A stretch of 64,000 bases of DNA from contig NZ_CP016172.1 of assembly GCF_001676725.1 (NCBI RefSeq), forward strand, positions 2,046,001-2,110,000, given 5' to 3'. The position numbers were made by a program, and so were the translations under genes. Origin of the DNA: Bordetella flabilis (GTDB taxonomy: Bacteria; Pseudomonadota; Gammaproteobacteria; Burkholderiales; Burkholderiaceae_B). Each line of letters opens with the position of its first letter. The stretch's first letter is position 1. The notes under the pieces were generated by a model. The model made no database searches. It was not told where the DNA came from and saw only the letters and a list, made by a program, of their open reading frames with translations. Shown here piece after piece: positions 1 through 64,000 of this stretch.

Positions 1-108
1 CGCGAACGCCAGCATGCCCAGCAGGCACAGCGCCGAGCTGATCCAGTGCCATTGGTGCAGCTTCTTCAGCCAATAGGCGCGGCGGCTTGGAGCAGGGCGG
101 GCAGTCAT
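1..108 (-). CDS. PepSY-associated transmembrane protein, N-terminal fragment
   Basis: Only the first 36 codons are in the window; the gene runs off the left edge. Translation from the ATG at 108 gives a basic N-terminus followed by [20 protein letters not shown], the characteristic opening of PepSY-associated transmembrane proteins (short cytoplasmic tail, HQWHW-like motif, first membrane helix). Such proteins are often encoded near TonB-dependent siderophore receptors and some are thought to act as inner-membrane ferric reductases; that role is family knowledge, not visible here. A good Fur-box-like sequence lies about 40 bp upstream, supporting iron regulation. No other start codon fits the family better. 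Confidence 0.72.
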
Positions 109-143
109 GTTCGGCAGTCGAAAAAGACGCCGAACATTAACAG

Positions 144-164
144 AAATGAGAATCTATATCAATT
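144..164 (-). promoter_or_regulatory. Putative Fur box upstream of the PepSY-protein gene
   Basis: The core TGAGAATCTATATCA matches the 7-1-7 Fur inverted repeat TGATAATNATTATCA at 11 of 14 informative positions. It lies in an AT-rich island within very GC-rich DNA, 36 bp upstream of the start codon at 108. Position and composition suggest iron-dependent repression of the leftward gene. Judged by eye only. Confidence 0.6.
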
Positions 165-298
165 GTGGGCGCTGACGGCACCCCGCGTTCAAGCGCGGGT
201 AATTGACGATGCCGCTGCAGAACGCGCTGAAGCATCGCGCTTTCATGCGTTCGGCAGCCGTGAAGTTCGCACTTCGCCATCGTCAACGAGGACCGATA

Positions 299-1270
299 TC
301 AGCGGCCTCCAATCACCTCCGGGTTCACCAGGTTGACAGGCTTGCCGGCGCAGAAGGCATTGATGTTGTCGAACGCCGTGCCGAAATAGGCTTCGTAGTT
401 GTCCCGCTCGACGAAGCCCAGGTGCGGCGTGCACAGCGCGTTGTCCAGATGCAGCAGCGGGTGGTCGGCGCCCAGCACGGGTTCGGATTCGAAGGTGTCG
501 ACGGCGGCGTAGCCCGGGCGGCCCTGCCGCAGCGCCACTTCCAGGGCGCCGGGCGCGATCAGTTCGGCGCGGCTCGTATTGACCAGCAGCGCATCCGGCT
601 TCATGCGCGCCAGGTCGTCGGCGCCGATGACGCCGCGCGTGGCCTGACCCAGCCGCAGGTGCAGGGTGACGACGTCGCTGTCCGCGAAGAAGGTCTCGCG
701 CGTGGGGGCGACATCGATACCGTCGGCGCGCGCGCGTGCGGTGGATTCGGGGCCGCCCCACACCCATACGCGCATGCCGAAGGCACGTCCGTAATCGACC
801 ACCTGGCGGCCGATGCGGCCATAGCTCCACACGCCCAGGCGCTGCCCGCGCAATTCCTGGCCGAGCGTGTGCTGCCATTGCCCGGCGCGCAGGCGATTCG
901 CTTCCGCCACCAGATGGCGGCGGCTGGCCAGCATCAGCGCCCAGGCCAGTTCGGCCGTGGCCGCGCCGGAACCCGAGCCCTCCGCCACCGCGACGCCGTG
1001 CGCGGTGCACGCGGCGATATCGATGTGCGGCGCCGTTTTGCCGATCTGGCTGACCAGGCGCAACCTGGGCAGGCGGCGCAGCAATTCCTCGCCCAGGCGG
1101 GTGCGTTCGCGCGTCAGCACGATGCAGTCGGCGTCCTGGAAACGCCGGGCAAGGGTGTCGATATCCTTGACCGTATCGTGAAAGATCGTGACGTCGTGCC
1201 CGGCAAGCCTGGCATAGCAGGCGAGCCCGCGCACGCAGTCCTGGTAGTCGTCCGGTATGGCGATATGCAT
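299..1270 (-). CDS. D-2-hydroxyacid dehydrogenase family protein
   Basis: 323 aa NAD-dependent D-isomer-specific 2-hydroxyacid dehydrogenase, cytosolic. The catalytic triad is visible: Arg234 in VNTSRAEL, Glu261/263 in DTFESEP and His283 in CTPHLGF. The Rossmann glycine motif is altered: residues 147-154 read VWSYGRIG, so the first glycine of GxGxxG is Ser149, while Gly151 and Gly154 remain. The start at 1270 is the only ATG giving a normal N-terminal substrate domain (MHIAIPDDYQD), although its ribosome binding site is weak. The gene follows a Bug-type receptor gene after 41 bp on the same strand, so the two are probably co-transcribed and the dehydrogenase may act on an imported organic acid. 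Its substrate cannot be assigned. Confidence 0.9.
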   Translation of the reverse strand: MHIAIPDDYQDCVRGLACYARLAGHDVTIFHDTVKDIDTLARRFQDADCIVLTRERTRLGEELLRRLPRLRLVSQIGKTAPHIDIAACTAHGVAVAEGSGSGAATAELAWALMLASRRHLVAEANRLRAGQWQHTLGQELRGQRLGVWSYGRIGRQVVDYGRAFGMRVWVWGGPESTARARADGIDVAPTRETFFADSDVVTLHLRLGQATRGVIGADDLARMKPDALLVNTSRAELIAPGALEVALRQGRPGYAAVDTFESEPVLGADHPLLHLDNALCTPHLGFVERDNYEAYFGTAFDNINAFCAGKPVNLVNPEVIGGR

Positions 1271-1311
1271 GGTGCGCTTACGCAAAAAGTGAGCGGCCTT
1301 GGCGGGGCCGG

Positions 1312-2307
1312 TTATCCGATGGAAATGTGCAGCCGGCCGATGGTCTGTTTCCATCCCACCAGGTCGTCGTGGATCAGCGTGGCGAACGCCGGCGGCGGCA
1401 TGCCCCCCGGATCGATGCCGACGGACGCAAGGTAGCGCTTGGCTTCGTCGCTGTTGAGCGCGTCGCGCACGGCGTCGTACAGGGCCTGCCTGGCGGGCGC
1501 GGGCGTGCCGGCCTTGACGAGGGCGCCGTACCAGGCATGGATATCGAAGCCGGGGTAGCCCGACGCGGCGATCGTCGGCACTTCCGGCAGGGCCCGCGCT
1601 CCCGCGGCAGGGGCCACCGCCAGCGCGCGCACCTTGCCGGCGCGCAGGTAGGGCAGCAAGGTCGGAACGTCGAGGAACATGAACTGCAGCCGGCCGGCCA
1701 GCAGATCGGTCAAGGCGGGCGCCGCGCCGCGGTAGGGGACGTGCGTCACGTCCAGGCCCGCGCGGTCGGCGAACAGCGCGCCCGCCAGGTGTGCGGACGT
1801 ACCGTTGCCCGAGGAGCCGTAACTCAGCGCGCCGGGCCGGGACTTCGCGGCCTTCACCAGATCGGCCAGCGTGTGCGCCGGATCGTCCTCCCGCACCACG
1901 AGAACATGGGGGATGAAGCCGACCACGGTGATCGGGTCGAAGTCCTTTTCCGCGTCGTAGGGCACCGACGACATCAGCGCCGGCGTGGTCACCAGCGTGA
2001 TGGACGAGAGCACCACCGTGGTCCCGTCCTCCGGCGCGCTGCTGACCGCATTCAAGGCCACGATCCCGCCGCCGCCCGGGCGGTTGTCCACGACCACCGA
2101 GCGCTTCAGCGACGGGCTCATGACCTTGCCGATCAGGCGGCCCAGACTGTCGACCGGCCCGCCGGGCGCGAAGGGCACGATCAGCCGCAAAGGCTTGTCG
2201 GGGAGCGCGGCAGGCGTGGCGGCCAGCGTGGCGCGCGATACCCAGGGCGCCGTCATCGCTGCGGCGGCGGCCGCCAGCAGGCGACGGCGTGATAGGGATG
2301 CGTTCAT
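1312..2307 (-). CDS. Bug-family (tripartite tricarboxylate) periplasmic solute receptor
   Basis: 331 aa periplasmic binding protein. The start at 2307 is preceded by a GGAGAC ribosome binding site and gives an N-terminus with consecutive arginines (SRRRLLAAAAAA), a hydrophobic segment and a likely cleavage near residue 30 (LAA). The mature protein has Bug/TctC hallmarks: KPLRLIVPFAPGGPVDSLGR, the VVVDNRPGGGG segment, and a late HVPYRGAAPAL motif. Bug receptors are greatly expanded in Bordetella and relatives and bind carboxylates or amides; no TctA/TctB membrane genes are adjacent, which is typical of orphan Bug genes. It heads a likely two-gene unit with the downstream hydroxyacid dehydrogenase. 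The ligand is unknown. Confidence 0.92.
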   Translation of the reverse strand: MNASLSRRRLLAAAAAAMTAPWVSRATLAATPAALPDKPLRLIVPFAPGGPVDSLGRLIGKVMSPSLKRSVVVDNRPGGGGIVALNAVSSAPEDGTTVVLSSITLVTTPALMSSVPYDAEKDFDPITVVGFIPHVLVVREDDPAHTLADLVKAAKSRPGALSYGSSGNGTSAHLAGALFADRAGLDVTHVPYRGAAPALTDLLAGRLQFMFLDVPTLLPYLRAGKVRALAVAPAAGARALPEVPTIAASGYPGFDIHAWYGALVKAGTPAPARQALYDAVRDALNSDEAKRYLASVGIDPGGMPPPAFATLIHDDLVGWKQTIGRLHISIG

Positions 2308-2471
2308 TCTTGTCTCCGTGGACGGAAGGGCGCGGCAGCACGCCGTGCCGCGCACGCGTGCCGGCGTGCGCGACCTGCGTCGCACCTTGGGCGTTGTGCG
2401 GGGCACGTGGCGGGGGCGTCGTGCGTTGTGCGGGCCAGTGTAGAGGAAGACCGGCGGCGGGCGCCGTGGGT

Positions 2472-2490
2472 ATTTCCATTGGGTGGAAAT
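2472..2490. promoter_or_regulatory. Palindrome in the Bug/nodI divergent promoter region
   Basis: ATTTCCA and TGGAAAT form a perfect 7-bp inverted repeat around a 5-bp centre in the divergent region between the Bug gene and the exporter genes. The geometry contains a T-N11-A core as used by LysR-type regulators. It may be an operator; no adjacent regulator gene is present. Confidence 0.35.
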
Positions 2491-2566
2491 GCTGGGGCGC
2501 CGTGCCCAGCAGGAAGACCGTGCATGCGTATGGGCGTGGCCGCGCCGCGCCCGCTAGAATGGGTGC

Positions 2567-3526
2567 ATGACGCTCGCGACGCCAACGACGGTTCCCGCTA
2601 CGCCCGATACGCTCGCCCTGCGCATCGAGGGGCTGCACAAACGCTACAACGGCCGCCCCATCGTGCAGGATCTTTCCTTTTTCCTGCGCCGTGGCGAATG
2701 CTATGGACTGCTGGGTCCGAACGGGGCCGGCAAGACCACGACGCTGCGCACCTTGCTGGGGCTTACGCCTTTCGATCGCGGCCATATCGATGTGCTCGGC
2801 CACCCGGTGCCCGCGCAGGCACGCATCGCCCGCATGGGCGTGGGCGTGGTCCCCCAGATGGATAACCTGGACCCCGATTTCACCGTGGCCGAGAACCTGC
2901 TCGTCTTCGGCCGCTATTTCGGGCTGCGCGATGCGCAGATCCGCGCCCGCATCCCGGCGCTGCTCGAATTCGCCGCGCTGACGGCGAAGGCGCAGGCGCG
3001 CATCACGGAGTTATCCGGCGGGATGAAGCGGCGGCTGACGCTGGCGCGCGCCATGATCAACGACCCCGATCTCATCGTGATGGACGAGCCCACCACCGGG
3101 CTGGACCCGCAGGCGCGCCATCTGATCTGGGAGCGCCTGAAGGCGCTGCTGGCGCGCGGCAAGACCATCCTGCTGACGACGCACTTCATGGACGAGGCGG
3201 AGCGGCTCTGCGATCGCCTGGGGGTGCTCGACCAGGGACGCATGATCGCCGAAGGCACGCCGCGTGCATTGATCGACCGGCACGTCGAGCCGCAGGTGGT
3301 GGAGGTCTACGGCGACGCGCTGCAGTCATGGCTGGACCGCCACCGCGCCACCCTGGCCGCGCGTGTCGAAGTCAGCGGCGAGACGGCATTCTGCTATACC
3401 GGCGATGCCGAGCCGATCGTCCGTACCCTGCGCGCCACGCCCGGATTGCGCTATCTGCACCGTCCGGCGAACCTGGAGGACCTGTTCCTGCGCCTGACCG
3501 GCCGCGATATGCGCGAGGACACCTAG
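2567..3526 (+). CDS. NodI-family ABC transporter ATP-binding protein
   Basis: 319 aa ATPase of a two-component ABC exporter. Walker A GPNGAGKT at 50-57, signature LSGGM at 149-153 and Walker B LIVMDEP at 169-175 are intact, followed by a C-terminal extension typical of NodI/DrrA-like ATPases. The permease partner starts 28 bp downstream. In rhizobia NodIJ exports lipochitooligosaccharides; outside rhizobia the pair is widespread and its cargo is undefined, so no substrate is claimed. A TAGAAT hexamer ends 6 nt before the ATG and no Shine-Dalgarno sequence is evident, so translation may be leaderless or start further inside. Confidence 0.92.
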
Positions 3527-3554
3527 TGCCGGTCCACATTGGAAGGAATCCCAC

Positions 3555-4388
3555 ATGAGCGTCGACCCCGTCGCCTCCCAGGCTGCGGCCGTTCCGCCTG
3601 CCGCCGCGCGACCGCTGTGGCACTGGCCATGGCTGACCGCGCGCAGCTTCGCCGTCGTGCGGCGCAATTTCCTGGTGTGGCGCAAGACCGCGCTGACCAC
3701 GATATTGGGCGATGTGCTGGACCCGATGGTCGCGCTGCTCGCGCTGGGCTACGGACTGGGATCGATGCTGCCCGGCGTCGACGGCGTGCGGTATGTGACG
3801 TATCTGTCCGCCGGCTCGATCTGCGTGGGCGCGCTGTACGGGGCAACCTTCGAGGCGACTTACAACGCCTTTTCGCGCCTGCAGATCCAGCGCACCTGGG
3901 ATGCCATGCTCAATACGCCGCTGAGCCTGGACGACGTGGTGTGGGCCGAGATACTGTGGGCGGCCGCCAAGGCGATAAAGAGCGGCATCGCGATCCTGGT
4001 CGTGGTGGTGGCATTGGATATTTCGCGCGCGGCCACGTTGGCATGGGTGCCGCTGGTGCTGGTGCTCCTGGGCCTGGTGTTCGCCGGCATGGCCATGATC
4101 GTCAGCGCGCTGGCGCGGGGCTATGACTTCTTCATGTATTACTTCACCCTGGGCGTGACGCCCATGGTGTTCCTGTCCGGCGTGTTCTTTCCCGTATCCC
4201 AATTGCCGGCACCCCTGGTCGCCGTCATGCAGTGGTTGCCGCTGTCGCCCGCGGTGGACATCGTGCGGCCGCTGGTATTGGGCAAGGCACCGCCCGACCT
4301 GGGGTGGAATCTGCTTCAGCTGGGCGTCAGCGCGGTGTTGGCGATCTGGCTCGCGGCGGTGTTGATGCGGCGGCGTTTATTGCGATAA
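3555..4388 (+). CDS. NodJ-family ABC transporter permease
   Basis: 277 aa ABC-2-type membrane protein, partner of the preceding ATPase. About six hydrophobic segments are visible after an N-terminal cytoplasmic stretch, and the sequence SARSF-VVRRNFLVWRK-like plus the late segment GVTPMVFLSGVFFPVSQLP is typical of NodJ/ABC-2 permeases. The start at 3555 is preceded by GGAAGGAATCCC, a good ribosome binding site, 28 bp after the ATPase stop codon. It forms an exporter with the ATPase and is probably co-transcribed with it. Cargo unknown; drug or lipid-linked glycan export is possible for the family. Confidence 0.9.
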   Translation: MSVDPVASQAAAVPPAAARPLWHWPWLTARSFAVVRRNFLVWRKTALTTILGDVLDPMVALLALGYGLGSMLPGVDGVRYVTYLSAGSICVGALYGATFEATYNAFSRLQIQRTWDAMLNTPLSLDDVVWAEILWAAAKAIKSGIAILVVVVALDISRAATLAWVPLVLVLLGLVFAGMAMIVSALARGYDFFMYYFTLGVTPMVFLSGVFFPVSQLPAPLVAVMQWLPLSPAVDIVRPLVLGKAPPDLGWNLLQLGVSAVLAIWLAAVLMRRRLLR

Positions 4389-4424
4389 TCGGGCCTTTCT
4401 TTTCGCGCGCGCCGCGCCCCCATC

Positions 4425-4811
4425 ATGCTGCCCATGCTTGCCCCCCTGAACTTCATAGCGATCGGCATTGGCGCCGCGCTGGGCGCGTGGCTGCGCTGGC
4501 TGCTGGGCCTATCCCTCAATGCGGGCGGCTGGCCTTGGGGCACGCTCGCCGCCAATCTGGTGGGTGGATACCTGATCGGCGTGCTTGTCGCGCTGGTCGG
4601 TTCTCATCCGGACTGGCCGGCCTGGGTGAGGCTGGCATGCATTACCGGCTTTCTTGGCGGACTCACGACCTTTTCGACGTTCTCGGCCGAAACCGTGGCC
4701 TTCCTGGAAGAGGGCGCCGCCTGGACCGCGTTGGGCTACGCCGGGGTCAGCCTTGCGGGCTCGCTGCTGTTGACGGCAGCCGGCTTGTACACGGTCCGCG
4801 TGCTGCTGTAG
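4425..4811 (+). CDS. crcB: Fluoride ion channel CrcB
   Basis: 128 aa inner-membrane protein with four predicted helices. Family motifs are clear: GAALGAWLRW near residue 14, TLAANLVGGYLIG (the conserved Asn of the fluoride pore) and GFLGGLTTFSTFS (the Phe box and sodium-binding break). CrcB/Fluc dimers export cytoplasmic fluoride. It follows the exporter permease by 36 bp on the same strand, leaving no room for a fluoride riboswitch directly upstream. The ATG at 4425 is used; a second in-frame ATG nine bases later is an alternative. Confidence 0.95.
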   Translation: MLPMLAPLNFIAIGIGAALGAWLRWLLGLSLNAGGWPWGTLAANLVGGYLIGVLVALVGSHPDWPAWVRLACITGFLGGLTTFSTFSAETVAFLEEGAAWTALGYAGVSLAGSLLLTAAGLYTVRVLL

Positions 4812-4837
4812 CCGGCTCGCGCCATCACCCCGCCTCC

Positions 4838-6142
4838 TCAGCCCGCGCCCATGATCCATGCCGCGGCGCGCTGGCCGCTGCGCACCGCGCCTTCCAGCAC
4901 GCCGGGATAACCGGTATCGGTCCAGTCGCCGGCCAGCCCCAGCGTGCGCCACGGCGTGGCCTGGCCGGCACGCGGCAAGCCCGGGAGCGCCATGAAGGTC
5001 GCGCGCCTGTCGATCAGCAGGGTGGCGTCCAGCACCTCCGGCATGGGGGGCAAGCCGCCGCGCGCCGCCTGCTCGCGCAACTGCACCATCAACGCATCGA
5101 TGACCTGCTGCCGGTCGCGCGCAGCGAGGCTTGCCGCGGCGCTTGCGACGACGGCGATCTCGCCCGGTCCATCCGCGGCACCCGCGAGCCAGGCACGGTC
5201 GAATACCCACTGGCCGTCCTGTCCTTCGGCGGGATAGTCATGCAGCATCATCATCGGCTGCGGCAGCGGCCAGGGCTGCGCCAATCGCAGTGTCAGCGTG
5301 GCAATGGGGGAATGCGGTATATCGGCCAGTCCGGCGGCGAACTGGGCCGCCCGGCCCTGCGCCAGCACGCGCGCGGCGGCCGCGGGCGGCACGGCCAGCA
5401 CCGCTGCGTCGTAGCGCGTACCGTCGACCACGATGCCGCCATCGTCGGGATCCACGGCCCTGACGGCATGGCCATACCGCATGCGGCACGTCGCCGCGGC
5501 CGCATCCGGCCATAGCGCGGAAAGATCGACGCGGGGCACCAGGATGTCGGAGGCGGCGCGCCTGCCGGCCAGGCTGTCGCGCAGGACATGGGCGTAGAGC
5601 TGCGCGCAGGCCTGCCCCGGCGCCGTATTCAGGGCCGCCAGACAAAGCGGTTCCCACAGCAGTCGTATGACGCCGGCCGGTTGGCGCAGCCGGTCCAGCA
5701 GCCTGGCGACGGTCTCGCCGGCGGGCACGCGCCAGCGGTCCGCCCGCAGGCGCCGCATCAGCCGCAGTGCCGCGCGGCGGTCCCGCCACGCGAGCCCGCG
5801 GGCCGTCAGCAGGCCCCAGGCCGCATGCCAGGGCGCCGGCAGGCGCGGCGCCGCCAGGCGGAAGCCGCCATCCAGGCTGGCGAGGCGCAGGGGCAGGCGC
5901 GCCAGCAGGGTCTCGGGATCCCGGCCCAGCCGGCGCATCAAGGCCAGCGTATCGGCGTAGGCGCCCAGCAGGATGTGCTGGCCGTTATCCAGCGGTAGCG
6001 CGCCGCCTTCGCGCGGCACCCGGCGCGCCCGGCCGCCCGGCGTGCGGCCGGCCTCGTACACGGTGACCTCCCAGCCGGCATCGCGCAAGGCCACGGCGGC
6101 CGACAGGCCCGCCCAGCCGGCTCCGACGACGGCGGCTTTCAC
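4838..6142 (-). CDS. hpnE: Hydroxysqualene dehydroxylase HpnE
   Basis: 434 aa FAD-dependent enzyme that reduces hydroxysqualene to squalene, last step of the HpnCDE route. The N-terminus carries the dinucleotide motif AAVVGAGWAGLSAA, followed by YEAGRTPGGRAR and DNGQHILLGAY, all typical of HpnE; the C-terminus has the FAD-contact segment LAGDWTDTGYPGVLEGAV. I choose the GTG at 6142 because it places the Rossmann strand at the extreme N-terminus and overlaps the hpnD stop as GTGA, indicating translational coupling; a longer frame from 6202 exists but lacks family support. Third gene of the hpnC-hpnD-hpnE operon. Confidence 0.93.
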   Translation of the reverse strand: MKAAVVGAGWAGLSAAVALRDAGWEVTVYEAGRTPGGRARRVPREGGALPLDNGQHILLGAYADTLALMRRLGRDPETLLARLPLRLASLDGGFRLAAPRLPAPWHAAWGLLTARGLAWRDRRAALRLMRRLRADRWRVPAGETVARLLDRLRQPAGVIRLLWEPLCLAALNTAPGQACAQLYAHVLRDSLAGRRAASDILVPRVDLSALWPDAAAATCRMRYGHAVRAVDPDDGGIVVDGTRYDAAVLAVPPAAAARVLAQGRAAQFAAGLADIPHSPIATLTLRLAQPWPLPQPMMMLHDYPAEGQDGQWVFDRAWLAGAADGPGEIAVVASAAASLAARDRQQVIDALMVQLREQAARGGLPPMPEVLDATLLIDRRATFMALPGLPRAGQATPWRTLGLAGDWTDTGYPGVLEGAVRSGQRAAAWIMGAG

Positions 6143-7002
6143 CGTGACAGCCGCCGCACGAGCCCCCGTCCGCCGCTCACCCAGGTCTTCCAGGCCAGCC
6201 ATAGCTTGCGCACGGGCGTCAGGGAGATCCGCTGATGCAGCACCTGCCAGTCGTCACGCTCGATTTCGTCGAGCAGCGCGTGGTAGATGGCGGCCATCAT
6301 CAGGCCGGGACGCTGGGCCCGCCGATCGGCCTCGGGCAGGGCGGTCATGGCCTCCCGGTACAGTCCACGCGCCCGTTCAGCCTGGAAGGCCATCAAGGCG
6401 CTGAAGGCGGGGGAATACCTGCCGTCCAGGATGTCCGCCGCCTTGACGCCGAACTGCTGCAGCTCGTTGACCGGCAGGTAGATGCGGCCGCGGCGGGCGT
6501 CGTCGCCGACGTCGCGGATGATGTTGGTCATCTGGAAGGCGAGGCCCAGCTTTTCGGCATACTGGAGCGTGGCGGGATCGGTATGGCCGAAGATCGCAGC
6601 GGACATTTCACCGATGACGCCCGCCACGTGCCAGCAGTATTTGCGCAGCCCCGGCCAGTCCAGGTAGCGCGTCTGGTCGAGGTCCATTTCCATGCCGTCG
6701 ATGACGGCCAGGAGGCGCTCACGGGTGATGCCATATGCCTCCAGGTGGGGCGCCAGCGCGCGCGTGACGGGGTGGCTGGCCGCGCCGCCGTACATTTTGT
6801 CGACCTCGGTACGCCACCAGGCCAGCTTGATGCGCGCCACGGAGACATCGGTGCATTCGTCCACCACATCGTCGACCTCGCGCCCGAAGGCGTACAGCGC
6901 GGTGATGGCGCGCCGGCGCTCCGGCGGCAGGAAGAGGAAGGCGTAGTAGAAGCTGGACCCGCTCTTGGCGGCCTTGTCCTGGCAGTATTCGTCGGGAGTC
7001 AT
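6139..7002 (-). CDS. hpnD: Presqualene diphosphate synthase HpnD
   Basis: 287 aa trans-isoprenyl diphosphate synthase of the squalene/phytoene synthase family. It condenses two farnesyl diphosphates to presqualene diphosphate. First aspartate-rich motif EVDDVVDE at 42-49 and second motif from Asn160 (NIIRDVGDDARRGRIYLP) are intact. The start lies one base past the hpnC stop codon, and the end overlaps hpnE, so the three genes are one translationally linked operon. HpnD is distinguished from HpnC by the IRDVGDDARRGR signature. Confidence 0.95.
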   Translation of the reverse strand: MTPDEYCQDKAAKSGSSFYYAFLFLPPERRRAITALYAFGREVDDVVDECTDVSVARIKLAWWRTEVDKMYGGAASHPVTRALAPHLEAYGITRERLLAVIDGMEMDLDQTRYLDWPGLRKYCWHVAGVIGEMSAAIFGHTDPATLQYAEKLGLAFQMTNIIRDVGDDARRGRIYLPVNELQQFGVKAADILDGRYSPAFSALMAFQAERARGLYREAMTALPEADRRAQRPGLMMAAIYHALLDEIERDDWQVLHQRISLTPVRKLWLAWKTWVSGGRGLVRRLSR

Positions 7003-7003
7003 T

Positions 7004-7831
7004 TCAGGTGCAAGCGCGCCACAGCATGACGCCCCAATCCTTGGCGCCCAATTGAGGGCGGTTCATGAACACGTCATAGCGTGCCATTTCGATGCGTTCC
7101 AGTATACGCAGGCCGCCTTGGACCACCAGCCGCAATTCCAGGCCGATACGGCCGGGAAGGCGGCGGGCCAGCGGCGCGCCGCAGTTTAACAGCGCGCGGG
7201 TGGCTTCGATGCGCTCGGCCATCAGGGCCGTCCATTGCGGCGACAGGCGGCAGGCGGCGATGTCATCCTCCGTGACGCCATGGCGGCGCATCGCATCCAG
7301 CGGCAGGTAGATGCGGTCCTTGCGATGATCCACCCGGACGTCCTGCCAGAAATTGACCAACTGCAATCCGCTGCAGATGGCATCGGCGTCGCGCAGGTTG
7401 TCCGGCGTCACGGCGCCATACAGATGCAGCATCAGCCGTCCGACCGGATTGGCCGAACGCGCGCAGTAGTCCAGCAGAGCGGGCATGTCGGCATAGCGCT
7501 TGACGCTTACGTCCTGCTCGAAGGCGGACAGCAGATCGTAGAAGGGCGTGATCGGCAATTGATGCCGGGCGATGGTGGCCGCCAGGGGCTCGAAGATGGG
7601 CGCCAGCGCGGGCGCCGGCCCCGCATCGCTGCGCGCGCCGGAGGCGATCCAGTGCAACTGCGCCCGGTAGGCCGCCAATTGCTCCAGCCGCCAGGCGTCC
7701 TCCATGGCGCCTTCGTCGGCGATGTCGTCGGCGCTGCGGGCGAAACGATAAATGTCCGCGACGGCGCCGCGCAGGCGGCGCGGCAGCAGCAGGGAGGCGA
7801 CGGGGAAGTTCTCGTAGTGGTCGACGGCCAT
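7004..7831 (-). CDS. hpnC: Hydroxysqualene synthase HpnC
   Basis: 275 aa member of the squalene/phytoene synthase family that converts presqualene diphosphate to hydroxysqualene. Motifs: SADDIADE at 33-40 and NFWQDVRVDHRKDRIYLP from residue 160, the latter with the HpnC-type FWQDV variant. The ATG at 7831 (MAVDHYENFPVAS) matches the usual HpnC N-terminus; a longer frame begins at 7885 but adds Ala/Arg-rich residues. First gene of hpnCDE, transcribed divergently from alr across about 150 bp. No squalene-hopene cyclase gene is in the window, so the end product (hopanoid or squalene) cannot be told. Confidence 0.93.
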   Translation of the reverse strand: MAVDHYENFPVASLLLPRRLRGAVADIYRFARSADDIADEGAMEDAWRLEQLAAYRAQLHWIASGARSDAGPAPALAPIFEPLAATIARHQLPITPFYDLLSAFEQDVSVKRYADMPALLDYCARSANPVGRLMLHLYGAVTPDNLRDADAICSGLQLVNFWQDVRVDHRKDRIYLPLDAMRRHGVTEDDIAACRLSPQWTALMAERIEATRALLNCGAPLARRLPGRIGLELRLVVQGGLRILERIEMARYDVFMNRPQLGAKDWGVMLWRACT

Positions 7832-7981
7832 GGCAGGATGTCCCGCGGTCCGCGCCGCGCAGGCGCTCGGCCTTGCGCGCGGCATGTGTAGCGGGCGTTG
7901 ATGGGATCCCTATTTTAGAGGTGAGACGCCGGCCGGCCCGCGCGCACGATCGGGTAGACTTAGCGCCTCAGGATAGCCGCG

Positions 7982-9130
7982 ATGCCACGACCGATTTCCG
8001 TCACTATTTCCGTCTCCGCACTGGCGCACAATCTTGGCGTGGTGCGCCAACATCTGGATCAGGCCACCGCCGCCGGCGCCGCGCGATCGGCAGGCACGCC
8101 CCGGGTGCCGCCGTCGATCTGGGCCGTCATCAAGGCGCATGGCTACGGGCACGGCATCGAGCAGGCCATGCAGGGCTTCGCCCAGGCGGATGGCCTTGCC
8201 ATGCTCGATCTGGCCGAAGCCGCGCATTGCCGTGAATCGGGCTGGGGCAAGCCGCTCCTGCTGCTGGAAGGCTATTTCGAACCGGACGACCTGCATGTCG
8301 TCGATCGCCATCGCCTGACCACCGTCGTGCATTGCCAGCCCCAGCTCGACATGCTCGCCCGCTTCAGGCCGCAACATCCGCTGAATATCTTCCTCAAGCT
8401 CAACACGGGCATGAACCGCCTGGGATTCGAGCCGGGCGCCTATCGCCAGGCGTATCGCCACGCGCAGGAACTCCAGGCGCGCGGCGTGGTGGGCACGCTG
8501 GGCCGCATGACGCACTTCGCCAATGCGGACGGTCCGCAGGGCATCGCCGCGCAGCACGATGTGTTTCGACGTGTCGCCGGGGACCTGCCCGGCCCGGCCA
8601 GCGTGTGCAACTCCGCCGCGACCCTCCGCTATCCGGAAATCGCCGTGGCGGACAGCCCGGCGGCAAGCTGGGTGCGGCCGGGCATCTGCCTGTACGGCGC
8701 TTCGCCTTTCTTCGACACCGACGCGGCCTCCTTCGGCCTGCGTCCGGCCATGTCGCTGCGCTCGCGCATTATCGCGATCCAGGCCTTGCAGCCCGGCGAT
8801 ACCGTGGGCTACGGCAGTCTCTTCACCGCGCAGGCGCCGACCCGCGTCGGCGTCGTGGCGTGCGGCTATGCCGATGGCTATCCGCGCCATGCCGGCACGG
8901 GCACGCCGATTGTCGTGGAGGGCGTGCGCACGCGCGTGCTGGGCAGGGTGTCGATGGACATGCTGGCCGTGGACCTGACGCCCGTGCCGGACGCCAGCAT
9001 CGGCGCGCCGGTTTCGCTGTGGGGCGCGGACGGTCCGTCCGTCGACGAAGTCGCCCAGGCGGCCGGCACCATCGGCTACGAACTGCTCTGCGCGCTGGCG
9101 CCGCGCGTGCCGGTGCGCACGACGCCCTGA
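7982..9130 (+). CDS. alr: Alanine racemase (Alr/DadX family)
   Basis: 382 aa PLP-dependent enzyme interconverting L- and D-alanine for peptidoglycan, cytosolic. The PLP lysine is Lys51 in [11 protein letters not shown]; the family consensus is AVVKANAYGHG, so two residues next to the lysine differ. The second catalytic base Tyr277 lies in VGYGSLF, and [11 protein letters not shown] is the conserved C-terminal barrel-to-beta-domain segment. Length is normal for Alr/DadX. Whether this is the biosynthetic (Alr) or catabolic (DadX) form cannot be decided: no dadA lies beside it. It diverges from hpnC. Confidence 0.93.
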
Positions 9131-9167
9131 AGCCCGCTTGCCGCCGTTGCCGACCCGTCCCGAGCGA

Positions 9168-9211
9168 GCCTGACGGCCGCCTGACCCCTGCCTGACCACC
9201 GCCTGACCGCG
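9168..9211. repeat. Four 11-bp tandem repeats between alr and the dehydrogenase gene
   Basis: GCCTGAC occurs at 9168, 9179, 9190 and 9201, exactly 11 bp apart, each followed by a variable C/G-rich tetranucleotide. The array lies in the 170-bp gap between the alr stop and the short-chain dehydrogenase start. Spacing near one helical turn places all copies on one DNA face, as in a direct-repeat protein binding site, but slippage-generated filler is equally possible. Confidence 0.7.
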
Positions 9212-9300
9212 CTTACGAAAGACGAGACATCCGCTCCGGATGGTGGTCTACTTGGTGCTTTGCGGTAACCGGTACGTAGGTACGAAGGCAGGGTAGATCC

Positions 9301-10017
9301 ATGAAAGATAAATGCGTCCTTGTGACGGGCGCGACCAAGGGGATTGGTTGGGCGCTGACACGACGTCTGGCTGACATGGGTTGTCATGTGGTGGGCATTG
9401 CCCGCAACACCAGCGACGTCGATTTTCCCGGCTATCTCTACGCCTGTGACCTCTCGGATGCCGGCACGACGGAAGAAGTGCTGCGCGAGATCCGCGAGAA
9501 ATTTCCGGTCGACGCCGTGGTCAACAACGTCGGCCTGGTCCAGCCGCAGCCGCTGGGCGCCATCGAACTGGCCTCGCTCTTCAATGTGCTCGATCTGAAC
9601 GTCCGCGTGGCCGTGCAGGTTGCGCAGGCCTTTGTCGAATCGATGAAGGCCCGCCGTTCCGGGCGCATCGTCAATGTGGTCAGCCGCGCCATCCATGGCG
9701 GCTACGACCGCACCAGCTATTCCGCGGCGAAGAGTGCCCTGGTGGGCTGTACGCATACCTGGGCGCTGGAGCTGGCGGAGTTCGGCATCACAGTCAATGC
9801 GGTCTCGCCTGGCCCCATCGAGACGGAACTGTTCCGTGCCAGCCGTCCGGTGGGCAGCGATGCGGAGAAACGCATGCTCGCGTCCATTCCCATGAGGCGT
9901 ATCGGCAGTCCCGACGATGTGGCCGCGGCGATCACCTTCCTGCTGTCCGACGATGCCGGCTATATCACGGGCCAGGTGCTGGCGGTCGATGGCGGGGGCA
10001 GCGTCGCCGGCCGCTGA
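9301..10017 (+). CDS. Short-chain dehydrogenase/reductase (SDR)
   Basis: 238 aa classical SDR, cytosolic NAD(P)-dependent oxidoreductase. Cofactor motif TGATKGIG at 9-16, NNVG at 75-78 (the usual NNAG with Val for Ala), catalytic Ser128, Tyr140 and Lys144 (YSAAK) are all present, and the C-terminus has the FabG-like GQVLAVDGG segment. Preceded by AGGCAGGG ten bases before the ATG. The substrate is not predictable: no acyl-carrier or sugar genes are adjacent, and radA follows after 45 bp with its own start. Most similar in layout to 3-oxoacyl-ACP reductase-like proteins. Confidence 0.9.
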   Translation: MKDKCVLVTGATKGIGWALTRRLADMGCHVVGIARNTSDVDFPGYLYACDLSDAGTTEEVLREIREKFPVDAVVNNVGLVQPQPLGAIELASLFNVLDLNVRVAVQVAQAFVESMKARRSGRIVNVVSRAIHGGYDRTSYSAAKSALVGCTHTWALELAEFGITVNAVSPGPIETELFRASRPVGSDAEKRMLASIPMRRIGSPDDVAAAITFLLSDDAGYITGQVLAVDGGGSVAGR

Positions 10018-10062
10018 CACGGCCTGCCGCATCCATGGCCGCCTTGCCGGTACACTGCCGGC

Positions 10063-11433
10063 ATGGCCAAATCACGAACCGTCTATGTCTGCGCCGAATG
10101 TGGCGGCACCAGCCTGAAATGGCAGGGCAAATGCCCGCACTGCTCGGCCTGGAACACCCTTGAGGAAACCGTGGAAACCGCCGCCCCTGCGGCGGCGGCC
10201 GCGCATCGTTACGCGCCCCTGGTCGCGTCCAGTCCGGTGCGCAGCCTGGCCGACATCGAAGCGCGCGAAGTGCCGCGCCAGCCGACCGGGTTCGACGAGT
10301 TCGACCGCGTGCTGGGCGGCGGCCTGGTGGCCGGCGCGGTGGTGCTGATCGGCGGCGACCCCGGCATCGGCAAATCGACGCTGCTGCTGCAGGCATTGGC
10401 CTCGATGTCGGCGGCGTCCAACGTGCTGTATGTGACCGGCGAAGAATCCGCCGAGCAGGTGGCCCTGCGGGCGCGGCGCCTGGGGTTGTCCACCGGCAAT
10501 GTCAATCTGCTGGCCGAGATCCGCCTGGAAGCCATCCAGGCCGCGGTGTCGGAGCAGAAGCCGGCGGTCGCGGTGATCGATTCGATCCAGACCCTCTACA
10601 GCGGGGAATTGACGGCCGCGCCGGGCTCGGTGTCGCAGGTGCGTGAATGCGCCGCGCAATTGACCCGCCTGGCCAAGCAGACCGGCATCGCCATCGTCAT
10701 GATCGGCCACGTCACGAAGGATGGGGCGTTGGCGGGGCCGCGCGTGCTCGAACACATCGTGGACACGGTGCTGTATTTCGAAGGGGATACCCATTCCTCT
10801 TTCCGCCTGGTGCGCGCCTTCAAGAACCGCTTCGGCGCGGTCAATGAGCTGGGCGTTTTCGCCATGACCGATCGCGGTCTGCGCGGCGTACCGAATCCAT
10901 CGGCCTTGTTCCTGTCGCAGCATGACCGGCAGGTCGCCGGCTCCTGCGTGATGGCCACGCAGGAAGGGACGCGGCCGCTCTTGGTGGAGATCCAGGCATT
11001 GGTCGACGGCGCCCAGGGCGGCAATCCGCGGCGGCTGACTGTCGGCCTGGAAAGCAATCGCCTGGCCATGCTGCTGGCCGTGCTGCACCGGCACGCCGGC
11101 GTGGTGACTTCGGACCAGGATGTATTCGTCAATGCGGTCGGCGGCGTGCGCATTACCGAACCCGCTGCCGATCTGCCGGTGCTGCTTTCCATCATGTCTT
11201 CGCTGCGTGACCGGCCTTTGCCGCGCGGCCTGGTGGCCTTTGGCGAAGTCGGGCTGGCCGGCGAAATACGTCCGGCGCCGCGGGGCCAGGAACGCTTGCG
11301 CGAAGCGGCCAAGCTCGGCTTCAGCGTGGCGCTGATTCCCAAGGCGAACGCGCCGCGGCAGCCCGTGGAAGGCCTGGACGTGTGGGCGGTGGACCGCCTG
11401 GACGAAGCGCTCGACCGCCTGAAGCAGGAATGA
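10063..11433 (+). CDS. radA: DNA repair protein RadA
   Basis: 456 aa RecA-related, DnaB-type branch-migration ATPase acting in recombination intermediates. Domains in order: zinc finger Cys10-x2-Cys13...Cys24-x2-Cys27; RecA-like ATPase with Walker A GGDPGIGKST at 97-106; the RadA-specific KNRFG motif at 254-258; and a C-terminal Lon-protease-like domain (VNAVGGVRITEPAADLPV, then FGEVGLAGEIRP). Full length and intact. A TACACT hexamer ends six bases before the ATG and no clear Shine-Dalgarno sequence is visible, similar to the arrangement at 2555-2567. Confidence 0.97.
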   Translation: MAKSRTVYVCAECGGTSLKWQGKCPHCSAWNTLEETVETAAPAAAAAHRYAPLVASSPVRSLADIEAREVPRQPTGFDEFDRVLGGGLVAGAVVLIGGDPGIGKSTLLLQALASMSAASNVLYVTGEESAEQVALRARRLGLSTGNVNLLAEIRLEAIQAAVSEQKPAVAVIDSIQTLYSGELTAAPGSVSQVRECAAQLTRLAKQTGIAIVMIGHVTKDGALAGPRVLEHIVDTVLYFEGDTHSSFRLVRAFKNRFGAVNELGVFAMTDRGLRGVPNPSALFLSQHDRQVAGSCVMATQEGTRPLLVEIQALVDGAQGGNPRRLTVGLESNRLAMLLAVLHRHAGVVTSDQDVFVNAVGGVRITEPAADLPVLLSIMSSLRDRPLPRGLVAFGEVGLAGEIRPAPRGQERLREAAKLGFSVALIPKANAPRQPVEGLDVWAVDRLDEALDRLKQE

Positions 11434-11739
11434 CCGCGCGTCGCGGCATGTCGATGAATGCTGTTTGAATGAGCATTGAAAGATGAATGACGGCTGCGGC
11501 GATGCGCGTGTGCAGGCGCGCGCCGATGCGTCCGATGATATGTCGTTGGATGCATGCAGAAGCGCGGCGTAGCGCCCGCGTACAGCAAGGTGTCAGCGGC
11601 CCTGCGCGAACGGCGAATCTTTTTTCGTCGCGGATGAAACCTTCGCGACGGTGCCTGCTCCAAGGCAGTACGGGAAACACGGCGGGGTGCCGTGCCCGTG
11701 GAATAAGGCCCGGTGGCCTTACTTGATATGGAGTCCTAA
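11434..11739. other. 306-bp intergenic region without a recognisable gene
   Basis: Between radA and the small secreted-peptide gene. The first 60 bases are relatively AT-rich (ATGAATGCTGTTTGAATGAG region) and could carry a promoter, and GGAG seven bases before 11740 is the ribosome binding site of the next gene. I see no credible coding frame, tRNA or strong terminator. Confidence 0.5.
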
Positions 11740-11940
11740 ATGACCAACCGTTCCCGTATTGCTGCTTTTCTTTCCGTGTCGGCGCTTTGCCTGGGCCTGA
11801 CCGCGGCGCCGGCTGTTTTCGCGGCAGAGGGCAGCACCGCCACCAAGACGACGAAGGCGCACACGCACAAGAAGGCCAAAGGCTCGATGGCCAAGAAGTC
11901 GGCGACTCACGCCGCTACGCCGTCCACGCCCGCGAAGTAA
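11740..11940 (+). CDS. Small secreted lysine-rich peptide
   Basis: 66 aa. Residues 1-28 form a convincing Sec signal peptide: basic NRSR start, hydrophobic core FLSVSALCLGLTAAP and a VFA-A cleavage site. The mature part is about 38 aa, rich in Lys, Thr, Ala and Ser (HKKAKGSMAKKSATHAATP), with no cysteines, so it should be periplasmic and strongly basic. A GGAG ribosome binding site lies seven bases upstream and an intrinsic terminator follows 22 bp after the stop, making this a self-contained monocistronic unit. It resembles short acid-shock or basic periplasmic peptides in composition only; function unknown. Confidence 0.75.
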   Translation: MTNRSRIAAFLSVSALCLGLTAAPAVFAAEGSTATKTTKAHTHKKAKGSMAKKSATHAATPSTPAK

Positions 11941-11961
11941 AGCGCGCGGTCGTGCCGGTCG

Positions 11962-11995
11962 AGGCGAAGCTTCCGGGAGGGAGCTTCGCCTTTTT
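11962..11995 (+). terminator. Rho-independent terminator
   Basis: AGGCGAAGCT (11962-11971) pairs perfectly with AGCTTCGCCT (11982-11991) around a 10-base loop, and the 3' arm runs into TTTTT. It ends transcription of the small peptide gene and insulates the phosphopantetheinyl transferase gene downstream. Confidence 0.88.
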
Positions 11996-12080
11996 GCTGC
12001 GCGGCCGGCTGGGGTGCGGTATGGGTCCAGCTCCGTCGGGTGTAAGCTCGCCGTGCGCGCATCGCCGGCCGGCATGCGGA

Positions 12081-12125
12081 GCGCAAACCACCGAAGCGCA
12101 AACCACTGAAGCCCAATCAACTGAA
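12081..12125. repeat. Three 15-bp tandem repeats upstream of the PPTase start
   Basis: Three adjacent 15-bp units, GCGCAAACCACCGAA, GCGCAAACCACTGAA and GCCCAATCAACTGAA, run to 12125, with a partial fourth copy to 12134. They are in frame with the transferase and would encode AQTTE-AQTTE-AQSTE if translation began upstream, for example at the ATG at 12021, but they probably lie in the 5' untranslated region. Confidence 0.8.
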
Positions 12126-12140
12126 GTGCAAAGCGTCCTC

Positions 12141-12878
12141 ATGCTCCCTTGCGTGGCCATCACGCCGTTGAAGACCGTAGGCGTGCCCGACGATGTCGCG
12201 ATGTGGCGGCTCGACCTCGATCTGCGTGCGGACTTGCCGGAAGGCGTGATGCGATGGCTGGACGAAGCGGAGCGCGCCCGCCTGGGTCGCTATGTGCGCC
12301 ATGAGGACAAGCTGCGCTTCGCCATCACGCGCGCAACCCTCAAGCACCTGCTGGCACAGGCGGTCTCTTGCGCGGATCCGGCTCGCGTGTCGTTGACCTA
12401 CACGAACCGCGGGCGTCCCCAATGGGCCGCGTCGGAGCTGCGCTTCAATGTCTCTCATTCCGGCGCGCTCGCATGCCTTGCCTTATCGCCGATGCGCGAA
12501 GTCGGCATCGACGTCGAGTCCATGTCCGGCATCCATACCGATATCGAAGCGCTGGCACGCATCGTCCTTACCGATGCCGAGTGCGATGCATGGACGCGCC
12601 TGCCGGCTTCGCAACGCGCCGATGCCTTCTACCGCCACTGGGTGTGCAAGGAAGCGGCGCTGAAGGCCACCGGCCATGGCATCGCGGAGTTGCTGCGGCA
12701 TATCGCCGTGCGACCCGCCCAGGACCCTGCCGGGCTGCGTGTCGAATGCGACCTGCCTACGCGCGAGGGCGCGTCGCTGCAGCAATTGTCCCTGCGCATG
12801 CTGGCCTTGCCCGCCGGCTATGCCGGCGCGGTCGCATGGGCGCCACCCCATGCAGGGTCTGGCGCGCGGTCCGGGTGA
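12141..12878 (+). CDS. Sfp-type 4'-phosphopantetheinyl transferase
   Basis: 245 aa enzyme that attaches the CoA-derived phosphopantetheine arm to carrier-protein serines; it probably activates the seven carrier domains of the NRPSs in this island. Motifs in order: FNVSHSG at 102-108, GIDVE at 122-126 (Mg-binding Asp/Glu) and WVCKEAALKATG at 167-178. Length fits the Sfp class. The start is taken at the ATG at 12141; GTG at 12126 and ATG at 12021 are in frame upstream, and no strong ribosome binding site settles the choice. It lies 260 bp upstream of the mbtH gene, outside the Fur-box promoter, so it may be expressed separately. Confidence 0.93.
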   Translation: MLPCVAITPLKTVGVPDDVAMWRLDLDLRADLPEGVMRWLDEAERARLGRYVRHEDKLRFAITRATLKHLLAQAVSCADPARVSLTYTNRGRPQWAASELRFNVSHSGALACLALSPMREVGIDVESMSGIHTDIEALARIVLTDAECDAWTRLPASQRADAFYRHWVCKEAALKATGHGIAELLRHIAVRPAQDPAGLRVECDLPTREGASLQQLSLRMLALPAGYAGAVAWAPPHAGSGARSG

Positions 12879-13003
12879 CATGTCGCGCTTGCGTCACGCT
12901 GGCTGCAGACAATGCCGGGATGGGGACTACGGTGTCCCCACATAAGCCCATATAACGAGTCGCATCGATTTTCTTCCATTGCGAAGATGCTTGTCGATGC
13001 GCC

Positions 13004-13032
13004 TTGACATCACGAGTCGCTACCCGTAGATT
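13004..13032 (+). promoter_or_regulatory. Predicted sigma-70 promoter of the siderophore biosynthetic operon
   Basis: TTGACA at 13004-13009 and TAGATT at 13027-13032 are separated by 17 bp, a near-consensus arrangement, in the AT-richer gap before the MbtH gene. The predicted start near 13039 places the Fur box immediately downstream, a position suited to blocking transcription when iron is plentiful. Confidence 0.6.
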
Positions 13033-13048
13033 TCGCAATGACAGTGCA

Positions 13049-13067
13049 AATGATAACGATTCTAATA
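13049..13067 (+). promoter_or_regulatory. Putative Fur box of the siderophore operon
   Basis: The core TGATAACGATTCTAA matches TGATAATNATTATCA at 11 of 14 informative positions and is flanked by TGCAAA/ATATGCA, extending the dyad. It lies 72 bp before the mbtH start codon and just downstream of the predicted promoter. Iron-loaded Fur bound here would repress the whole mbtH-to-NRPS operon. Confidence 0.68.
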
Positions 13068-13138
13068 TGCACTCAATCGAATACAAACTCGCGTGACATA
13101 CAAGCCGCGCGAGTCCTGATCTACAGCGGAGGGACTGC

Positions 13139-13366
13139 ATGAGCTGGGATGATGAGCAGGTTCGATTCAAGGTCGTGATCAATCACGAAGAGCAATATTC
13201 CATTTGGCCGGCGTACAAGACCCGCGTTCCGGACGGCTGGCGTGAGGCCGGCATGGAAGGGAACAAGGCGGAGTGCCTGGCCTATATCGAGCAGCATTGG
13301 ACCGACATGCGGCCCTTGAGCCTGCGCAAGGCGATGGACGGCGAAGCGGCGACTGCGTCTTCGTAG
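13139..13366 (+). CDS. MbtH-like NRPS chaperone
   Basis: 75 aa MbtH-family protein, which binds and activates NRPS adenylation domains. The signature residues are all present: [30 protein letters not shown] and DMRPLSLR. A clear AGCGGAGGG ribosome binding site lies 5-13 bases before the ATG. It is the first gene of the biosynthetic operon downstream of the Fur box; its partners are presumably the six amino-acid adenylation domains encoded downstream. Confidence 0.97.
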
Positions 13367-13393
13367 CCGCCCGCGCCCAGCCGGCCGTCTGCC

Positions 13394-14254
13394 GTGACAC
13401 GACCCGTCCTGAACCTGCTGTGCCTGCCCTACGCGGGCGGCAGCGCGTCCATGTACCGCTTTTGGCCCACCCATGTGCCGCCATGGTTGCGCGTGGTGGC
13501 GCTGGAGCTGCCCGGACGCGGCGCGCGTCAGCAGGAAGATGCCCTGGCGGATTGGCCGGCGCTGCTCGATGTTCTTGCCAAGGATGCGCGGCCATGGCTG
13601 GACCGGCCGTACGCGCTTTTCGGCCACAGCATGGGGGCCTTGATCGCCCTGGAGCTCGGCCATCTCTTGCGCGACCGCCATGGCGCGGCGCCGGCATGGC
13701 TGGGCGTTTCCGCCTGCACCGCGCCGTCCCGCCGCAAGCCGGAACACCAGTGGCTCTCGTGCTCGCGAAGCGAGTTGCTGGGCGAACTCCGCGCGCTGAA
13801 GGGTACGCCTGCGGAACTGCTCGATAACGCGGAATTCATGGCCATGATCGAGCCGACCTTGCGTGCGGATTTCCATCTGTGCGGGACGCACGTATCACCG
13901 CCACGGGAGCCCTTGCACTGCCCGGTGCTTGCGCTGTGCGGCCAGGACGACACGGATATCGCCGGCGACCCCGACAACCTGCGCGGCTGGCAGCGCGAGT
14001 CGGATGGGCGGTTGCGGACGCAACTGCTGGACGGCGGGCATTTTTTCATTCAGGTCCAGCGCGAGGCGGTGCTCGCGGAAGTCGTGCGCGAGCTGGCCGC
14101 CGTCGCGGAATCAATCACCTCGACCCCCCTCGTATCGAGGGCGATGCATGGGTACGGCGGTACCGCGCCGTTGGCACCCGACAGACAAACGGACAGCACA
14201 CGTTCTTCTGGCAACGACATGCACGCTCGCTCCGGCAACTCGACCTCCTGTTAG
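13394..14254 (+). CDS. Type II thioesterase (NRPS editing)
   Basis: 286 aa alpha/beta hydrolase of the GrsT/RifR type, which removes wrongly loaded or stalled groups from carrier-domain arms. The catalytic triad is recognisable: Ser79 in GHSMG, Asp185/186 in LCGQDDTDI and His216 in GGHFF. LPYAGGSASMYRFW and LELPGRG are family-typical. The start is GTG at 13394, 27 bp after mbtH. Family members end near residue 245; here a Ser/Thr/Gly-rich tail of about 44 residues follows (TSTPLVSRAMHG onward), resembling no domain and possibly non-functional read-through after a small 3' rearrangement. Confidence 0.93.
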   Translation: MTRPVLNLLCLPYAGGSASMYRFWPTHVPPWLRVVALELPGRGARQQEDALADWPALLDVLAKDARPWLDRPYALFGHSMGALIALELGHLLRDRHGAAPAWLGVSACTAPSRRKPEHQWLSCSRSELLGELRALKGTPAELLDNAEFMAMIEPTLRADFHLCGTHVSPPREPLHCPVLALCGQDDTDIAGDPDNLRGWQRESDGRLRTQLLDGGHFFIQVQREAVLAEVVRELAAVAESITSTPLVSRAMHGYGGTAPLAPDRQTDSTRSSGNDMHARSGNSTSC

Positions 14255-14332
14255 CCGCCCCGCGCACGCGCGGCCCGGCGCATGGCCACGGCATTTGCCG
14301 CGGCCCGGACCGACTTCGCCTGGAGACCGACC

Positions 14333-15775
14333 GTGACTTCGTCAATGCTGTCGCCGCTTTTCGACTTCGAACCGCACAAGGCGCGCCGGGAGGAAGCGCT
14401 CGCCCTGATCAGGCAGTTCGCCGCACACCCCGCCTTTCGCAGCGCGGTGGTCGAGGAACTGGAACTGGACGAGGATTTCTACCGCCGCCCCCTGCGTCCG
14501 GAGGACCTGGAGTTCCTGAAATTCCAGAAGCCCATCACCGCGGCCACCGTCAGCCGGCTGCCGTCGCTTACCTCGAACCGGCTCCTGCTATGCATCAACG
14601 AGCTGGATATCGCGCGCCTGCCACGCCCCGATGCGCAGGATATCGAGCGCTGCGAGGCCTTCTACGGCGACGATAGCCAGGTTACGGGCCGCCGCATCCA
14701 ACCCTTCCTTGAAAGCTATGCCTTCAGTTATCTCGGCGACCAGGTGCGCGATGCGGTGCCTGCCGCGCGCCAGCGTGAATGGCTGCGCGCGGTGTACGAG
14801 GCCGAGTCGGCGCAGTGGAGCGACATGCTGGCCATGCTCGAAGCGAACGACTACCTGCAGGAAGGCTTGCGCTTTATCTTCATCCAGAACTGGAGTCTCC
14901 TGCCGTCGCGCCAGGTGGCCGTGGCGCGCGCGGCGGTATCCGGGTACTTCGATGCGGTCGAGCCGGCGGACAGGCCCGGCCTGGCGCCTTCGGCCGGCGT
15001 CGAGCGCATGATGACGCAGGCCGCCGCGATGCTGGGCGTGGCCAGGCGTGCCCATTCCTACTGGCAGTTCTACCTGCCGACGAGTCTGGCGAAGACCAAC
15101 CTGCTGCACGCACTGGCCCGGCGTCCGCATCGTGCCTTCGCATTGCTGGGGACGGCCTATGCCGCCGAGGCGGAGTGGCTGGCCTTCATCGCGGCCCTGC
15201 GCACGGCGTGCCCGCACCTTGCGATGGATGTGGACGGCCAGCCGATCGCTGCGGACGGTATCGATGCGCTCGACGGGCGCTTCACACGCGCGCTGGACGC
15301 GATCGGCCGGGCGCATGGACGCATCGGCCTGGGCTGCGTCGCGCAGGGCTTGGCCGGCTATGCGTTGCTGGCCGACCGAGCGCGCTGGGACCGCGGGGAG
15401 CAACTGGGTTGGCTGTCGTCGATCCGACAGTATTGCGCCTGGGCCGGCGATATCGAAAAACGCATCCACGTCGAGTGCCCGAATATCGACCGGGAAACCT
15501 TCGTCGAGCCGCGCGAGATGTGTTCGACCACGCATGTGCACAACGACCATCGCCTGGTCGTGATCGAGGAGGGCGACATGGTGTTCTGGGGCAATCTGGG
15601 CATGCAGCTGGAGATGACCGTGGGCGATAAGGTGCTGATACCGGATGGTCGCCTGCACGGGTCGACCGTGGTGTCCGCGGAGTGCACCTATCACCAGCCC
15701 ATCATCCCGGAAGCCTGGATCGCCGAATTGCGCGCCCGCGCGCGGAACGGTGCGACCGCCTCCCTGGCGACCTAG
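14333..15775 (+). CDS. grbE: GrbE-like protein: helical domain plus C-terminal cupin (putative graminine biosynthesis)
   Basis: About 480 aa. The C-terminal part, about 395-465, is a cupin: THVHNDHRLVVIEEGD supplies the HxH and Glu metal ligands and GRLHGST the last His. The N-terminal 390 residues are mostly helical (YAFSYLGDQV, HSYWQFYLPTSLAKTN) and suggest the helical redox-enzyme type associated with DUF6202, though I cannot confirm metal ligands. In gramibactin-type loci a protein of this kind (GrbE) is encoded beside GrbD and, to my knowledge, both are required to form the diazeniumdiolate amino acid graminine. GTG at 14333 has GGAG seven bases upstream; ATG 14282 and ATG 14348 are alternatives. 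The next gene follows after 16 bp. Confidence 0.68.
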   Translation: MTSSMLSPLFDFEPHKARREEALALIRQFAAHPAFRSAVVEELELDEDFYRRPLRPEDLEFLKFQKPITAATVSRLPSLTSNRLLLCINELDIARLPRPDAQDIERCEAFYGDDSQVTGRRIQPFLESYAFSYLGDQVRDAVPAARQREWLRAVYEAESAQWSDMLAMLEANDYLQEGLRFIFIQNWSLLPSRQVAVARAAVSGYFDAVEPADRPGLAPSAGVERMMTQAAAMLGVARRAHSYWQFYLPTSLAKTNLLHALARRPHRAFALLGTAYAAEAEWLAFIAALRTACPHLAMDVDGQPIAADGIDALDGRFTRALDAIGRAHGRIGLGCVAQGLAGYALLADRARWDRGEQLGWLSSIRQYCAWAGDIEKRIHVECPNIDRETFVEPREMCSTTHVHNDHRLVVIEEGDMVFWGNLGMQLEMTVGDKVLIPDGRLHGSTVVSAECTYHQPIIPEAWIAELRARARNGATASLAT

Positions 15776-15791
15776 AGAAATGGAGAACGGT

Positions 15792-16637
15792 ATGCACCCC
15801 GAGTCGCTCGACGCAGCGGCGCGCGAGGACGCGCCGCGCAATGGATCCTGGCGCGAACGCATCATCCTGGGCGACGAATGCCCGCCGCGCGCCGTGCCCG
15901 AATGGCTTGCCGCGTCGTATGAAACCTTGCGCGGCAAGGTGATGGATCCCGCGTATCCCTGCTTCTTCGGAACGCAGGCGGAGAAGCGAGGCGAGATGTT
16001 CTATTCCTATGTGACGGGCCGCGATTGGTCGATGCTGCCCGCGACCATGCGGACCTTCGCCAGCCTGTCCGCGCTGCCGCAGTACCAGAAGAACAACATT
16101 GCCATCTTCTTCGAGCCGGACCGCGAGCCGCGCGGGCATGACGCGTATCGCGAGGACTTCTGGCGCATCCTGCAGGGCCTGCATGATGTCGATCCGGATC
16201 CGGCCGCGGACGGCCAGCCCGACCCCGATCACGCGGACTGGGAGTTCTCCTTCGCCGGCGTGCAGATGTTCGTGGTGTGCGCCTGCCCGTCCTTCCGGGT
16301 ACGCCGCAGCCGCAACCTCGGCCCCGGCATGGTGCTGCTGTTCCAGCCGCGCAGCGTATTCATCGACAAGGTCACCAATCGCGTGATCGGGGTGCAGGCC
16401 CGCACGGAGGTGCGCCGACGCCTGGAGCGCTGGGACGACATCGGCGCGCATCCCGACCTGGGTTTCTACGGCGACCCCGCCAATCGCGAATGGAAGCAGT
16501 ACTTCCTGCCGGACGACAACAGCGCGGCGTCGCGCTGCCCCTTCCTGAACCGCCGCCATGCGGCAAGCGGAAGCGCCGCAGCTGACGAGGCGGCATCGAT
16601 GCAGACGCCGGTACGACTCAAGGGCAAGGGCCTCTAG
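15792..16637 (+). CDS. grbD: YqcI/YcgG-family N-oxygenase, GrbD-like
   Basis: 281 aa. It carries the YqcI/YcgG family marks: YPCFFG near residue 55, the WEFSFAGVQMFVVCACPSF stretch with RRSRNLGPGM around 150-177, LLFQPR, and YGDPANREWKQYFLPDD near 225. Family members such as AglA are haem-dependent oxygenases that N-hydroxylate arginine; GrbD of gramibactin biosynthesis belongs here. The predicted role is N-oxygenation of arginine on the way to graminine. ATG 15792 has GGAG six bases upstream; ATG 15780 is an in-frame alternative. It lies between the GrbE-like gene and the first NRPS gene, only 2 bp before the latter, so it is clearly part of the biosynthetic operon. Confidence 0.82.
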   Translation: MHPESLDAAAREDAPRNGSWRERIILGDECPPRAVPEWLAASYETLRGKVMDPAYPCFFGTQAEKRGEMFYSYVTGRDWSMLPATMRTFASLSALPQYQKNNIAIFFEPDREPRGHDAYREDFWRILQGLHDVDPDPAADGQPDPDHADWEFSFAGVQMFVVCACPSFRVRRSRNLGPGMVLLFQPRSVFIDKVTNRVIGVQARTEVRRRLERWDDIGAHPDLGFYGDPANREWKQYFLPDDNSAASRCPFLNRRHAASGSAAADEAASMQTPVRLKGKGL

Positions 16638-16639
16638 AC

Positions 16640-19600
16640 ATGGATTCCATCGTGGACAAGCAGCATCCCGGCGATGCGCCGGCAGATATGCCGCGTAATG
16701 GCGGCTGCGAGGCGGGCACGGCCGGCATGCACGGCGACGCGGCGGCCGGGCTGCACCGCGGCATGCTGGACGTGTCGCGCGCCTACGCGGCGCTGCCGGC
16801 GGACAAGCGAGAGGCGTTCCGGACGGCCCTGGCCAGCCGCGGCATCGACGGCGCCAGGCTGCCCATCGTGGCGTTGCCGCCGCGGCAGGGACGGTCTGCG
16901 CTGTCGTACGCGCAGGAGAGGCTGTGGTTCCTGTGGCGGCTGGATCCGGACAGCGCGGCGTACAACATCGCCGCGGCGATACGTGTACGCGGCGGACTGG
17001 ATGTGGCCGCGGCGCGCCGGGCGCTGGCCATGCTGGGCGCGCGCCATGACATCCTGCGGTGCCGCTTTGTCGAGGTGGACGGCGTGGGCATGCAGGAGTT
17101 CGCCGATATCGAGCCCGCATGGCGGCACGATGACATATCGCCCACACCCTCGCCGGAGCGGGAAGCGACACTGGCGCGCCTGCTTCGCGAGCTTTCTGTG
17201 GCGCCCTTCGACCTGCAGCGCGGGCCGGTGCTGCGGGTGACGCTGATCGATGCCGGTCCGGCGGAGCAGGTGCTGCACTTCACGATGCACCACATTGCGG
17301 CCGATGGCTGGTCCCTGGGCTTGCTGCAGCAGGAGTTCGCACGCGCGTACGAAGCGGCGCTGCGCGGTGTCGCGGACACGACGCGGCCGCACGAGCTCCA
17401 GTTCGCCGATTTCGCCCGCTGGCAGCGCGAATGGCTGGAACCGGCCGCACTGGCGCGCCAGCTGGCCTTCTGGCGCGAACGGCTCGGGACCGCGCATCCG
17501 GTGCTGGAGCTGCCGATGTCGTTCCGGCGTATCGGGCCGCGCACCGCGGAGGGCGCCGGCGTGGTGCGACCCCTCGGCGGCGCACTGTCGCAGGCGCTGC
17601 GCGGCCTGGCGCGGGAGGCGGACGCCACGCCCTTCATGGTGTTTCTGGCGGCCTATGCCGTCCTGCTGTCGCGCTACGGCAACCAGCAGGACATACGCAT
17701 CGGCGTGCCGGAGTCCGGCCGGCAGCGCCGCGAAACACAAGACCTGGTCGGCTTCTTCGTCAACACGCTGGTGATACGCAGCGAGTTGCATGGACTGGAA
17801 CGTGTCGCCGATCTGTTGGCGCATGTGCGTGAGCGCGTGCGCGAGGCCCACGCGCATGGGGACGTGCCGTTCGCCGCCGTGGTAGACGCGCTGCAGCCGC
17901 CGCGCAGCCTGTCGCATACGCCGCTGTTCCAGGCCGCGATGAACTACACGGCCGCCAGGCCATCGCACTTCCGGGCTGCCGACCTGGACCTCGAGAGCCT
18001 GCCCATGCTGACGGAGACCTCGCGCTTCGATCTGACGCTGGTCGTGACGGACGGCGAAGAGATTCGCGTCGGCTTCAATTATTCGAAGGATGTGTTCGAC
18101 GGGCGGGTGGTGGAACGGATGCTGGGGCAGTTCGAAGCCATCCTGGCGCGGATGGCGGAAGGCGGCGCGGCGCTTGCCCTGGCCGACATCGCGTTGGAGC
18201 GTGACGGCAAGGGCCACGCGCCGCGCGCGGACCATCCCTTCGTTCCGGTGGCGCGGCGCGTCCGCGCGCGGGCGGCATCGCAGCCGGCTGCGCCGGCGCT
18301 GCATTGCGAGGGGCAGGGCTTGCGCTATGGCGAGCTGCAGCAGTGGGCCGATGCCATCGCGGCCCGCTTGCGCGGCGCCGGGGTGGGGACGGAGCACCGG
18401 GTGGGGCTGTGCGTGCGCCGTTCGGTGGCCTTGCCGGCGGCGTTGCTGGGCGTGTGGAACGCCGGCGCGGCCTTCGTGCCGCTGGATCCGGACTATCCGG
18501 CCGAACGGCTGGCGCAGATGATGTGCGATGCCGGCGTGCGCGTGGTGCTGGCCGATGCGCACACGGTGACGCAGCTGGGTTCATTGCTGGCTGACCGGCA
18601 TGTGATCGACGTGGCGGCATGCGCGCGGGCTGTGGATTCCGGGGAGGCCGGCGCGGCAGTGGCGACCGATCACGAGGTTGCGGACGGGAAGGGTCGGAGC
18701 GACCGGAACAACCTGCGCGTCCCGAACTCGAACTCGAACGACCGGAACGACCCGAATGGGCAGGAAGACGCGGTGCCCGAGGCGGACCCCCCGGTCCATC
18801 CGGACCAACTGGCCTACGTCATCTACACCTCCGGCTCCACCGGCACGCCCAAGGGCGTGGCGGTATCGCAGCGGTCGCTGAGCCTGCACCTGGACGACTT
18901 CATCCAGGCCTACGGCATCGGCGCGAGCGATATCCAGCTGCAGTTGTCGACCATCAACTTCGACGTCTTCCTGCACGAGCTGCTGCCGGCGCTGATCCAG
19001 GGCGGCCAGGTGCGCATGCGCGGCCCGCAGGCCTGGGACCTGCGGACCACCAGCCGCGAACTGGCGGACGGGCGCGTCACCTTCTCGCGCATCCCCACGG
19101 CCTACTGGCAGCAATGGCTGCGCGAGCCGCCGCCGGCGCAGGCGCTGCGCGCCCTGCGGCAGATCACGGTGGGCGGCGAGGCGCTGCCCGGCGACGCCTT
19201 GCGCCAGTGGCGCAGCGGGCCGCTGGGCCACATCGACCTGGACAACCTGTACGGGCCGACCGAGACGACGGTGGCCTGCATGGCGCGGCGCACCGAAGAA
19301 GCCGATACCGGGCAGGCCATCGTCTGCATCGGCCGGCCCTATCCGTCGCGCAGCGTGTACGTGATGGACGGCCAGGGCAACGAGGTGCCGGTCGGCGCCC
19401 TGGGCGAGCTGTGCATCGGCGGCGATACGCTGGCGCGCGGCTACCTGAACCGGCCCGGGCTGACAGCCGAGAAGTTCATCCCGGACCCGTACCGCGCGGA
19501 CGGTGCGCGCCTGTACCGCAGCGGCGACCTGTGCCGGCGTCGCGAGGACGGCGCGATCGATTTCCTGGGCCGCATCGACCAGCAGGTCAAGCTGCGCGGT

Positions 19601-22600
19601 TTCCGCATCGAGTTGGGCGAGATCGAGGCGGTGCTGCGCCAGGTGCCGCAGGTCGAGGAGGCGCTGGTGGCGCTGCGCGGGCAGGGCGAGGGCAGCCGGC
19701 TGGTGGCGTATATCGTGGGGCAGGCCGATGAGCCGGCGTTGCGCGCGCAGGTGTCGCGCAAGCTGCCGGCGTACATGGCGCCGTCGGCCTATGTGCGGCT
19801 GGATGCCCTGCCGCTGATGGCCAATGGCAAGCTGGACCGCGCGGCGCTGCCCGAGCCGACCGACACGGCGGTGGAAAGGCGCATCGTCGCGCCGCGCAGC
19901 GAAACGGAAGCACGCCTGCTGGTCATCTGGCAGGAGGTGCTGGGCCGGCAGGACATCGGCGTCACCGACAACTTCTTCGAGGTCGGCGGCGATTCCATCC
20001 TCAGCCTGCGCATCATTGCCCGCGCCGCGCAAGCCGGCCTGGGCCTGACACACCGCCAACTGTTCGATACGCCCGACATCGAACGCCTGGCGCACGCTGC
20101 CGACCAGCACGGCACGACGGGGTCGGCGGACACCCCTGGCGAAGTCCGCACGCCGCTGCCCTTGACACCGATCCAGCGAGTCTTCTTCGAACGCCATCCG
20201 CACGGCGAATCGCACTGGAACCAGTCCGTGCTACTCAAGGTTCGCGCCGCCGGGGACGAGGAACGAGGCTCGCGAACCAAAGGCGTCGATATGCGCGCGC
20301 TGCGCCGGGCCCTGCAGCTCCTGCTGGACAGGCATGATGCGCTCCGGCTGCGTTTCGGAAGCGAGTGGGACCAGGACGGAACAGCCGCCGGTGGGACGAC
20401 GGCGGGCGGCCCGGATCGGGACGGCGATGCCGGCGTCGGGGCCAGCATCTCCGCCCCGGATGGCGGGGGCATGTCCGAAACGACTTTCGGAACGCTTGGC
20501 GACCCCGGCGCGATGCCCTGGCGGCAACGTGCCGAAGCGCCGGGCACCGCCATCATGCTCGACGAGATCGACCTGGCGGGTGACCCGGCCTGGCGCGAAA
20601 CCTTGCGTCAGCACGCGGACGTCCTGCAGCGCGGCCTGGACATCCGTTGCGGTCCTGTCGTACGCGCCGCCTATTTCCATGTGGGCGATCGCGAGGGCAG
20701 GCTGCTGCTGATCGCGCACCACCTGGCGGTGGATGGCGTATCGTGGCGCATCCTGCTCGATGAACTGCGTATTGCCTACGACGACGCGCGCGCCGGGCGC
20801 GACACGCCGCTGCCGCCGGCCTTGCCCTGGACGGCTTGGGTGACGGCGCTGCGCGAATACGCGAGCGGCGTCGAGGTCACCGCGGAATGGCCATGGTGGC
20901 GGGAGACGCTGGCGGACGCCCGTCCCGCGCTGCTGGCTGTCCCGGCGGGCGCGCAGGATGGCCAGAAGGAGACGCAGGGTCGACAGACGGCGATGCAGCG
21001 TGGCCAGACGGGGACGCAGGGTGACCCGGCGGCGATGCAGGCTCGCCCGACGGCGCCGTATACAGAAGGACCTCAGACCCGCGAAACGCCGACGATGTCG
21101 CCGCCGGCGCGCGAACGCCGCTCGCAGCACGTCGATGCCGGCTTGACGCGCACCTTGCTGGACGGCGCGGCACGGGCCTATCGCATGGGACCCGACGAGA
21201 TCCTGCTGGCCGTGCTTGCCCGCGCGGTCCATGCCGCGACGCGCGACGACGACATCCTGGTGGCGGTGGAAGGGCACGGACGGGAGGCCATCCTGCCCGG
21301 CCTGGACCTGAGCCGCACGGTCGGCTGGTTCACCACGCGCTATCCCGTGCGCCTGCGTCCCGTGGATGCGTTGGGCCACACCCTCATCGCGTGCAAGGAA
21401 ACCCTGCGCGGCGTCCCGCGCAAGGGCCTGCACTGGGGGCTGTTGCGCGCATGGGGCGATGCCGCCACGAGGGCGGAAATGGCCGCGTTGCCCGTGCCCC
21501 CGATCGGTTTCAACTATCTCGGCAGATTCGAGCGCAACATCGACGCACAGGGTCGGTTCGCGCTGGTCGGCTCGGCGGAGGGCGAGTCCGGCGGCCGGTC
21601 CATGGCGGACGACGGGCACAGCCCCTACGCGGTGGACTTGAACGCGATGGTGCTGGACGGTGAACTGTCCATGGACTGGCGTTTCGACCCCAGCCAGTAT
21701 GCCCCCGGCCTGCCCGAGCGGTTGGTCGCCGCGGTCGATCATGCCTTGCGCGAGATCGCCGATCACTGCGCGACGGTCGAGCCCACCCCGACGGCGGCCG
21801 ATTTCCCGCTGGCCCGGCTGGACCAGCGCGGCTTCGAAGCGCTGGGTCTGCCGACCGATGGCGTGCAGGACGTCTACCCCGCGACGCCGTTGCAGGCCGG
21901 GCTGCTGTACCAGAGCCTGGCGCGGCCGGGCGAAGGGCACTACGTCATCCAGAAGCGGCTGACCCTGGCCGGCGCTTATGACGGGGACGCCATGCGCGCG
22001 GCATGGGAGCGCGTGCTCGCCCACCACGATGTGCTGCGCACGCGCTTCGAATGGCGGCACGGCGGGGGCGTGCTGCAGATCGTGCAAAAGGAGGCGGCGC
22101 TGCCGTATGCGGAACACGACTGGTCGGCGCGCGACGCCGCGGACTACGACCAGGCGCTGCGCGCATGGCTGTGCGACGACATGGCGCGCGGCTTCGATGC
22201 CGCGGTCGCGCCGCTGTTGCGCATCGCGGTCTTTCGCCGGCACGATGGCGCCTGCGACCTGGTCTGGACCGGACACCACCTGCTGACCGACGGCTGGAGC
22301 AGCGCGCGCCTGCTCGGCCAGGTCGTCGCGTGCTACCGCGAGGCGGCCGTCGGCCGCGTGCACGTGTTGCCGCCCACGCGGCCCTACCGCGACTATGTGA
22401 GCTGGCTCGCCGGGCAACCCGATGCCGAGGGCTGGTGGCGCGATCGCCTTGCCAAGGTCGACGACCCCGCGACCCTGCGGCAGGCCGGACTCTGCGATGC
22501 GCAGAGCGGCGCTGTGAATGGCATGGGTGAATGGGTGCAGTGCCTGGATGGGGTGCGTGGCGAAGCACTGGCGCATGCCGCGCGCCGCCATCGCGTCACC

Positions 22601-25600
22601 TTGAATACGCTGGTGCAGGGCGCGTGGGCCTTGCTGCTGGGCCGCTGCGGGCACCGCCGCCAGGCCGCCTTCGGTATCACCGTATCCGGGCGGCCGCCGG
22701 AACTGCCCGGCATGGAGGAGATGCTCGGACTGTTCATCAACACCCTGCCGTTATGGGTGGACCTGCCGCCCGACATGCCGCTGTCGCGCTGGCTGTCCTC
22801 CCTGCAGGACGCCAACGCGGCGCTGCGGCAATACGAATACACGGACCTGGCGCGGCTGCAGAAATGGGCAGGCGTGCACGGCGATGCGGACGCCTTGTTC
22901 GACAGCCTGGTCGTCTTCGAGAATTATCCCGTGGACCCGGCGCTGCGCGCGCGGACGGGCCCCCTGGCGCTGCGCGACTATGGCGTGGAAGAGCGCACGC
23001 ACTATCCTTTGGTGCTCACCGCGTCGCATGACGGCCAGTTGCGCCTGCACTGGAAATGGGACCGGCGCCGCATCGCCGACGGTACCGCGCAGGGCTTGGC
23101 ACGGCGCTACCTCGATCTGCTGCAGAGGCTCGCCGCCGATGGCGACCCGTGCCTGGGAGCGCTGGGGCTGGTGCCGGAGACCGAGGCCATGGCGCGGGCC
23201 GCGCGCCAGCCGGCGCAGGAACCCGCCACGCTGTCCGGTGCGCCGGATACCGAGCCGCTGCACCGGCAGATCGCCCGGCAGGCGCGCCTGCGGCCGCAGG
23301 CCGTCGCGCTGACGCTGGACGGCCTGGCCATGACCTATGGCGAGCTGGACCGGCGTGCGAACCGGCTGGCCCATCGGCTTATCGCGCAAGGGGCAGGCCC
23401 CGAGTGCCGCATCGGGCTCGCTGCACCGCGCTCCATGGCGCTGGTCGTCGGCATGCTGGGCATTCTGAAGGCCGGCGCGGCCTACGTTCCGCTGGATCCC
23501 GACTATCCCCACGAACGGCTGGCCTACCTGATCGAGGACAGCGGCATCGACGTGCTGGTGGCGCACCCGGCGGCACGCGGGTCGCTGCCGGCGCTCTCTG
23601 TGCCGCTGGTGACGCTCGCGCCGGATCCTGCATCCCTGGCACCGGGGAATGCGGAGCCGAAGAACGAGGGGGCGAAGAACAGGGACGCGATGAGCGCGGA
23701 CGCGAAGACGGGCGCGGGGAACAAGGACGCGAAGATCGAGGACGCGGAGATCGAGGACGCGGAGAACGAGGACCCGGACGACGACGCACGGCTGGACCGC
23801 GATCCCGCGGTACCGGTCCATCCCGACAACCTGGCCTACGTCATCTACACCTCGGGTTCCACCGGCCAGCCCAAGGGCGCGCAGCTATCGCACCGCAATG
23901 TGTCGCGGCTGCTGTCACGCACGCAGGCATGGTTCGATTTCCGCAGTGACGATGTCTGGACCCTGTTCCATTCCTATGCCTTCGACTTCTCGGTGTGGGA
24001 AATCTTCGGCGCGCTGTGCCACGGCGGGCGGCTGGTCATCGTGCCGCAGCCGGTCAGCCGCGATCCGGCCGCCTTCCTGGCGCTGTTGCAAGGGGAGCGC
24101 GTCACGATCCTGAATCAGACGCCTTCGGCCTTCCGGCCGTTGATTGATGCGGCCATGGCCGCATCGGCGCCGGCCCTGGACTTGCGCGCCGTGGTCTTCG
24201 GCGGCGAGGCGCTGGACCCACAGATACTGCGCCCGTGGTTCGACCGCTATGGGGACGCCCGTCCGCAACTGGTCAACATGTACGGCATTACCGAAACGAC
24301 GGTGCACGTCACGTACCGGCCGATCGTTGCCGCCGATGCGGCGCGTCATGGCAGTCCGCTGGGCCAGCCGATTCCTGACCTGGGCATGTACGTGCTGGAC
24401 CGCGATGGCAACGCGGCCGCGCCCGGCATCGCCGGTGAACTCTATATCGGCGGCGCGGGACTGGCGCGGGGCTACTTGAACCGCCCGGGCCTGACGGCCG
24501 AGCGCTTCGTTCCGAATCCGCATGGCCCCGCGGGAAGCCGTCTTTATCGAACCGGGGACCTGGCGAGGCTGCAAGAGGGTGGGGGCGCGACGCGCCCGCG
24601 GATGGACGATGCGGAGGACCCGGTTGCCGGCGCACCGCGGGCGGACGATGTCGCGGATGATCTTCAATATGATGTCCAGGGTGATGTCCGGGGTGATGTC
24701 CCGTGCGATGTCCACTACGTCGGCCGTATCGACGGGCAGGTGAAGATACGCGGCTTCCGCATCGAACTCGGCGAGGTCGAGGCGCGCCTGCGCGCTTGCG
24801 ACGGGGTGGCCGACGCGGTGGCGGTGGCCCGGGCGCAACACGGCGCCATGCGCGTGGTTGCCTATGCCTGCCCGCCCACGGGGCACACGCTGGACGCCGG
24901 ATCCTTGCGGGATGCGATGGCGCGCCAGTGTCCGGCGCATATGGTGCCCGCGGCCATCGTGGTGCTGCCGGCGCTGCCGCTGACCCCCAACGGCAAGGTC
25001 GACCGGCGCGCTTTGCCAGAGCCGGAGTTCCGCGCGGCCGACGACGCGCCGCCGATGGGGCCCGTTGAACACACGCTGGCGGAGGTATGGCAGGAAGTCC
25101 TGGGCCTGCCGCGCGTCGGCCGGCACGACAACTTCTTCGCCCTGGGCGGTGACTCCATCCTTAGCCTGCAAGTCCTGGCGCGCGCAAGCAAGCGCGGCCT
25201 GCGGGCGACGCCACGGCAGTTGTTCGAGGCGCCGACCATCGCGGGGCTCACCCAGCGCATCGCGGACGACGAGGGCCCGCCCGCCGACGGCGCCGAAGTT
25301 TCAACACCGACGCGGACCGGGGCGGCGGGCGAGGCGGCAATGGCCGCGCCCGGCTTCGATGCGGCGTCGCTGACGCCACGCCAATGGGCGCAGTTGGGCG
25401 TGGACCGGAACGCCATCCAGGACCTGTATCCCGCCACGCCGTTGCAGCACGGCATGCTGTTCCACAACCTGCTCCAGGACGGGCAGGGTGTCTATATCGA
25501 CCAGAACGGATTCCGCCTGAGCGGCGCGCTGGATGCCGGCGCGCTGCAGGCCGCATGGTCGCTGGCCGTTGCGCGTCACGATATCCTGCGCACGGCCTTT

Positions 25601-28600
25601 GTCTGGCCGCCCGGCGCCCACGCGATGCAGGTGGTCATGCGCGAGGCCGTCCTGCCTTTCCAGGAACACGACTGGCGGCACAAGTCGGCGGACGATTACG
25701 AAGTCGATCTCGAAACCTGGCGCCGGAAGGATCTGGCCACCGCTTTCGCGTTGAGCCGGCCGCCGCTGCTGCGCGTCGCCGTATTCTCGGGGCCGGACGG
25801 ACGGCACGATGTGATCAGCACCAATCATCACGTCCTCCTGGACGGATGGAGCTATGCGCAACTGGTCGGCGAAGTCATGGCCGCGTACCGTGCGGGGCGG
25901 CGCAATGAAGCGCCGAGCCTGCCTCCGCCGGGCCGGTTCCGCGCCTATGTCGATTGGCTGGGGCGACAGGCGCCGCCGCGCGCGTGGTGGCAGGCCCGCC
26001 ATGCCGAGGCCGGCGAGCCCGCCACCCTGGGCAGCAGCGTGCTGCCGCCGGCGGCCGAAGGACTGTACGACAGCGAACACCTGCATCACCTGGTGCACGA
26101 ACTGGACGAAGCGGCGACGATACGCCTGGAGCAGGCGGCGCGCCGCTACCGCGTGACTGTCAACACGCTGGTGCAGGGCGCGTGGGCGATGCTGCTGGGC
26201 CGCTATGCCAGCCGCGACCACGCGGCGTTCGGCATCACGGTATCGGGCAGGCCGACGGAGCTTCCCGAAATCGAGAATGTACTGGGGCTGTTCATCAACA
26301 GCCTGCCGCTGTGGGTGGATGTGCGCGCGGGTCAACGCGTCGGCCCATGGCTGGCGGCCCTGCAACAGCGCAACAGCGACGCGCGCGCGCATGGCCATGC
26401 GTCGGTCAGCCAATTGCAGCAGTGGACGGGGCTGTCGGGGGAGGCGCTGTTCGACAGCCTGATCGTGTTCGAGAACTACCCGGTCGACCGCAGCCTGCGC
26501 GAGGGCGATCATGGCTTGACGCTGGAACGCCTGCGCGTCACGGAGCGCACGCACTATCCCATGGTGATGGTGGTGGTGCCCGTGGCGCGAATGCGCTTCC
26601 GCTTCAAGTTCGACAGCACGCGGCTGCGCGATGCGGTGGCGCGGCGCCTGACGGCCGGTTTCCTGCACATCCTGGACGGCCTGGCGGGCGCTGATGCCGA
26701 TTCCGTGCTGGGCGTCATCGCCATGGATCGCCATGCGGCCCCTGGGCGGCCGCGCGCGGACCATCCCTTCGTTCCGGCGGCGCGACGGATCCGCGCGCGC
26801 GCGGCATCGCAACCCGGCGCGCCGGCGCTGCATTGCGAAGGGCAGGCTTTGCGCTATGGCGAGCTGCAGCAGTGGGCCGATGCGATCGCGGCGCAGTTGC
26901 GCGGCGCGGGGGTCGGGGCCGAGCATCGGGTGGGCCTGTGCGTGCGCCGTTCGGTGGCCTTGCCCGCGGCGCTGCTGGGCGTCTGGAACGCAGGGGCGGC
27001 GTTCGTGCCGCTGGACCCGGACTATCCGGCCGAACGGCTGGCGCAGATGATGGACGATGCCCGGGTAGGGGTCGTCCTGGCCGATGCGCACACGGCCGCC
27101 AGGCTGGGTTCGCTGCTGGGTGACAGGCAGGTGGTCGACGTGGCGTCGTGCGCGCCGCCGGGCGGCTCGGCAGAAGCGGGCGCGGCCGTCGAGGACGTGA
27201 ACGCGGACCGGAAGGGACAGAATCACCAGAGCCAGCAGAGCGACCAGAACGAGCAGCCGGTCCAGAGGGATCCTGCGGTGCACCCGGACCAGCTGGCCTA
27301 CGTCATCTACACCTCCGGGTCCACCGGTACGCCCAAGGGCGTGGCGGTCTCGCAGCGTGCGCTGAGCCTGCACCTGGACGACTTCATCCAGACCTACCGC
27401 ATTGGCGCCGGCGATATCCAGCTGCAGTTGTCGACCATCAACTTCGACGTCTTCCTGCACGAACTGCTGCCGGCGCTGATCCAGGGCGGCCAGGTGCGCA
27501 TGCGCGGCCCGCAGGCCTGGGATCTTCGAACCACCAGCCGCGAACTGGCCGAGGGGCACGTCACCTTCTCGCGCATACCGACGGCCTACTGGCAGCAGTG
27601 GCTGCGCGAGCCGCCGCCGGCGCAGGCGCTGCGGGCGTTGCGGCAGATCACGGTGGGCGGCGAGGCGCTGCCCGGCGATGCCTTGCGCCAGTGGCGCAGC
27701 GGCCCGCTGGGCCACATCGACCTGGACAACCTGTACGGACCGACCGAGACCACGGTGGCGTGCATGGCGCGGCGCACCGGGCAGGCCGATACCGCGCAGG
27801 CCATCGTCTGCATCGGCCAGCCCTATCCCTCGCGCAGCGTGTACGTGATGGACGGCGAGGGCAACGAGGTGCCGGTGGGCGCGCTGGGCGAGCTGTGCAT
27901 CGGCGGCGATACCCTGGCGCGCGGCTACCTGAACCGGCCTGGGCTGACGGCCGAGAAGTTCATCCCGGATCCGTACCGCGCGGACGGCGCGCGCCTGTAC
28001 CGCAGCGGGGACCTGTGCCGGCGGCGCGAGGACGGGGCGATCGACTTCCTGGGCCGCATCGACCAGCAGGTCAAGCTGCGCGGCTTCCGTATCGAGCCGG
28101 GCGAGATCGAGGCGGTGCTGCGCCAGGTGCCGCAGGTCGAGGAGGCGCTGGTGGCGCTGCGCGGGCAGGGCGAGGGCAGCCGGCTGGTGGCGTATATCGT
28201 GGGGCAGGCCGATGAGCCGGCGTTGCGCGCGCAGGTGGCGCGCAAGCTGCCGGCGCACATGGCGCCGTCGGCCTATGTGCGGCTCGATGCCTTGCCGCTG
28301 ATGGCCAACGGCAAGCTGGACCGCGCGGCGCTGCCCGAGCCGGAGGGCGTGGTCGCCGAGCGGCAGGCGGTCGCCCCGCGCAGCGAGACCGAAGCTCGGC
28401 TGCTGGCCATCTGGCAGGAGGTGCTCGCCCGGCAGGACATCGGCGTCACCGATAACTTCTTCGAGGTCGGCGGCGACTCCATCGCCGCGCTGCGCGTCAT
28501 CGAAAGCGCGCGCGTGGCCGGTATGGAGGGCCAGAGCCTGGACAGGCTCTTCCGCCATCCGACCATCCGCGCGCTCTCCGACCGCACGGACGAGGACGCC

Positions 28601-29461
28601 TTTCCCGGAAATATCGTGCCTTTGGGTGGCACGCGCGCCGCGCCGCGGCTGTTCGCCATTCATCCTGGCTATGGGCGCGTGGAGTCGTATCGGGCCCTGG
28701 CGCGCCGCCTCGAACCGGACATCGCCGTGTATGGCGTCCAGTCGCCCGTCTATACCGAAGACGATTGGTGGCCGGCATCCTTGCAGGACCTGGTGCGCGA
28801 CTACGCCGACCGCATCCAGGCGGTGCAGCCACGCGGTCCTTACCTGCTGCTGGGTTGGTCCATAGGCGGCGCGATCGCCGCGCGCGTGGCGCAGGCGCTG
28901 GAGGCGCGCGGCCACGCGGTGGATTTCCTGGGGTTGGTGGACAGCCACGCCAGACCGGGCTTCGAAGACCGCGTCCAGTCTTCCCAGGCCGACGCGATCC
29001 CGGGTCCGGGCACCGGCGGCGCACGGCGTCCTCGCATCGACCCTGCCGAAGCCGAGGCCTTGCTGGCGCAGTGGCGCGCCCAGCCGGCGATGCGCGACGC
29101 CCTCGCGGCGGCGGGACCGCGCGTGCATGTCCAGGCGGTCCACGCGCTGCTCGCGCGGACCAGCTATGAAGCCCTGCGCGGCTGGCACACGCCGTACCCG
29201 CTGCGCGCCCGCGCGCATCTATGGCTGGCCGGGCAGTCGTTGGCCGGCTCGGCCGAGGACGCCGTCCGGGCCTGGCAGGCGCTGACGGCCACGGAGGTGC
29301 GCATGGCCGGCCGGGTCGCCGCCCATCATGAAGACATCGTCACGGCTGCGGCCTTCCTGGAATCGGCGGCCGCAGCGCTCGCACAGGCCCTTGCGCCTGC
29401 CCGGAGCGCTGATGGCGCCAACGGGGCGAGTAGCGCCCCCTTCGATCTTGCAACGAGGTAG
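16640..29461 (+). CDS. NRPS, terminal part: C-A-T-E-C-A-T-C-A-T-TE
   Basis: 4273 aa. Domains (approximate residues): C 90-515 (HHIAADGW near 216); A 534-1065; T with Ser1119; epimerisation 1173-1710 (HHLAVDGVSW near 1359, FNYLGRF near 1624); C 1743-2175 (HHLLTDGW); A 2207-2780; T Ser2839; C 2927-3358 (HHVLLDGW); A 3374-3902; T Ser3947; thioesterase 4004-4250 (GWSIGG, Ser4074). Manually aligned specificity codes: A1 and A3 DVHRTGLVAK (unassigned, probably graminine), A2 DFWNVGMVHK (threonine). The epimerase makes the first residue D. The thioesterase shows this protein ends the assembly line although its gene is first. Low-complexity loops with tandem repeats interrupt the A and E domains. NRPS2 begins 4 bp downstream. 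Confidence 0.95.
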   Translation: MDSIVDKQHPGDAPADMPRNGGCEAGTAGMHGDAAAGLHRGMLDVSRAYAALPADKREAFRTALASRGIDGARLPIVALPPRQGRSALSYAQERLWFLWRLDPDSAAYNIAAAIRVRGGLDVAAARRALAMLGARHDILRCRFVEVDGVGMQEFADIEPAWRHDDISPTPSPEREATLARLLRELSVAPFDLQRGPVLRVTLIDAGPAEQVLHFTMHHIAADGWSLGLLQQEFARAYEAALRGVADTTRPHELQFADFARWQREWLEPAALARQLAFWRERLGTAHPVLELPMSFRRIGPRTAEGAGVVRPLGGALSQALRGLAREADATPFMVFLAAYAVLLSRYGNQQDIRIGVPESGRQRRETQDLVGFFVNTLVIRSELHGLERVADLLAHVRERVREAHAHGDVPFAAVVDALQPPRSLSHTPLFQAAMNYTAARPSHFRAADLDLESLPMLTETSRFDLTLVVTDGEEIRVGFNYSKDVFDGRVVERMLGQFEAILARMAEGGAALALADIALERDGKGHAPRADHPFVPVARRVRARAASQPAAPALHCEGQGLRYGELQQWADAIAARLRGAGVGTEHRVGLCVRRSVALPAALLGVWNAGAAFVPLDPDYPAERLAQMMCDAGVRVVLADAHTVTQLGSLLADRHVIDVAACARAVDSGEAGAAVATDHEVADGKGRSDRNNLRVPNSNSNDRNDPNGQEDAVPEADPPVHPDQLAYVIYTSGSTGTPKGVAVSQRSLSLHLDDFIQAYGIGASDIQLQLSTINFDVFLHELLPALIQGGQVRMRGPQAWDLRTTSRELADGRVTFSRIPTAYWQQWLREPPPAQALRALRQITVGGEALPGDALRQWRSGPLGHIDLDNLYGPTETTVACMARRTEEADTGQAIVCIGRPYPSRSVYVMDGQGNEVPVGALGELCIGGDTLARGYLNRPGLTAEKFIPDPYRADGARLYRSGDLCRRREDGAIDFLGRIDQQVKLRGFRIELGEIEAVLRQVPQVEEALVALRGQGEGSRLVAYIVGQADEPALRAQVSRKLPAYMAPSAYVRLDALPLMANGKLDRAALPEPTDTAVERRIVAPRSETEARLLVIWQEVLGRQDIGVTDNFFEVGGDSILSLRIIARAAQAGLGLTHRQLFDTPDIERLAHAADQHGTTGSADTPGEVRTPLPLTPIQRVFFERHPHGESHWNQSVLLKVRAAGDEERGSRTKGVDMRALRRALQLLLDRHDALRLRFGSEWDQDGTAAGGTTAGGPDRDGDAGVGASISAPDGGGMSETTFGTLGDPGAMPWRQRAEAPGTAIMLDEIDLAGDPAWRETLRQHADVLQRGLDIRCGPVVRAAYFHVGDREGRLLLIAHHLAVDGVSWRILLDELRIAYDDARAGRDTPLPPALPWTAWVTALREYASGVEVTAEWPWWRETLADARPALLAVPAGAQDGQKETQGRQTAMQRGQTGTQGDPAAMQARPTAPYTEGPQTRETPTMSPPARERRSQHVDAGLTRTLLDGAARAYRMGPDEILLAVLARAVHAATRDDDILVAVEGHGREAILPGLDLSRTVGWFTTRYPVRLRPVDALGHTLIACKETLRGVPRKGLHWGLLRAWGDAATRAEMAALPVPPIGFNYLGRFERNIDAQGRFALVGSAEGESGGRSMADDGHSPYAVDLNAMVLDGELSMDWRFDPSQYAPGLPERLVAAVDHALREIADHCATVEPTPTAADFPLARLDQRGFEALGLPTDGVQDVYPATPLQAGLLYQSLARPGEGHYVIQKRLTLAGAYDGDAMRAAWERVLAHHDVLRTRFEWRHGGGVLQIVQKEAALPYAEHDWSARDAADYDQALRAWLCDDMARGFDAAVAPLLRIAVFRRHDGACDLVWTGHHLLTDGWSSARLLGQVVACYREAAVGRVHVLPPTRPYRDYVSWLAGQPDAEGWWRDRLAKVDDPATLRQAGLCDAQSGAVNGMGEWVQCLDGVRGEALAHAARRHRVTLNTLVQGAWALLLGRCGHRRQAAFGITVSGRPPELPGMEEMLGLFINTLPLWVDLPPDMPLSRWLSSLQDANAALRQYEYTDLARLQKWAGVHGDADALFDSLVVFENYPVDPALRARTGPLALRDYGVEERTHYPLVLTASHDGQLRLHWKWDRRRIADGTAQGLARRYLDLLQRLAADGDPCLGALGLVPETEAMARAARQPAQEPATLSGAPDTEPLHRQIARQARLRPQAVALTLDGLAMTYGELDRRANRLAHRLIAQGAGPECRIGLAAPRSMALVVGMLGILKAGAAYVPLDPDYPHERLAYLIEDSGIDVLVAHPAARGSLPALSVPLVTLAPDPASLAPGNAEPKNEGAKNRDAMSADAKTGAGNKDAKIEDAEIEDAENEDPDDDARLDRDPAVPVHPDNLAYVIYTSGSTGQPKGAQLSHRNVSRLLSRTQAWFDFRSDDVWTLFHSYAFDFSVWEIFGALCHGGRLVIVPQPVSRDPAAFLALLQGERVTILNQTPSAFRPLIDAAMAASAPALDLRAVVFGGEALDPQILRPWFDRYGDARPQLVNMYGITETTVHVTYRPIVAADAARHGSPLGQPIPDLGMYVLDRDGNAAAPGIAGELYIGGAGLARGYLNRPGLTAERFVPNPHGPAGSRLYRTGDLARLQEGGGATRPRMDDAEDPVAGAPRADDVADDLQYDVQGDVRGDVPCDVHYVGRIDGQVKIRGFRIELGEVEARLRACDGVADAVAVARAQHGAMRVVAYACPPTGHTLDAGSLRDAMARQCPAHMVPAAIVVLPALPLTPNGKVDRRALPEPEFRAADDAPPMGPVEHTLAEVWQEVLGLPRVGRHDNFFALGGDSILSLQVLARASKRGLRATPRQLFEAPTIAGLTQRIADDEGPPADGAEVSTPTRTGAAGEAAMAAPGFDAASLTPRQWAQLGVDRNAIQDLYPATPLQHGMLFHNLLQDGQGVYIDQNGFRLSGALDAGALQAAWSLAVARHDILRTAFVWPPGAHAMQVVMREAVLPFQEHDWRHKSADDYEVDLETWRRKDLATAFALSRPPLLRVAVFSGPDGRHDVISTNHHVLLDGWSYAQLVGEVMAAYRAGRRNEAPSLPPPGRFRAYVDWLGRQAPPRAWWQARHAEAGEPATLGSSVLPPAAEGLYDSEHLHHLVHELDEAATIRLEQAARRYRVTVNTLVQGAWAMLLGRYASRDHAAFGITVSGRPTELPEIENVLGLFINSLPLWVDVRAGQRVGPWLAALQQRNSDARAHGHASVSQLQQWTGLSGEALFDSLIVFENYPVDRSLREGDHGLTLERLRVTERTHYPMVMVVVPVARMRFRFKFDSTRLRDAVARRLTAGFLHILDGLAGADADSVLGVIAMDRHAAPGRPRADHPFVPAARRIRARAASQPGAPALHCEGQALRYGELQQWADAIAAQLRGAGVGAEHRVGLCVRRSVALPAALLGVWNAGAAFVPLDPDYPAERLAQMMDDARVGVVLADAHTAARLGSLLGDRQVVDVASCAPPGGSAEAGAAVEDVNADRKGQNHQSQQSDQNEQPVQRDPAVHPDQLAYVIYTSGSTGTPKGVAVSQRALSLHLDDFIQTYRIGAGDIQLQLSTINFDVFLHELLPALIQGGQVRMRGPQAWDLRTTSRELAEGHVTFSRIPTAYWQQWLREPPPAQALRALRQITVGGEALPGDALRQWRSGPLGHIDLDNLYGPTETTVACMARRTGQADTAQAIVCIGQPYPSRSVYVMDGEGNEVPVGALGELCIGGDTLARGYLNRPGLTAEKFIPDPYRADGARLYRSGDLCRRREDGAIDFLGRIDQQVKLRGFRIEPGEIEAVLRQVPQVEEALVALRGQGEGSRLVAYIVGQADEPALRAQVARKLPAHMAPSAYVRLDALPLMANGKLDRAALPEPEGVVAERQAVAPRSETEARLLAIWQEVLARQDIGVTDNFFEVGGDSIAALRVIESARVAGMEGQSLDRLFRHPTIRALSDRTDEDAFPGNIVPLGGTRAAPRLFAIHPGYGRVESYRALARRLEPDIAVYGVQSPVYTEDDWWPASLQDLVRDYADRIQAVQPRGPYLLLGWSIGGAIAARVAQALEARGHAVDFLGLVDSHARPGFEDRVQSSQADAIPGPGTGGARRPRIDPAEAEALLAQWRAQPAMRDALAAAGPRVHVQAVHALLARTSYEALRGWHTPYPLRARAHLWLAGQSLAGSAEDAVRAWQALTATEVRMAGRVAAHHEDIVTAAAFLESAAAALAQALAPARSADGANGASSAPFDLATR
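18222..19999 (+). repeat. Direct repeat, copy 1: A-T didomain of NRPS1 module 1
   Basis: From CGCGCGCGGACCATCCCTTC to the carrier-domain motif GATTCCATC, this stretch is nearly identical to 26751-28483, apart from a divergent low-complexity loop (about 18640-18795) that accounts for most of the 45-bp length difference. It spans the adenylation domain and the carrier domain up to the phosphopantetheine serine. A recent duplication or ongoing gene conversion best explains it. Confidence 0.9.
20951..21055 (+). repeat. Five in-frame 21-bp tandem repeats inside the epimerisation domain
   Basis: Five consecutive 21-bp units encode the heptads AQDGQKE, TQGRQTA, MQRGQTG, TQGDPAA and MQARPTA. They lie in a non-core loop of the epimerisation domain, about 1438-1472, between the HHLAVDGVSW motif and the later conserved segments. 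The reading frame is kept, so the insertion should be a flexible surface loop. Confidence 0.85.
23726..23770 (+). repeat. Three in-frame 15-bp repeats inside A2 of NRPS1
   Basis: Units encode DAKIE, DAEIE and DAENE and end an acidic, lysine-rich low-complexity insert (about 23640-23815) just upstream of the adenylation core motif TSGSTGQPKG. The same loop carries unrelated low-complexity sequence in A1 and A3. Confidence 0.85.
24671..24718 (+). repeat. Four in-frame 12-bp repeats inside A2 of NRPS1
   Basis: GATGTCC recurs every 12 bp, encoding DVQG-DVRG-DVPC-DVHY between the TGDLAR motif and the GRIDGQVKIRG hinge motif, where a normal domain has only about ten residues. The insert (about 24580-24716) adds roughly 35 residues next to the hinge between the two adenylation subdomains. 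Confidence 0.85.
26751..28483 (+). repeat. Direct repeat, copy 2: A-T didomain of NRPS1 module 3
   Basis: Second copy of the 18222-19999 adenylation-carrier region, 8.5 kb downstream within the same gene. Both copies give the same pocket code DVHRTGLVAK. Homology stops right after the carrier GGDSI motif, where copy 1 leads into an epimerisation domain and copy 2 into the thioesterase. Confidence 0.9.
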
Positions 29462-29465
29462 CACC

Positions 29466-32400
29466 ATGGCTGATATCGCACTGTCGTCCGATAACGTGGC
29501 GACCATCCTGGCGGAGCGGGCCCTGCGGCACCCCGACAAGCCGGCGCTGAAGTTCCTCGGCGACGGCGAATCCGTCACCGCGCAATTGAGCTACGCCGAA
29601 CTGGACGAGCAGGTGCGCAGCCTGGCCCTGCGTCTGGCCGATGCGGCCGCGCCGGGCGACCGCGCGCTGCTGCTGTATCCCAGTGGGCCGGCATACGCGG
29701 TGGCCTTTATCGCCTGCCTGCGCGCCGGCGTGATCGCGGTCCCGGCCTATCCGCCGGAATCGGCCTCGCCGCAGCATGCCGGGCGGCTGGCCGCCATCCT
29801 GCGGGATGCGCAGCCCACGCTGGTGCTGACCGAAGCACGGCTGCTGCCGCTGCTCGCGCCCCTGGCCGCGGCGGCAGGGCAACCAGGCCCCAGCCTGATG
29901 GCCACCGATACGTTTCCGGCCGAAGCGGATGTCCGCGACAGCGCGCGGTCGCCGGGCGGCGATGCCGTCGCCTTCCTGCAATACACCTCGGGGTCCACGT
30001 CCCGGCCCAAGGGGGTGCGCGTCACGCATCGGAATCTTGTCGCCAACGAAGCCGCCATCCAGCGCGCCTTCGGCATCGGCCAGGACGACACCATCGTCAG
30101 TTGGCTGCCGCTGTACCACGACATGGGACTGATCGGCGGGCTGCTGCAGCCCTTGTTCAGCGGCGTGACGGTGGTGCTGATGTCACCCGCACATTTCCTG
30201 GAGCGGCCCGTGCGCTGGCTCCAGGCCATGGCCCGGTATGGCGGCACGGTCAGCGGCGGTCCCGATTTCGCATTCCGCCTGTGCGCGGCGCGCATCGGCG
30301 CGGAACAGGCGGCGTCCCTGGACCTGTCGCGCTGGCGCCTGGCCTTCCTGGGCTCGGAACCGATACGGGCGCATACCCTGGAGGCGTTCGAAAAGGCCTT
30401 CGCCCCGGCGGGCTTCCAGCGCCGCGCCTTCTATCCGTGCTATGGACTCGCCGAAGCCACACTGTTCGCCACCGGCGGCCGGCCTGGCGGCGGCTTTCAT
30501 GCCGTGACGGTCGACCGCGAGCGCCTGGCCGGTGGGGAACTGGTCGGGACCGCCGAGGGCCTGGCCCTGGTCGGGGTCGGCACCGCCCAGGACGGCCACG
30601 CGACGCGCATCGTCGACCCCGCCACCGGGGCTGGGCTCACCGATGGCCGCGTCGGGGAAATCTGGCTGGCCGGCCCCAGCGTCGCGGCCGGCTACTGGGG
30701 GGACGATCGCGCGAGCGCCGACACCTTCGTGGCCGTGGACGGACGCGCCTGGCTGCGCACCGGCGACCTGGGCGCCATGCATCAGGGCGCGCTATTCGTC
30801 ACGGGACGCCTGAAGGACATGATCATCGTCCGTGGCCAGAACCTCTACCCGCCGGATATCGAGGCCATTGTCGAGATGCAGGTGGATGTGGTCCGCAAGG
30901 GCAGGGTGGTTGCCTTCGGGGTCGAGACAGAGGCAGGCGAAGGCATCGGCATTGCCGCCGAAATCAGCCCCGGCGTGCGCAAACTCGTCGCTCCGGAGCA
31001 ACTGCGGGACGCGATCGCCGAAGCGGTGGTGCTGACCCATCGCGAATCGCCTGCCGTGGTGGCCTTGCTCAATCCCGGCGCCTTGCCGCGCACGACGAGC
31101 GGCAAGCTGCAGCGCCTGGCTTGCCGGGCGCAATGGATGGACGGAACACTGGACAGCTATGCCGTCTACCGGGATGGCGCCACGGAGGCGCTGTCCCCCG
31201 CGGCGCGTGCCGGCAGCGACTTGGGCGACGCTGCCGGAACCGAGGACCGGGAGGCGCTGGCGCGCGATATCGCCCACGTGTGGGCAGCCGTGCTGCGTCG
31301 GAAGTCCCTGCGGCCGACCGACCGCTTCACCGCCCTGGGCGGCAGTTCCCTGGCCGCTGCCCAGGCCGCCGCCATGCTGCAGGACCGCTTCGGCATCGAG
31401 GTGCCGCTGCACTGGTTTTTCGAAGCCCCGACGCCACGCGAATTCGCCGTTCGGATGGAAGAGGCGATGGCTGCCAGCCTGCCGGCGGACCGGGACGCCC
31501 GGGCGGAACGGCCCAGGGCGCAGGATGCAGGCGCGCTGCCTCGCGCATGCCCCGACCCCGCCGCCGCACTGCCGCTGGCGTGGTCCTATCCCGCCTCGCC
31601 CGCGCAGCAACGGATGTTCTTCTTCTGGCGCATGGAGCCGGATAGCGGGGCCTATCACATCGCCGGCTCGCTGCGACTGCATGGTCCGCTGGACGCCGCG
31701 CGTGTCGAGCGCGTGCTGGCCGCGCTGGCGCGGCGGCACGAGAGCCTGCGCAGCCGTTTCGCGGAAGCGGGCGACACGCTGGCCTGCCATGTCGACGCCC
31801 CGGCCGCGACCGTACTGGAATGCGACGATCTGCGCGCCCACCCGGCCGCGCAGCGCCAGGCGATCGTGGAAGACATTCTGCGCATAGTGGCGCGGCGCCC
31901 GTTCGACCTGATACGCGGACCGCTATGGCGCGCGCGCCTGCTGCGACTGGGCGAGGAAGAACACCTCCTGGCGGTGGCCGTGCATCACATCGTGGCCGAC
32001 GGCCAGTCGATGAATATCCTGATCCGCGACTTCGGCGCGCTCTACGCGCGGGCCGCGCGGGATACGACGCCGCTGCTGCCCCGGCCACCCGCGCGTTACG
32101 CGGATTACGCCGAGGCCACACGCGCGCGCCTGGCGGATGGCACGATGGCCGCGCAACTGGCCTGGTGGACCGGGCATCTGGGACCGGACGTCCCCGTACT
32201 GGCCCTGCCGCTGGATCGCCCGCGTCCCGCCGTGCAGACCTACACGGGCGCGCTGCATCGGTTCACGATCGATGCGGCGCTGGCGCGGCGCATACGCCAG
32301 TTCGCGGCCGCGCACGATGTCTCCGTATTCATGGTGCTGCTGTCGGGTTTCGATGTGCTGCTGCATCGCTACACCGGCCAGCGCGAGGTGCGCGTGGGCG

Positions 32401-35400
32401 TGCCGTTTGCGAATCGCACGGCGTCGGCGTGGCGCGACGTCGTCGGCCTGTTCGTCAACACGGTCGTCATCCCCTCGCGATGGGACGCGTCGCGCGACTA
32501 CGCAGCTTTCCTGCAGGAGGTGCGGCACGCCGTGGTGCAAGGCCAAGCACATGCCGACCTGCCCTTCGAACGCCTGGTCGAAGCGCTCAATCCCGACCGC
32601 AGCCTGGCGCATCACCCGCTGTTCCAGGCCATGTACAACCACCTGGAGCACCCCGCCGATGAAAACGCGCTGCCCGGCCTGCGCGTGGCCGCGCGCAGCG
32701 AGGACGCCGGGATTACGAAGTTCGACCTGGGCCTGAATACCGAAGCGCACGCGGATGGCGGCCTGAGCGGCAGCTGGGTGTACGCCGCCGACCTGTTCGA
32801 GCCGGCCACCATCGCGCGCATGGCCGCGCACTACCTGGCCTTGCTCGATGCGCTGACCGGCCGTCCGCATATACCGCTGGGCCAGGTGGAGTTCCTTGGC
32901 GATGACGAACGCCGGCAGTTGCTGGCGTGGAGCCACGGCCCGGCGCAGGAGGAATCGATACCGCCAGTGCACGCGCAGATCGCGCGACAGGCCAGCCGTA
33001 CGCCCGACGCCGTCGCGCTGGTGCAGGGCGATGCCATGCTGACGTACTCGGCCATGATGGCGCGCGCCCGCGCGCTGTCGGCACAGCTGGCGCGGCACGG
33101 CGCCGGGCCCGAGACGCGCATCGGCGTGCTGGCGCGGCGCTCGCTGGACTTGCCGGTGCTGCTGCTGGCTATCCTGCAGTCCGGCGCCGCCTACGTGCCC
33201 CTCGATCCGGATCATCCGGCAGCACGCCTCGCCGATGTCGCGCGGCGCGCGGACCTGCAGTTCGTCGTGCGTTCGTGCGCGGCCGATGTCACGCTGGTGT
33301 CGGAGACGTCCGTACTGGACCTCGACGCGCTGCTGACAGAGGACGCCGCTTCCATGCGGGCGGCACCTGCCGCGCCCGACGCCACGGTTGCCACGACGGC
33401 GCCGGACGCGCTGGCCTACATCCTGTTCACCTCCGGCACGACCGGACGGCCCAAGGGCGTTGGCATTACGCACGGGGCGCTGGCGCGGCGGCTGGCATGG
33501 ATGCAGCGCGAGTACAGCCTGTCCGCCGACGAAACCCTGCTGCAGAAGACGCCCATGGGCTTCGATGTGTCGGTATGGGAAATCTTCTGGCCCTTGACGC
33601 AGGGCGCGCGGCTGGCGATCGCGGATCCGGAGGACCATCGTGACCCGGCACGCCTGGCTGCGCTGGTGCACCGCCACGGCGTCAGCACCTTGCACTTCGT
33701 GCCCTCGATGCTCGAGCGTTTCCTGGAGCAGGCCGACGATGCGCAATGCGCCAGCCTGACGCGCTTGTTCAGCGGCGGCGAAGCGCTGGCCCGGCCCTTG
33801 TGCGACCGCGTCCTGGCGCGATGGCCGAACATCCGCTTCGACAACCGGTATGGCCCGACGGAAGCGCTGATCAATGCCACCGCCTGGCGATGCGTATCGG
33901 ATGCGGGCCATACCGTACCCATCGGTCGCCCCCTGCCCGACACGGCGATCCATATCCTGGACGATGCGCTGAACGCCGTACCGGTGGGCGTGGCGGGACA
34001 CCTGCACATCGGGGGCGCGACGTTGGCGCGCGGCTACCTGGACGATCCCGGCCTTACCGCCGATCGCTTCATTCCCGACCCCCACGGCAAGGGACGGCGC
34101 CTGTACCGCTCGGGCGACCTGGCGCGCTGGCGCGCCGATGGCGCCCTGGAATACCTCGGCCGCGCCGACGACCAGGTCAAAATACGCGGCCACCGCATCG
34201 AAGTGGGCGAGGTGCAGGCGCAGTTGCGCGAACTGGACCTCGTCCGCGACGCGGCCGTCATCGCGCATGCCGGCCCGGACGGACTCCTGCGCCTGGTGGC
34301 CTACGTGGTGCCGGCCGAGACCGCTGCCCATGATCGCGCGGCGACCGGCACCGCTGCTTCAGCGTGCGCCGCCGTCCCTGCCGTCACGGCCATCCGCGAA
34401 GCAATGGCGCGGCGCGTGCCGAGCCACATGGTGCCGGCGCTGGTCATGGTCCTGGAGGCGTTGCCCCTCACACCGACGGGCAAGCTGGATCGCGCCGCGT
34501 TGCCGGCCCCCGTGTGGGAATCCCTGGACTACGTCGCGCCCGGCACCGGGATCGAGCGGGCGGTCGCGGACATCTGGCGCGAGGTCCTGGGCGTGACGCG
34601 CATCGGGCTGGCCGACGACTTCTTCGCGCTGGGCGGGCATTCGCTGCTGGCGACGCAGGTCGTGGCGCGCCTGCGGCGCCGGTTCGGCATCGACCTGCCG
34701 CTGCGCACGCTCTTCGAAGGCCCTGTCCTGGCCACCTTTGCTACGGCGGTGCAAAAGGAAATCGACGCGGGTGCCGTTCCCACTCGTCCGGAACCGGTGC
34801 GATCGCCGCGCGGCGATCGCCTGCCGCTGTCCTATTCCCAGGAACGGATGTGGTTCCTGTGGAACATGGAACCGGACGGGGCGGCATACAACGTCGGCGG
34901 CGCGGTGCGTTTGAGCGGCCCGCTCGATGTGCATGCCATGCGCACCGCCTTCCATGCCTTGCTGATGCGGCATGAAGCCCTGCGCACGACCTTTCCCGCG
35001 GTGGATGGCGCGCCGACGCAACGCATACACCCCCGCCCCGACGCCGCGCTGGCCGTCGTGGACCTGGGCGACATGGCGCCAGCCGAGCAGGCGCGCCATG
35101 TCGCCGCGTTCGCGCACGACGAGGCGCACCGTCCGTTCGACCTCGCGGACGGTCCGCTGCTGCGGGCGACCTTGTTGCGGCTGGCGCCCGACCGTCACAT
35201 GCTGGTCATTACGCTGCACCACATCATCGCGGAAGGCTGGGCGATGGAGGTTTTCGCCGACGAGTATGCGCATCTTTACCGGGACGTGGTGGGCGGGCGT
35301 ACGCCGTCGTTGCCGCCGCCGGACCTGCAGTACGCCGACTTCGCGGTGTGGCAACGGGCATGGCTGGACGGCGGGGAGGCCGACCGCCAGTTGGCTTACT

Positions 35401-38400
35401 GGACCGAGACCCTGGGTACCGACCATCCCGTGCTGGACTTGCCGACCGATCGCCCACGGCCGCCCGTGCGGTCCTTTGCCGGCGATGCGCTGACCTTCGA
35501 CATGGACGACGCGCTGCTGGCCCGGGTGCGGCGCTTCAACGCGCGCCACGGCAGCACGCTGTTCATGACGGTCGTTGCCGCCACCCTGGCCTGGCTGCAC
35601 CGCTACAGCGGCCAGAGCGACCTGCGTGTGGGCTATCCCATCGCGAACCGTACGCACCTGGCCTTCGAAGGCATGGTCGGCGGCTTCCTGAACACGCAGG
35701 TACTGCGCTGCCGCGTCGAGGGCGCCATGACGGCGCGCGGACTGCTGCACGCGGTGCGCGCGGCGTCCCTCGGCGCGCAATCGCATCAGGACGTTCCCTA
35801 CCATCGCATCGTCGATGCAGTACAACCGCGGCGCAGCGCGGCCTGGTCGCCCTTGTTCCAGGTGATGTGCAACGTGCAGCGGTGGAAATTCCAGCAGACG
35901 CGCGAAGTGGCGCCTGGCCTGACGGCCGCGTTCCTGCCCAACGATTCCAAAACCGCCAAGTTCGACCTGCTGTTGGATGTCACGGACATCGACGACCGCT
36001 TGAGTTGCGTCCTGACCTATAGCACCGACCTCTTCGAACGCGACACCATCGCGCGCATGGCGCGGCACTGGCGGGCCATCCTCGAAGGCATGGTCGACGA
36101 GCCCGATGCCCGGATCGGCGAATTGCCGCTGCTGGCCGCGGCCGAACGGCACGCCGCGATCCTGCGCTGGAATCCGCCGCATGAAGCCCGACCTCCGTGC
36201 GGCGCGGCCGCGACGCTGCATGAACGCATCCAGGCACAGGCCCGGCGCGCCCCGGACGCCGTGGCGGTGGTGGATGGCGACCGGGTCCTGACCTACGCGC
36301 AGCTCAATGCGCTGGCCAACCAGCTCGCGCACCACCTGCGGGATGCGGGCGTGGCGCCCGAGGCACTGGTGGGCCTGGCCCTGGAACGGTCGCTGGACGT
36401 GGTGGTCGGCATGCTCGCCATCCTGAAGGCGGGGGCCGCGTACCTGCCGCTGGACCCGGGCTATCCGGCCGCGCATCTGGCCCGCCTGATGGACGACGCC
36501 CGGCCGGTGCTGGTGCTGACGCACTCCGGCCTGTTGTCCGCGCTGCCCCTGGGAAATATACCGGTCTGGTGCTTCGACCGCGATGTAGCCGCCTTGCACG
36601 GCCGCTCGGAAGACGACCTGGATATCGCCGTGCCGGCGCAGGCGCTGGCCTATTGCATCTACACGTCCGGGTCCACCGGCGCCCCCAAGGGGACACTGGT
36701 CACGCACGCGAACGTGACGCGCCTCTTCGATGCCACGGGGCCGGTGTTCCGCTTCGACGAAAGCGATACGTGGACGCTGTTCCACAGCTATGCCTTCGAT
36801 TTCTCCGTGTGGGAGATCTTCGGGGCCTTGCTGCATGGCGGGCGGCTGGTCGTCCTGCCGCGCGCCGTCAGCCGCGCGCCGTCGGATCTCGTACGGCAGC
36901 TTGTGGAGCAGGGCGTCACGGTGCTCAACCAGACCCCGTCGGCTTTCCGGCAACTGCTGGCCGAACCGGGCCTGTGGGCACGCCGCGCGGAATTGCGCCT
37001 GCGCCACGTCATCTTCGGCGGAGAGGCGCTGGACGCGACGGTACTGCGCAGCTGGTTCGATCGCTTCGATGCGGACGCCCCGCGCCTGACGAATATGTAC
37101 GGCATCACGGAAACCACGGTGCACGTGACGCATCACAGGCTGGGGCCGGACGATACAGCGCATGCGCGCGCGCCCATCGGCGCGGCCATCGCCGACCTGC
37201 GCTGGTATGTGCTGGACGATGCGATGTCGCCCGTGCCGCCTGGGGTGATCGGCCAGCTCTACGTCGGCGGGCCCGGACTGGCGCGCGGTTATCTGGGGCG
37301 CCCCGGCCTGACCGCCCAGCGCTTCGTGCCCGACCCCTATGCGAGCGAACCGGGCGCGCGCCTGTACCGCACCGGTGACCTGGCCCGCGCGCGGCCCGAT
37401 GGCCGCGTCGAATACCTGGGCCGCGCTGATGCCCAGGTCAAGGTGCGGGGCTTCCGCATCGAGCCCGGAGAGATCGAGGCCAGGCTGCGCGAGCTTCCAG
37501 GCGTACGCGACGCCGCCGTCATCGTGCGCGAGGACGATGGCGTATCCCGGCTGGTCGCCTACCTGGTCGCCGCGGCGCACAGCGCCGACGACCCTGCCCA
37601 CGCCGAGGCGCTGGCGACGGACATCCGGCGCGACCTCGCGCAATGCCTGCCCGACCACATGCTGCCGCACGCTTGCGTGGTGCTGCCCGCGCTGCCGCTG
37701 ACGCAGAACGGCAAGCTCGATCGCCAGGCGTTGCCGGCGCCGGCGCGCCACGGCGCGCGCAGCGGCCATGGGCCACGCAATGCGGCGGAGGGCCTGCTCG
37801 CAGGGCTCTGGGCCAAGGTCCTCGAGCGCGTCGATGTCGGCGTCGAGGACAATTTCTTCGAGTTGGGCGGCGATTCGATCTCGGCCGTGCGCATGGTATC
37901 GCTGGCGCGCGAACATGGCCTTCGGATGACGCCGCAGGACGTCTTCCAGTATCAGACCATCGCATCCCTGGCCCGGCATGTGGGGGGGCAGGGCGCGCCG
38001 GCGGCCGAGGGCGGCGGCCGTGCCGATACGGGCCGTGCCGCCGGGTTGCCGCCCGCGACCTCCCATGGCGGCGGCCGCGCGTCGGCGTATCCCCTGACGC
38101 CGATGCAGGAGGGCATCCTGTATCACAGCCGTTTGCAGCAGTCCCGGGGCACTTATATCGTGCAGTGCGATTGCGACATCGCTGCGGAGCTGGACGTGGA
38201 GGCGTTTCGCGCGGCGTGGACGCATGCGCTGCGCACGCACGACATCCTGCGCACCGCGTTTCTGGACGAAGGCGGCGGCCGGCCCTTGCAGCAGCCGCTG
38301 GACGAGGTCGCGCTGCCGTTCACCGAGCTGTGTTGGGACCATCTGGATCCGGCCGAACGCGATGCCCGCCTGCGCGAGCTGCTGCGCGAGGATTTCACGC

Positions 38401-41400
38401 AGGACTTCGATCTGCGGACGCCGCCGCTGATGCGCATCGTCCTGGTGCGGCTGGCCGCTGACAAGTACCACCTGGTCTGGACGCATCATCACCTGTTGAT
38501 GGATGCGTGGAGCGTCGACGCCTTGCTGGCCGAAGTGTTGTCCTCCTACCATCGCATCGTGTCGGGCGATGCGCCGGAAGCGCGCCCCGCGACCCCTTTC
38601 CGGGCCTATGTGGAATGGGTGCTGGGCCAGGACCGGGGCGCGGCAGCCGCTTACTGGCGCGACGCGCTGCGGGGCTTGCGCGAGCCCATGTTGCTGAGCC
38701 GCGTGGCGCGTCCATTGGGCGCGGACGACGCATCTTCGCTGGGCCGCCTCGACCGTCGTCTCTCCACCGAAGCCACGAAGCGCCTGGCGGCCTACGCCCA
38801 GGCAAGGCATGTAACGTTGAATACGGTGGTGCAGGGCGCGGCACTGCTCGCGCTGGCCAGCCTCGCCCGGCATGGGCAACCCGTCCTGGGCGTCACGGTG
38901 GCCGGACGGCATGCGCCCGTGCCCGGCATCCTCGATATGAAGGGCCTGTTCATCAACACGGTGCCGTTGTCCATGCCCATCGATCCGCACCAGCCGGCGG
39001 ACGCGTGGCTGCGCGATGTGCAGCAGCGCAACCTGGGCCTGCGCGAGCACGCCTTCCTGTCGCTCGTGGACATCCATGGCTGCTGCGATGTGCCGCGCGA
39101 AATGCCGCTATTCGATGTGATCTTCGTATTCGAGAACCATCCGGTGGGCGACGCGCTGCGCCGGGACATGGCGCGCCTGGGCGTGCAAGGGGTCGATTCC
39201 CGGCACCGCAACGGCTATCCCTGCACCGTCATCGTCTGGCCGGAGGACGAACTGCGCTTCCTGATCCTGCACGAGAACCGGATCATCGACCCGGCGCAGG
39301 CCGCGGCGTTCTTCGAGCGCATCGTGGCGGTCCTGGAGCAGTGGGTCGCCGACCCCGGCGCGACCTTGGGAGCGGCTGATTTCGCGGGCGGGCGGGCGCT
39401 CGCGACCCCGCCGGCCCTGCCGGCGCACGCAGAGACCGGACTGCATCGCGCCATCGAGCATTGGGCCGCCCGTACACCGGATGCCATCGCGGTCGTGCAC
39501 GAGGACCAGCGGCTGACGTATGCCGAGCTCAATGCGCGCGCCAATCATCTGGCTTATCGGCTGATGGACATGGGCGTGGGCCCGGACCGCCTGGTCGGCC
39601 TTGCGCTGGCGCGTTCGACGGAACTGATCGTGGCCATGCTGGCCACGCTGAAGGCCGGTGGCGCCTATCTGCCCCTGGACCCGGACTATCCCGCCCAGCG
39701 GCTGGCCTACCTGCTGGACGACGCCGCGCCTGCCGCCGTCATCGCCCACACCCGCCATGCCGCCGGCCTGGCCGATATGGCGCCGTCCATCCCGGTCCTT
39801 CACATCGATGGCGCTGACGCCGGCGCCATCGAAGCGCGCAACCCGGAGCGCGCGGTACATGCCGACCAGCTGGCCTATTGCATCTACACCTCGGGCTCGA
39901 CCGGGCGGCCGAAGGGTGCCCTGCTGACGCATCGCAACGCGGTACGTCTGTTCGACACCGTCCGCGAGCATTTCGACTTCGGGGCGGGCGATGTCTGGAC
40001 CCTGTTCCACAGCTACGCGTTCGACTTCTCCGTGTGGGAGATCTTTGGCGCCTTGCGCCATGGCGGCCGGCTGGCGATTGTCCCGAATCCGGACAGCCGT
40101 TCGCCGCAGGCTTTCCTGCGCCTGCTGCAGCGCGAGCGCGTGACCGTACTGAACCAGACGCCATCCGCGTTCCGGCAGTTGCTGGATGCTCCGGGCGCTG
40201 GCCCGGCTTTGCGCGAGGTGCCCTTGCGCTACGTCATCTTCGGCGGCGAAGCGCTGGACCCCCGCATGCTGGCGCCCTGGCTTGCCGACCCGGTCGCGGA
40301 TGCTCCGCGCGCGGCCCAGGCGACACGCGACGCAAACGACCCGCTTGCCGGCGGCGCCGGCCAGGCCCGGCGTGGTCCGCGCATGGTCAATATGTACGGC
40401 ATCACGGAAACCACCGTGCATGTGACACATCACGTCCTGCATGCCGCCGACGCGGCCGGGACCCGCAGCCCCATCGGCACGGCGCTGCCCGACCTCGGCG
40501 CACGCGTTCTCGACGCCCGCATGAATCCCGTCCCGCCGGGCTTCGAAGGTGAACTCTATGTGACCGGTCCCGGCCTGGCCCGCGGTTATCTCGGCCGTCC
40601 CGGATTGACCGCGGAACGCTTCGTCCCGGATCCGGAGGGCAGGGATGGCGCGCGCCTGTATCGCACCGGCGATCTGGTGCGGCAGACCGCCGATGGCGGC
40701 TTGGAGTACCTCGGGCGTATCGATGCCCAGGTCAAGCTGCGCGGCTTCCGGATCGAACTCGGCGAAGTGGAGGCCGCCCTGCAGGGCGTGGCCGATATTC
40801 GCGAGGCCGCGGTCGTCGTGCAGGGGGAGGGCGCGGCGCAACGACTCGTTGCCTATGTCGTGCGGCGGACCGCGACAACCGCCGGCCGGCCGGGGAGGGC
40901 AGCGGATCCGGCCGGTTCACCGGCGGCCGGCCTTGCCGACACGCTGCGAACCGCTCTGCGGCAAGGCCTGCCCGCGTACATGATCCCCGCGGTCTTCATC
41001 GAGCTGGACCGCCTGCCCTTGACCCAGAACGGCAAGATCGACCGCCGCGCCTTGCCGGCGGTCGCCGCGGCCGCGATCGAGGACAGCCAGGACGTCCAGG
41101 CCGCCGACGAGATCGAGGAAATGCTGGCCGGCATCTGGTGCCAGGTGCTGGAGCGCGGCCAGGTCGGCGTGACGCGCCATTTCCTGGACGCGGGCGGCCA
41201 TTCGCTGGCGGCCGTGCGCGTAGCGGCGTACATCCGCGAACGCCTCGGCGTGGATGTGCCCATGACGCTGGTGTTCGATCTGCCCACCGTCCGCCAACAG
41301 GCGGAGTGGGTTCGCCAGGCGCGGCGTGCCGGCGCGGGCGCGGAAGCGAATGCCGACGTCGACCAGATGCTGGCCCTGCTGGCGGATATGAAGGGGCCGG

Positions 41401-41405
41401 AGTGA
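29466..41405 (+). CDS. NRPS, loading part: FAAL-ACP-C-A-T-C-A-T-C-A-T
   Basis: 3979 aa. Domains (approximate residues): fatty acyl-AMP ligase 1-575 (YTSGSTSRPKG near 174, VSWLPLYHDMGLIGG); ACP, Ser628 in GGSSL; C 709-1140 (HHIVADG); A 1166-1676; T Ser1726; C 1786-2222, with HHIIAEG in place of HHxxxDG; A 2250-2754; T Ser2804; C 2876-3299 (HHLLMDA); A 3322-3860; T Ser3913. It lacks a thioesterase and should pass a lipotripeptide to the protein encoded upstream. Manual pocket codes: first A DVWHFGRINK (serine-like but altered), second and third DFWNIGMVHK (threonine). The start is ATG 29466 after an AGGTAG site, 4 bp past the NRPS1 stop codon. Confidence 0.95.
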   Translation: MADIALSSDNVATILAERALRHPDKPALKFLGDGESVTAQLSYAELDEQVRSLALRLADAAAPGDRALLLYPSGPAYAVAFIACLRAGVIAVPAYPPESASPQHAGRLAAILRDAQPTLVLTEARLLPLLAPLAAAAGQPGPSLMATDTFPAEADVRDSARSPGGDAVAFLQYTSGSTSRPKGVRVTHRNLVANEAAIQRAFGIGQDDTIVSWLPLYHDMGLIGGLLQPLFSGVTVVLMSPAHFLERPVRWLQAMARYGGTVSGGPDFAFRLCAARIGAEQAASLDLSRWRLAFLGSEPIRAHTLEAFEKAFAPAGFQRRAFYPCYGLAEATLFATGGRPGGGFHAVTVDRERLAGGELVGTAEGLALVGVGTAQDGHATRIVDPATGAGLTDGRVGEIWLAGPSVAAGYWGDDRASADTFVAVDGRAWLRTGDLGAMHQGALFVTGRLKDMIIVRGQNLYPPDIEAIVEMQVDVVRKGRVVAFGVETEAGEGIGIAAEISPGVRKLVAPEQLRDAIAEAVVLTHRESPAVVALLNPGALPRTTSGKLQRLACRAQWMDGTLDSYAVYRDGATEALSPAARAGSDLGDAAGTEDREALARDIAHVWAAVLRRKSLRPTDRFTALGGSSLAAAQAAAMLQDRFGIEVPLHWFFEAPTPREFAVRMEEAMAASLPADRDARAERPRAQDAGALPRACPDPAAALPLAWSYPASPAQQRMFFFWRMEPDSGAYHIAGSLRLHGPLDAARVERVLAALARRHESLRSRFAEAGDTLACHVDAPAATVLECDDLRAHPAAQRQAIVEDILRIVARRPFDLIRGPLWRARLLRLGEEEHLLAVAVHHIVADGQSMNILIRDFGALYARAARDTTPLLPRPPARYADYAEATRARLADGTMAAQLAWWTGHLGPDVPVLALPLDRPRPAVQTYTGALHRFTIDAALARRIRQFAAAHDVSVFMVLLSGFDVLLHRYTGQREVRVGVPFANRTASAWRDVVGLFVNTVVIPSRWDASRDYAAFLQEVRHAVVQGQAHADLPFERLVEALNPDRSLAHHPLFQAMYNHLEHPADENALPGLRVAARSEDAGITKFDLGLNTEAHADGGLSGSWVYAADLFEPATIARMAAHYLALLDALTGRPHIPLGQVEFLGDDERRQLLAWSHGPAQEESIPPVHAQIARQASRTPDAVALVQGDAMLTYSAMMARARALSAQLARHGAGPETRIGVLARRSLDLPVLLLAILQSGAAYVPLDPDHPAARLADVARRADLQFVVRSCAADVTLVSETSVLDLDALLTEDAASMRAAPAAPDATVATTAPDALAYILFTSGTTGRPKGVGITHGALARRLAWMQREYSLSADETLLQKTPMGFDVSVWEIFWPLTQGARLAIADPEDHRDPARLAALVHRHGVSTLHFVPSMLERFLEQADDAQCASLTRLFSGGEALARPLCDRVLARWPNIRFDNRYGPTEALINATAWRCVSDAGHTVPIGRPLPDTAIHILDDALNAVPVGVAGHLHIGGATLARGYLDDPGLTADRFIPDPHGKGRRLYRSGDLARWRADGALEYLGRADDQVKIRGHRIEVGEVQAQLRELDLVRDAAVIAHAGPDGLLRLVAYVVPAETAAHDRAATGTAASACAAVPAVTAIREAMARRVPSHMVPALVMVLEALPLTPTGKLDRAALPAPVWESLDYVAPGTGIERAVADIWREVLGVTRIGLADDFFALGGHSLLATQVVARLRRRFGIDLPLRTLFEGPVLATFATAVQKEIDAGAVPTRPEPVRSPRGDRLPLSYSQERMWFLWNMEPDGAAYNVGGAVRLSGPLDVHAMRTAFHALLMRHEALRTTFPAVDGAPTQRIHPRPDAALAVVDLGDMAPAEQARHVAAFAHDEAHRPFDLADGPLLRATLLRLAPDRHMLVITLHHIIAEGWAMEVFADEYAHLYRDVVGGRTPSLPPPDLQYADFAVWQRAWLDGGEADRQLAYWTETLGTDHPVLDLPTDRPRPPVRSFAGDALTFDMDDALLARVRRFNARHGSTLFMTVVAATLAWLHRYSGQSDLRVGYPIANRTHLAFEGMVGGFLNTQVLRCRVEGAMTARGLLHAVRAASLGAQSHQDVPYHRIVDAVQPRRSAAWSPLFQVMCNVQRWKFQQTREVAPGLTAAFLPNDSKTAKFDLLLDVTDIDDRLSCVLTYSTDLFERDTIARMARHWRAILEGMVDEPDARIGELPLLAAAERHAAILRWNPPHEARPPCGAAATLHERIQAQARRAPDAVAVVDGDRVLTYAQLNALANQLAHHLRDAGVAPEALVGLALERSLDVVVGMLAILKAGAAYLPLDPGYPAAHLARLMDDARPVLVLTHSGLLSALPLGNIPVWCFDRDVAALHGRSEDDLDIAVPAQALAYCIYTSGSTGAPKGTLVTHANVTRLFDATGPVFRFDESDTWTLFHSYAFDFSVWEIFGALLHGGRLVVLPRAVSRAPSDLVRQLVEQGVTVLNQTPSAFRQLLAEPGLWARRAELRLRHVIFGGEALDATVLRSWFDRFDADAPRLTNMYGITETTVHVTHHRLGPDDTAHARAPIGAAIADLRWYVLDDAMSPVPPGVIGQLYVGGPGLARGYLGRPGLTAQRFVPDPYASEPGARLYRTGDLARARPDGRVEYLGRADAQVKVRGFRIEPGEIEARLRELPGVRDAAVIVREDDGVSRLVAYLVAAAHSADDPAHAEALATDIRRDLAQCLPDHMLPHACVVLPALPLTQNGKLDRQALPAPARHGARSGHGPRNAAEGLLAGLWAKVLERVDVGVEDNFFELGGDSISAVRMVSLAREHGLRMTPQDVFQYQTIASLARHVGGQGAPAAEGGGRADTGRAAGLPPATSHGGGRASAYPLTPMQEGILYHSRLQQSRGTYIVQCDCDIAAELDVEAFRAAWTHALRTHDILRTAFLDEGGGRPLQQPLDEVALPFTELCWDHLDPAERDARLRELLREDFTQDFDLRTPPLMRIVLVRLAADKYHLVWTHHHLLMDAWSVDALLAEVLSSYHRIVSGDAPEARPATPFRAYVEWVLGQDRGAAAAYWRDALRGLREPMLLSRVARPLGADDASSLGRLDRRLSTEATKRLAAYAQARHVTLNTVVQGAALLALASLARHGQPVLGVTVAGRHAPVPGILDMKGLFINTVPLSMPIDPHQPADAWLRDVQQRNLGLREHAFLSLVDIHGCCDVPREMPLFDVIFVFENHPVGDALRRDMARLGVQGVDSRHRNGYPCTVIVWPEDELRFLILHENRIIDPAQAAAFFERIVAVLEQWVADPGATLGAADFAGGRALATPPALPAHAETGLHRAIEHWAARTPDAIAVVHEDQRLTYAELNARANHLAYRLMDMGVGPDRLVGLALARSTELIVAMLATLKAGGAYLPLDPDYPAQRLAYLLDDAAPAAVIAHTRHAAGLADMAPSIPVLHIDGADAGAIEARNPERAVHADQLAYCIYTSGSTGRPKGALLTHRNAVRLFDTVREHFDFGAGDVWTLFHSYAFDFSVWEIFGALRHGGRLAIVPNPDSRSPQAFLRLLQRERVTVLNQTPSAFRQLLDAPGAGPALREVPLRYVIFGGEALDPRMLAPWLADPVADAPRAAQATRDANDPLAGGAGQARRGPRMVNMYGITETTVHVTHHVLHAADAAGTRSPIGTALPDLGARVLDARMNPVPPGFEGELYVTGPGLARGYLGRPGLTAERFVPDPEGRDGARLYRTGDLVRQTADGGLEYLGRIDAQVKLRGFRIELGEVEAALQGVADIREAAVVVQGEGAAQRLVAYVVRRTATTAGRPGRAADPAGSPAAGLADTLRTALRQGLPAYMIPAVFIELDRLPLTQNGKIDRRALPAVAAAAIEDSQDVQAADEIEEMLAGIWCQVLERGQVGVTRHFLDAGGHSLAAVRVAAYIRERLGVDVPMTLVFDLPTVRQQAEWVRQARRAGAGAEANADVDQMLALLADMKGPE

Positions 41406-41443
41406 GGACGGCGGCGGGCCGTGCGGCGAGGGCGCGCGCGGTC

Positions 41444-42235
41444 TTAGCCGCGCGTCTCGCGCAGGTAGCGCTGCGGCGCTTCGCCCAGGGCGCGCCGGAA
41501 CATCGCGCTGAAGGCGTTGACCGTGCCGTAGCCCATGTCCTGCGCGACGCTGCTCACCGACTGGCCCAGCGAGAGCTGGCACACGGCTTCGGACAGCCGC
41601 AATTGCTGCCGCCACTGCCCGAAGGTCAGTCCGGTTTCCTGCTTGAACAGCCGGCCCAGGGTGCGCACGCTGGTCCCGGCGCGTTCGCTGAGCAGCGTCA
41701 TGGAGTCGTGCGTCGCGGGCGCGCGCATCAGGGTTTCGCACACTTTGCGCAGCCGCTTATCCTGGGGCAGCGGCAGCTTGCCATGGACGATTTCCTCGGC
41801 CTCGCACAAGTGGCGCAACAGCAGCGGCACGATCATCGCCGCCTTGCTGTCGGCGTCGTACACCGGCGGGTCGTCCAGCATGGCGAGGATCAATTCGCGC
41901 AGCAGGGGATTCACGCGTATGTGGCGGCATTCCGGCCACAGCCACGGCGCGGCATCGGGCTCGATGCGCAGCCAGCGCATCGCCACGTGCCCGACCATGT
42001 GCAGCTCGTGGTCCACGCCCGGCGCGATCCAGAGCGCCTGGCGCGGCGCGATGGCCCACGCCCCCTGCGGCGTCAGCACACGCACCACGCCCTGTATGGC
42101 ATGCACAAGCTGGCCCTGTTCGTGGCTATGCCAAATCTCGCGGTGGCCGGGCTCGTAGTCATGCCGCGCCGCCATGACGGGCCGTTCGAGGCGACGGTAT
42201 CCCTTCGCGAAACGTTCTCGCCAAATGCTGTCCAT
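41444..42235 (-). CDS. AraC-family regulator, probable siderophore-responsive activator
   Basis: 263 aa. N-terminal cupin-type sensor domain (HSHEQGQLVHAIQG near 36-49, then WIAPGVDHELHMVG) and a C-terminal AraC DNA-binding domain from about residue 165 with both helix-turn-helix units (LSERAGTSVRTLGRLF and VAQDMGYGTVNAFSAMFRR). ATG 42235 is chosen because it directly precedes the sensor domain and has GAGAA upstream; a TTG-started frame extends to 42340 but would overlap the Fur box. It is divergent from the TonB receptor gene and convergent with NRPS2, the classic position for an AraC activator such as AlcR or PchR that responds to its own siderophore. The inducer is inferred, not shown. 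Confidence 0.88.
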   Translation of the reverse strand: MDSIWRERFAKGYRRLERPVMAARHDYEPGHREIWHSHEQGQLVHAIQGVVRVLTPQGAWAIAPRQALWIAPGVDHELHMVGHVAMRWLRIEPDAAPWLWPECRHIRVNPLLRELILAMLDDPPVYDADSKAAMIVPLLLRHLCEAEEIVHGKLPLPQDKRLRKVCETLMRAPATHDSMTLLSERAGTSVRTLGRLFKQETGLTFGQWRQQLRLSEAVCQLSLGQSVSSVAQDMGYGTVNAFSAMFRRALGEAPQRYLRETRG

Positions 42236-42329
42236 TTCTCGTCGCTTAATCGAGGTTTGGTTCGAAAGCGCCAAATCTTGGCGGGTGCCAACCACTATCT
42301 GGCGGCCTTGGTTACGACTTGTACGCTCA

Positions 42330-42348
42330 AATAATAACAATTCGCATT
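42330..42348 (+). promoter_or_regulatory. Putative Fur box in the araC/TonB-receptor divergent promoter
   Basis: AATAATAACAATTCGCATT matches 11 of 19 positions of GATAATGATAATCATTATC, in the only AT-rich patch of the 172-bp divergent region. Fur here could control both the AraC regulator and the uptake/export operon. By-eye match. Confidence 0.55.
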
Positions 42349-42407
42349 TTCACTACCAACGGCGTCGTGGTTTCGATCCGCGCGCCACACAAGGAGCCTG
42401 AAAGGCC

Positions 42408-44642
42408 ATGTCCGCCCCGCAAGCACGCCGCATGTTGACCCGCACCGGACTCGCCCTGGCCTTGTCCGCCTGCTGGAGTCCCGAGATCCATGCGCAGACT
42501 TCAGCGCAATCCGGCACCACCATCGCACCGCAACCCGGCGCCGTCAATGCGGGCTCGCCCCCCGCGCAGCAAAACGGCATCACGACCCTGCCCACCGTGA
42601 GGGTCACCGGCGCCGCCGAAACGCTGCGCGGCGACTTGCCCGCCCCGTTCGCGGGAGGGCAGGTGGCGCGCGGCGGCGGCCTGGGCCTGCTGGGCAACCG
42701 CGACATCATGGACACGCCCTTCAGCCTGACCAGCTACACGTCGCAGACCATCCAGGACCAGCAGGCGCGCAGCGTCAGCGATGTGGTCAAGAACGACGCG
42801 TCGGTGCGGACGATCTGGGCGGACGGCAGCTACAGCACGCAGATGACTATCCGCGGCTTTCCCGTGCAGGCGCAGGATATCGCCATCAATGGCGTCTACG
42901 GCATCGTCCCGCCGCAATTGACCGGCGGACTGGAAATGGTCGAGCGCGTGGAGATACTGCGCGGCCCGAGCGCGCTGCTCTACGGAATGGCCCCTTCGGG
43001 CGCGGTGGGCGGCACCGTCAACCTGGTCACCAAGCGGGCCACCGACACGCCCATCACGCGGTTGACCACCAGCTACTGGTCGGACGGGCAATTCGGCACC
43101 GCCATCGACGTCGGCCGGCGCCTGGGCGACAACAACCAGTTCGGCATCCGCTTCAACGCCGCGTATCGCGACGGCGACACGGCGGTGGACAGCCAGCAGC
43201 AGCGCGTGGGCTTCGCCTCGTTGGGCCTGGACTACCGCAGCGACCGCGTGCGCATCTCCACCGACGTGGGTTACCAGAACATGCGCTCGGACAATCCCAC
43301 GCGCCCCATCTACACCGATAATCCCAATTTCAAGATTCCGCATGCGCCGGCCGGGGACCTGAACCTGGGCCAATCCTGGTATTACGCCAAGTCCGAAGAC
43401 ACCTTCGGCATGGTGCGCGGTGAAGTCGACCTGACCGACAACCTGACCGCCTACGCGGTGGCGGGCGGCCGGCACAACGACTTCCTGGGCCTGTACAACT
43501 TCATCTACCTGCAGAACAACGCGGGCGATTTCCGCGCCAACCAGTACTACCAGCCCACCTATGCGGACACCACGACCTTCCTGGGCGGCCTGACCGGCCG
43601 GCTGAACACTGGCCCGCTACGCCATACCATCGACCTTTCGGCGTCCACGCTCGAAACCGAATCCGGCGTGCTCGCCCCCGTGATATCCACGTACCGGTCC
43701 AATCTTTACGATCCGGCCTCCGTCGCCAAGCCCAACCTGTCGGGTTTCTCCAGCTCGGCGCCCAAAACCTCGGTCAGCCGCCTGAACAGTGTCGCCATCG
43801 CCGACACCATATCGGCGCTGGACGACCGCGTGCAGTTCACGGCCGGCGTGCGGCACCAGGAAGTGAAGGTCGACAACTACAGCGCCGTGACCGGCAACAA
43901 GACGACTTCCTATGACGAAGACGCGTACACGCCGGCCTTCGCCATCCTGGTCAAGCCCTGGCAGCATGTGTCGCTGTACGCCAATTACATCCAGGGCCTG
44001 AGCCAGGGCCCCAGCGCGCCGGCCTCCGCCGCGAATGCGGGCACGGTCTTCGCGCCGATCAAGTCCAAGCAGTACGAGGTGGGCGCCAAGACGGAGTTCG
44101 ATGGCTTCGGCGCATCGATCGCGTACTTCGAGATCAAGCAGCCCACCGGCTTCGTCAATCCGGCCAACAATACCTTCGCCATGGATGGCGAACAGCGCAA
44201 CCGGGGCGTGGAAATCAACACCTACGGCGAAGTCATGCGCGGCGTGCGCCTGCTGGGCGGCGTGTCCTTCATCGACGGCGAACTGACCAAGACCGCCGGC
44301 GGAGTGAACGACGGCAACAAGGCCGTGGGCGTGCCCGACACGCTGCTGAACCTGGGCGCCGAATGGGACCTCCCGTATGTGCAGGGACTGACGGTGTCGG
44401 CGCGCTACATCTACACCTCGTCGCAGTACTACAACCCCACCAACACACAGAAAATTCCCAGCTGGGACCGGGTCGACCTGGGCGTACGCTACCGCACGCG
44501 CGTGCTCGACAAGGAGGTCACGCTGCGCGCCGGCGTGGAGAACCTCTTCAACAAGGACTATTGGGCCGGGGCCTCCACCAACTACGGCCTGGCGCGCGGC
44601 AACGCGCGGACCTACATGATGTCCGCGACGGTGGATTTCTAG
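42408..44642 (+). CDS. TonB-dependent siderophore receptor
   Basis: 744 aa outer-membrane receptor, the likely entry gate for the ferric form of the island's siderophore. Signal peptide about 1-29 (LALALSACWSPEIHAQ); a TonB-box-like LPTVRVTG near 62-69; plug domain with VEILRGPSALLYGMAPSGAVGGTVN near 183-205; then a beta-barrel ending in the required C-terminal phenylalanine (MMSATVDF). No N-terminal signalling (STN) domain is present, consistent with AraC rather than ECF-sigma regulation. AAGGAG lies 13-18 bases before the start. First gene of the five-gene transport operon. Confidence 0.95.
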   Translation: MSAPQARRMLTRTGLALALSACWSPEIHAQTSAQSGTTIAPQPGAVNAGSPPAQQNGITTLPTVRVTGAAETLRGDLPAPFAGGQVARGGGLGLLGNRDIMDTPFSLTSYTSQTIQDQQARSVSDVVKNDASVRTIWADGSYSTQMTIRGFPVQAQDIAINGVYGIVPPQLTGGLEMVERVEILRGPSALLYGMAPSGAVGGTVNLVTKRATDTPITRLTTSYWSDGQFGTAIDVGRRLGDNNQFGIRFNAAYRDGDTAVDSQQQRVGFASLGLDYRSDRVRISTDVGYQNMRSDNPTRPIYTDNPNFKIPHAPAGDLNLGQSWYYAKSEDTFGMVRGEVDLTDNLTAYAVAGGRHNDFLGLYNFIYLQNNAGDFRANQYYQPTYADTTTFLGGLTGRLNTGPLRHTIDLSASTLETESGVLAPVISTYRSNLYDPASVAKPNLSGFSSSAPKTSVSRLNSVAIADTISALDDRVQFTAGVRHQEVKVDNYSAVTGNKTTSYDEDAYTPAFAILVKPWQHVSLYANYIQGLSQGPSAPASAANAGTVFAPIKSKQYEVGAKTEFDGFGASIAYFEIKQPTGFVNPANNTFAMDGEQRNRGVEINTYGEVMRGVRLLGGVSFIDGELTKTAGGVNDGNKAVGVPDTLLNLGAEWDLPYVQGLTVSARYIYTSSQYYNPTNTQKIPSWDRVDLGVRYRTRVLDKEVTLRAGVENLFNKDYWAGASTNYGLARGNARTYMMSATVDF

Positions 44643-44655
44643 GCGACGCACAGGC

Positions 44656-45645
44656 ATGACCAACCGCCGCGGCTTTTGCCTGGGACTGGGGACGGGACTT
44701 GCGCTCGCCCTGTCCGGCCGCGCGCGGGCGGCGGCGCCACGCATCGCCTGCACGGACTGGGCGGCGGCCGAAAGCCTCGCGCTGCTGGACACCATGCCCA
44801 TCGCCGTGCCCGAACTCGATGTGTACCGCCTATGGCTGCCCGACCCCGCGCTGCCGGCGGGTACCGCCGACCTGGGCGCGCGCACCGAGCCCAACCTGGA
44901 AGTGCTGTCCACCCTGAAGCCGGATCGCATCTTCATCTCCAGTTGGCAGGCCGGCATGCTGCCGCTGTTCCGCCGCATCGCGCACACCGACATCGCCAAA
45001 CTCTTCGATGCGCGCGGCGATCCCTACACGGGCATGCGCGAATTGCTGCTGCAAGCGGGCCGCGCGTGCGGCCGCGAGCCATTGGCGCGCAGCCGCCTTT
45101 CCGATTTCGACGCGCAGCTGGATGCCCGGCGCGGCCTGCTGGCCGCAGCCGGGGTGCATCGCCCGGTGTACGTTGCCGTGCTCCACGAGAACGGCGCGCA
45201 GGCCTATGTGTATGGCCGCGGCAGCTGGGTGGACACGGTCATCGGCAAACTGGGACTGCGCAATGCCTGGACGGCCGCCACGACGTTCTACGGAAACAGC
45301 CTGGTGGGCATACCGGCGCTGGCCGCCGATGCCGAGGCCGCCATCCTGTACCTGGACCAGGGCGCGCGCACGCAACGCGCGCTGGCCTCGCTGCGCGACA
45401 GTACGTTGTGGCGCGGATTGCCTGCCGTCGCCGCCGGACGCGCCATCATGATTCCCTCGTTCTATGCCCTGGGCGGCTTGCCGTCCGCGGCGCGCTGCGC
45501 GCGCTTGCTGGCCGCCGCAATGACGGACGGCAACATGGCGGGCGGCGAAACGTTGACGGATGCCGAGGTGCGGCGCGCCACCTCTGGCGGCGCCCGCCTG
45601 GACCGGACCGCGGCCGCCGACATCCGGACCGGCGTGGACGGATAA
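44656..45645 (+). CDS. FhuD/FecB-type periplasmic siderophore-binding protein
   Basis: 329 aa binding protein of a siderophore ABC importer. The N-terminus (MTNRRGFCLGLGTGLALAL) has an RR pair and hydrophobic stretch ending in RARAAAP, a Tat- or Sec-type export signal. The rest follows the FhuD fold: DWAAAESLALLD near the start, LKPDRIFISSWQ, a long backbone helix region, and a C-terminal domain with LWRGLPAVAAGRAIMIP. It starts 13 bp after the receptor and is followed by the permease after 4 bp. It should deliver the ferric siderophore to the FhuB-like permease. Confidence 0.9.
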   Translation: MTNRRGFCLGLGTGLALALSGRARAAAPRIACTDWAAAESLALLDTMPIAVPELDVYRLWLPDPALPAGTADLGARTEPNLEVLSTLKPDRIFISSWQAGMLPLFRRIAHTDIAKLFDARGDPYTGMRELLLQAGRACGREPLARSRLSDFDAQLDARRGLLAAAGVHRPVYVAVLHENGAQAYVYGRGSWVDTVIGKLGLRNAWTAATTFYGNSLVGIPALAADAEAAILYLDQGARTQRALASLRDSTLWRGLPAVAAGRAIMIPSFYALGGLPSAARCARLLAAAMTDGNMAGGETLTDAEVRRATSGGARLDRTAAADIRTGVDG

Positions 45646-45649
45646 GCGC

Positions 45650-47677
45650 ATGGGACACGCCACGCTGCTTCCGTTCTCGGCCGTGTCGCGGCCCATCCGC
45701 TGGACCGCCGTGGCCGCCTTGCTGGCCATGGCCGTCGTCTTTACCGTGCATACGCTGACCGGGATCGCGCCGCTGTCGCACTGGGCAGCCATCCTGCATG
45801 GCCGCGCCCCGGACACGGTGCAGGCGCTGGTCTTCACCCAGGTGGCCTTGCCGCGCATCGCGATCAGCTGGCTGGTGGGCAGCGCGCTCGGCCTGGCGGG
45901 CCTGCTGTTTCAGCAGGGGCTGCGCAATCCCCTGGCCGACCCCGCGACCATCGGCGTGTCATCCGGCGCCTACCTGGCCCTGGCGGCGGCGACCCTGTAC
46001 GCGCCCTCGCTGCTGGGATGGAGCGCCGAGGCGGTGGCGCTGGCCGGCGGCATCGCGGCCTGCGCGCTCGTGATGACGGTGGCGCGCCGCTCGCAGTTCT
46101 CCACCATCCACATCATCCTGGCCGGGCTCATCGTTTCGCTGTTCTGCGGCGCCGCCGCCTCCGCGCTGACGGTGATGAACCACGAATACCTGAGCGGGCT
46201 GTTCGTCTGGCAGACGGGCTCGCTGGTGCAGAACGGATGGCAGAAAGCAGCGCGCATGCTGCCGCAGTGCGCGATCCTGGCGATCGGGGCGGGCTGGCTG
46301 GCACGGCCGCTGAACATGCTCACGCTGGACGACGCGCGCGCGGCATCGCTGGGCGTGCATGTCTCCCGGGTGCGCATGGCCGCCATCGCCCTGGGCGTCG
46401 CCTTCAGCGCGGTGGCCGTTGCCTGGGTCGGCGTCATCGGCTTCATCGGCTTGATGGCCCCGCACCTGGCCCGCATGCTGGGCGCGCGCACGCTGGCGCA
46501 GCGCATGATCGCCGCGCCACTGCTGGGCGCGCTGCTGCTGTGGACCACGGACCAGGTGGTCCAGACCCTCGGCCGCGCGGGGGCCGCCATACCGACGGGC
46601 AGCGCCTGCGCCGTGGTCGGCGCGCCCATCCTGCTGTGGCTGCTGATGCGCCAGCGCGGCGGCCTGGGAACGCGACCGGCGCCCGGCGCGGTGGCCGATG
46701 GCGCGCACGGCGTGGTGCTGCAACGCGGCCTGCGCAACCATACCGTACTGCTGCTGTGCGGCCTGGTATGCCTGGCCAGCGTGCTGGGCGCGCTGGGGTT
46801 GGGGCGCGACATGCATGGCTGGACGGACTTCGCGGACACCGGGTGGAGCACGATACGCGACTGGCGCCTGCCGCGCGTCGCGGCCGCCGCGCTGGCCGGC
46901 GCCATGCTGGCCGCGGCCGGCATGCTGCTGCAGCGGCTCACCGGCAACCCGCTGGCCAGTCCGGAGGTGCTGGGCATTTCCTCGGGCGCCTCGCTCGGCG
47001 TCATCGCGACCTTGCTGCTGACGGCGGACCTGGGCGCGCCCGGCATGCTGGCTGCGGCCAGCGCGGGGGCGCTGGCGACGCTGGCGGCGGTCGTGGCGCT
47101 GAACTGGCGTGCCGGGTTTTCTCCCGAGCGGCTGTTGCTGGCGGGCGTCGCCTTGTCCACGTTGTTCAGCGCCTGCGCCGCCTTCCTGCTGACCAGCGGC
47201 GATCCACGCGCGGCGGCCCTGCTGACATGGATGTCCGGCTCGACCTACCGTGCCACCAGCGCCAGCATCCTGCCCGGTTCGGCGATACTGGCGCTCGCCT
47301 GCATCGGCGCGCTGGCCGGGCGACGCTGGCTGGCGATACTTCCGCTGGGCACCGAAGGGGCGAGGGCGCTGGGCGTCGACGTTCTCATCGCGCGCCTTTA
47401 CTTTCTGGTCATCATCGCGGTGCTGACGGCAAGCGCCACCATCCAGGTGGGGCCGCTCAGCTTCGTGGGGCTGCTGGCGCCGCACATCGTGCGGGGATTG
47501 GGATTGCAACGGCCGGGCGCCGCCTTGGCCGGCTCGGTGCTGGTCGGGGCCGCCATCATGGTGCTGGCCGACTGGGTTGGCCGCATCGCCGTTTTTCCGT
47601 GGCAGATCCCGGCCGGACTCGTCGCCATGCTGGCGGGCGGCCCCGTCTTCCTTTGGTTTTTGTGGAGAAGCAAATGA
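45650..47677 (+). CDS. Fused FhuB-type siderophore ABC permease
   Basis: 675 aa inner-membrane protein made of two tandem FecCD-type permease halves (about 1-340 and 345-675), as in FhuB. Each half contains the paired motif: GLLFQQGLRNPLADPATIG in the first and GMLLQRLTGNPLASPEVLG in the second, and each ends with the GFIGLMAPHLAR / SFVGLLAPHIVR coupling segment that contacts the ATPase. About 20 membrane segments are expected. The start is ATG 45650, 4 bp after the binding-protein stop; its stop codon overlaps the exporter start as ATGA. It forms the importer with the flanking binding protein and the FhuC-like ATPase. Confidence 0.94.
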   Translation: MGHATLLPFSAVSRPIRWTAVAALLAMAVVFTVHTLTGIAPLSHWAAILHGRAPDTVQALVFTQVALPRIAISWLVGSALGLAGLLFQQGLRNPLADPATIGVSSGAYLALAAATLYAPSLLGWSAEAVALAGGIAACALVMTVARRSQFSTIHIILAGLIVSLFCGAAASALTVMNHEYLSGLFVWQTGSLVQNGWQKAARMLPQCAILAIGAGWLARPLNMLTLDDARAASLGVHVSRVRMAAIALGVAFSAVAVAWVGVIGFIGLMAPHLARMLGARTLAQRMIAAPLLGALLLWTTDQVVQTLGRAGAAIPTGSACAVVGAPILLWLLMRQRGGLGTRPAPGAVADGAHGVVLQRGLRNHTVLLLCGLVCLASVLGALGLGRDMHGWTDFADTGWSTIRDWRLPRVAAAALAGAMLAAAGMLLQRLTGNPLASPEVLGISSGASLGVIATLLLTADLGAPGMLAAASAGALATLAAVVALNWRAGFSPERLLLAGVALSTLFSACAAFLLTSGDPRAAALLTWMSGSTYRATSASILPGSAILALACIGALAGRRWLAILPLGTEGARALGVDVLIARLYFLVIIAVLTASATIQVGPLSFVGLLAPHIVRGLGLQRPGAALAGSVLVGAAIMVLADWVGRIAVFPWQIPAGLVAMLAGGPVFLWFLWRSK

Positions 47678-49374
47678 ACGCCTTCAAGCCCGCGGCCTCC
47701 GCCCCGCGGCCGGCCTCGCTGCTGCGAGAAGCCATGCGCCTGCTCAGGCCCTTCTGGAAGGTGGCCCTGCTGGCCACCGCCATGGGCGCGGCCAGCGGCC
47801 TGTCCACCGCCTGGCTGCTGGCCACGGTGAACCGCGCCCTGCATGCGCCGCAAGGCGCCACGGTGGGCCTGCTATGGTTGTTCGCCGGGCTTTGCGTGGT
47901 GACCATCGCCGGCGAAATCGCCTCCGACCTGGGCAACAGCTTCGTCGGCCAGAACGTGGTGGCCAAGCTGCGCAAGGACCTTTCCGAAAAAATCCTGTCC
48001 GCGCCCATCGCCGAGATCGAACGCTACCGCGTGCATCGCATCACCACGACGCTGAACCAGGATATCGACACGATCAGCACCTTCACCTTCGGCTTCTCCG
48101 GCCTGGCCATCGCCATCGCCATCACGGTCGGCTGCTTTGCCTATCTGGCGGTGCTGTCGCCGGTACTCAGCCTGCTGGCCGCGGCCGCCATCGCACTGGG
48201 CAGCTGGGCCCATGCCGTCGCCCGGCAGCGCGGCCGCAAGGGCTTCGAGGCGGCGCGCGAGGCGCAGGACGAACTGCAGCGCCACTACCGTGCCATCACG
48301 GAGGGCGCCAAGGAGCTGCGCATCAACCGCGATCGCCGCCGCACGCTGCGCGACGCGCACCTGCGCGGCACCATCGAGCGCATCCGCGACCTGCGCGTGC
48401 GCGCCATGCGGGTCTTCATGTCGGCCAATGCCTTCGGCTCGGCCTTGTTCTTCATCGTCATCGGCGTCGTGCTGGCGCTGCAGTACAACCTGTCCACGCC
48501 CGCGCCGGTGCTGTCCGGCTTCGTGATCGTGCTGCTGTATGTAAAGGGGCCGCTGACGCAGTTGATCAGCGCCTTGCCGCTGCTGGGGCAGACCCAGGTC
48601 GCCATCCGCCGCGTCGCCGAACTGTCGCTGCGGTTCTCCAATCCGGAATCCAGCCTGTTCGCCGTGCCGGCGCCGGCCGCGCCTCGGCGCCCCGGCTCCA
48701 TCGAGCTGCGCGGCGTGCGCTATGGCTATCCCACGGACCAGGGCGCCAGCATGTTCAACCTGGGCCCCATCGATCTGCGCATCGAGGAAGGGGAAATGTT
48801 CTTCCTGGTCGGCGAGAACGGCAGCGGCAAGACCACGCTCATCAAGCTGCTGCTGGGCCTGTACGAACCGCAGGAAGGCATCATCCTGCTCGATGGCCAG
48901 CCCGTGGTCGCCGACAACCGCGATGACTATCGCCAGCTGTTCAGCACGGTGTTCGCCGACTACTACCTGTTCGACGACGTGCTGGTGGGCCCCACGCAAG
49001 CGGCCGAGGCGGCGGTCTACCTGGAAAGGCTGGAACTGGGCCACAAGGTATCCGTCACCGACGGCAGATTCTCCACCACCGACCTGTCCACCGGGCAGCG
49101 CAAGCGCTTGGCCCTGGTCCATGCCTATCTGGACAAGCGGCCGGTGCTGGTCTTCGACGAATGGGCGGCCGACCAGGACCCGGCTTTCCGCCGCGTGTTC
49201 TATACGGAGATCCTGCCCGATCTGAAGCGCGATGGCAGGACGCTGATCGTCATTTCGCACGACGACCGCTACTTCCATGTCGCGGACCGCGTCGCGCACA
49301 TGTCCAACGGCCGCATCGTCAGCGTGGAGACCCATGCCGAGGCGCCCCGCCAAGCCACGGCGGGACGGCCATGA
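47674..49374 (+). CDS. PvdE/SyrD-family cyclic-peptide ABC exporter
   Basis: 566 aa half-transporter: an N-terminal six-helix membrane domain (about 20-320) fused to an ATPase with Walker A GENGSGKT near 380, the diverged signature LSTGQRKR near 471 and Walker B VLVFDEWAADQDP near 494. The FDEW and STGQ variants are diagnostic of the PvdE/SyrD cyclic-peptide exporter group, which moves peptide siderophores or lipopeptides across the inner membrane. Its start and stop overlap both neighbours by ATGA, so the exporter is translated coupled with the importer genes that flank it. Predicted cargo: the NRPS product. Confidence 0.95.
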   Translation: MNAFKPAASAPRPASLLREAMRLLRPFWKVALLATAMGAASGLSTAWLLATVNRALHAPQGATVGLLWLFAGLCVVTIAGEIASDLGNSFVGQNVVAKLRKDLSEKILSAPIAEIERYRVHRITTTLNQDIDTISTFTFGFSGLAIAIAITVGCFAYLAVLSPVLSLLAAAAIALGSWAHAVARQRGRKGFEAAREAQDELQRHYRAITEGAKELRINRDRRRTLRDAHLRGTIERIRDLRVRAMRVFMSANAFGSALFFIVIGVVLALQYNLSTPAPVLSGFVIVLLYVKGPLTQLISALPLLGQTQVAIRRVAELSLRFSNPESSLFAVPAPAAPRRPGSIELRGVRYGYPTDQGASMFNLGPIDLRIEEGEMFFLVGENGSGKTTLIKLLLGLYEPQEGIILLDGQPVVADNRDDYRQLFSTVFADYYLFDDVLVGPTQAAEAAVYLERLELGHKVSVTDGRFSTTDLSTGQRKRLALVHAYLDKRPVLVFDEWAADQDPAFRRVFYTEILPDLKRDGRTLIVISHDDRYFHVADRVAHMSNGRIVSVETHAEAPRQATAGRP

Positions 49375-50231
49375 GCGGGGCGATGCGCTCACGCGCCGGC
49401 CTGCCGCCGCAGGCCGCTGAACCGGACGATGCGGCCGGGCTCAGCGCCGGCGCGGCGCCGCTGCTGGCCTTGCGCGACACCGGCTTCCAGGCGGACGGCA
49501 GGGCGATCCTGCAACCGCTGAACCTGGCGATTCCGCCGGGCCGCATGCTGGGCGTCATCGGCCATAACGGCTCCGGAAAATCCACGCTGGGCAGGATACT
49601 GGCACGGCAGCTCGCGCCTACGACGGGCCAGGTGCTGCTGCGCGGCGCGCCGGCGGAGCGAATCGGCGCGCGGCAGTTCGCGCGCGAAGTCGCCTATCTG
49701 CCGCAGCACATTCCCGCGGCGGCGGGCATGACGGTGGAAGAACTGGTCGGCCTGGGCCGGTATCCGTGGCTGGGCGCCTTCCGGTCGCCCACCGAAGTGG
49801 ACCGCGACCAGGTCCGGCATGCCATGGCCACTACCGACGTGGCCGGACTCGCCACGCGACTGGTGGACACGCTATCCGGAGGTGAACGGCAGCGGGTGTG
49901 GCTGGCGATGCTGGTGGCGCAGCAGGCGCATATCCTCGTCCTGGACGAGCCCACCTCGGCGCTCGATATACGCCATCAGGTGGACATGCTGGGACTGTTG
50001 CGCCAGTTGACGCGCACGCAGGGGGTCGGCGTCGTCATCATCCTGCACGATATCTACATGGCGGGACGCTATTGCGACGACATCATCGCCCTGCGACAGG
50101 GCAGCATCGTCGCGGCGGGCAACCGCGAGCAGATTCTGACGCCCGCGACGCTGCAGGCGATCTATGACGTCGAAATGGACGTCATGGTGCACCAGGCCTC
50201 GGGCGACCGCGTGGTGTGCCTGCGGCATTAG
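49371..50231 (+). CDS. FhuC-type siderophore ABC transporter ATPase
   Basis: 286 aa ATPase. Walker A GHNGSGKS near 64, Q-loop in YLPQHIP, signature LSGGERQR near 169, Walker B ILVLDEP near 190 and switch His in ILHDIYMAGRYCD. The FhuC/FepC features (GRYPWLGAF) are clear. The start overlaps the exporter stop codon as ATGA. It powers the FhuB-like permease, from which it is separated only by the exporter gene. It is probably the last gene of the coupled block; the next gene lies 144 bp downstream. Confidence 0.95.
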   Translation: MSGAMRSRAGLPPQAAEPDDAAGLSAGAAPLLALRDTGFQADGRAILQPLNLAIPPGRMLGVIGHNGSGKSTLGRILARQLAPTTGQVLLRGAPAERIGARQFAREVAYLPQHIPAAAGMTVEELVGLGRYPWLGAFRSPTEVDRDQVRHAMATTDVAGLATRLVDTLSGGERQRVWLAMLVAQQAHILVLDEPTSALDIRHQVDMLGLLRQLTRTQGVGVVIILHDIYMAGRYCDDIIALRQGSIVAAGNREQILTPATLQAIYDVEMDVMVHQASGDRVVCLRH

Positions 50232-50375
50232 CCGGCGGCGCGGCCCACCGTCACGAACGCGATACCGGCCTACGTATCCATGGCGTACGGCCGGGGCAGG
50301 GCCGAAGTACGGACGAGTTGCGGACGACCGCCGACCGGACGGTCGCCCCTGGATTCCCACCGTCGAGAGGATGGA

Positions 50376-51941
50376 ATGGAACTGAGCAGACGGGCGTTTA
50401 TTCTGGGACTGGCCGCGGTGGCGGGCCCGACGGCGGCCCTGGCCGCCGCGCACACCCTGGTGCCGCCGGCCACGACTGCCGAGCCGGCCTTGCTGCGCGG
50501 CAGGCTGCGGCAGGCGCCCGCCGATCTGGGCAAAGGCCGCTCGGTGGTCATTGTGGGCGCCGGTATCGCCGGCATGGTGGCGGCCTACGAATTGACGCGC
50601 ATGGGGTTCGCGGTCACCGTCCTCGAAGCCGGCGACCGCGTCGGCGGCCGCATCCTGACGCTGCGGGCTGGCGATACGGTGCGTTACGCCGACGGCACCG
50701 TGCAGCACGTCGACTATGCGCCAGACCTCTACTTCAATGCCGGCGCGGCGCGTATTCCGAGCACGCACCGCGCGCTGCTGGGTTATTGCCGCGAGCTCGG
50801 CGTGCCCATGGAAATCGTCTCGCTGATCTCGCGCAGCGCCCTGGCCGTCGTCAACGACAAGGGGGAGGACCGCCGTTATACCGTGGGCCAGTTGCAAGGC
50901 GACGCGCGCGGTTATCTGTCCGAAATGCTCGCCAAGTGCGCGCAGCAGGGCGCCCTGGACGCCCGGCTGGACGCCGGCGACAGCGAAAAGCTGCTGGGGC
51001 TGCTGCGCGATTTCGGCGACCTGACGCGCGACCACCGCTATGCGGGGTCGCGCCGCTCCGGCTATGCGGTCAGCCCGGCGGCGGGAGATGTCAGCGGTAC
51101 GCTGCGCAAGACGCTGGATTTCCGTGTGCTGCTGGACCATCGCCTGTGGTATCCGCTGTGGTACGACGAGCATCTGGAGTACCAGCCCACCATGATGCAG
51201 CCGGTGGGCGGCATGGATGCGATCTCCACGGCCTTCGCCCGTGTGCTGGGTGATCGCGTGATACGCCAGGCGCCGGTCACCGACATCCACATCGCGGACC
51301 GGGGTGTGCAGGTGACCTACCGCCGGGGATCGGATCGCGCGCCGGCCCGCCTGAGCGCGGACTACGCGATCATGACCTGCCAGTTGCCGGCGCTGCTGCG
51401 TATCGCCAACAACCTGCCGCGCGCCTTCCTGGATGCCGCTGCTTCCGTGTCCTATCGCCCCGTCTTCAAGATCGGGTGGCAGTCGCCGCGCTTCTGGGAG
51501 GAAGACTTCGACATCTACGGCGGAATTTCCTTCCTGGACGACGACACCAGCCTGGTCTGGTATCCCAGCAGCGGCTTTTTCGCGCCGCGCGGCCTGCTGG
51601 TCGGTGGCTACACCCATGGCCCGCCCGCCGTCCGCTACGCCGACCTGAGCCTGCCGGCCCAGCAGGCGGCGTCGCGCCGTTCGGTCGACCGCCTGCATCC
51701 TGGGCAGTCCGGCAAGCTCTCCCACCCGGTCTCGGTGGCGTGGCACAAGCTGCCCTACAGCCAGGGCGGGTGGGCCGACTGGCATGAACCCATGGGAGCA
51801 GCCTATGAAACACTGATCGCGCCGCAAGGCCCTTGCTATTTCGCCGGGGAGCATCTCAGCCACCTGCCGGGGTGGATGGAGGGCAGCGTGCAGTCCGCGC
51901 TGACCGCGGTGGACGGGATGGCCCGGCGTGCCGCGCGATAA
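50376..51941 (+). CDS. Tat-exported flavin monoamine/L-amino-acid oxidase
   Basis: 521 aa. The N-terminus MELSRRAFILGLAAVAG is a twin-arginine signal; the FAD-binding motif VVIVGAGIAGMVAAYEL begins near 59, followed by VLEAGDRVGGRI (second FAD motif), and the C-terminus has GPCYFAGEHLSHLPGWMEGSV, the conserved FAD-contact segment of the monoamine oxidase/L-amino-acid oxidase family. GAGAGG eight bases upstream supports ATG 50376. It lies 144 bp after the transporter ATPase on the same strand. Placement next to a PvdE-like exporter suggests periplasmic processing of the peptide or its precursor, but an unrelated amine-catabolic role is possible. Confidence 0.88.
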   Translation: MELSRRAFILGLAAVAGPTAALAAAHTLVPPATTAEPALLRGRLRQAPADLGKGRSVVIVGAGIAGMVAAYELTRMGFAVTVLEAGDRVGGRILTLRAGDTVRYADGTVQHVDYAPDLYFNAGAARIPSTHRALLGYCRELGVPMEIVSLISRSALAVVNDKGEDRRYTVGQLQGDARGYLSEMLAKCAQQGALDARLDAGDSEKLLGLLRDFGDLTRDHRYAGSRRSGYAVSPAAGDVSGTLRKTLDFRVLLDHRLWYPLWYDEHLEYQPTMMQPVGGMDAISTAFARVLGDRVIRQAPVTDIHIADRGVQVTYRRGSDRAPARLSADYAIMTCQLPALLRIANNLPRAFLDAAASVSYRPVFKIGWQSPRFWEEDFDIYGGISFLDDDTSLVWYPSSGFFAPRGLLVGGYTHGPPAVRYADLSLPAQQAASRRSVDRLHPGQSGKLSHPVSVAWHKLPYSQGGWADWHEPMGAAYETLIAPQGPCYFAGEHLSHLPGWMEGSVQSALTAVDGMARRAAR

Positions 51942-52009
51942 CGCGTACCAGGCCGTCCAGGGCCCTTTCGGCGGGCGGTGCCGGACGTCAGTCAGGTTAC
52001 GATAAGGCC

Positions 52010-54565
52010 ATGCACGATACCTCCGCCGCCGCGCGGCTCAACGCTCCCGCCTCCACGCCCGCCTCGACGGGGCTCATGCACGGTTTCCGGCTCGGCCTGC
52101 GCACGCTGCTGCGCGACGCGCGGGCAGGGGAGCTGCGCCTGCTGCTGATCGCGCTGGTCGTCGCGGTCGCCGCCGTGACCAGCGTCGGCTTTCTGGCCGA
52201 TCGCGTCGGGCGCGCGCTGGAGCGCAACGCGGCCCAGATGCTGGGCGCCGACGTCGTGCTGGATGCCGACGAGCCGATCCCGCCGGCCTTCGAGCGCCAG
52301 GCGCTGGATGGCGGACTCACGCTCGTCCATACCTTCCAGTTTCCCTCCATGGCTTCGGCCGGCCAGGCTTCGCAACTGGTGTCGCTCAAGGCCGTGGAGC
52401 CGGGCTATCCCCTGCGCGGCAGCCTGCGCACGGCCATGCAGCCCGCCGGCCAGGAGGCCGCCACACGCGACATCCCGGCGCCCGGCACGGTCTGGGTGGA
52501 TCCGCAACTGCTCTCCGCCCTCGGTGCGCGCGTGGGCGACATGGTGGGGCTGGGCGACGCCCGCTTCCGTATCGCGCGTGTCGTGACGTATGAGCCGGAC
52601 CGCGGCATGCAATTCGTCAACCTGGCCCCGCGCGTGCTGATGCGGGCCGACGATCTGCCGTCCACCGGTTTGCTGGCGCCCGGCAGCCGCATCGACTATG
52701 GACTGCTGGCCGCCGGCGATGCCCGTGCCGTCGCGGGGTATTCGGCCTGGCTGCAGGCCAATCTGCAACGCGGACAGAAGATCGCGACGGTGGAGTCGGG
52801 GCGTCCGGAGATTCGCCGGGTTCTCGACCGCGCGCAGCGCTTTCTTTCGCTGGTGGCGCTACTGGCCGTGCTGATTTCTGCCGTTGCCGTGGCGCTGGCC
52901 GCCAGCCGCTTCATGCTGCGCCACCGCGACGGCATTGCGGTCATGCGCTGTCTGGGCGCCACGCAAGGGCAGATCGCCAGGCTGCTGACGGTCGAGTTTG
53001 CGCTGGTCGGGCTGGCGGGCTCCGCCATCGGCGGGCTGGTGGGGTATGTCGTCCACCTCGGGCTCGTCACCATGCTGGGCGCCATGCTGGATACCGCCTT
53101 GCCGCAGCCCTCCGTGGTGCCGGCCGCTCAAGGACTGGCCACCGGGATCTGGCTGTTGCTGGGCTTTGCCCTGCCTTCCCTGGCGCAATTGCGCCACGTG
53201 CCGCCCGCGCGCGTCCTGCGCCGTGACCTGACCGGCGCGCGCATGGGCAGTGCGCTCGGCTATGCCGTCGGCGCCGCCGGTTTCGCCCTGCTGATATGGT
53301 GGTTTGCCGGCGACATCCGCCTGGGCGCCGTGATCGCGGGCGGTTTCATGGGCGCCTTCGCGGCCTTCGCCCTGGTGGCCTGGCTGTGCGTGCAGGTGCT
53401 GGCGCGGCTGCGGCGCGCGGCGTCCGGCATGCCGGCGCTGCGCTTCGCACTGGCCGGGGTGGTGCGGCGCCGTGCCGCCACCATCACCCAGGTCTGCGCG
53501 CTGGCCATCGGCCTGATGGCGCTGCTGCTGCTCACCATGACCCGCACCGACCTCATCGCCGGCTGGCAGCGTACCCTGCCGCCCGATGCGCCGAATCGCT
53601 TCCTGATCAATATCCAGCCGGACCAGCGCGAGGCGGTGGCCGCCGCGCTGCGGGACGCCGGCGTCGGCGACGTGACCTTGTTCCCGATGATCCGCGGGCG
53701 CCTTGTGGCCGTGAACGGCCGCGCCGTCTCGGCGGCCGACTATACCGATGACCGCGCCCGGCGCCTGGTCGACCGCGAGTTCAACCTGTCGTACAGCGAC
53801 CGCATGCCTTCGTACAACACCCTGGAGGCCGGGCGCTGGATGGCTCCGGATTCACGCGAGGTGTCGATGGAGTCCGGGATATCCCGCACGCTCGGCCTGA
53901 ACATGGGCGATAAGCTGACCTTCGATATCGCCGGGCAGACCGTCGATGTCACGGTCACCAGCCTGCGCGGCGTGGACTGGGACACCATGCGGGCGAACTT
54001 CTTCGCCATGCTGTCGCCCGGCGTGCTGGCCAGCGCCCCGCAAAGCTGGATCACCTCTTTTCATCTGCCGGCCAGCCAGGCCGAGCTGCTGCCGCGCCTG
54101 GTGCAGCGCTTCCCCAACCTGACCGTATTCGATGTCCAGGCCATCCTGAGGCAATTGCAGGGCGTGCTGGACCAGGTGGTCCAGGCGGTGCAGCTGCTGT
54201 TCGGCTTTACCCTGGCCGCGGGCGTGCTGGTGTTGACCGCCGCGCTGGCCGCGACGCGCGACGAACGCGTGCGGGAAGCCGCCGTGCTGCGCGCGCTAGG
54301 CGCCACCCGGGCGCAACTCGCGCGTGCCCAGCGCGTCGAACTGCTGGCGGTCGGCGGCCTGGCCGGCCTGCTCGGCGCGGCGGGCGCCAGCGCGGTGGCC
54401 TGGGCGCTGTCGCGCCAGGTCTTCGATTTCGACATCACATTCAGCTTGTGGCCCTGGCTGGCCGGCACTCTGGCCGGCATGCTCGGCGCGTGGGCCGGCG
54501 GCGCGCTGGCATTGCGCGGCGTACTGCGCACGCCGCCGCTGGTCACCCTGAGAGAAGCAATATGA
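52010..54565 (+). CDS. FtsX/MacB-family ABC permease (YbbP-like)
   Basis: 851 aa inner-membrane permease with two FtsX units: four helix clusters, a first periplasmic domain about 60-270, and the FtsX motif sequences VALAASRFMLRHRDGIAVMRCLG and LAATRDERVREAAVLRALG (only fragments cited) preceding helices. This double-FtsX layout is that of YbbP, normally partnered by the YbbA ATPase. No ATPase gene is adjacent here, so the partner must be elsewhere or upstream of a rearrangement. The start ATG 52010 lies 68 bp after the oxidase. Its stop overlaps the globin start as ATGA. Confidence 0.9.
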   Translation: MHDTSAAARLNAPASTPASTGLMHGFRLGLRTLLRDARAGELRLLLIALVVAVAAVTSVGFLADRVGRALERNAAQMLGADVVLDADEPIPPAFERQALDGGLTLVHTFQFPSMASAGQASQLVSLKAVEPGYPLRGSLRTAMQPAGQEAATRDIPAPGTVWVDPQLLSALGARVGDMVGLGDARFRIARVVTYEPDRGMQFVNLAPRVLMRADDLPSTGLLAPGSRIDYGLLAAGDARAVAGYSAWLQANLQRGQKIATVESGRPEIRRVLDRAQRFLSLVALLAVLISAVAVALAASRFMLRHRDGIAVMRCLGATQGQIARLLTVEFALVGLAGSAIGGLVGYVVHLGLVTMLGAMLDTALPQPSVVPAAQGLATGIWLLLGFALPSLAQLRHVPPARVLRRDLTGARMGSALGYAVGAAGFALLIWWFAGDIRLGAVIAGGFMGAFAAFALVAWLCVQVLARLRRAASGMPALRFALAGVVRRRAATITQVCALAIGLMALLLLTMTRTDLIAGWQRTLPPDAPNRFLINIQPDQREAVAAALRDAGVGDVTLFPMIRGRLVAVNGRAVSAADYTDDRARRLVDREFNLSYSDRMPSYNTLEAGRWMAPDSREVSMESGISRTLGLNMGDKLTFDIAGQTVDVTVTSLRGVDWDTMRANFFAMLSPGVLASAPQSWITSFHLPASQAELLPRLVQRFPNLTVFDVQAILRQLQGVLDQVVQAVQLLFGFTLAAGVLVLTAALAATRDERVREAAVLRALGATRAQLARAQRVELLAVGGLAGLLGAAGASAVAWALSRQVFDFDITFSLWPWLAGTLAGMLGAWAGGALALRGVLRTPPLVTLREAI

Positions 54566-54990
54566 CAACCACCACGCGGGTCGAACCCGTTTTCGAACCC
54601 CTGGACCACACCCGCACCGTGTTCGAGCAACTCGGCGGCGAACCCGGCGTCCGCGCGCTGGTGGAGCGGTTCTACGACCTGATGGATATGGAGGTCGATC
54701 TGTCGGCCCTGCGCGCCGCGCACGGCCCTAGCCTGGACTCGGCGCGCGAGAAACTGTTCCTGTTCCTGTGCGGCTATTTCGGCGGACCCGACCATTACGT
54801 GCAACGCTATGGCCATCCGCGCCTGCGGGCTCGCCATCTGCCATTTTCGATCGGCGAGGCCGAACGGGACCAGTGGGTCGCCTGCATGGGCCGGGCGATG
54901 CAGGACCTGAATGTCCCCGCTCCGCTGGCCGACCGCCTGCTGCACGCCTTCTACGGCACGGCGGACTGGATGCGCAATCGTGCAGGCTGA
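54562..54990 (+). CDS. Group II truncated haemoglobin
   Basis: 142 aa truncated globin. Proximal haem ligand His92 (F8) in GHPRLRARHLPF and Trp105 (G8) in ERDQWVACMG identify the group II (trHbO/YjbI) class, whose members bind oxygen and often act in oxidative or nitrosative stress. FDLM-type FYDLMD and FLCGYFGGP match the family. Its start overlaps the permease stop codon (ATGA) and its end overlaps the kinase start, so it is translated in a coupled block. The physiological link to its neighbours is not evident. Confidence 0.95.
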   Translation: MTTTTRVEPVFEPLDHTRTVFEQLGGEPGVRALVERFYDLMDMEVDLSALRAAHGPSLDSAREKLFLFLCGYFGGPDHYVQRYGHPRLRARHLPFSIGEAERDQWVACMGRAMQDLNVPAPLADRLLHAFYGTADWMRNRAG

Positions 54991-55696
54991 GGTCCGCCGC
55001 CTGGCGTTGAGCGGCGCCCGGCGCGGCGCGATGTGCTACGACTTCCTGCGGGTTCCGCATGCCGATCCGGCGCTGTTCGACCCACGGCATTACGGTGAGC
55101 GCGCCGCGCCGGTGCAGGCCGGCGGCCGGCAGGCGGCCTGGTTTGTCGAAGGCGATTACGGCCACGGGGTGCTGCGCCACTACCGGCGCGGCGGCATGGT
55201 GGCCCGCCTGAGCCAGCGCCGCTACGTCTGGCTGGGCGAGGCCCGCACCCGGTCCTTCATGGAATTCCAGCTGTTGGAATCCCTGTATGCGCAAGGGCTG
55301 CCGGTGCCGGCGCCGCTGGCCGCGGCGTACTGGCGCGTCGGCCTGGGCTACGAGGCGGCCATCCTGGTGCAGCGCCTGCCGGACGTGCAGCCGCTGGCGC
55401 GCCTGCTGGACGAGCCGGTCTGGGGCGAGGCGGCCCAGGCGATCGCCCGCATGCACCAGGCCGGTGTCTGGCATGCCGACCTGAACGCGTACAACATCCT
55501 GGTGGACGCGCGCGGCAAGGCCTGGATCATCGACTTCGACCGCGGGCGCCAGGGCGGGGTATCGGTACGGGGCCAGCGTCGCAACCTGGAGCGCCTGCGC
55601 CGTTCGCTGGAAAAGGTGGCCGGGCCGGCCGGCCTGGGCTTTTTCGAAAAGCTGGACCAGGCGTATCGGCAAAGCATGGCCCGCGCGCCTGCCTGA
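54980..55696 (+). CDS. kdkA: 3-deoxy-D-manno-octulosonic acid (Kdo) kinase
   Basis: 238 aa kinase-fold protein of the KdkA/WaaP class that phosphorylates Kdo in the lipopolysaccharide inner core at the cytoplasmic face. Motifs: GVLRHYRRGG (ATP loop region), RSFMEFQLLESLYAQGLPVP, catalytic loop HADLNAYNIL and metal site WIIDFDR, all as in KdkA. The chosen start is GTG at 54980, overlapping the end of the globin gene; ATG 55031 is a shorter alternative. Strains with a single, phosphorylated Kdo typically use this enzyme, as in Bordetella. Confidence 0.9.
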   Translation: MQAEVRRLALSGARRGAMCYDFLRVPHADPALFDPRHYGERAAPVQAGGRQAAWFVEGDYGHGVLRHYRRGGMVARLSQRRYVWLGEARTRSFMEFQLLESLYAQGLPVPAPLAAAYWRVGLGYEAAILVQRLPDVQPLARLLDEPVWGEAAQAIARMHQAGVWHADLNAYNILVDARGKAWIIDFDRGRQGGVSVRGQRRNLERLRRSLEKVAGPAGLGFFEKLDQAYRQSMARAPA

Positions 55697-55862
55697 CGCT
55701 GCCCGCAAAACGCATTATCATTTTGCCTTTGCGCGCGGCGGGCCCCGCTCGCCGCGGCCGCGGGGCCGGGCAGGGCGGTCCGCCACGCGTGTGTCGACGG
55801 CCTGGCCAGCGCCCGGCGAAGAATCCATCAACGTAAACTTTCTCGGCAAGGGGCTCTGGGAT

Positions 55863-56966
55863 ATGGGTATCAACGCGGGTGTGCGTCTGGCGGCAGGCGC
55901 CCTGCTGTCGCTGGTGGCGGTGTCCGCGGCCACGGCGCAGGAAAAGGTCGTCAACGTCTACAACTGGGCCGAATACACGGCGCCGGACACCATTCCCGGT
56001 TTCGAGCGGGAAACCGGCATCAAGGTGCGCTACGACACCTACGACAACAACGATACCTTGCAGGCCAAGCTTTTGACCGGCAAGTCGGGTTACGACGTGG
56101 TGGTGCCCTCCACGCACTATGCCGCGCGCCAATTGCAGGGCGGCTTGTTCCAGAAGCTGGACAAGTCGAAGATACCCAACGTCCGCTACCTGGATCCCGA
56201 TGTGATGAAACTCGTCGCCCAGGTGGACCCCGGCAATGAATACTTCATCCCCTGGGGCTACGGCACCAACGGGCTGGGCTACAACGTCACCAGGGTCCAG
56301 GCCGTCATGGGCAAGGACGCGCCGCTGGATAGCTGGGACATGCTGTTCAAGCCGGAAAACGCCGCCAAGCTCAAGGACTGCGGCATCTCGATGCTGGACG
56401 AGGCCGCGCAGGTGTTTCCCGCGGTGCTGCACTACCTGGGCAAGGATCCCAACAGCTCCAATCCGGACGACTACAAGGCCGCCCTGGAGGTCCTGAAGAA
56501 AATCCGGCCCTATATCCGGCAATTCAGCTCGTCCGGCTATATCGACGAACTGGCGGTGGGCGACCTGTGCATGGTGTATGGCTTTTCGGGCGACGTCATG
56601 ATCGCCCGCGATCGTGCGCAGCAGGCCAAGCAGCCCTTCGAGATCAACTATTTCATTCCGCAGGGTGGCGCGCCGGCGTGGTTCGACGTCATGGCCGTGC
56701 CCAAGGACGCGCCGCATCCCGATAACGCCATGGCGTTCATCAATTACATCGAGACGCCGCAGGTGCACGCCGCGATCACGAACAAGATGTTCTATCCCAA
56801 TGCCAATAAAGAGGCGCGCAAGTACGTGGTCAAGGCGGTGGCGGAGAATCCGATGATCTACCCCCCGGCCGACGTCGCGAAGACGCTTTATGTGATCAAG
56901 CCGCAACCGGTGAACATCCTGCGATTGCAGACGCGCATGTGGGCTGAACTGAAGTCCGGGCGGTAA
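55863..56966 (+). CDS. potF: Putrescine-binding periplasmic protein PotF
   Basis: 367 aa polyamine-binding protein. Signal peptide 1-26 (LAAGALLSLVAVSAATAQ), then VYNWAEYTAPDTIPGF, the conserved opening of PotF/PotD-type proteins, YDVVVPSTHY and FIPWGYGTNGLGYN, and LGKDPNSSNPDDY near 195. Start ATG 55863 puts the signal at the N-terminus and is preceded by AAGGGG. It heads potFGHI; the ATPase follows after 5 bp. Putrescine rather than spermidine is inferred from the F-G-H-I arrangement and PotF-type residues. Confidence 0.92.
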   Translation: MGINAGVRLAAGALLSLVAVSAATAQEKVVNVYNWAEYTAPDTIPGFERETGIKVRYDTYDNNDTLQAKLLTGKSGYDVVVPSTHYAARQLQGGLFQKLDKSKIPNVRYLDPDVMKLVAQVDPGNEYFIPWGYGTNGLGYNVTRVQAVMGKDAPLDSWDMLFKPENAAKLKDCGISMLDEAAQVFPAVLHYLGKDPNSSNPDDYKAALEVLKKIRPYIRQFSSSGYIDELAVGDLCMVYGFSGDVMIARDRAQQAKQPFEINYFIPQGGAPAWFDVMAVPKDAPHPDNAMAFINYIETPQVHAAITNKMFYPNANKEARKYVVKAVAENPMIYPPADVAKTLYVIKPQPVNILRLQTRMWAELKSGR

Positions 56967-56971
56967 ACATC

Positions 56972-58099
56972 ATGAATGACACGCGCTACGCGGCCCCGCA
57001 CGCGACGGACGCCGACGAGTTCGTTCGCGTCTCTGAACTGGTGAAGATCTTCGGCGACACGGTCGCGGTGCGCTCGGTGAACCTGTCGGTGCGCCGCAAC
57101 GAGATCTTCGCCCTGCTGGGCAGCTCCGGCTGCGGCAAGTCGACCCTGCTGCGCATGCTGGCCGGGTTCGAGGAAGTCACCTCCGGGCAGATCCTGCTGG
57201 ATGGCGAAGACATCACCGATATGCCGCCGTACCGGCGGCCCGTCAATATGATGTTCCAGTCGTATGCGCTGTTCCCGCATATGTCGGTGGAGGCCAATGT
57301 CGCCTTCGGCCTGAAGCAGGAAGGCGTGGACCGCGCCGAAATCCACGACAGGGTTTTCGAGGCGCTGAACCTGGTCCAGATGGCCGGCTATTCGCGCCGC
57401 AAGCCGCACCAGCTTTCCGGCGGCCAGCAGCAACGGGTGGCCCTGGCGCGCAGCCTGGTCAAGCGCCCCAAGCTGCTTCTGCTGGACGAACCCATGTCGG
57501 CCCTGGACAAGCAGATCCGCCAGAATACCCAGATCGAGCTGGTGCGCATCCTGGAGCAGGTAGGCGTCACCTGCATCATGGTGACCCATGACCAGGAAGA
57601 AGCCATGACCATGGCGCACCGCCTGGCCGTGATGACGGAAGGGCAGATCGTGCAGTGCGGGACGCCGCAGGACGTCTATGAGTTTCCCAGCTCCCGCTTC
57701 GTGGCGGGGTTCATCGGCAGCACCAACCTGTTCACCGGCACCATCGTGGTGGACGAGCCGGACCACGTCGCCATCGAAAGCGAGCAGATGTCGCGGCCCC
57801 TGTATGTCAGCCATGGGGTGAGCGAGCCGCTCGGCATGCAGGTGCATGTGTCCATCCGTCCGGAGCGCATCGTGGTAAGCCGCGAGCAGCCGGATGTGCC
57901 GCATAACTGGGCCCATGGCGCGGTGATGCACATGGCCTGGATGGGCAGCTACGCGCTCTACCATATCCGCCTCGATTCGGGGATGACGGTGCAGGCCAGC
58001 GTGCCGCGCCGCGTGCTGGCGCAGAACGACGCGGCGGGCGTGCAGGAGGAAGTCTACGTAAGCTGGGACGCCGACAGCGCGACGGTGCTGCCTTCATGA
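56972..58099 (+). CDS. potG: Putrescine ABC transporter ATPase PotG
   Basis: 375 aa. Walker A GSSGCGKST at 50-58, signature LSGGQQQ at 148-154, Walker B LLLLDEP at 168-174, and a C-terminal TOBE domain from about 270, all standard for PotG/PotA. It lies 5 bp after potF and its stop codon overlaps potH as ATGA. It energises polyamine uptake. Confidence 0.95.
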   Translation: MNDTRYAAPHATDADEFVRVSELVKIFGDTVAVRSVNLSVRRNEIFALLGSSGCGKSTLLRMLAGFEEVTSGQILLDGEDITDMPPYRRPVNMMFQSYALFPHMSVEANVAFGLKQEGVDRAEIHDRVFEALNLVQMAGYSRRKPHQLSGGQQQRVALARSLVKRPKLLLLDEPMSALDKQIRQNTQIELVRILEQVGVTCIMVTHDQEEAMTMAHRLAVMTEGQIVQCGTPQDVYEFPSSRFVAGFIGSTNLFTGTIVVDEPDHVAIESEQMSRPLYVSHGVSEPLGMQVHVSIRPERIVVSREQPDVPHNWAHGAVMHMAWMGSYALYHIRLDSGMTVQASVPRRVLAQNDAAGVQEEVYVSWDADSATVLPS

Positions 58100-59016
58100 A
58101 CATCTCGCTGCTGCGTCGCCTGTTGCCGGCCGCGCGCACGCTGGCCATCGTGCCGCCCTTCGCGTGGCTGGCGCTATTCCTGCTGCTGCCTTTCCTGCTG
58201 GTCCTGAAGATCAGCTTCGCCGACCTGCAATTCGGCATTCCGCCGTACACGCCGCTGCTCGCCTTCAAGGATGAGGCGCTCAGCTTCAGCCTGCACCTGC
58301 GCGGCTATGCGCTGCTGTTCACGGACAGCCTGTACCTGGCGACCTACCTGAGTTCGGTCAAGATCGCCGCCATCAGTACGCTGTGCTGCATCCTGATCGG
58401 CTATCCCATGGCGTACTACATCGCGCGGTCCGCCCCGGCGACGCGCAACATCCTGCTGCTGGGCGTCATCCTGCCGTTCTGGACCTCGCTGCTGCTGCGC
58501 GTCTACGCCTGGGTCGGCATCCTGCGCAACGATGGCCTGCTCAATAAGTTCCTGATCTCGCTGGGCATCATCTCGCAACCGCTGGAAATCTACCGGACCG
58601 ACCTGGCCGTCTACATCGGCATGGTCTATTCCTATCTGCCGTTTTTCATTTTGCCGCTGTACGCCAACCTGGTGAAGCTGGACTTGCGGCTGCTGGAGGC
58701 CGCCTACGACCTGGGCGCCCGGCCGTGGCAGGCGTTCTGGCAGATTACGGTCCCCTTGTCGCGCCCCGGCGTCATCGCGGGCGCCATGCTGGTGTTCATC
58801 CCGGCGGTGGGGGAATACGTGATTCCCGAAATGCTGGGCGGCGCCGATACGCTGATGATGGGTCGCGTCATGTGGAGCGAGTTCTTCAACAATGCCGACT
58901 GGCCCATGGCCTCGGCCGTGACCTGCGTCATGGTGCTGCTGCTGCTCGTGCCCCTGGCCCTGTTCCAGTACAACCAGGTCAAGCAGGTGCGGCTGATGCG
59001 CGAGGGCAAGCTATGA
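58096..59016 (+). CDS. potH: Putrescine ABC transporter permease PotH
   Basis: 306 aa permease with six predicted membrane helices and the EAA loop EAAYDLGARPWQAFWQITVP near residue 205 (EAA-3-G) that contacts the ATPase. Family features PFAWLALFLLLPF at the start and GGADTLMMGRV near the end fit PotH. Overlaps potG and potI by ATGA, so the operon is tightly coupled. Confidence 0.95.
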   Translation: MNISLLRRLLPAARTLAIVPPFAWLALFLLLPFLLVLKISFADLQFGIPPYTPLLAFKDEALSFSLHLRGYALLFTDSLYLATYLSSVKIAAISTLCCILIGYPMAYYIARSAPATRNILLLGVILPFWTSLLLRVYAWVGILRNDGLLNKFLISLGIISQPLEIYRTDLAVYIGMVYSYLPFFILPLYANLVKLDLRLLEAAYDLGARPWQAFWQITVPLSRPGVIAGAMLVFIPAVGEYVIPEMLGGADTLMMGRVMWSEFFNNADWPMASAVTCVMVLLLLVPLALFQYNQVKQVRLMREGKL

Positions 59017-59813
59017 AAGGACCGCATCGCGGCATGCGCGCGCTGGCACTGGGCGTGGGCTTCGCCTTCCTGTACATACCCATCCTCAGCCTGGTCGTCT
59101 TTTCCTTCAACGATTCGCCGCTGGTCACGTCGTGGTCCGGCTTCTCGTTCAAGTGGTATGGCGCGCTGTTGCAGGACGACGCGCTGCTCAGCGCCGCCTG
59201 GCTGTCCTTCCGCGTGGCCGCGCTGGCCGCGACGGCGGCCACCATCATGGGCACCTGGGCCGGCTACGTGCTGGCGCGCATGGGGCGTTTCCGCGGCTTC
59301 TCGCTCTATATCGGCATGCTGAGCGCGCCGCTCGTCATTCCGGAAGTCGTGATCGGTATCTCGCTGCTGCTCATGTTCGTCGAGGTCCGCACGACGCTGG
59401 GTTGGCCCGAGAACGGCATCTTCACCATCTGGGTGGGGCACACCACCTTCTGCATGGCCTTCGTCGCGGTCATCATCCAGTCGCGCGTGCGCGACCTGGA
59501 CCGCTCCCTGGAAGAGGCGGCCCTGGACCTGGGCGCCACGCCGCTGAAGGTGTTCTTCGCCGTGACGCTGCCGCTCATCGCCCCGGCGCTCGCCTCGGCC
59601 TGGCTGCTGTCGTTCACGCTGTCGCTGGACGACGTGATCCTGTCGTCCTTCCTGTCGGGACCGGGGTATACGACCTTGCCGCTGGAGGTTTTTTCGCGCG
59701 TGCGGCTGGGCCTCAAGCCCGAGGTCAATGCGCTGGCCGCCCTGTTCATCGTCACGGTGGGCGTGTGCGTGGTCGTGGCCAATCATCTGCAGCGTCGCAA
59801 GGAGACGGCATGA
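59013..59813 (+). CDS. potI: Putrescine ABC transporter permease PotI
   Basis: 266 aa permease with six predicted helices; the EAA loop EEAALDLGATPLKVFFAVTL lies near residue 170. FNDSPLVTSWSGFSFKWY after the first helix is typical of PotI/PotC. Its stop overlaps the next start as ATGA. Completes the FGHI transporter. Confidence 0.95.
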   Translation: MKGPHRGMRALALGVGFAFLYIPILSLVVFSFNDSPLVTSWSGFSFKWYGALLQDDALLSAAWLSFRVAALAATAATIMGTWAGYVLARMGRFRGFSLYIGMLSAPLVIPEVVIGISLLLMFVEVRTTLGWPENGIFTIWVGHTTFCMAFVAVIIQSRVRDLDRSLEEAALDLGATPLKVFFAVTLPLIAPALASAWLLSFTLSLDDVILSSFLSGPGYTTLPLEVFSRVRLGLKPEVNALAALFIVTVGVCVVVANHLQRRKETA

Positions 59814-60166
59814 CGGGGACCGTACTGTATGGCTTGAAGCAATGCAGCACGTGCGCCAAGGCGCGCGCATGGCTGGACGAGCATGGCGTGAAGCACGCCT
59901 TCGTCGATTACCGGGACGAGCCCGTACCGGCGGCAACGCTCAAGTCATGGGCGGATCAGTTGGGCGGCTGGGAGAAACTGGTCAACCGCACATCGATGAC
60001 ATGGCGCGCCTTGCCTGAGGTCCGCAAGGCCGCGGCGTCCGACGCCCAATGGCAGGCGCTCATCGCCGAATACCCCGCCCTGGTGCGGCGTCCCGTCACG
60101 GTGACGCCCGATGGCGCCGTGGCCGTCGGATTCTCGGAAAAGCGCTACGCCGAACGCTTTGCCTGA
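59810..60166 (+). CDS. ArsC/Spx-superfamily protein (YffB-like)
   Basis: 118 aa thioredoxin-fold protein. CSTC at 12-15 corresponds to the redox or arsenate-reductase site; VLYGLKQCSTCAKARAWL and VNRTSMTWRALPE align with YffB, the ArsC-like group without proven arsenate reduction. It overlaps the potI stop codon by ATGA and precedes the DNA glycosylase gene by 13 bp, so it belongs to the pot transcript. A glutathione-dependent thiol reductase role is only a family guess. Confidence 0.9.
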   Translation: MTGTVLYGLKQCSTCAKARAWLDEHGVKHAFVDYRDEPVPAATLKSWADQLGGWEKLVNRTSMTWRALPEVRKAAASDAQWQALIAEYPALVRRPVTVTPDGAVAVGFSEKRYAERFA

Positions 60167-60179
60167 GGCCGCGTCCCGG

Positions 60180-60872
60180 ATGCTGCCCGATACGTTTTTC
60201 GACCGCGACGCTCAACAGGTGGCGCGCGAGCTTATCGGCATGGTGCTGCGCCGGCGCCTCGATGGGATGTGGCTGTCGGCGCGCATCATCGAGACCGAGG
60301 CCTATTACCTTCATGACAAGGGCAGCCACGCGTCGCTGGGCTACACCCACAAGCGGCGCGCCCTGTTCATGGACGGTGGCGCGATCTATATGTATTACGC
60401 GCGCGGCGGCGATTCGCTCAATATCAGCGCGGGCGGGCCCGGCAACGCGGTGCTGGTCAAGTCCGCCCATCCCTGGGTGGATGCCGTTTCGGGCGAAGAC
60501 GCCCTGGCGCGCATGCAGGCCCTGAACCCGGACGCGCAGGGCCGCAGCCGGCCGCCGCAGCGGCTGTGCGCCGGCCAGACACTGGTGTGCCGTTCATTGG
60601 GATTGAAAGTGCCGGAGTGGGATGGGCGGCGTTTCGACGCGGCCACCTTTTTTGTCGAGGATATCGGCGCACGGCCGTCCCCGCTGATCCGCACTGTCCG
60701 GCTGGGTATACCGGAGGGCCGCGACGCACATCTGCCGTACCGCTTCGTGGATCCCGCTTATGCGCCGTTCTGCACCCGCAATCCCCTGCGCCGGGGGCAG
60801 GTGGCGGGGCGGGACTACGACTGGATCACGCGGCAGGGCCGGCCTTGCAAGGGTCAGGCCCCCGGGGCCTGA
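60180..60872 (+). CDS. 3-methyladenine DNA glycosylase (MPG/AAG family)
   Basis: 230 aa AAG-type DNA glycosylase that removes alkylated purines. ETEAYY at 38-43 contains the catalytic glutamate, MYYARGGDSLNIS is the DNA-intercalating and fold segment, and CTRNPLRRGQ the C-terminal region. ATG 60180 is used; 13 bp follow the previous stop. The last residues, KGQAPGA, and the stop codon lie in the 60849-60877 palindrome, which also encodes the end of the opposing gene. Confidence 0.9.
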   Translation: MLPDTFFDRDAQQVARELIGMVLRRRLDGMWLSARIIETEAYYLHDKGSHASLGYTHKRRALFMDGGAIYMYYARGGDSLNISAGGPGNAVLVKSAHPWVDAVSGEDALARMQALNPDAQGRSRPPQRLCAGQTLVCRSLGLKVPEWDGRRFDAATFFVEDIGARPSPLIRTVRLGIPEGRDAHLPYRFVDPAYAPFCTRNPLRRGQVAGRDYDWITRQGRPCKGQAPGA

Positions 60873-60877
60873 CCCTT
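60849..60877. terminator. Shared palindrome ending two convergent genes
   Basis: AAGGGTCAGGCCCC (60849-60862) and GGGGCCTGACCCTT (60864-60877) form a 14-bp perfect inverted repeat around one base. It contains the stop codon of the rightward glycosylase gene (60870-60872) and that of the leftward kinase gene (60854-60856). It probably works as a bidirectional transcription end although the U-tracts are short, and it may be a dispersed repeat. Confidence 0.75.
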
Positions 60878-61666
60878 TCCGGCGTAGCTCGGCGCTTCGC
60901 GCTCTTTCCCTTGCTCCATTTCGTTGCTTGCGCTGGCGGCCCGGCTGCGGGCGCGCAGTTTGGTCAGCATCGCCTGGTACTTGCGCTGGATACGGCGACG
61001 GTTCAAGGCCTTGCTCCAGGCAAATACCGGGATGGCCTGTTTCGAGCCGAAGCCGTCGATCAGGTACAAGCCCATTTCACCGTCGGCGTTGGCGCCCACC
61101 ACGACATTGCGCGCCGAGACGTCGTTCAGGATGATATGGTGGTCCGCCAGGGCGTCGAAGAAGTAGTCCAGTTCACGCGCCAGCGCCTCATCCAGGCCTT
61201 TGTCCCGCACGATCTGTTCGACCGTGGGCGCCAGGCCGTCCTCGCCGTCGGTGATCTTCTCCACCAGCAATCCCAGCCCGTGCGAGGTCTGCACCATGCC
61301 GAGCACGCGGGCCATGGGCACCTTCCAGCGGCCGGCTGCAGCGTTCTGGGCCGCGGCGTATTCCGCCAGTTCGGCGATATGGTTGCGGTAAGCGCCTTCG
61401 CGCTGGAAACGCTTGCGCCAGCGGCGCAGCGGTTTGCTGCGCATGTAGGCGTCCCATTCGTCCTCATCGACCACTTTGACGAGCAAGCTTGCTTCATGCG
61501 GATGCTGGTAGACCACGCGGTCGTTGCCGGCGGCGATGGGGCGCAGATTGCTCAGATCCAGGGCGGCCAACGGGGCATGCGCCGGCGACGGCTCCAGCGC
61601 CTCGGGGGTGGCGAAGAGCGATATGGACGCCGCTTCGCGCCGGACCGCCTGGGGAACAATGCTCAT
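60854..61666 (-). CDS. YrbL-like protein-kinase-fold protein
   Basis: 270 aa, similar to YrbL (PhoP regulatory network protein family). Kinase-like features: NDRVVYQHPHEASLLVKVVD (ATP-binding lysine strand), a catalytic-loop equivalent HHIILNDVSARNVVVG and an IDGFGSK metal motif in place of DFG. A basic tail follows (RRRIQRKYQAMLTKLRARSR). ATG 61666 is chosen; GTG 61717 is an alternative upstream start. Its final residues KGQAPGA and stop fall in the palindrome shared with the glycosylase gene. Substrate unknown; YrbL members have been described in PhoP-regulated envelope stress in enterobacteria. Confidence 0.78.
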   Translation of the reverse strand: MSIVPQAVRREAASISLFATPEALEPSPAHAPLAALDLSNLRPIAAGNDRVVYQHPHEASLLVKVVDEDEWDAYMRSKPLRRWRKRFQREGAYRNHIAELAEYAAAQNAAAGRWKVPMARVLGMVQTSHGLGLLVEKITDGEDGLAPTVEQIVRDKGLDEALARELDYFFDALADHHIILNDVSARNVVVGANADGEMGLYLIDGFGSKQAIPVFAWSKALNRRRIQRKYQAMLTKLRARSRAASASNEMEQGKEREAPSYAGKGQAPGA

Positions 61667-61838
61667 GGGAACGCCGATGTTTATTGTGGCGTTTCTGGTT
61701 TTTTTTGTAACTGCCACAGTGATATGACGAAAATTCGATGTTTTCGTAAGTGTGACCGGTAAAGCGAGGGCAGAGAAGCAAAACGCTACGGTACTGTGGC
61801 GTACACCCTACAATGCCGCCACATGGCTGGGAGAAGAT

Positions 61839-63215
61839 GTGTTGCTAGGAAGCGACGGAGCGGTTCCGCTCCTGTGGGTGGCGGCACTGGCCGCCTTGGT
61901 GGCGGCCGTTGCCGCCTTGCTGGGTTTGCTGCGGGGCGCTCGGCGGTCCGCCGTCCAGGAGGTCCGCATGCAGGCGGTGCTGGCCGATCAGGACCGCGTC
62001 GCGCGCGAATTACGCGCCGAGCTGGCGGAAAGCCAGCGCGGCTTGCGCACGGAGTTCGCCGACTCGATGCGCGGCCTGCGCGGCGAACTGGCCAGCCATC
62101 TGGAGGACCTGCGCGGCGCGCTGGCGCGGGATGCGGCGGCGGCCCGGACCGAGTCGGCGGAGTCGCTGGGTCGATTCAGCACCACCTTCGGCGAGCAGGT
62201 CCAGCGGCTGGTCGAGATGAACGACCGCCGCATGCAGGAAGTGCGGCACACCGTCGACCAGCGCCTGCAGGCGCTGCAAGCCGACAACGCCGGCAAGCTG
62301 GACGAGATGCGGCGCACCGTGGACGAAAAGTTGCACGCGACCCTGGAGCAGCGCCTGGGGGAATCGTTCAAGCTGGTGTCGGAGCGGCTGGAAGCAGTGC
62401 ACAAGGGCCTGGGCGAAATGCAGACACTGGCTTCCGGCGTGGGCGACCTGAAACGGGTGTTGACCAACGTCAAGTCACGTGGCACCTGGGGCGAGGTGCA
62501 ACTGGCGCGGCTGCTCGAAGACACCATGACGCCGGAGCAGTACGGCCGCAACATCAAGCCGGTGCCAGGCAGCGACGCCGTCGTCGAATTCGCCATCCGG
62601 CTGCCCGGACGCGAGGACGGCGGCGCTCCGGTCTGGCTGCCGCTGGACGCCAAGTTCCCCAAGGAAGAGTACGAACGCCTGGTGGATGCGGAACAGGCCG
62701 CGGACGCCGAAGGGGCCAGGGCGGCCGGCGCGGCGCTGGCGCGCGCGGTCGAGCTGCAGGCGCGCAGCATCGCCGCCAAGTACATCGCACCGCCGCACAC
62801 CACCGACTTCGCCATCATGTTCCTGCCGACGGAAGGGCTGTACGCGGAAGTGCTGCGCCGCCCGGGCTTGCTCGACAAGCTGCATCAGCTGCGCGTGAAC
62901 GTGAGCGGTCCGGCCAACCTGGCGGCCTTGTTGAACAGCCTGCAGATGGGCTTCCGCACCCTGGCCATCGAGCGGCGCTCATCCGAGGTCTGGCAGGTGT
63001 TGCGCGCCGTCAAGACGGAGTTCGGCCGCTTCGGCGAGGCGCTGGCCGGCGTCAAGCGGACCCTGGACACGGCCAGCTCGAAGATCGGCCAGACGGAGGT
63101 CCGCACGCGCGCCATGTTGCGCAGCCTGAAAGCCGTGGAAGCGCTGCCCGAGGACACCGGCGTCCCGGCGCCGCTGCCGCCCGCGGATGACGACGAGGAT
63201 GCGCAATCGGCGTAG
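61839..63215 (+). CDS. rmuC: DNA recombination protein RmuC
   Basis: 458 aa. N-terminal membrane helix about 10-29 (LLWVAALAALVAAVAALLG), a long coiled coil about 35-210 with repeated LRAELAESQRGLR-type heptads, then the RmuC nuclease-like domain from about 215 with GTWGEVQLARLLED and WLPLDAKFPKEEYERL. RmuC limits inversion at short inverted repeats. GTG 61839 is preferred because GGGAGAAG lies a few bases upstream and the helix starts directly after; GTG 61752 is an in-frame alternative. Diverges from the YrbL-like gene. Confidence 0.93.
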   Translation: MLLGSDGAVPLLWVAALAALVAAVAALLGLLRGARRSAVQEVRMQAVLADQDRVARELRAELAESQRGLRTEFADSMRGLRGELASHLEDLRGALARDAAAARTESAESLGRFSTTFGEQVQRLVEMNDRRMQEVRHTVDQRLQALQADNAGKLDEMRRTVDEKLHATLEQRLGESFKLVSERLEAVHKGLGEMQTLASGVGDLKRVLTNVKSRGTWGEVQLARLLEDTMTPEQYGRNIKPVPGSDAVVEFAIRLPGREDGGAPVWLPLDAKFPKEEYERLVDAEQAADAEGARAAGAALARAVELQARSIAAKYIAPPHTTDFAIMFLPTEGLYAEVLRRPGLLDKLHQLRVNVSGPANLAALLNSLQMGFRTLAIERRSSEVWQVLRAVKTEFGRFGEALAGVKRTLDTASSKIGQTEVRTRAMLRSLKAVEALPEDTGVPAPLPPADDDEDAQSA

Positions 63216-63244
63216 CATGAGGCGAGCGCTTGCCGGGAGACGCC

Positions 63245-64000
63245 ATGCCTACGTTCGTGACGCACCAGGTCGTGAACCAGGTCCCGCCGCTTTGGGACTA
63301 CTGCCTGTATGACACCGATGCGGTGCTGCGCGAAGGGGTCGTGCGCGAGGGCGCGGCCGTGCACCAGGAGTCCTTGCACGAGCACGGCACGTGGCTGGGC
63401 AGGGAGGCCGTGCAGCATGCCGCGGCCCAGGCGAACCGCCATCCGCCGGCGCTGGCTGCCTACGATGCCACCGGCCATCGCATCGACCGGGTGGACTTCC
63501 ATCCCGCCTGGCACCTGCTGCTGGGCGGCATCGTCGAACGCGGCCTGCACAGCGCGGCGTGGGAGGACACCCGCCCAGGCGCGCACGTGGCACGGGCCGC
63601 GGCCTATCTGATGCAGGGCCAGGTGGAAGCCGGTACCTTGTGTCCCGCCACCATGACGTTCGCGGCCGTGCCGTTATTGCACGGCGAACCGGCCGGCGCG
63701 CTGGATTTCGCCCGGGACTGGCTGCCGCGGCTGCACGCGCGACGCTACGACCCCGCGGATGCGCCTGTCGAGCGCAAGCAGGGGGTTCTGCTGGGCATGG
63801 GCCTGACGGAAAAGCAGGGCGGCTCCGACTTGCGCGCCGTCGCCACCGAGGCGCGTCCCGTGGGCACGCCCGGCCGCGGCCAGCCCTATCTGCTGACCGG
63901 CCACAAATGGTTCTATTCCGTTCCGCACGCCGACGCGCATCTGGTGCTGGCCCGCACCGACGAGGGGCCCGGCTGTTTTTTCGTGCCCCGATGGATACCC
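63245..64000 (+). CDS. AidB-like acyl-CoA dehydrogenase (partial)
   Basis: First 252 codons; the gene continues beyond the window. The translation contains FVTHQVVNQVPPLWDY at the start, GMGLTEKQGGSDLRAV (flavin-contact loop) and GHKWFYSVPHADAHLVLA, all typical of AidB/isovaleryl-CoA dehydrogenase-like proteins. AidB in E. coli is induced by alkylation damage and binds DNA; whether this protein acts on DNA or an acyl-CoA cannot be judged from the N-terminal part. GGGAG precedes ATG 63245, and rmuC lies 29 bp upstream, suggesting co-transcription. Confidence 0.92.
   Translation, partial: MPTFVTHQVVNQVPPLWDYCLYDTDAVLREGVVREGAAVHQESLHEHGTWLGREAVQHAAAQANRHPPALAAYDATGHRIDRVDFHPAWHLLLGGIVERGLHSAAWEDTRPGAHVARAAAYLMQGQVEAGTLCPATMTFAAVPLLHGEPAGALDFARDWLPRLHARRYDPADAPVERKQGVLLGMGLTEKQGGSDLRAVATEARPVGTPGRGQPYLLTGHKWFYSVPHADAHLVLARTDEGPGCFFVPRWIP

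What the first reader, a model, noticed from the sequence alone, without database searches (positions are those of the whole stretch)
12141..51941. Putative diazeniumdiolate (graminine) lipopeptide siderophore locus in an Alcaligenaceae-like genome
Adjacent genes encode a YqcI/YcgG N-oxygenase (GrbD-like) and a cupin protein (GrbE-like), directly ahead of a two-protein NRPS with two identical unassigned A domains. The predicted assembly order acyl - residue 1 - Thr - Thr - X(D) - Thr - X recalls gramibactin-type siderophores, in which two graminine residues bind iron and donate NO. The Fur boxes, AraC activator, TonB receptor, exporter and importer around it complete a siderophore system. I know such loci mainly from Burkholderia relatives; one in this lineage would widen their range.
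Basis: partly seen in the sequence, partly recalled or inferred. Interest (0 to 1): 0.93.

Follow-up and report, generated by a model that had tools for sequence, protein, structure and literature searches.

The report
Bordetella-type graminine siderophore island, new variant
A 40-kilobase gene block in a relative of Bordetella carries the enzyme pair and assembly-line pockets that mark gramibactin-type iron scavengers, so it likely makes a lipopeptide with two nitric-oxide-donating graminine residues; it lacks the usual module for the third iron-binding residue and instead carries an unassigned amino-acid pocket and a flavin oxidase predicted to be exported.

Summary
The finding holds. Two of six NRPS A domains read DVHRTGLVAK, the published graminine code, and fall inside the graminine clade of our A-domain tree. 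The predicted peptide acyl-X1-Thr-Thr-D-Gra-Thr-Gra is co-linear with gramibactin (OHAsp-Thr-Thr-Gra-Gly-Gra). The block fills ~12.00-51.99 kb; in two related genomes the two flanks lie 48 and 65 bp apart. Graminine clusters in Bordetella are already in print in one sentence (PMC12971057), so the lineage claim is not new. Apparently new is the subtype: the window, Bordetella sp. N and two Herbaspirillum genomes share one receptor, Fhu-type importer, PvdE-like exporter and a Tat-signal flavin oxidase of the L-amino-acid-oxidase kind. Window and Bordetella sp. N lack the Asp-type module and TauD hydroxylase used for OHAsp in most relatives; at position 1 stands a Ser-derived pocket, DVWH(F/Y)GRINK (also in H. 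rhizosphaerae). B. petrii keeps a decayed relic of this operon. X1, the third iron ligand and the oxidase's substrate are open; no product was tested.

The parts
12000..51990 (.). whole island; the two flanks lie 48 bp (G028) and 65 bp (G026) apart in two relatives without the cluster
   Evidence: tblastn and blastn of the flanks
12141..12878 (+). Sfp-type phosphopantetheinyl transferase
   Evidence: PF01648 5.2e-16
13046..13064 (+). Fur-box-like site ahead of the MbtH gene (13/19)
   Evidence: weak
13139..13366 (+). MbtH-like protein
   Evidence: PF03621 2e-22
13394..14254 (+). type II thioesterase
   Evidence: PF00975 7.7e-44
14282..15775 (+). GrbD-type SznF-like protein: cupin His triad kept, most diiron ligands lost
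   Evidence: SznF match 4.5e-48; residue table
15780..16637 (+). GrbE-type YqcI/YcgG protein, predicted arginine N-hydroxylase
   Evidence: PF08892 1.7e-63; AglA 1.1e-42
16640..29461 (+). NRPS1: C-A(Gra)-T-E-C-A(Thr)-T-C-A(Gra)-T-TE
18305..19841 (+). A domain, code DVHRTGLVAK (graminine); ends approximate
20200..21842 (+). epimerization domain after the first graminine; ends approximate
   Evidence: TIGR01720 3.5e-27; EGHGRE and NYLG motifs
23237..25009 (+). A domain, code DFWNVGMVHK (Thr); ends approximate
26792..28324 (+). A domain, code DVHRTGLVAK (graminine); ends approximate
28646..29359 (+). thioesterase domain; ends approximate
   Evidence: PF00975 2.4e-26
29466..41405 (+). NRPS2: FAAL-T-C-A(X1)-T-C-A(Thr)-T-C-A(Thr)-T
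29490..31290 (+). fatty-acyl-AMP ligase domain (lipid starter); ends approximate
   Evidence: NF004509 and other FAAL models
32958..34547 (+). A domain for residue 1, code DVWHFGRINK, sister to Ser domains, substrate unassigned
36216..37742 (+). A domain, Thr code DFWNIGMVHK
39474..41058 (+). A domain, Thr code DFWNIGMVHK; ends approximate
41444..42235 (-). AraC-type regulator
   Evidence: PF12833 3.1e-22; 81% identical in the B. petrii relic
42333..42351 (.). Fur-box-like site between AraC and receptor genes (12/19); a 12/19 site lies at the same place in the B. petrii relic
   Evidence: weak
42408..44642 (+). TonB-dependent siderophore receptor
   Evidence: TIGR01783 6.2e-123
44656..45645 (+). 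FhuD-like periplasmic binding protein
   Evidence: PF01497 2.7e-16; NF007864 6.1e-42, below its cut-off
45650..47677 (+). FhuB-like double permease
   Evidence: NF007866 705.5 bits against a cut-off of 554
47674..49374 (+). PvdE-like cyclic-peptide exporter
   Evidence: TIGR01194 8e-197
49371..50231 (+). FhuC-like ATPase
   Evidence: NF007863 4.4e-93, below its cut-off
50376..51941 (+). flavin oxidase of the L-amino-acid-oxidase type with a Tat-like SRRAF start
   Evidence: PF01593 1e-41; 2JAE 2.1e-72; R5, R6 and F8 invariant in 10 aligned proteins

Best explanation
The island holds the graminine enzyme pair (GrbD and GrbE types) and an assembly line with two graminine-code pockets, and is predicted to make, export and re-import a gramibactin-like lipopeptide siderophore, acyl-X1-Thr-Thr-D-Gra-Thr-Gra. 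Inferred route: GrbE hydroxylates arginine and GrbD's cupin site rearranges it to graminine; the FAAL domain of NRPS2 loads a fatty acid, NRPS2 adds X1-Thr-Thr, NRPS1 adds D-Gra-Thr-Gra and its TE releases the chain; the PvdE-like pump exports it; the two diazeniumdiolates bind Fe(III); receptor and FhuDBC-like importer bring it back, likely under Fur and the AraC-type regulator. X1 stands where gramibactin has beta-hydroxyaspartate; its Ser-like pocket with an added Arg suggests an acidic hydroxy amino acid, perhaps preformed hydroxyaspartate, that would give the third bidentate ligand. The flavin oxidase probably acts in the periplasm on the siderophore system; its substrate is unknown.
For: Pocket code identical to the published Gra code (PMC10391617, passage) at two A domains, nested with the gramibactin and tistrellabactin Gra domains. 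GrbD type: SznF homology, cupin H418/H420/H459 kept, most diiron ligands lost, which fits the split of labour proposed for chalkophomycin (PMC10849742, passages). GrbE type: AglA homology. Same gene order in Bordetella sp. N except for the AraC gene. Co-linear with the A-domain order of P. graminis and in line with the residues reported for gramibactin (PMC9679993, passage). Clean insertion. B. petrii keeps the AraC-receptor-importer-exporter-oxidase end and the end of NRPS2 without a GrbD, as PMC12971057 describes for its transporter-only 'cheater'.
Against: No product, expression or iron response is shown. X1 is unassigned; if X1 is Ser the molecule has only four donor atoms from known ligands. 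TauD absence is not decisive: P. graminis C4D1M, of the species that makes OHAsp-containing gramibactin, also has no PF02668 hit on the contig of its cluster. The Fur sites are weak. In Bordetella sp. N the NRPS1 counterpart reads in separate frames. More distant relatives of the oxidase (35-47% identity) occur widely without GrbD: 14 of 17 oxidase-bearing genomes searched had none (one of the 14 is the B. petrii relic).
Confidence: 0.88

Rival explanations
1. A bis-graminine siderophore with no third ligand: X1 is serine or another non-chelating residue and iron is bound by four donor atoms, as in tetradentate dihydroxamates.
For: No Asp-type A domain and no TauD in the window or the Bordetella sp. 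N cluster; the X1 domain is sister to Ser domains.
Against: The pocket differs from the Ser domains of the tree at four of nine positions (V299F/Y, S301G, L322R, D331N), and the variant is kept in three genomes; the position is that of OHAsp in gramibactin.
Confidence: 0.35
2. X1 is converted after assembly: the Tat-signal oxidase modifies the exported peptide in the periplasm (as pyoverdine is matured there; recalled) and so creates the third iron-binding group.
For: Each of the four named genomes with an oxidase of 57% identity or more has it in this operon: Bordetella sp. N, the B. petrii relic and two Herbaspirillum; 8 of 12 genomes, those with graminine clusters of the other type, have no such copy (best there: 36%, elsewhere in Reyranella); Tat-like start; PvdE-like exporter in the same operon.
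Against: The closest solved structure is an L-amino-acid oxidase, and the arginine of GA(A/T)RIP is conserved, which points to a free amino acid as substrate (role of that arginine recalled); no PvdQ-type acylase family appears among the 30 single window proteins scanned with Pfam. The context of three further close relatives (P0241-P0243) was not examined.
Confidence: 0.2
3. A product without graminine: the enzymes stop at hydroxyarginine or make another N-N product.
For: No GrbD or GrbE of this lineage has been tested in the papers seen; chalkophomycin uses another A code for its graminine (PMC10849742, passage).
Against: A-domain code and clade are those of proven graminine clusters; the GrbD type groups with them, apart from SznF and the diiron-complete proteins.
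Confidence: 0.06
4. A silent or decayed cluster.
For: The B. petrii counterpart is decayed, so decay happens in this lineage.
Against: The 14 window genes are open from start to stop and two pairs overlap by ATGA; A, T, TE and cupin motifs are present; GrbD, GrbE and oxidase of 93-96% identity are found in other sequences.
Confidence: 0.05

Closest known systems
Gramibactin cluster (Paraburkholderia graminis)
   Same: GrbD, GrbE, MbtH, TEII and FAAL counterparts, A order Asp-Thr-Thr-Gra-Gly-Gra against X1-Thr-Thr-Gra-Thr-Gra, same Gra code, PvdE-like exporter 41%
   Different: X1 pocket DVWHFGRINK in place of Asp, Thr in place of Gly, one E domain (after Gra1) instead of two, an added flavin oxidase; GrbD 54% identical
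Cluster of Bordetella sp. N (unstudied as far as seen; genome G027, named by its contig length)
   Same: same gene order and subtype, DVWHYGRINK at position 1, oxidase 62%, receptor 73%
   Different: no AraC counterpart found; NRPS1 counterpart split over frames
Clusters of Herbaspirillum rhizosphaerae and Herbaspirillum sp. CF444 (unstudied as far as seen)
   Same: GrbD 62-63%, receptor 63-64%, exporter 76%, oxidase 57-58%; NRPS2 53% and the DVWHFGRINK pocket in H. rhizosphaerae
   Different: clusters broken over contigs, NRPS1 not read in full; X1 pocket of CF444 not on the contigs read
Transporter-only relic of Bordetella petrii (G124, named by its contig length)
   Same: AraC 81%, receptor 71%, FhuD 64%, FhuB 71%, exporter 84%, oxidase 67%, last ~950 residues of NRPS2 61%
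   Different: no GrbD; FhuC in two frames; oxidase with two TGA in the matched stretch
Clusters of Bordetella sp. LUAb4, Pollutimonas bauzanensis, Pandoraea capi, Chitinasiproducens palmae
   Same: GrbD, GrbE, Gra code
   Different: carry an Asp-type A domain (DLTKxGHxGK) and a TauD-family protein; no oxidase counterpart
Tistrellabactin cluster, Tistrella mobilis
   Same: Gra code, GrbD and GrbE homologs
   Different: one Gra, with hydroxamate and OHAsp as further ligands; GrbE fused to an NRPS (PMC10391617, passages)

Membership tests
graminine (gramibactin-type) siderophore clusters | GrbD: SznF-like protein with cupin His triad | tested here: met
graminine (gramibactin-type) siderophore clusters | GrbE: YqcI/YcgG protein beside GrbD | tested here: met
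graminine (gramibactin-type) siderophore clusters | NRPS A domain with code DVHRTGLVAK | tested here: met
   two domains; reference code from PMC10391617
graminine (gramibactin-type) siderophore clusters | siderophore receptor and transport genes in the cluster | tested here: met
graminine (gramibactin-type) siderophore clusters | product loses NO and binds Fe(III) | not testable with these tools
   needs mass spectrometry
gramibactin subtype (two Gra plus OHAsp) | Asp-type A domain for OHAsp | tested here: not met
   absent in window and Bordetella sp. N; present in 6 of the 6 other clusters read over about 58-60 kb (Tistrella, P. graminis, LUAb4, Pollutimonas, Pandoraea, Chitinasiproducens); Reyranella and Herbaspirillum, cut by contig ends, not counted
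gramibactin subtype (two Gra plus OHAsp) | Asp hydroxylase (TauD family) in the cluster | tested here: not met
   none in the window; PF02668 on the same contig within 32 kb of grbE in 13 of 18 genomes; not in G003 (P. graminis), G009, G015, G023, G027
gramibactin subtype (two Gra plus OHAsp) | E domain after both Gra modules | tested here: not met
   motifs once in the window (after Gra1), twice in P. graminis
SznF (bifunctional N-nitrosating enzyme) | full diiron ligand set of the HDO domain | tested here: not met
   of E215, E281, H311, D315, H318 only the E281 equivalent is kept (which residues are ligands is recalled)
L-amino-acid oxidase (flavin amine oxidase) | near full-length homology to a solved LAAO and the arginine of GA(A/T)RIP | tested here: met
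   that this arginine binds the substrate carboxylate is recalled
L-amino-acid oxidase (flavin amine oxidase) | activity on L-amino acids | not testable with these tools
   needs an enzyme assay

The most novel reading that the evidence does not exclude
This is a separate branch of diazeniumdiolate siderophores, shared by Bordetella and Herbaspirillum, that has dropped the hydroxyaspartate module and reinvented the third iron ligand: a re-cut serine pocket (DVWH(F/Y)GRINK) loads a new acidic residue, and a Tat-exported amino-acid oxidase works in the periplasm either to turn it into the iron-binding group or to make the peroxide that strips NO, and with it iron, from the graminine ligands.
Probability: 0.25. 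Interest if true: 0.75.

Novelty: new variant of a known kind. Interest (0 to 1): 0.5.

Why it matters
Graminine siderophores bind iron through a group that also releases nitric oxide. The clusters seen in the papers pair graminine with hydroxyaspartate (gramibactin, megapolibactins, plantaribactin, tistrellabactins). A lineage that keeps two graminines but swaps the hydroxyaspartate module for an unassigned pocket and a dedicated oxidase gives a clean place to learn what can replace that ligand. The island with an empty site in close relatives, an intact copy, and a B. petrii relic that keeps mainly the uptake end make gain, use and loss ('cheating') of such a siderophore testable within one genus.

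Tried and rejected
DUF6202 as the family of the cupin protein: no Pfam hit. A classical Fur box: none within 3 mismatches. Reading X1 from the literature: no held paper contains DVWHFGRINK, DVWHFGRIN or VWHFGRIN; PDB neighbours of the X1 domain (best: linear gramicidin synthase subunit A, E 6.1e-173; enterobactin synthase EntF, 4.7e-103) do not settle the substrate. TauD absence as proof against OHAsp: dropped, since the P. graminis contig shows the same absence. GC content as a sign of recent import: 69.6% inside against 68.4% and 67.5% in the flanks, not telling. The oxidase as a general mark of graminine clusters: rejected; 7 of the 8 graminine genomes of the other type gave no match at 1e-40 and the eighth (Reyranella) only a 36% match elsewhere. 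The oxidase family as such is not tied to graminine either: 20 of 268 and 29 of 398 genomes have a relative at 1e-60, and 14 of 17 such genomes searched have no GrbD at 1e-50. A periplasmic siderophore-tailoring amino-acid oxidase in print: one search of four terms gave 0 papers. Graminine with Bordetella: 1 paper, PMC12971057; diazeniumdiolate with Bordetella: 5 listed, among them PMC12971057; the other four (seen as listing only, not opened) are on biofilms (three) and flavin N-hydroxylases (one) by title; graminine with Herbaspirillum: 0. These searches cover only the held open-licence library. No structure prediction or fold search was run.


Full report
What is there. Between radA (10063-11433) and an FtsX-type permease gene lie 14 genes (12141-51941) that form a complete NRPS siderophore locus: PPTase, MbtH, type II thioesterase, an SznF-like cupin protein, a YqcI/YcgG protein, two large NRPSs, an AraC-type gene on the other strand, TonB receptor, FhuD-, FhuB- and FhuC-like importer parts, a PvdE-like exporter and a flavin oxidase. 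Exporter and FhuC genes each overlap the gene before them by ATGA.

The graminine pair. The 497-residue protein at 14282 matches SznF over residues 35-460 of the solved chain (E 4.5e-48, profile of 17 relatives). The three cupin histidines of SznF (407, 409, 448 in the chain) are kept as H418, H420 and H459; of the diiron ligands E215, E281, H311, D315, H318 only the E281 equivalent is kept (the ligand list is recalled). The same pattern of loss is seen in nearly all its close relatives in that table, and the cyanobacterial, myxobacterial and second Bordetella sp. N proteins keep the full set. The YqcI/YcgG protein at 15780 is related to the arginine hydroxylase AglA (E 1.1e-42). The knock-out evidence for both genes is in PMC6771848 (parts 1 and 2 of 3 of the text read); a heme YqcI/YcgG enzyme that makes dihydroxyarginine for an SznF-like partner is reported for chalkophomycin (PMC10849742, passages).

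The assembly line. Pocket codes were read by motif and by alignment columns; the automatic reading misplaced position 278 and is superseded. NRPS1 A1 and A3 read DVHRTGLVAK, the Gra code given in PMC10391617. In a tree of 74 AMP-binding domains (including FAAL domains and one unrelated ligase) from the window and nine fetched regions, all domains with this code form one clade that holds the gramibactin and tistrellabactin domains and both window domains. Three other A domains are Thr type. NRPS2 starts with a fatty-acyl-AMP ligase. The only epimerization domain follows Gra1. Predicted order: acyl-X1-Thr-Thr-D-Gra-Thr-Gra; in P. graminis C4D1M the A domains read Asp-Thr-Thr-Gra-Gly-Gra. Dual C/E domains were not tested for, so the configuration of the Thr residues is not predicted.

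What differs. The domain for residue 1 reads DVWHFGRINK, with DVWHYGRINK in Bordetella sp. N and DVWHFGRINK in H. rhizosphaerae; the three form a clade beside Ser domains (DVWHVSLIDK). An Asp-type A domain (DLTKxGHxGK) is present in 6 of 6 other clusters read over 58-60 kb and absent in window and Bordetella sp. N. A TauD-family match lies on the same contig within 32 kb of grbE in 13 of 18 genomes; the five without are P. graminis (G003), H. rhizosphaerae (G009, contig end), G015, G023 and Bordetella sp. N (G027), so its absence alone does not exclude OHAsp. The window has none by tblastn with two TauD queries.

The oxidase. The 521-residue protein at 50376 is closest to an L-amino-acid oxidase structure (2JAE, E 2.1e-72) and begins with a Tat-like SRRAF motif whose R5, R6 and F8 are invariant in 10 aligned relatives. 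Of 12 genomes searched, four carry a copy of 58-66% identity: Bordetella sp. N, B. petrii, H. rhizosphaerae and Herbaspirillum CF444, each next to the matching receptor, importer and exporter genes. Among 268 genomes of the family two (Bordetella sp. N and B. petrii) have a copy above 60%, 18 more have 34-39% relatives; among 398 of the P. graminis family 29 have relatives of 34-47%. 14 of 17 oxidase-bearing genomes have no GrbD, so only the close branch is tied to this operon.

Distribution and history. GrbD-type relatives lie in 67 loci of the species-level genome collection, mostly Burkholderiaceae, with Tistrella, Reyranella, Acetobacter, Nitrospirillum and more distant ones. In the window's family 3 of 268 genomes have one at 1e-30 with 61-65% identity: Pollutimonas, Bordetella sp. 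LUAb4 and Bordetella sp. N. In the GrbD tree the window groups with its 93% relative and Bordetella sp. N (support 0.966); the wider group with LUAb4, Pollutimonas and Herbaspirillum has only 0.534. radA places the genome near LUAb4: best DNA identity 87% in G028, a genome of LUAb4's GTDB genus, 95% at protein level. In G028 and G026 radA and the permease gene are neighbours with the same further genes on either side, and the flank matches end at window 11999 and resume at 51991, 48 and 65 bp apart. B. petrii keeps the AraC-receptor-importer-exporter-oxidase end and the last ~950 residues of NRPS2, with FhuC in two frames and two TGA in the oxidase match: a relic of this very subtype, and in line with the 'cheater' of PMC12971057 (passages).

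Verdict. A member of the graminine siderophore clusters on every sequence feature tested, but not of the gramibactin subtype as defined by OHAsp module, hydroxylase and two E domains. The chemistry is inferred. The identity of X1 and the role of the oxidase are the open and interesting points.

Noticed in passing
L090 (Bordetella sp. N, G027:C1:2668816-2670180) and L089 (Bordetella sp. LUAb4): A second, distant SznF-like protein (27% to the window's GrbD type); the Bordetella sp. N copy keeps all SznF diiron and cupin ligands in the table, so it may be a complete N-nitrosating enzyme outside the siderophore cluster. The LUAb4 row of that table misaligned and tells nothing.
   Followed up: partly
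G027:C1, region of NRPS1 (L101-L104): The NRPS1 counterpart of Bordetella sp. N changes frame twice, each time shortly after the same GGEALP motif of its two Gra domains; the repeat of the place hints at a sequencing or assembly effect, or at paired damage.
   Followed up: partly
window 18305-19841 and 26792-28324: The two Gra A domains of NRPS1 are each other's closest relatives and nearly identical, as are the two of P. graminis, which points to duplication or gene conversion within each NRPS system.
   Followed up: no
window 4841-7885, - strand: Two squalene/phytoene synthase genes and a flavin amine oxidoreductase in a row, the look of an hpnCDE squalene (hopanoid) set.
   Followed up: no
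L051, L055, L050: GrbD-type relatives of 44-49% identity in Acetobacter senegalensis, Nitrospirillum amazonense and Reyranella; the Nitrospirillum and Acetobacter proteins keep the cupin triad.
   Followed up: no
   Followed up: no
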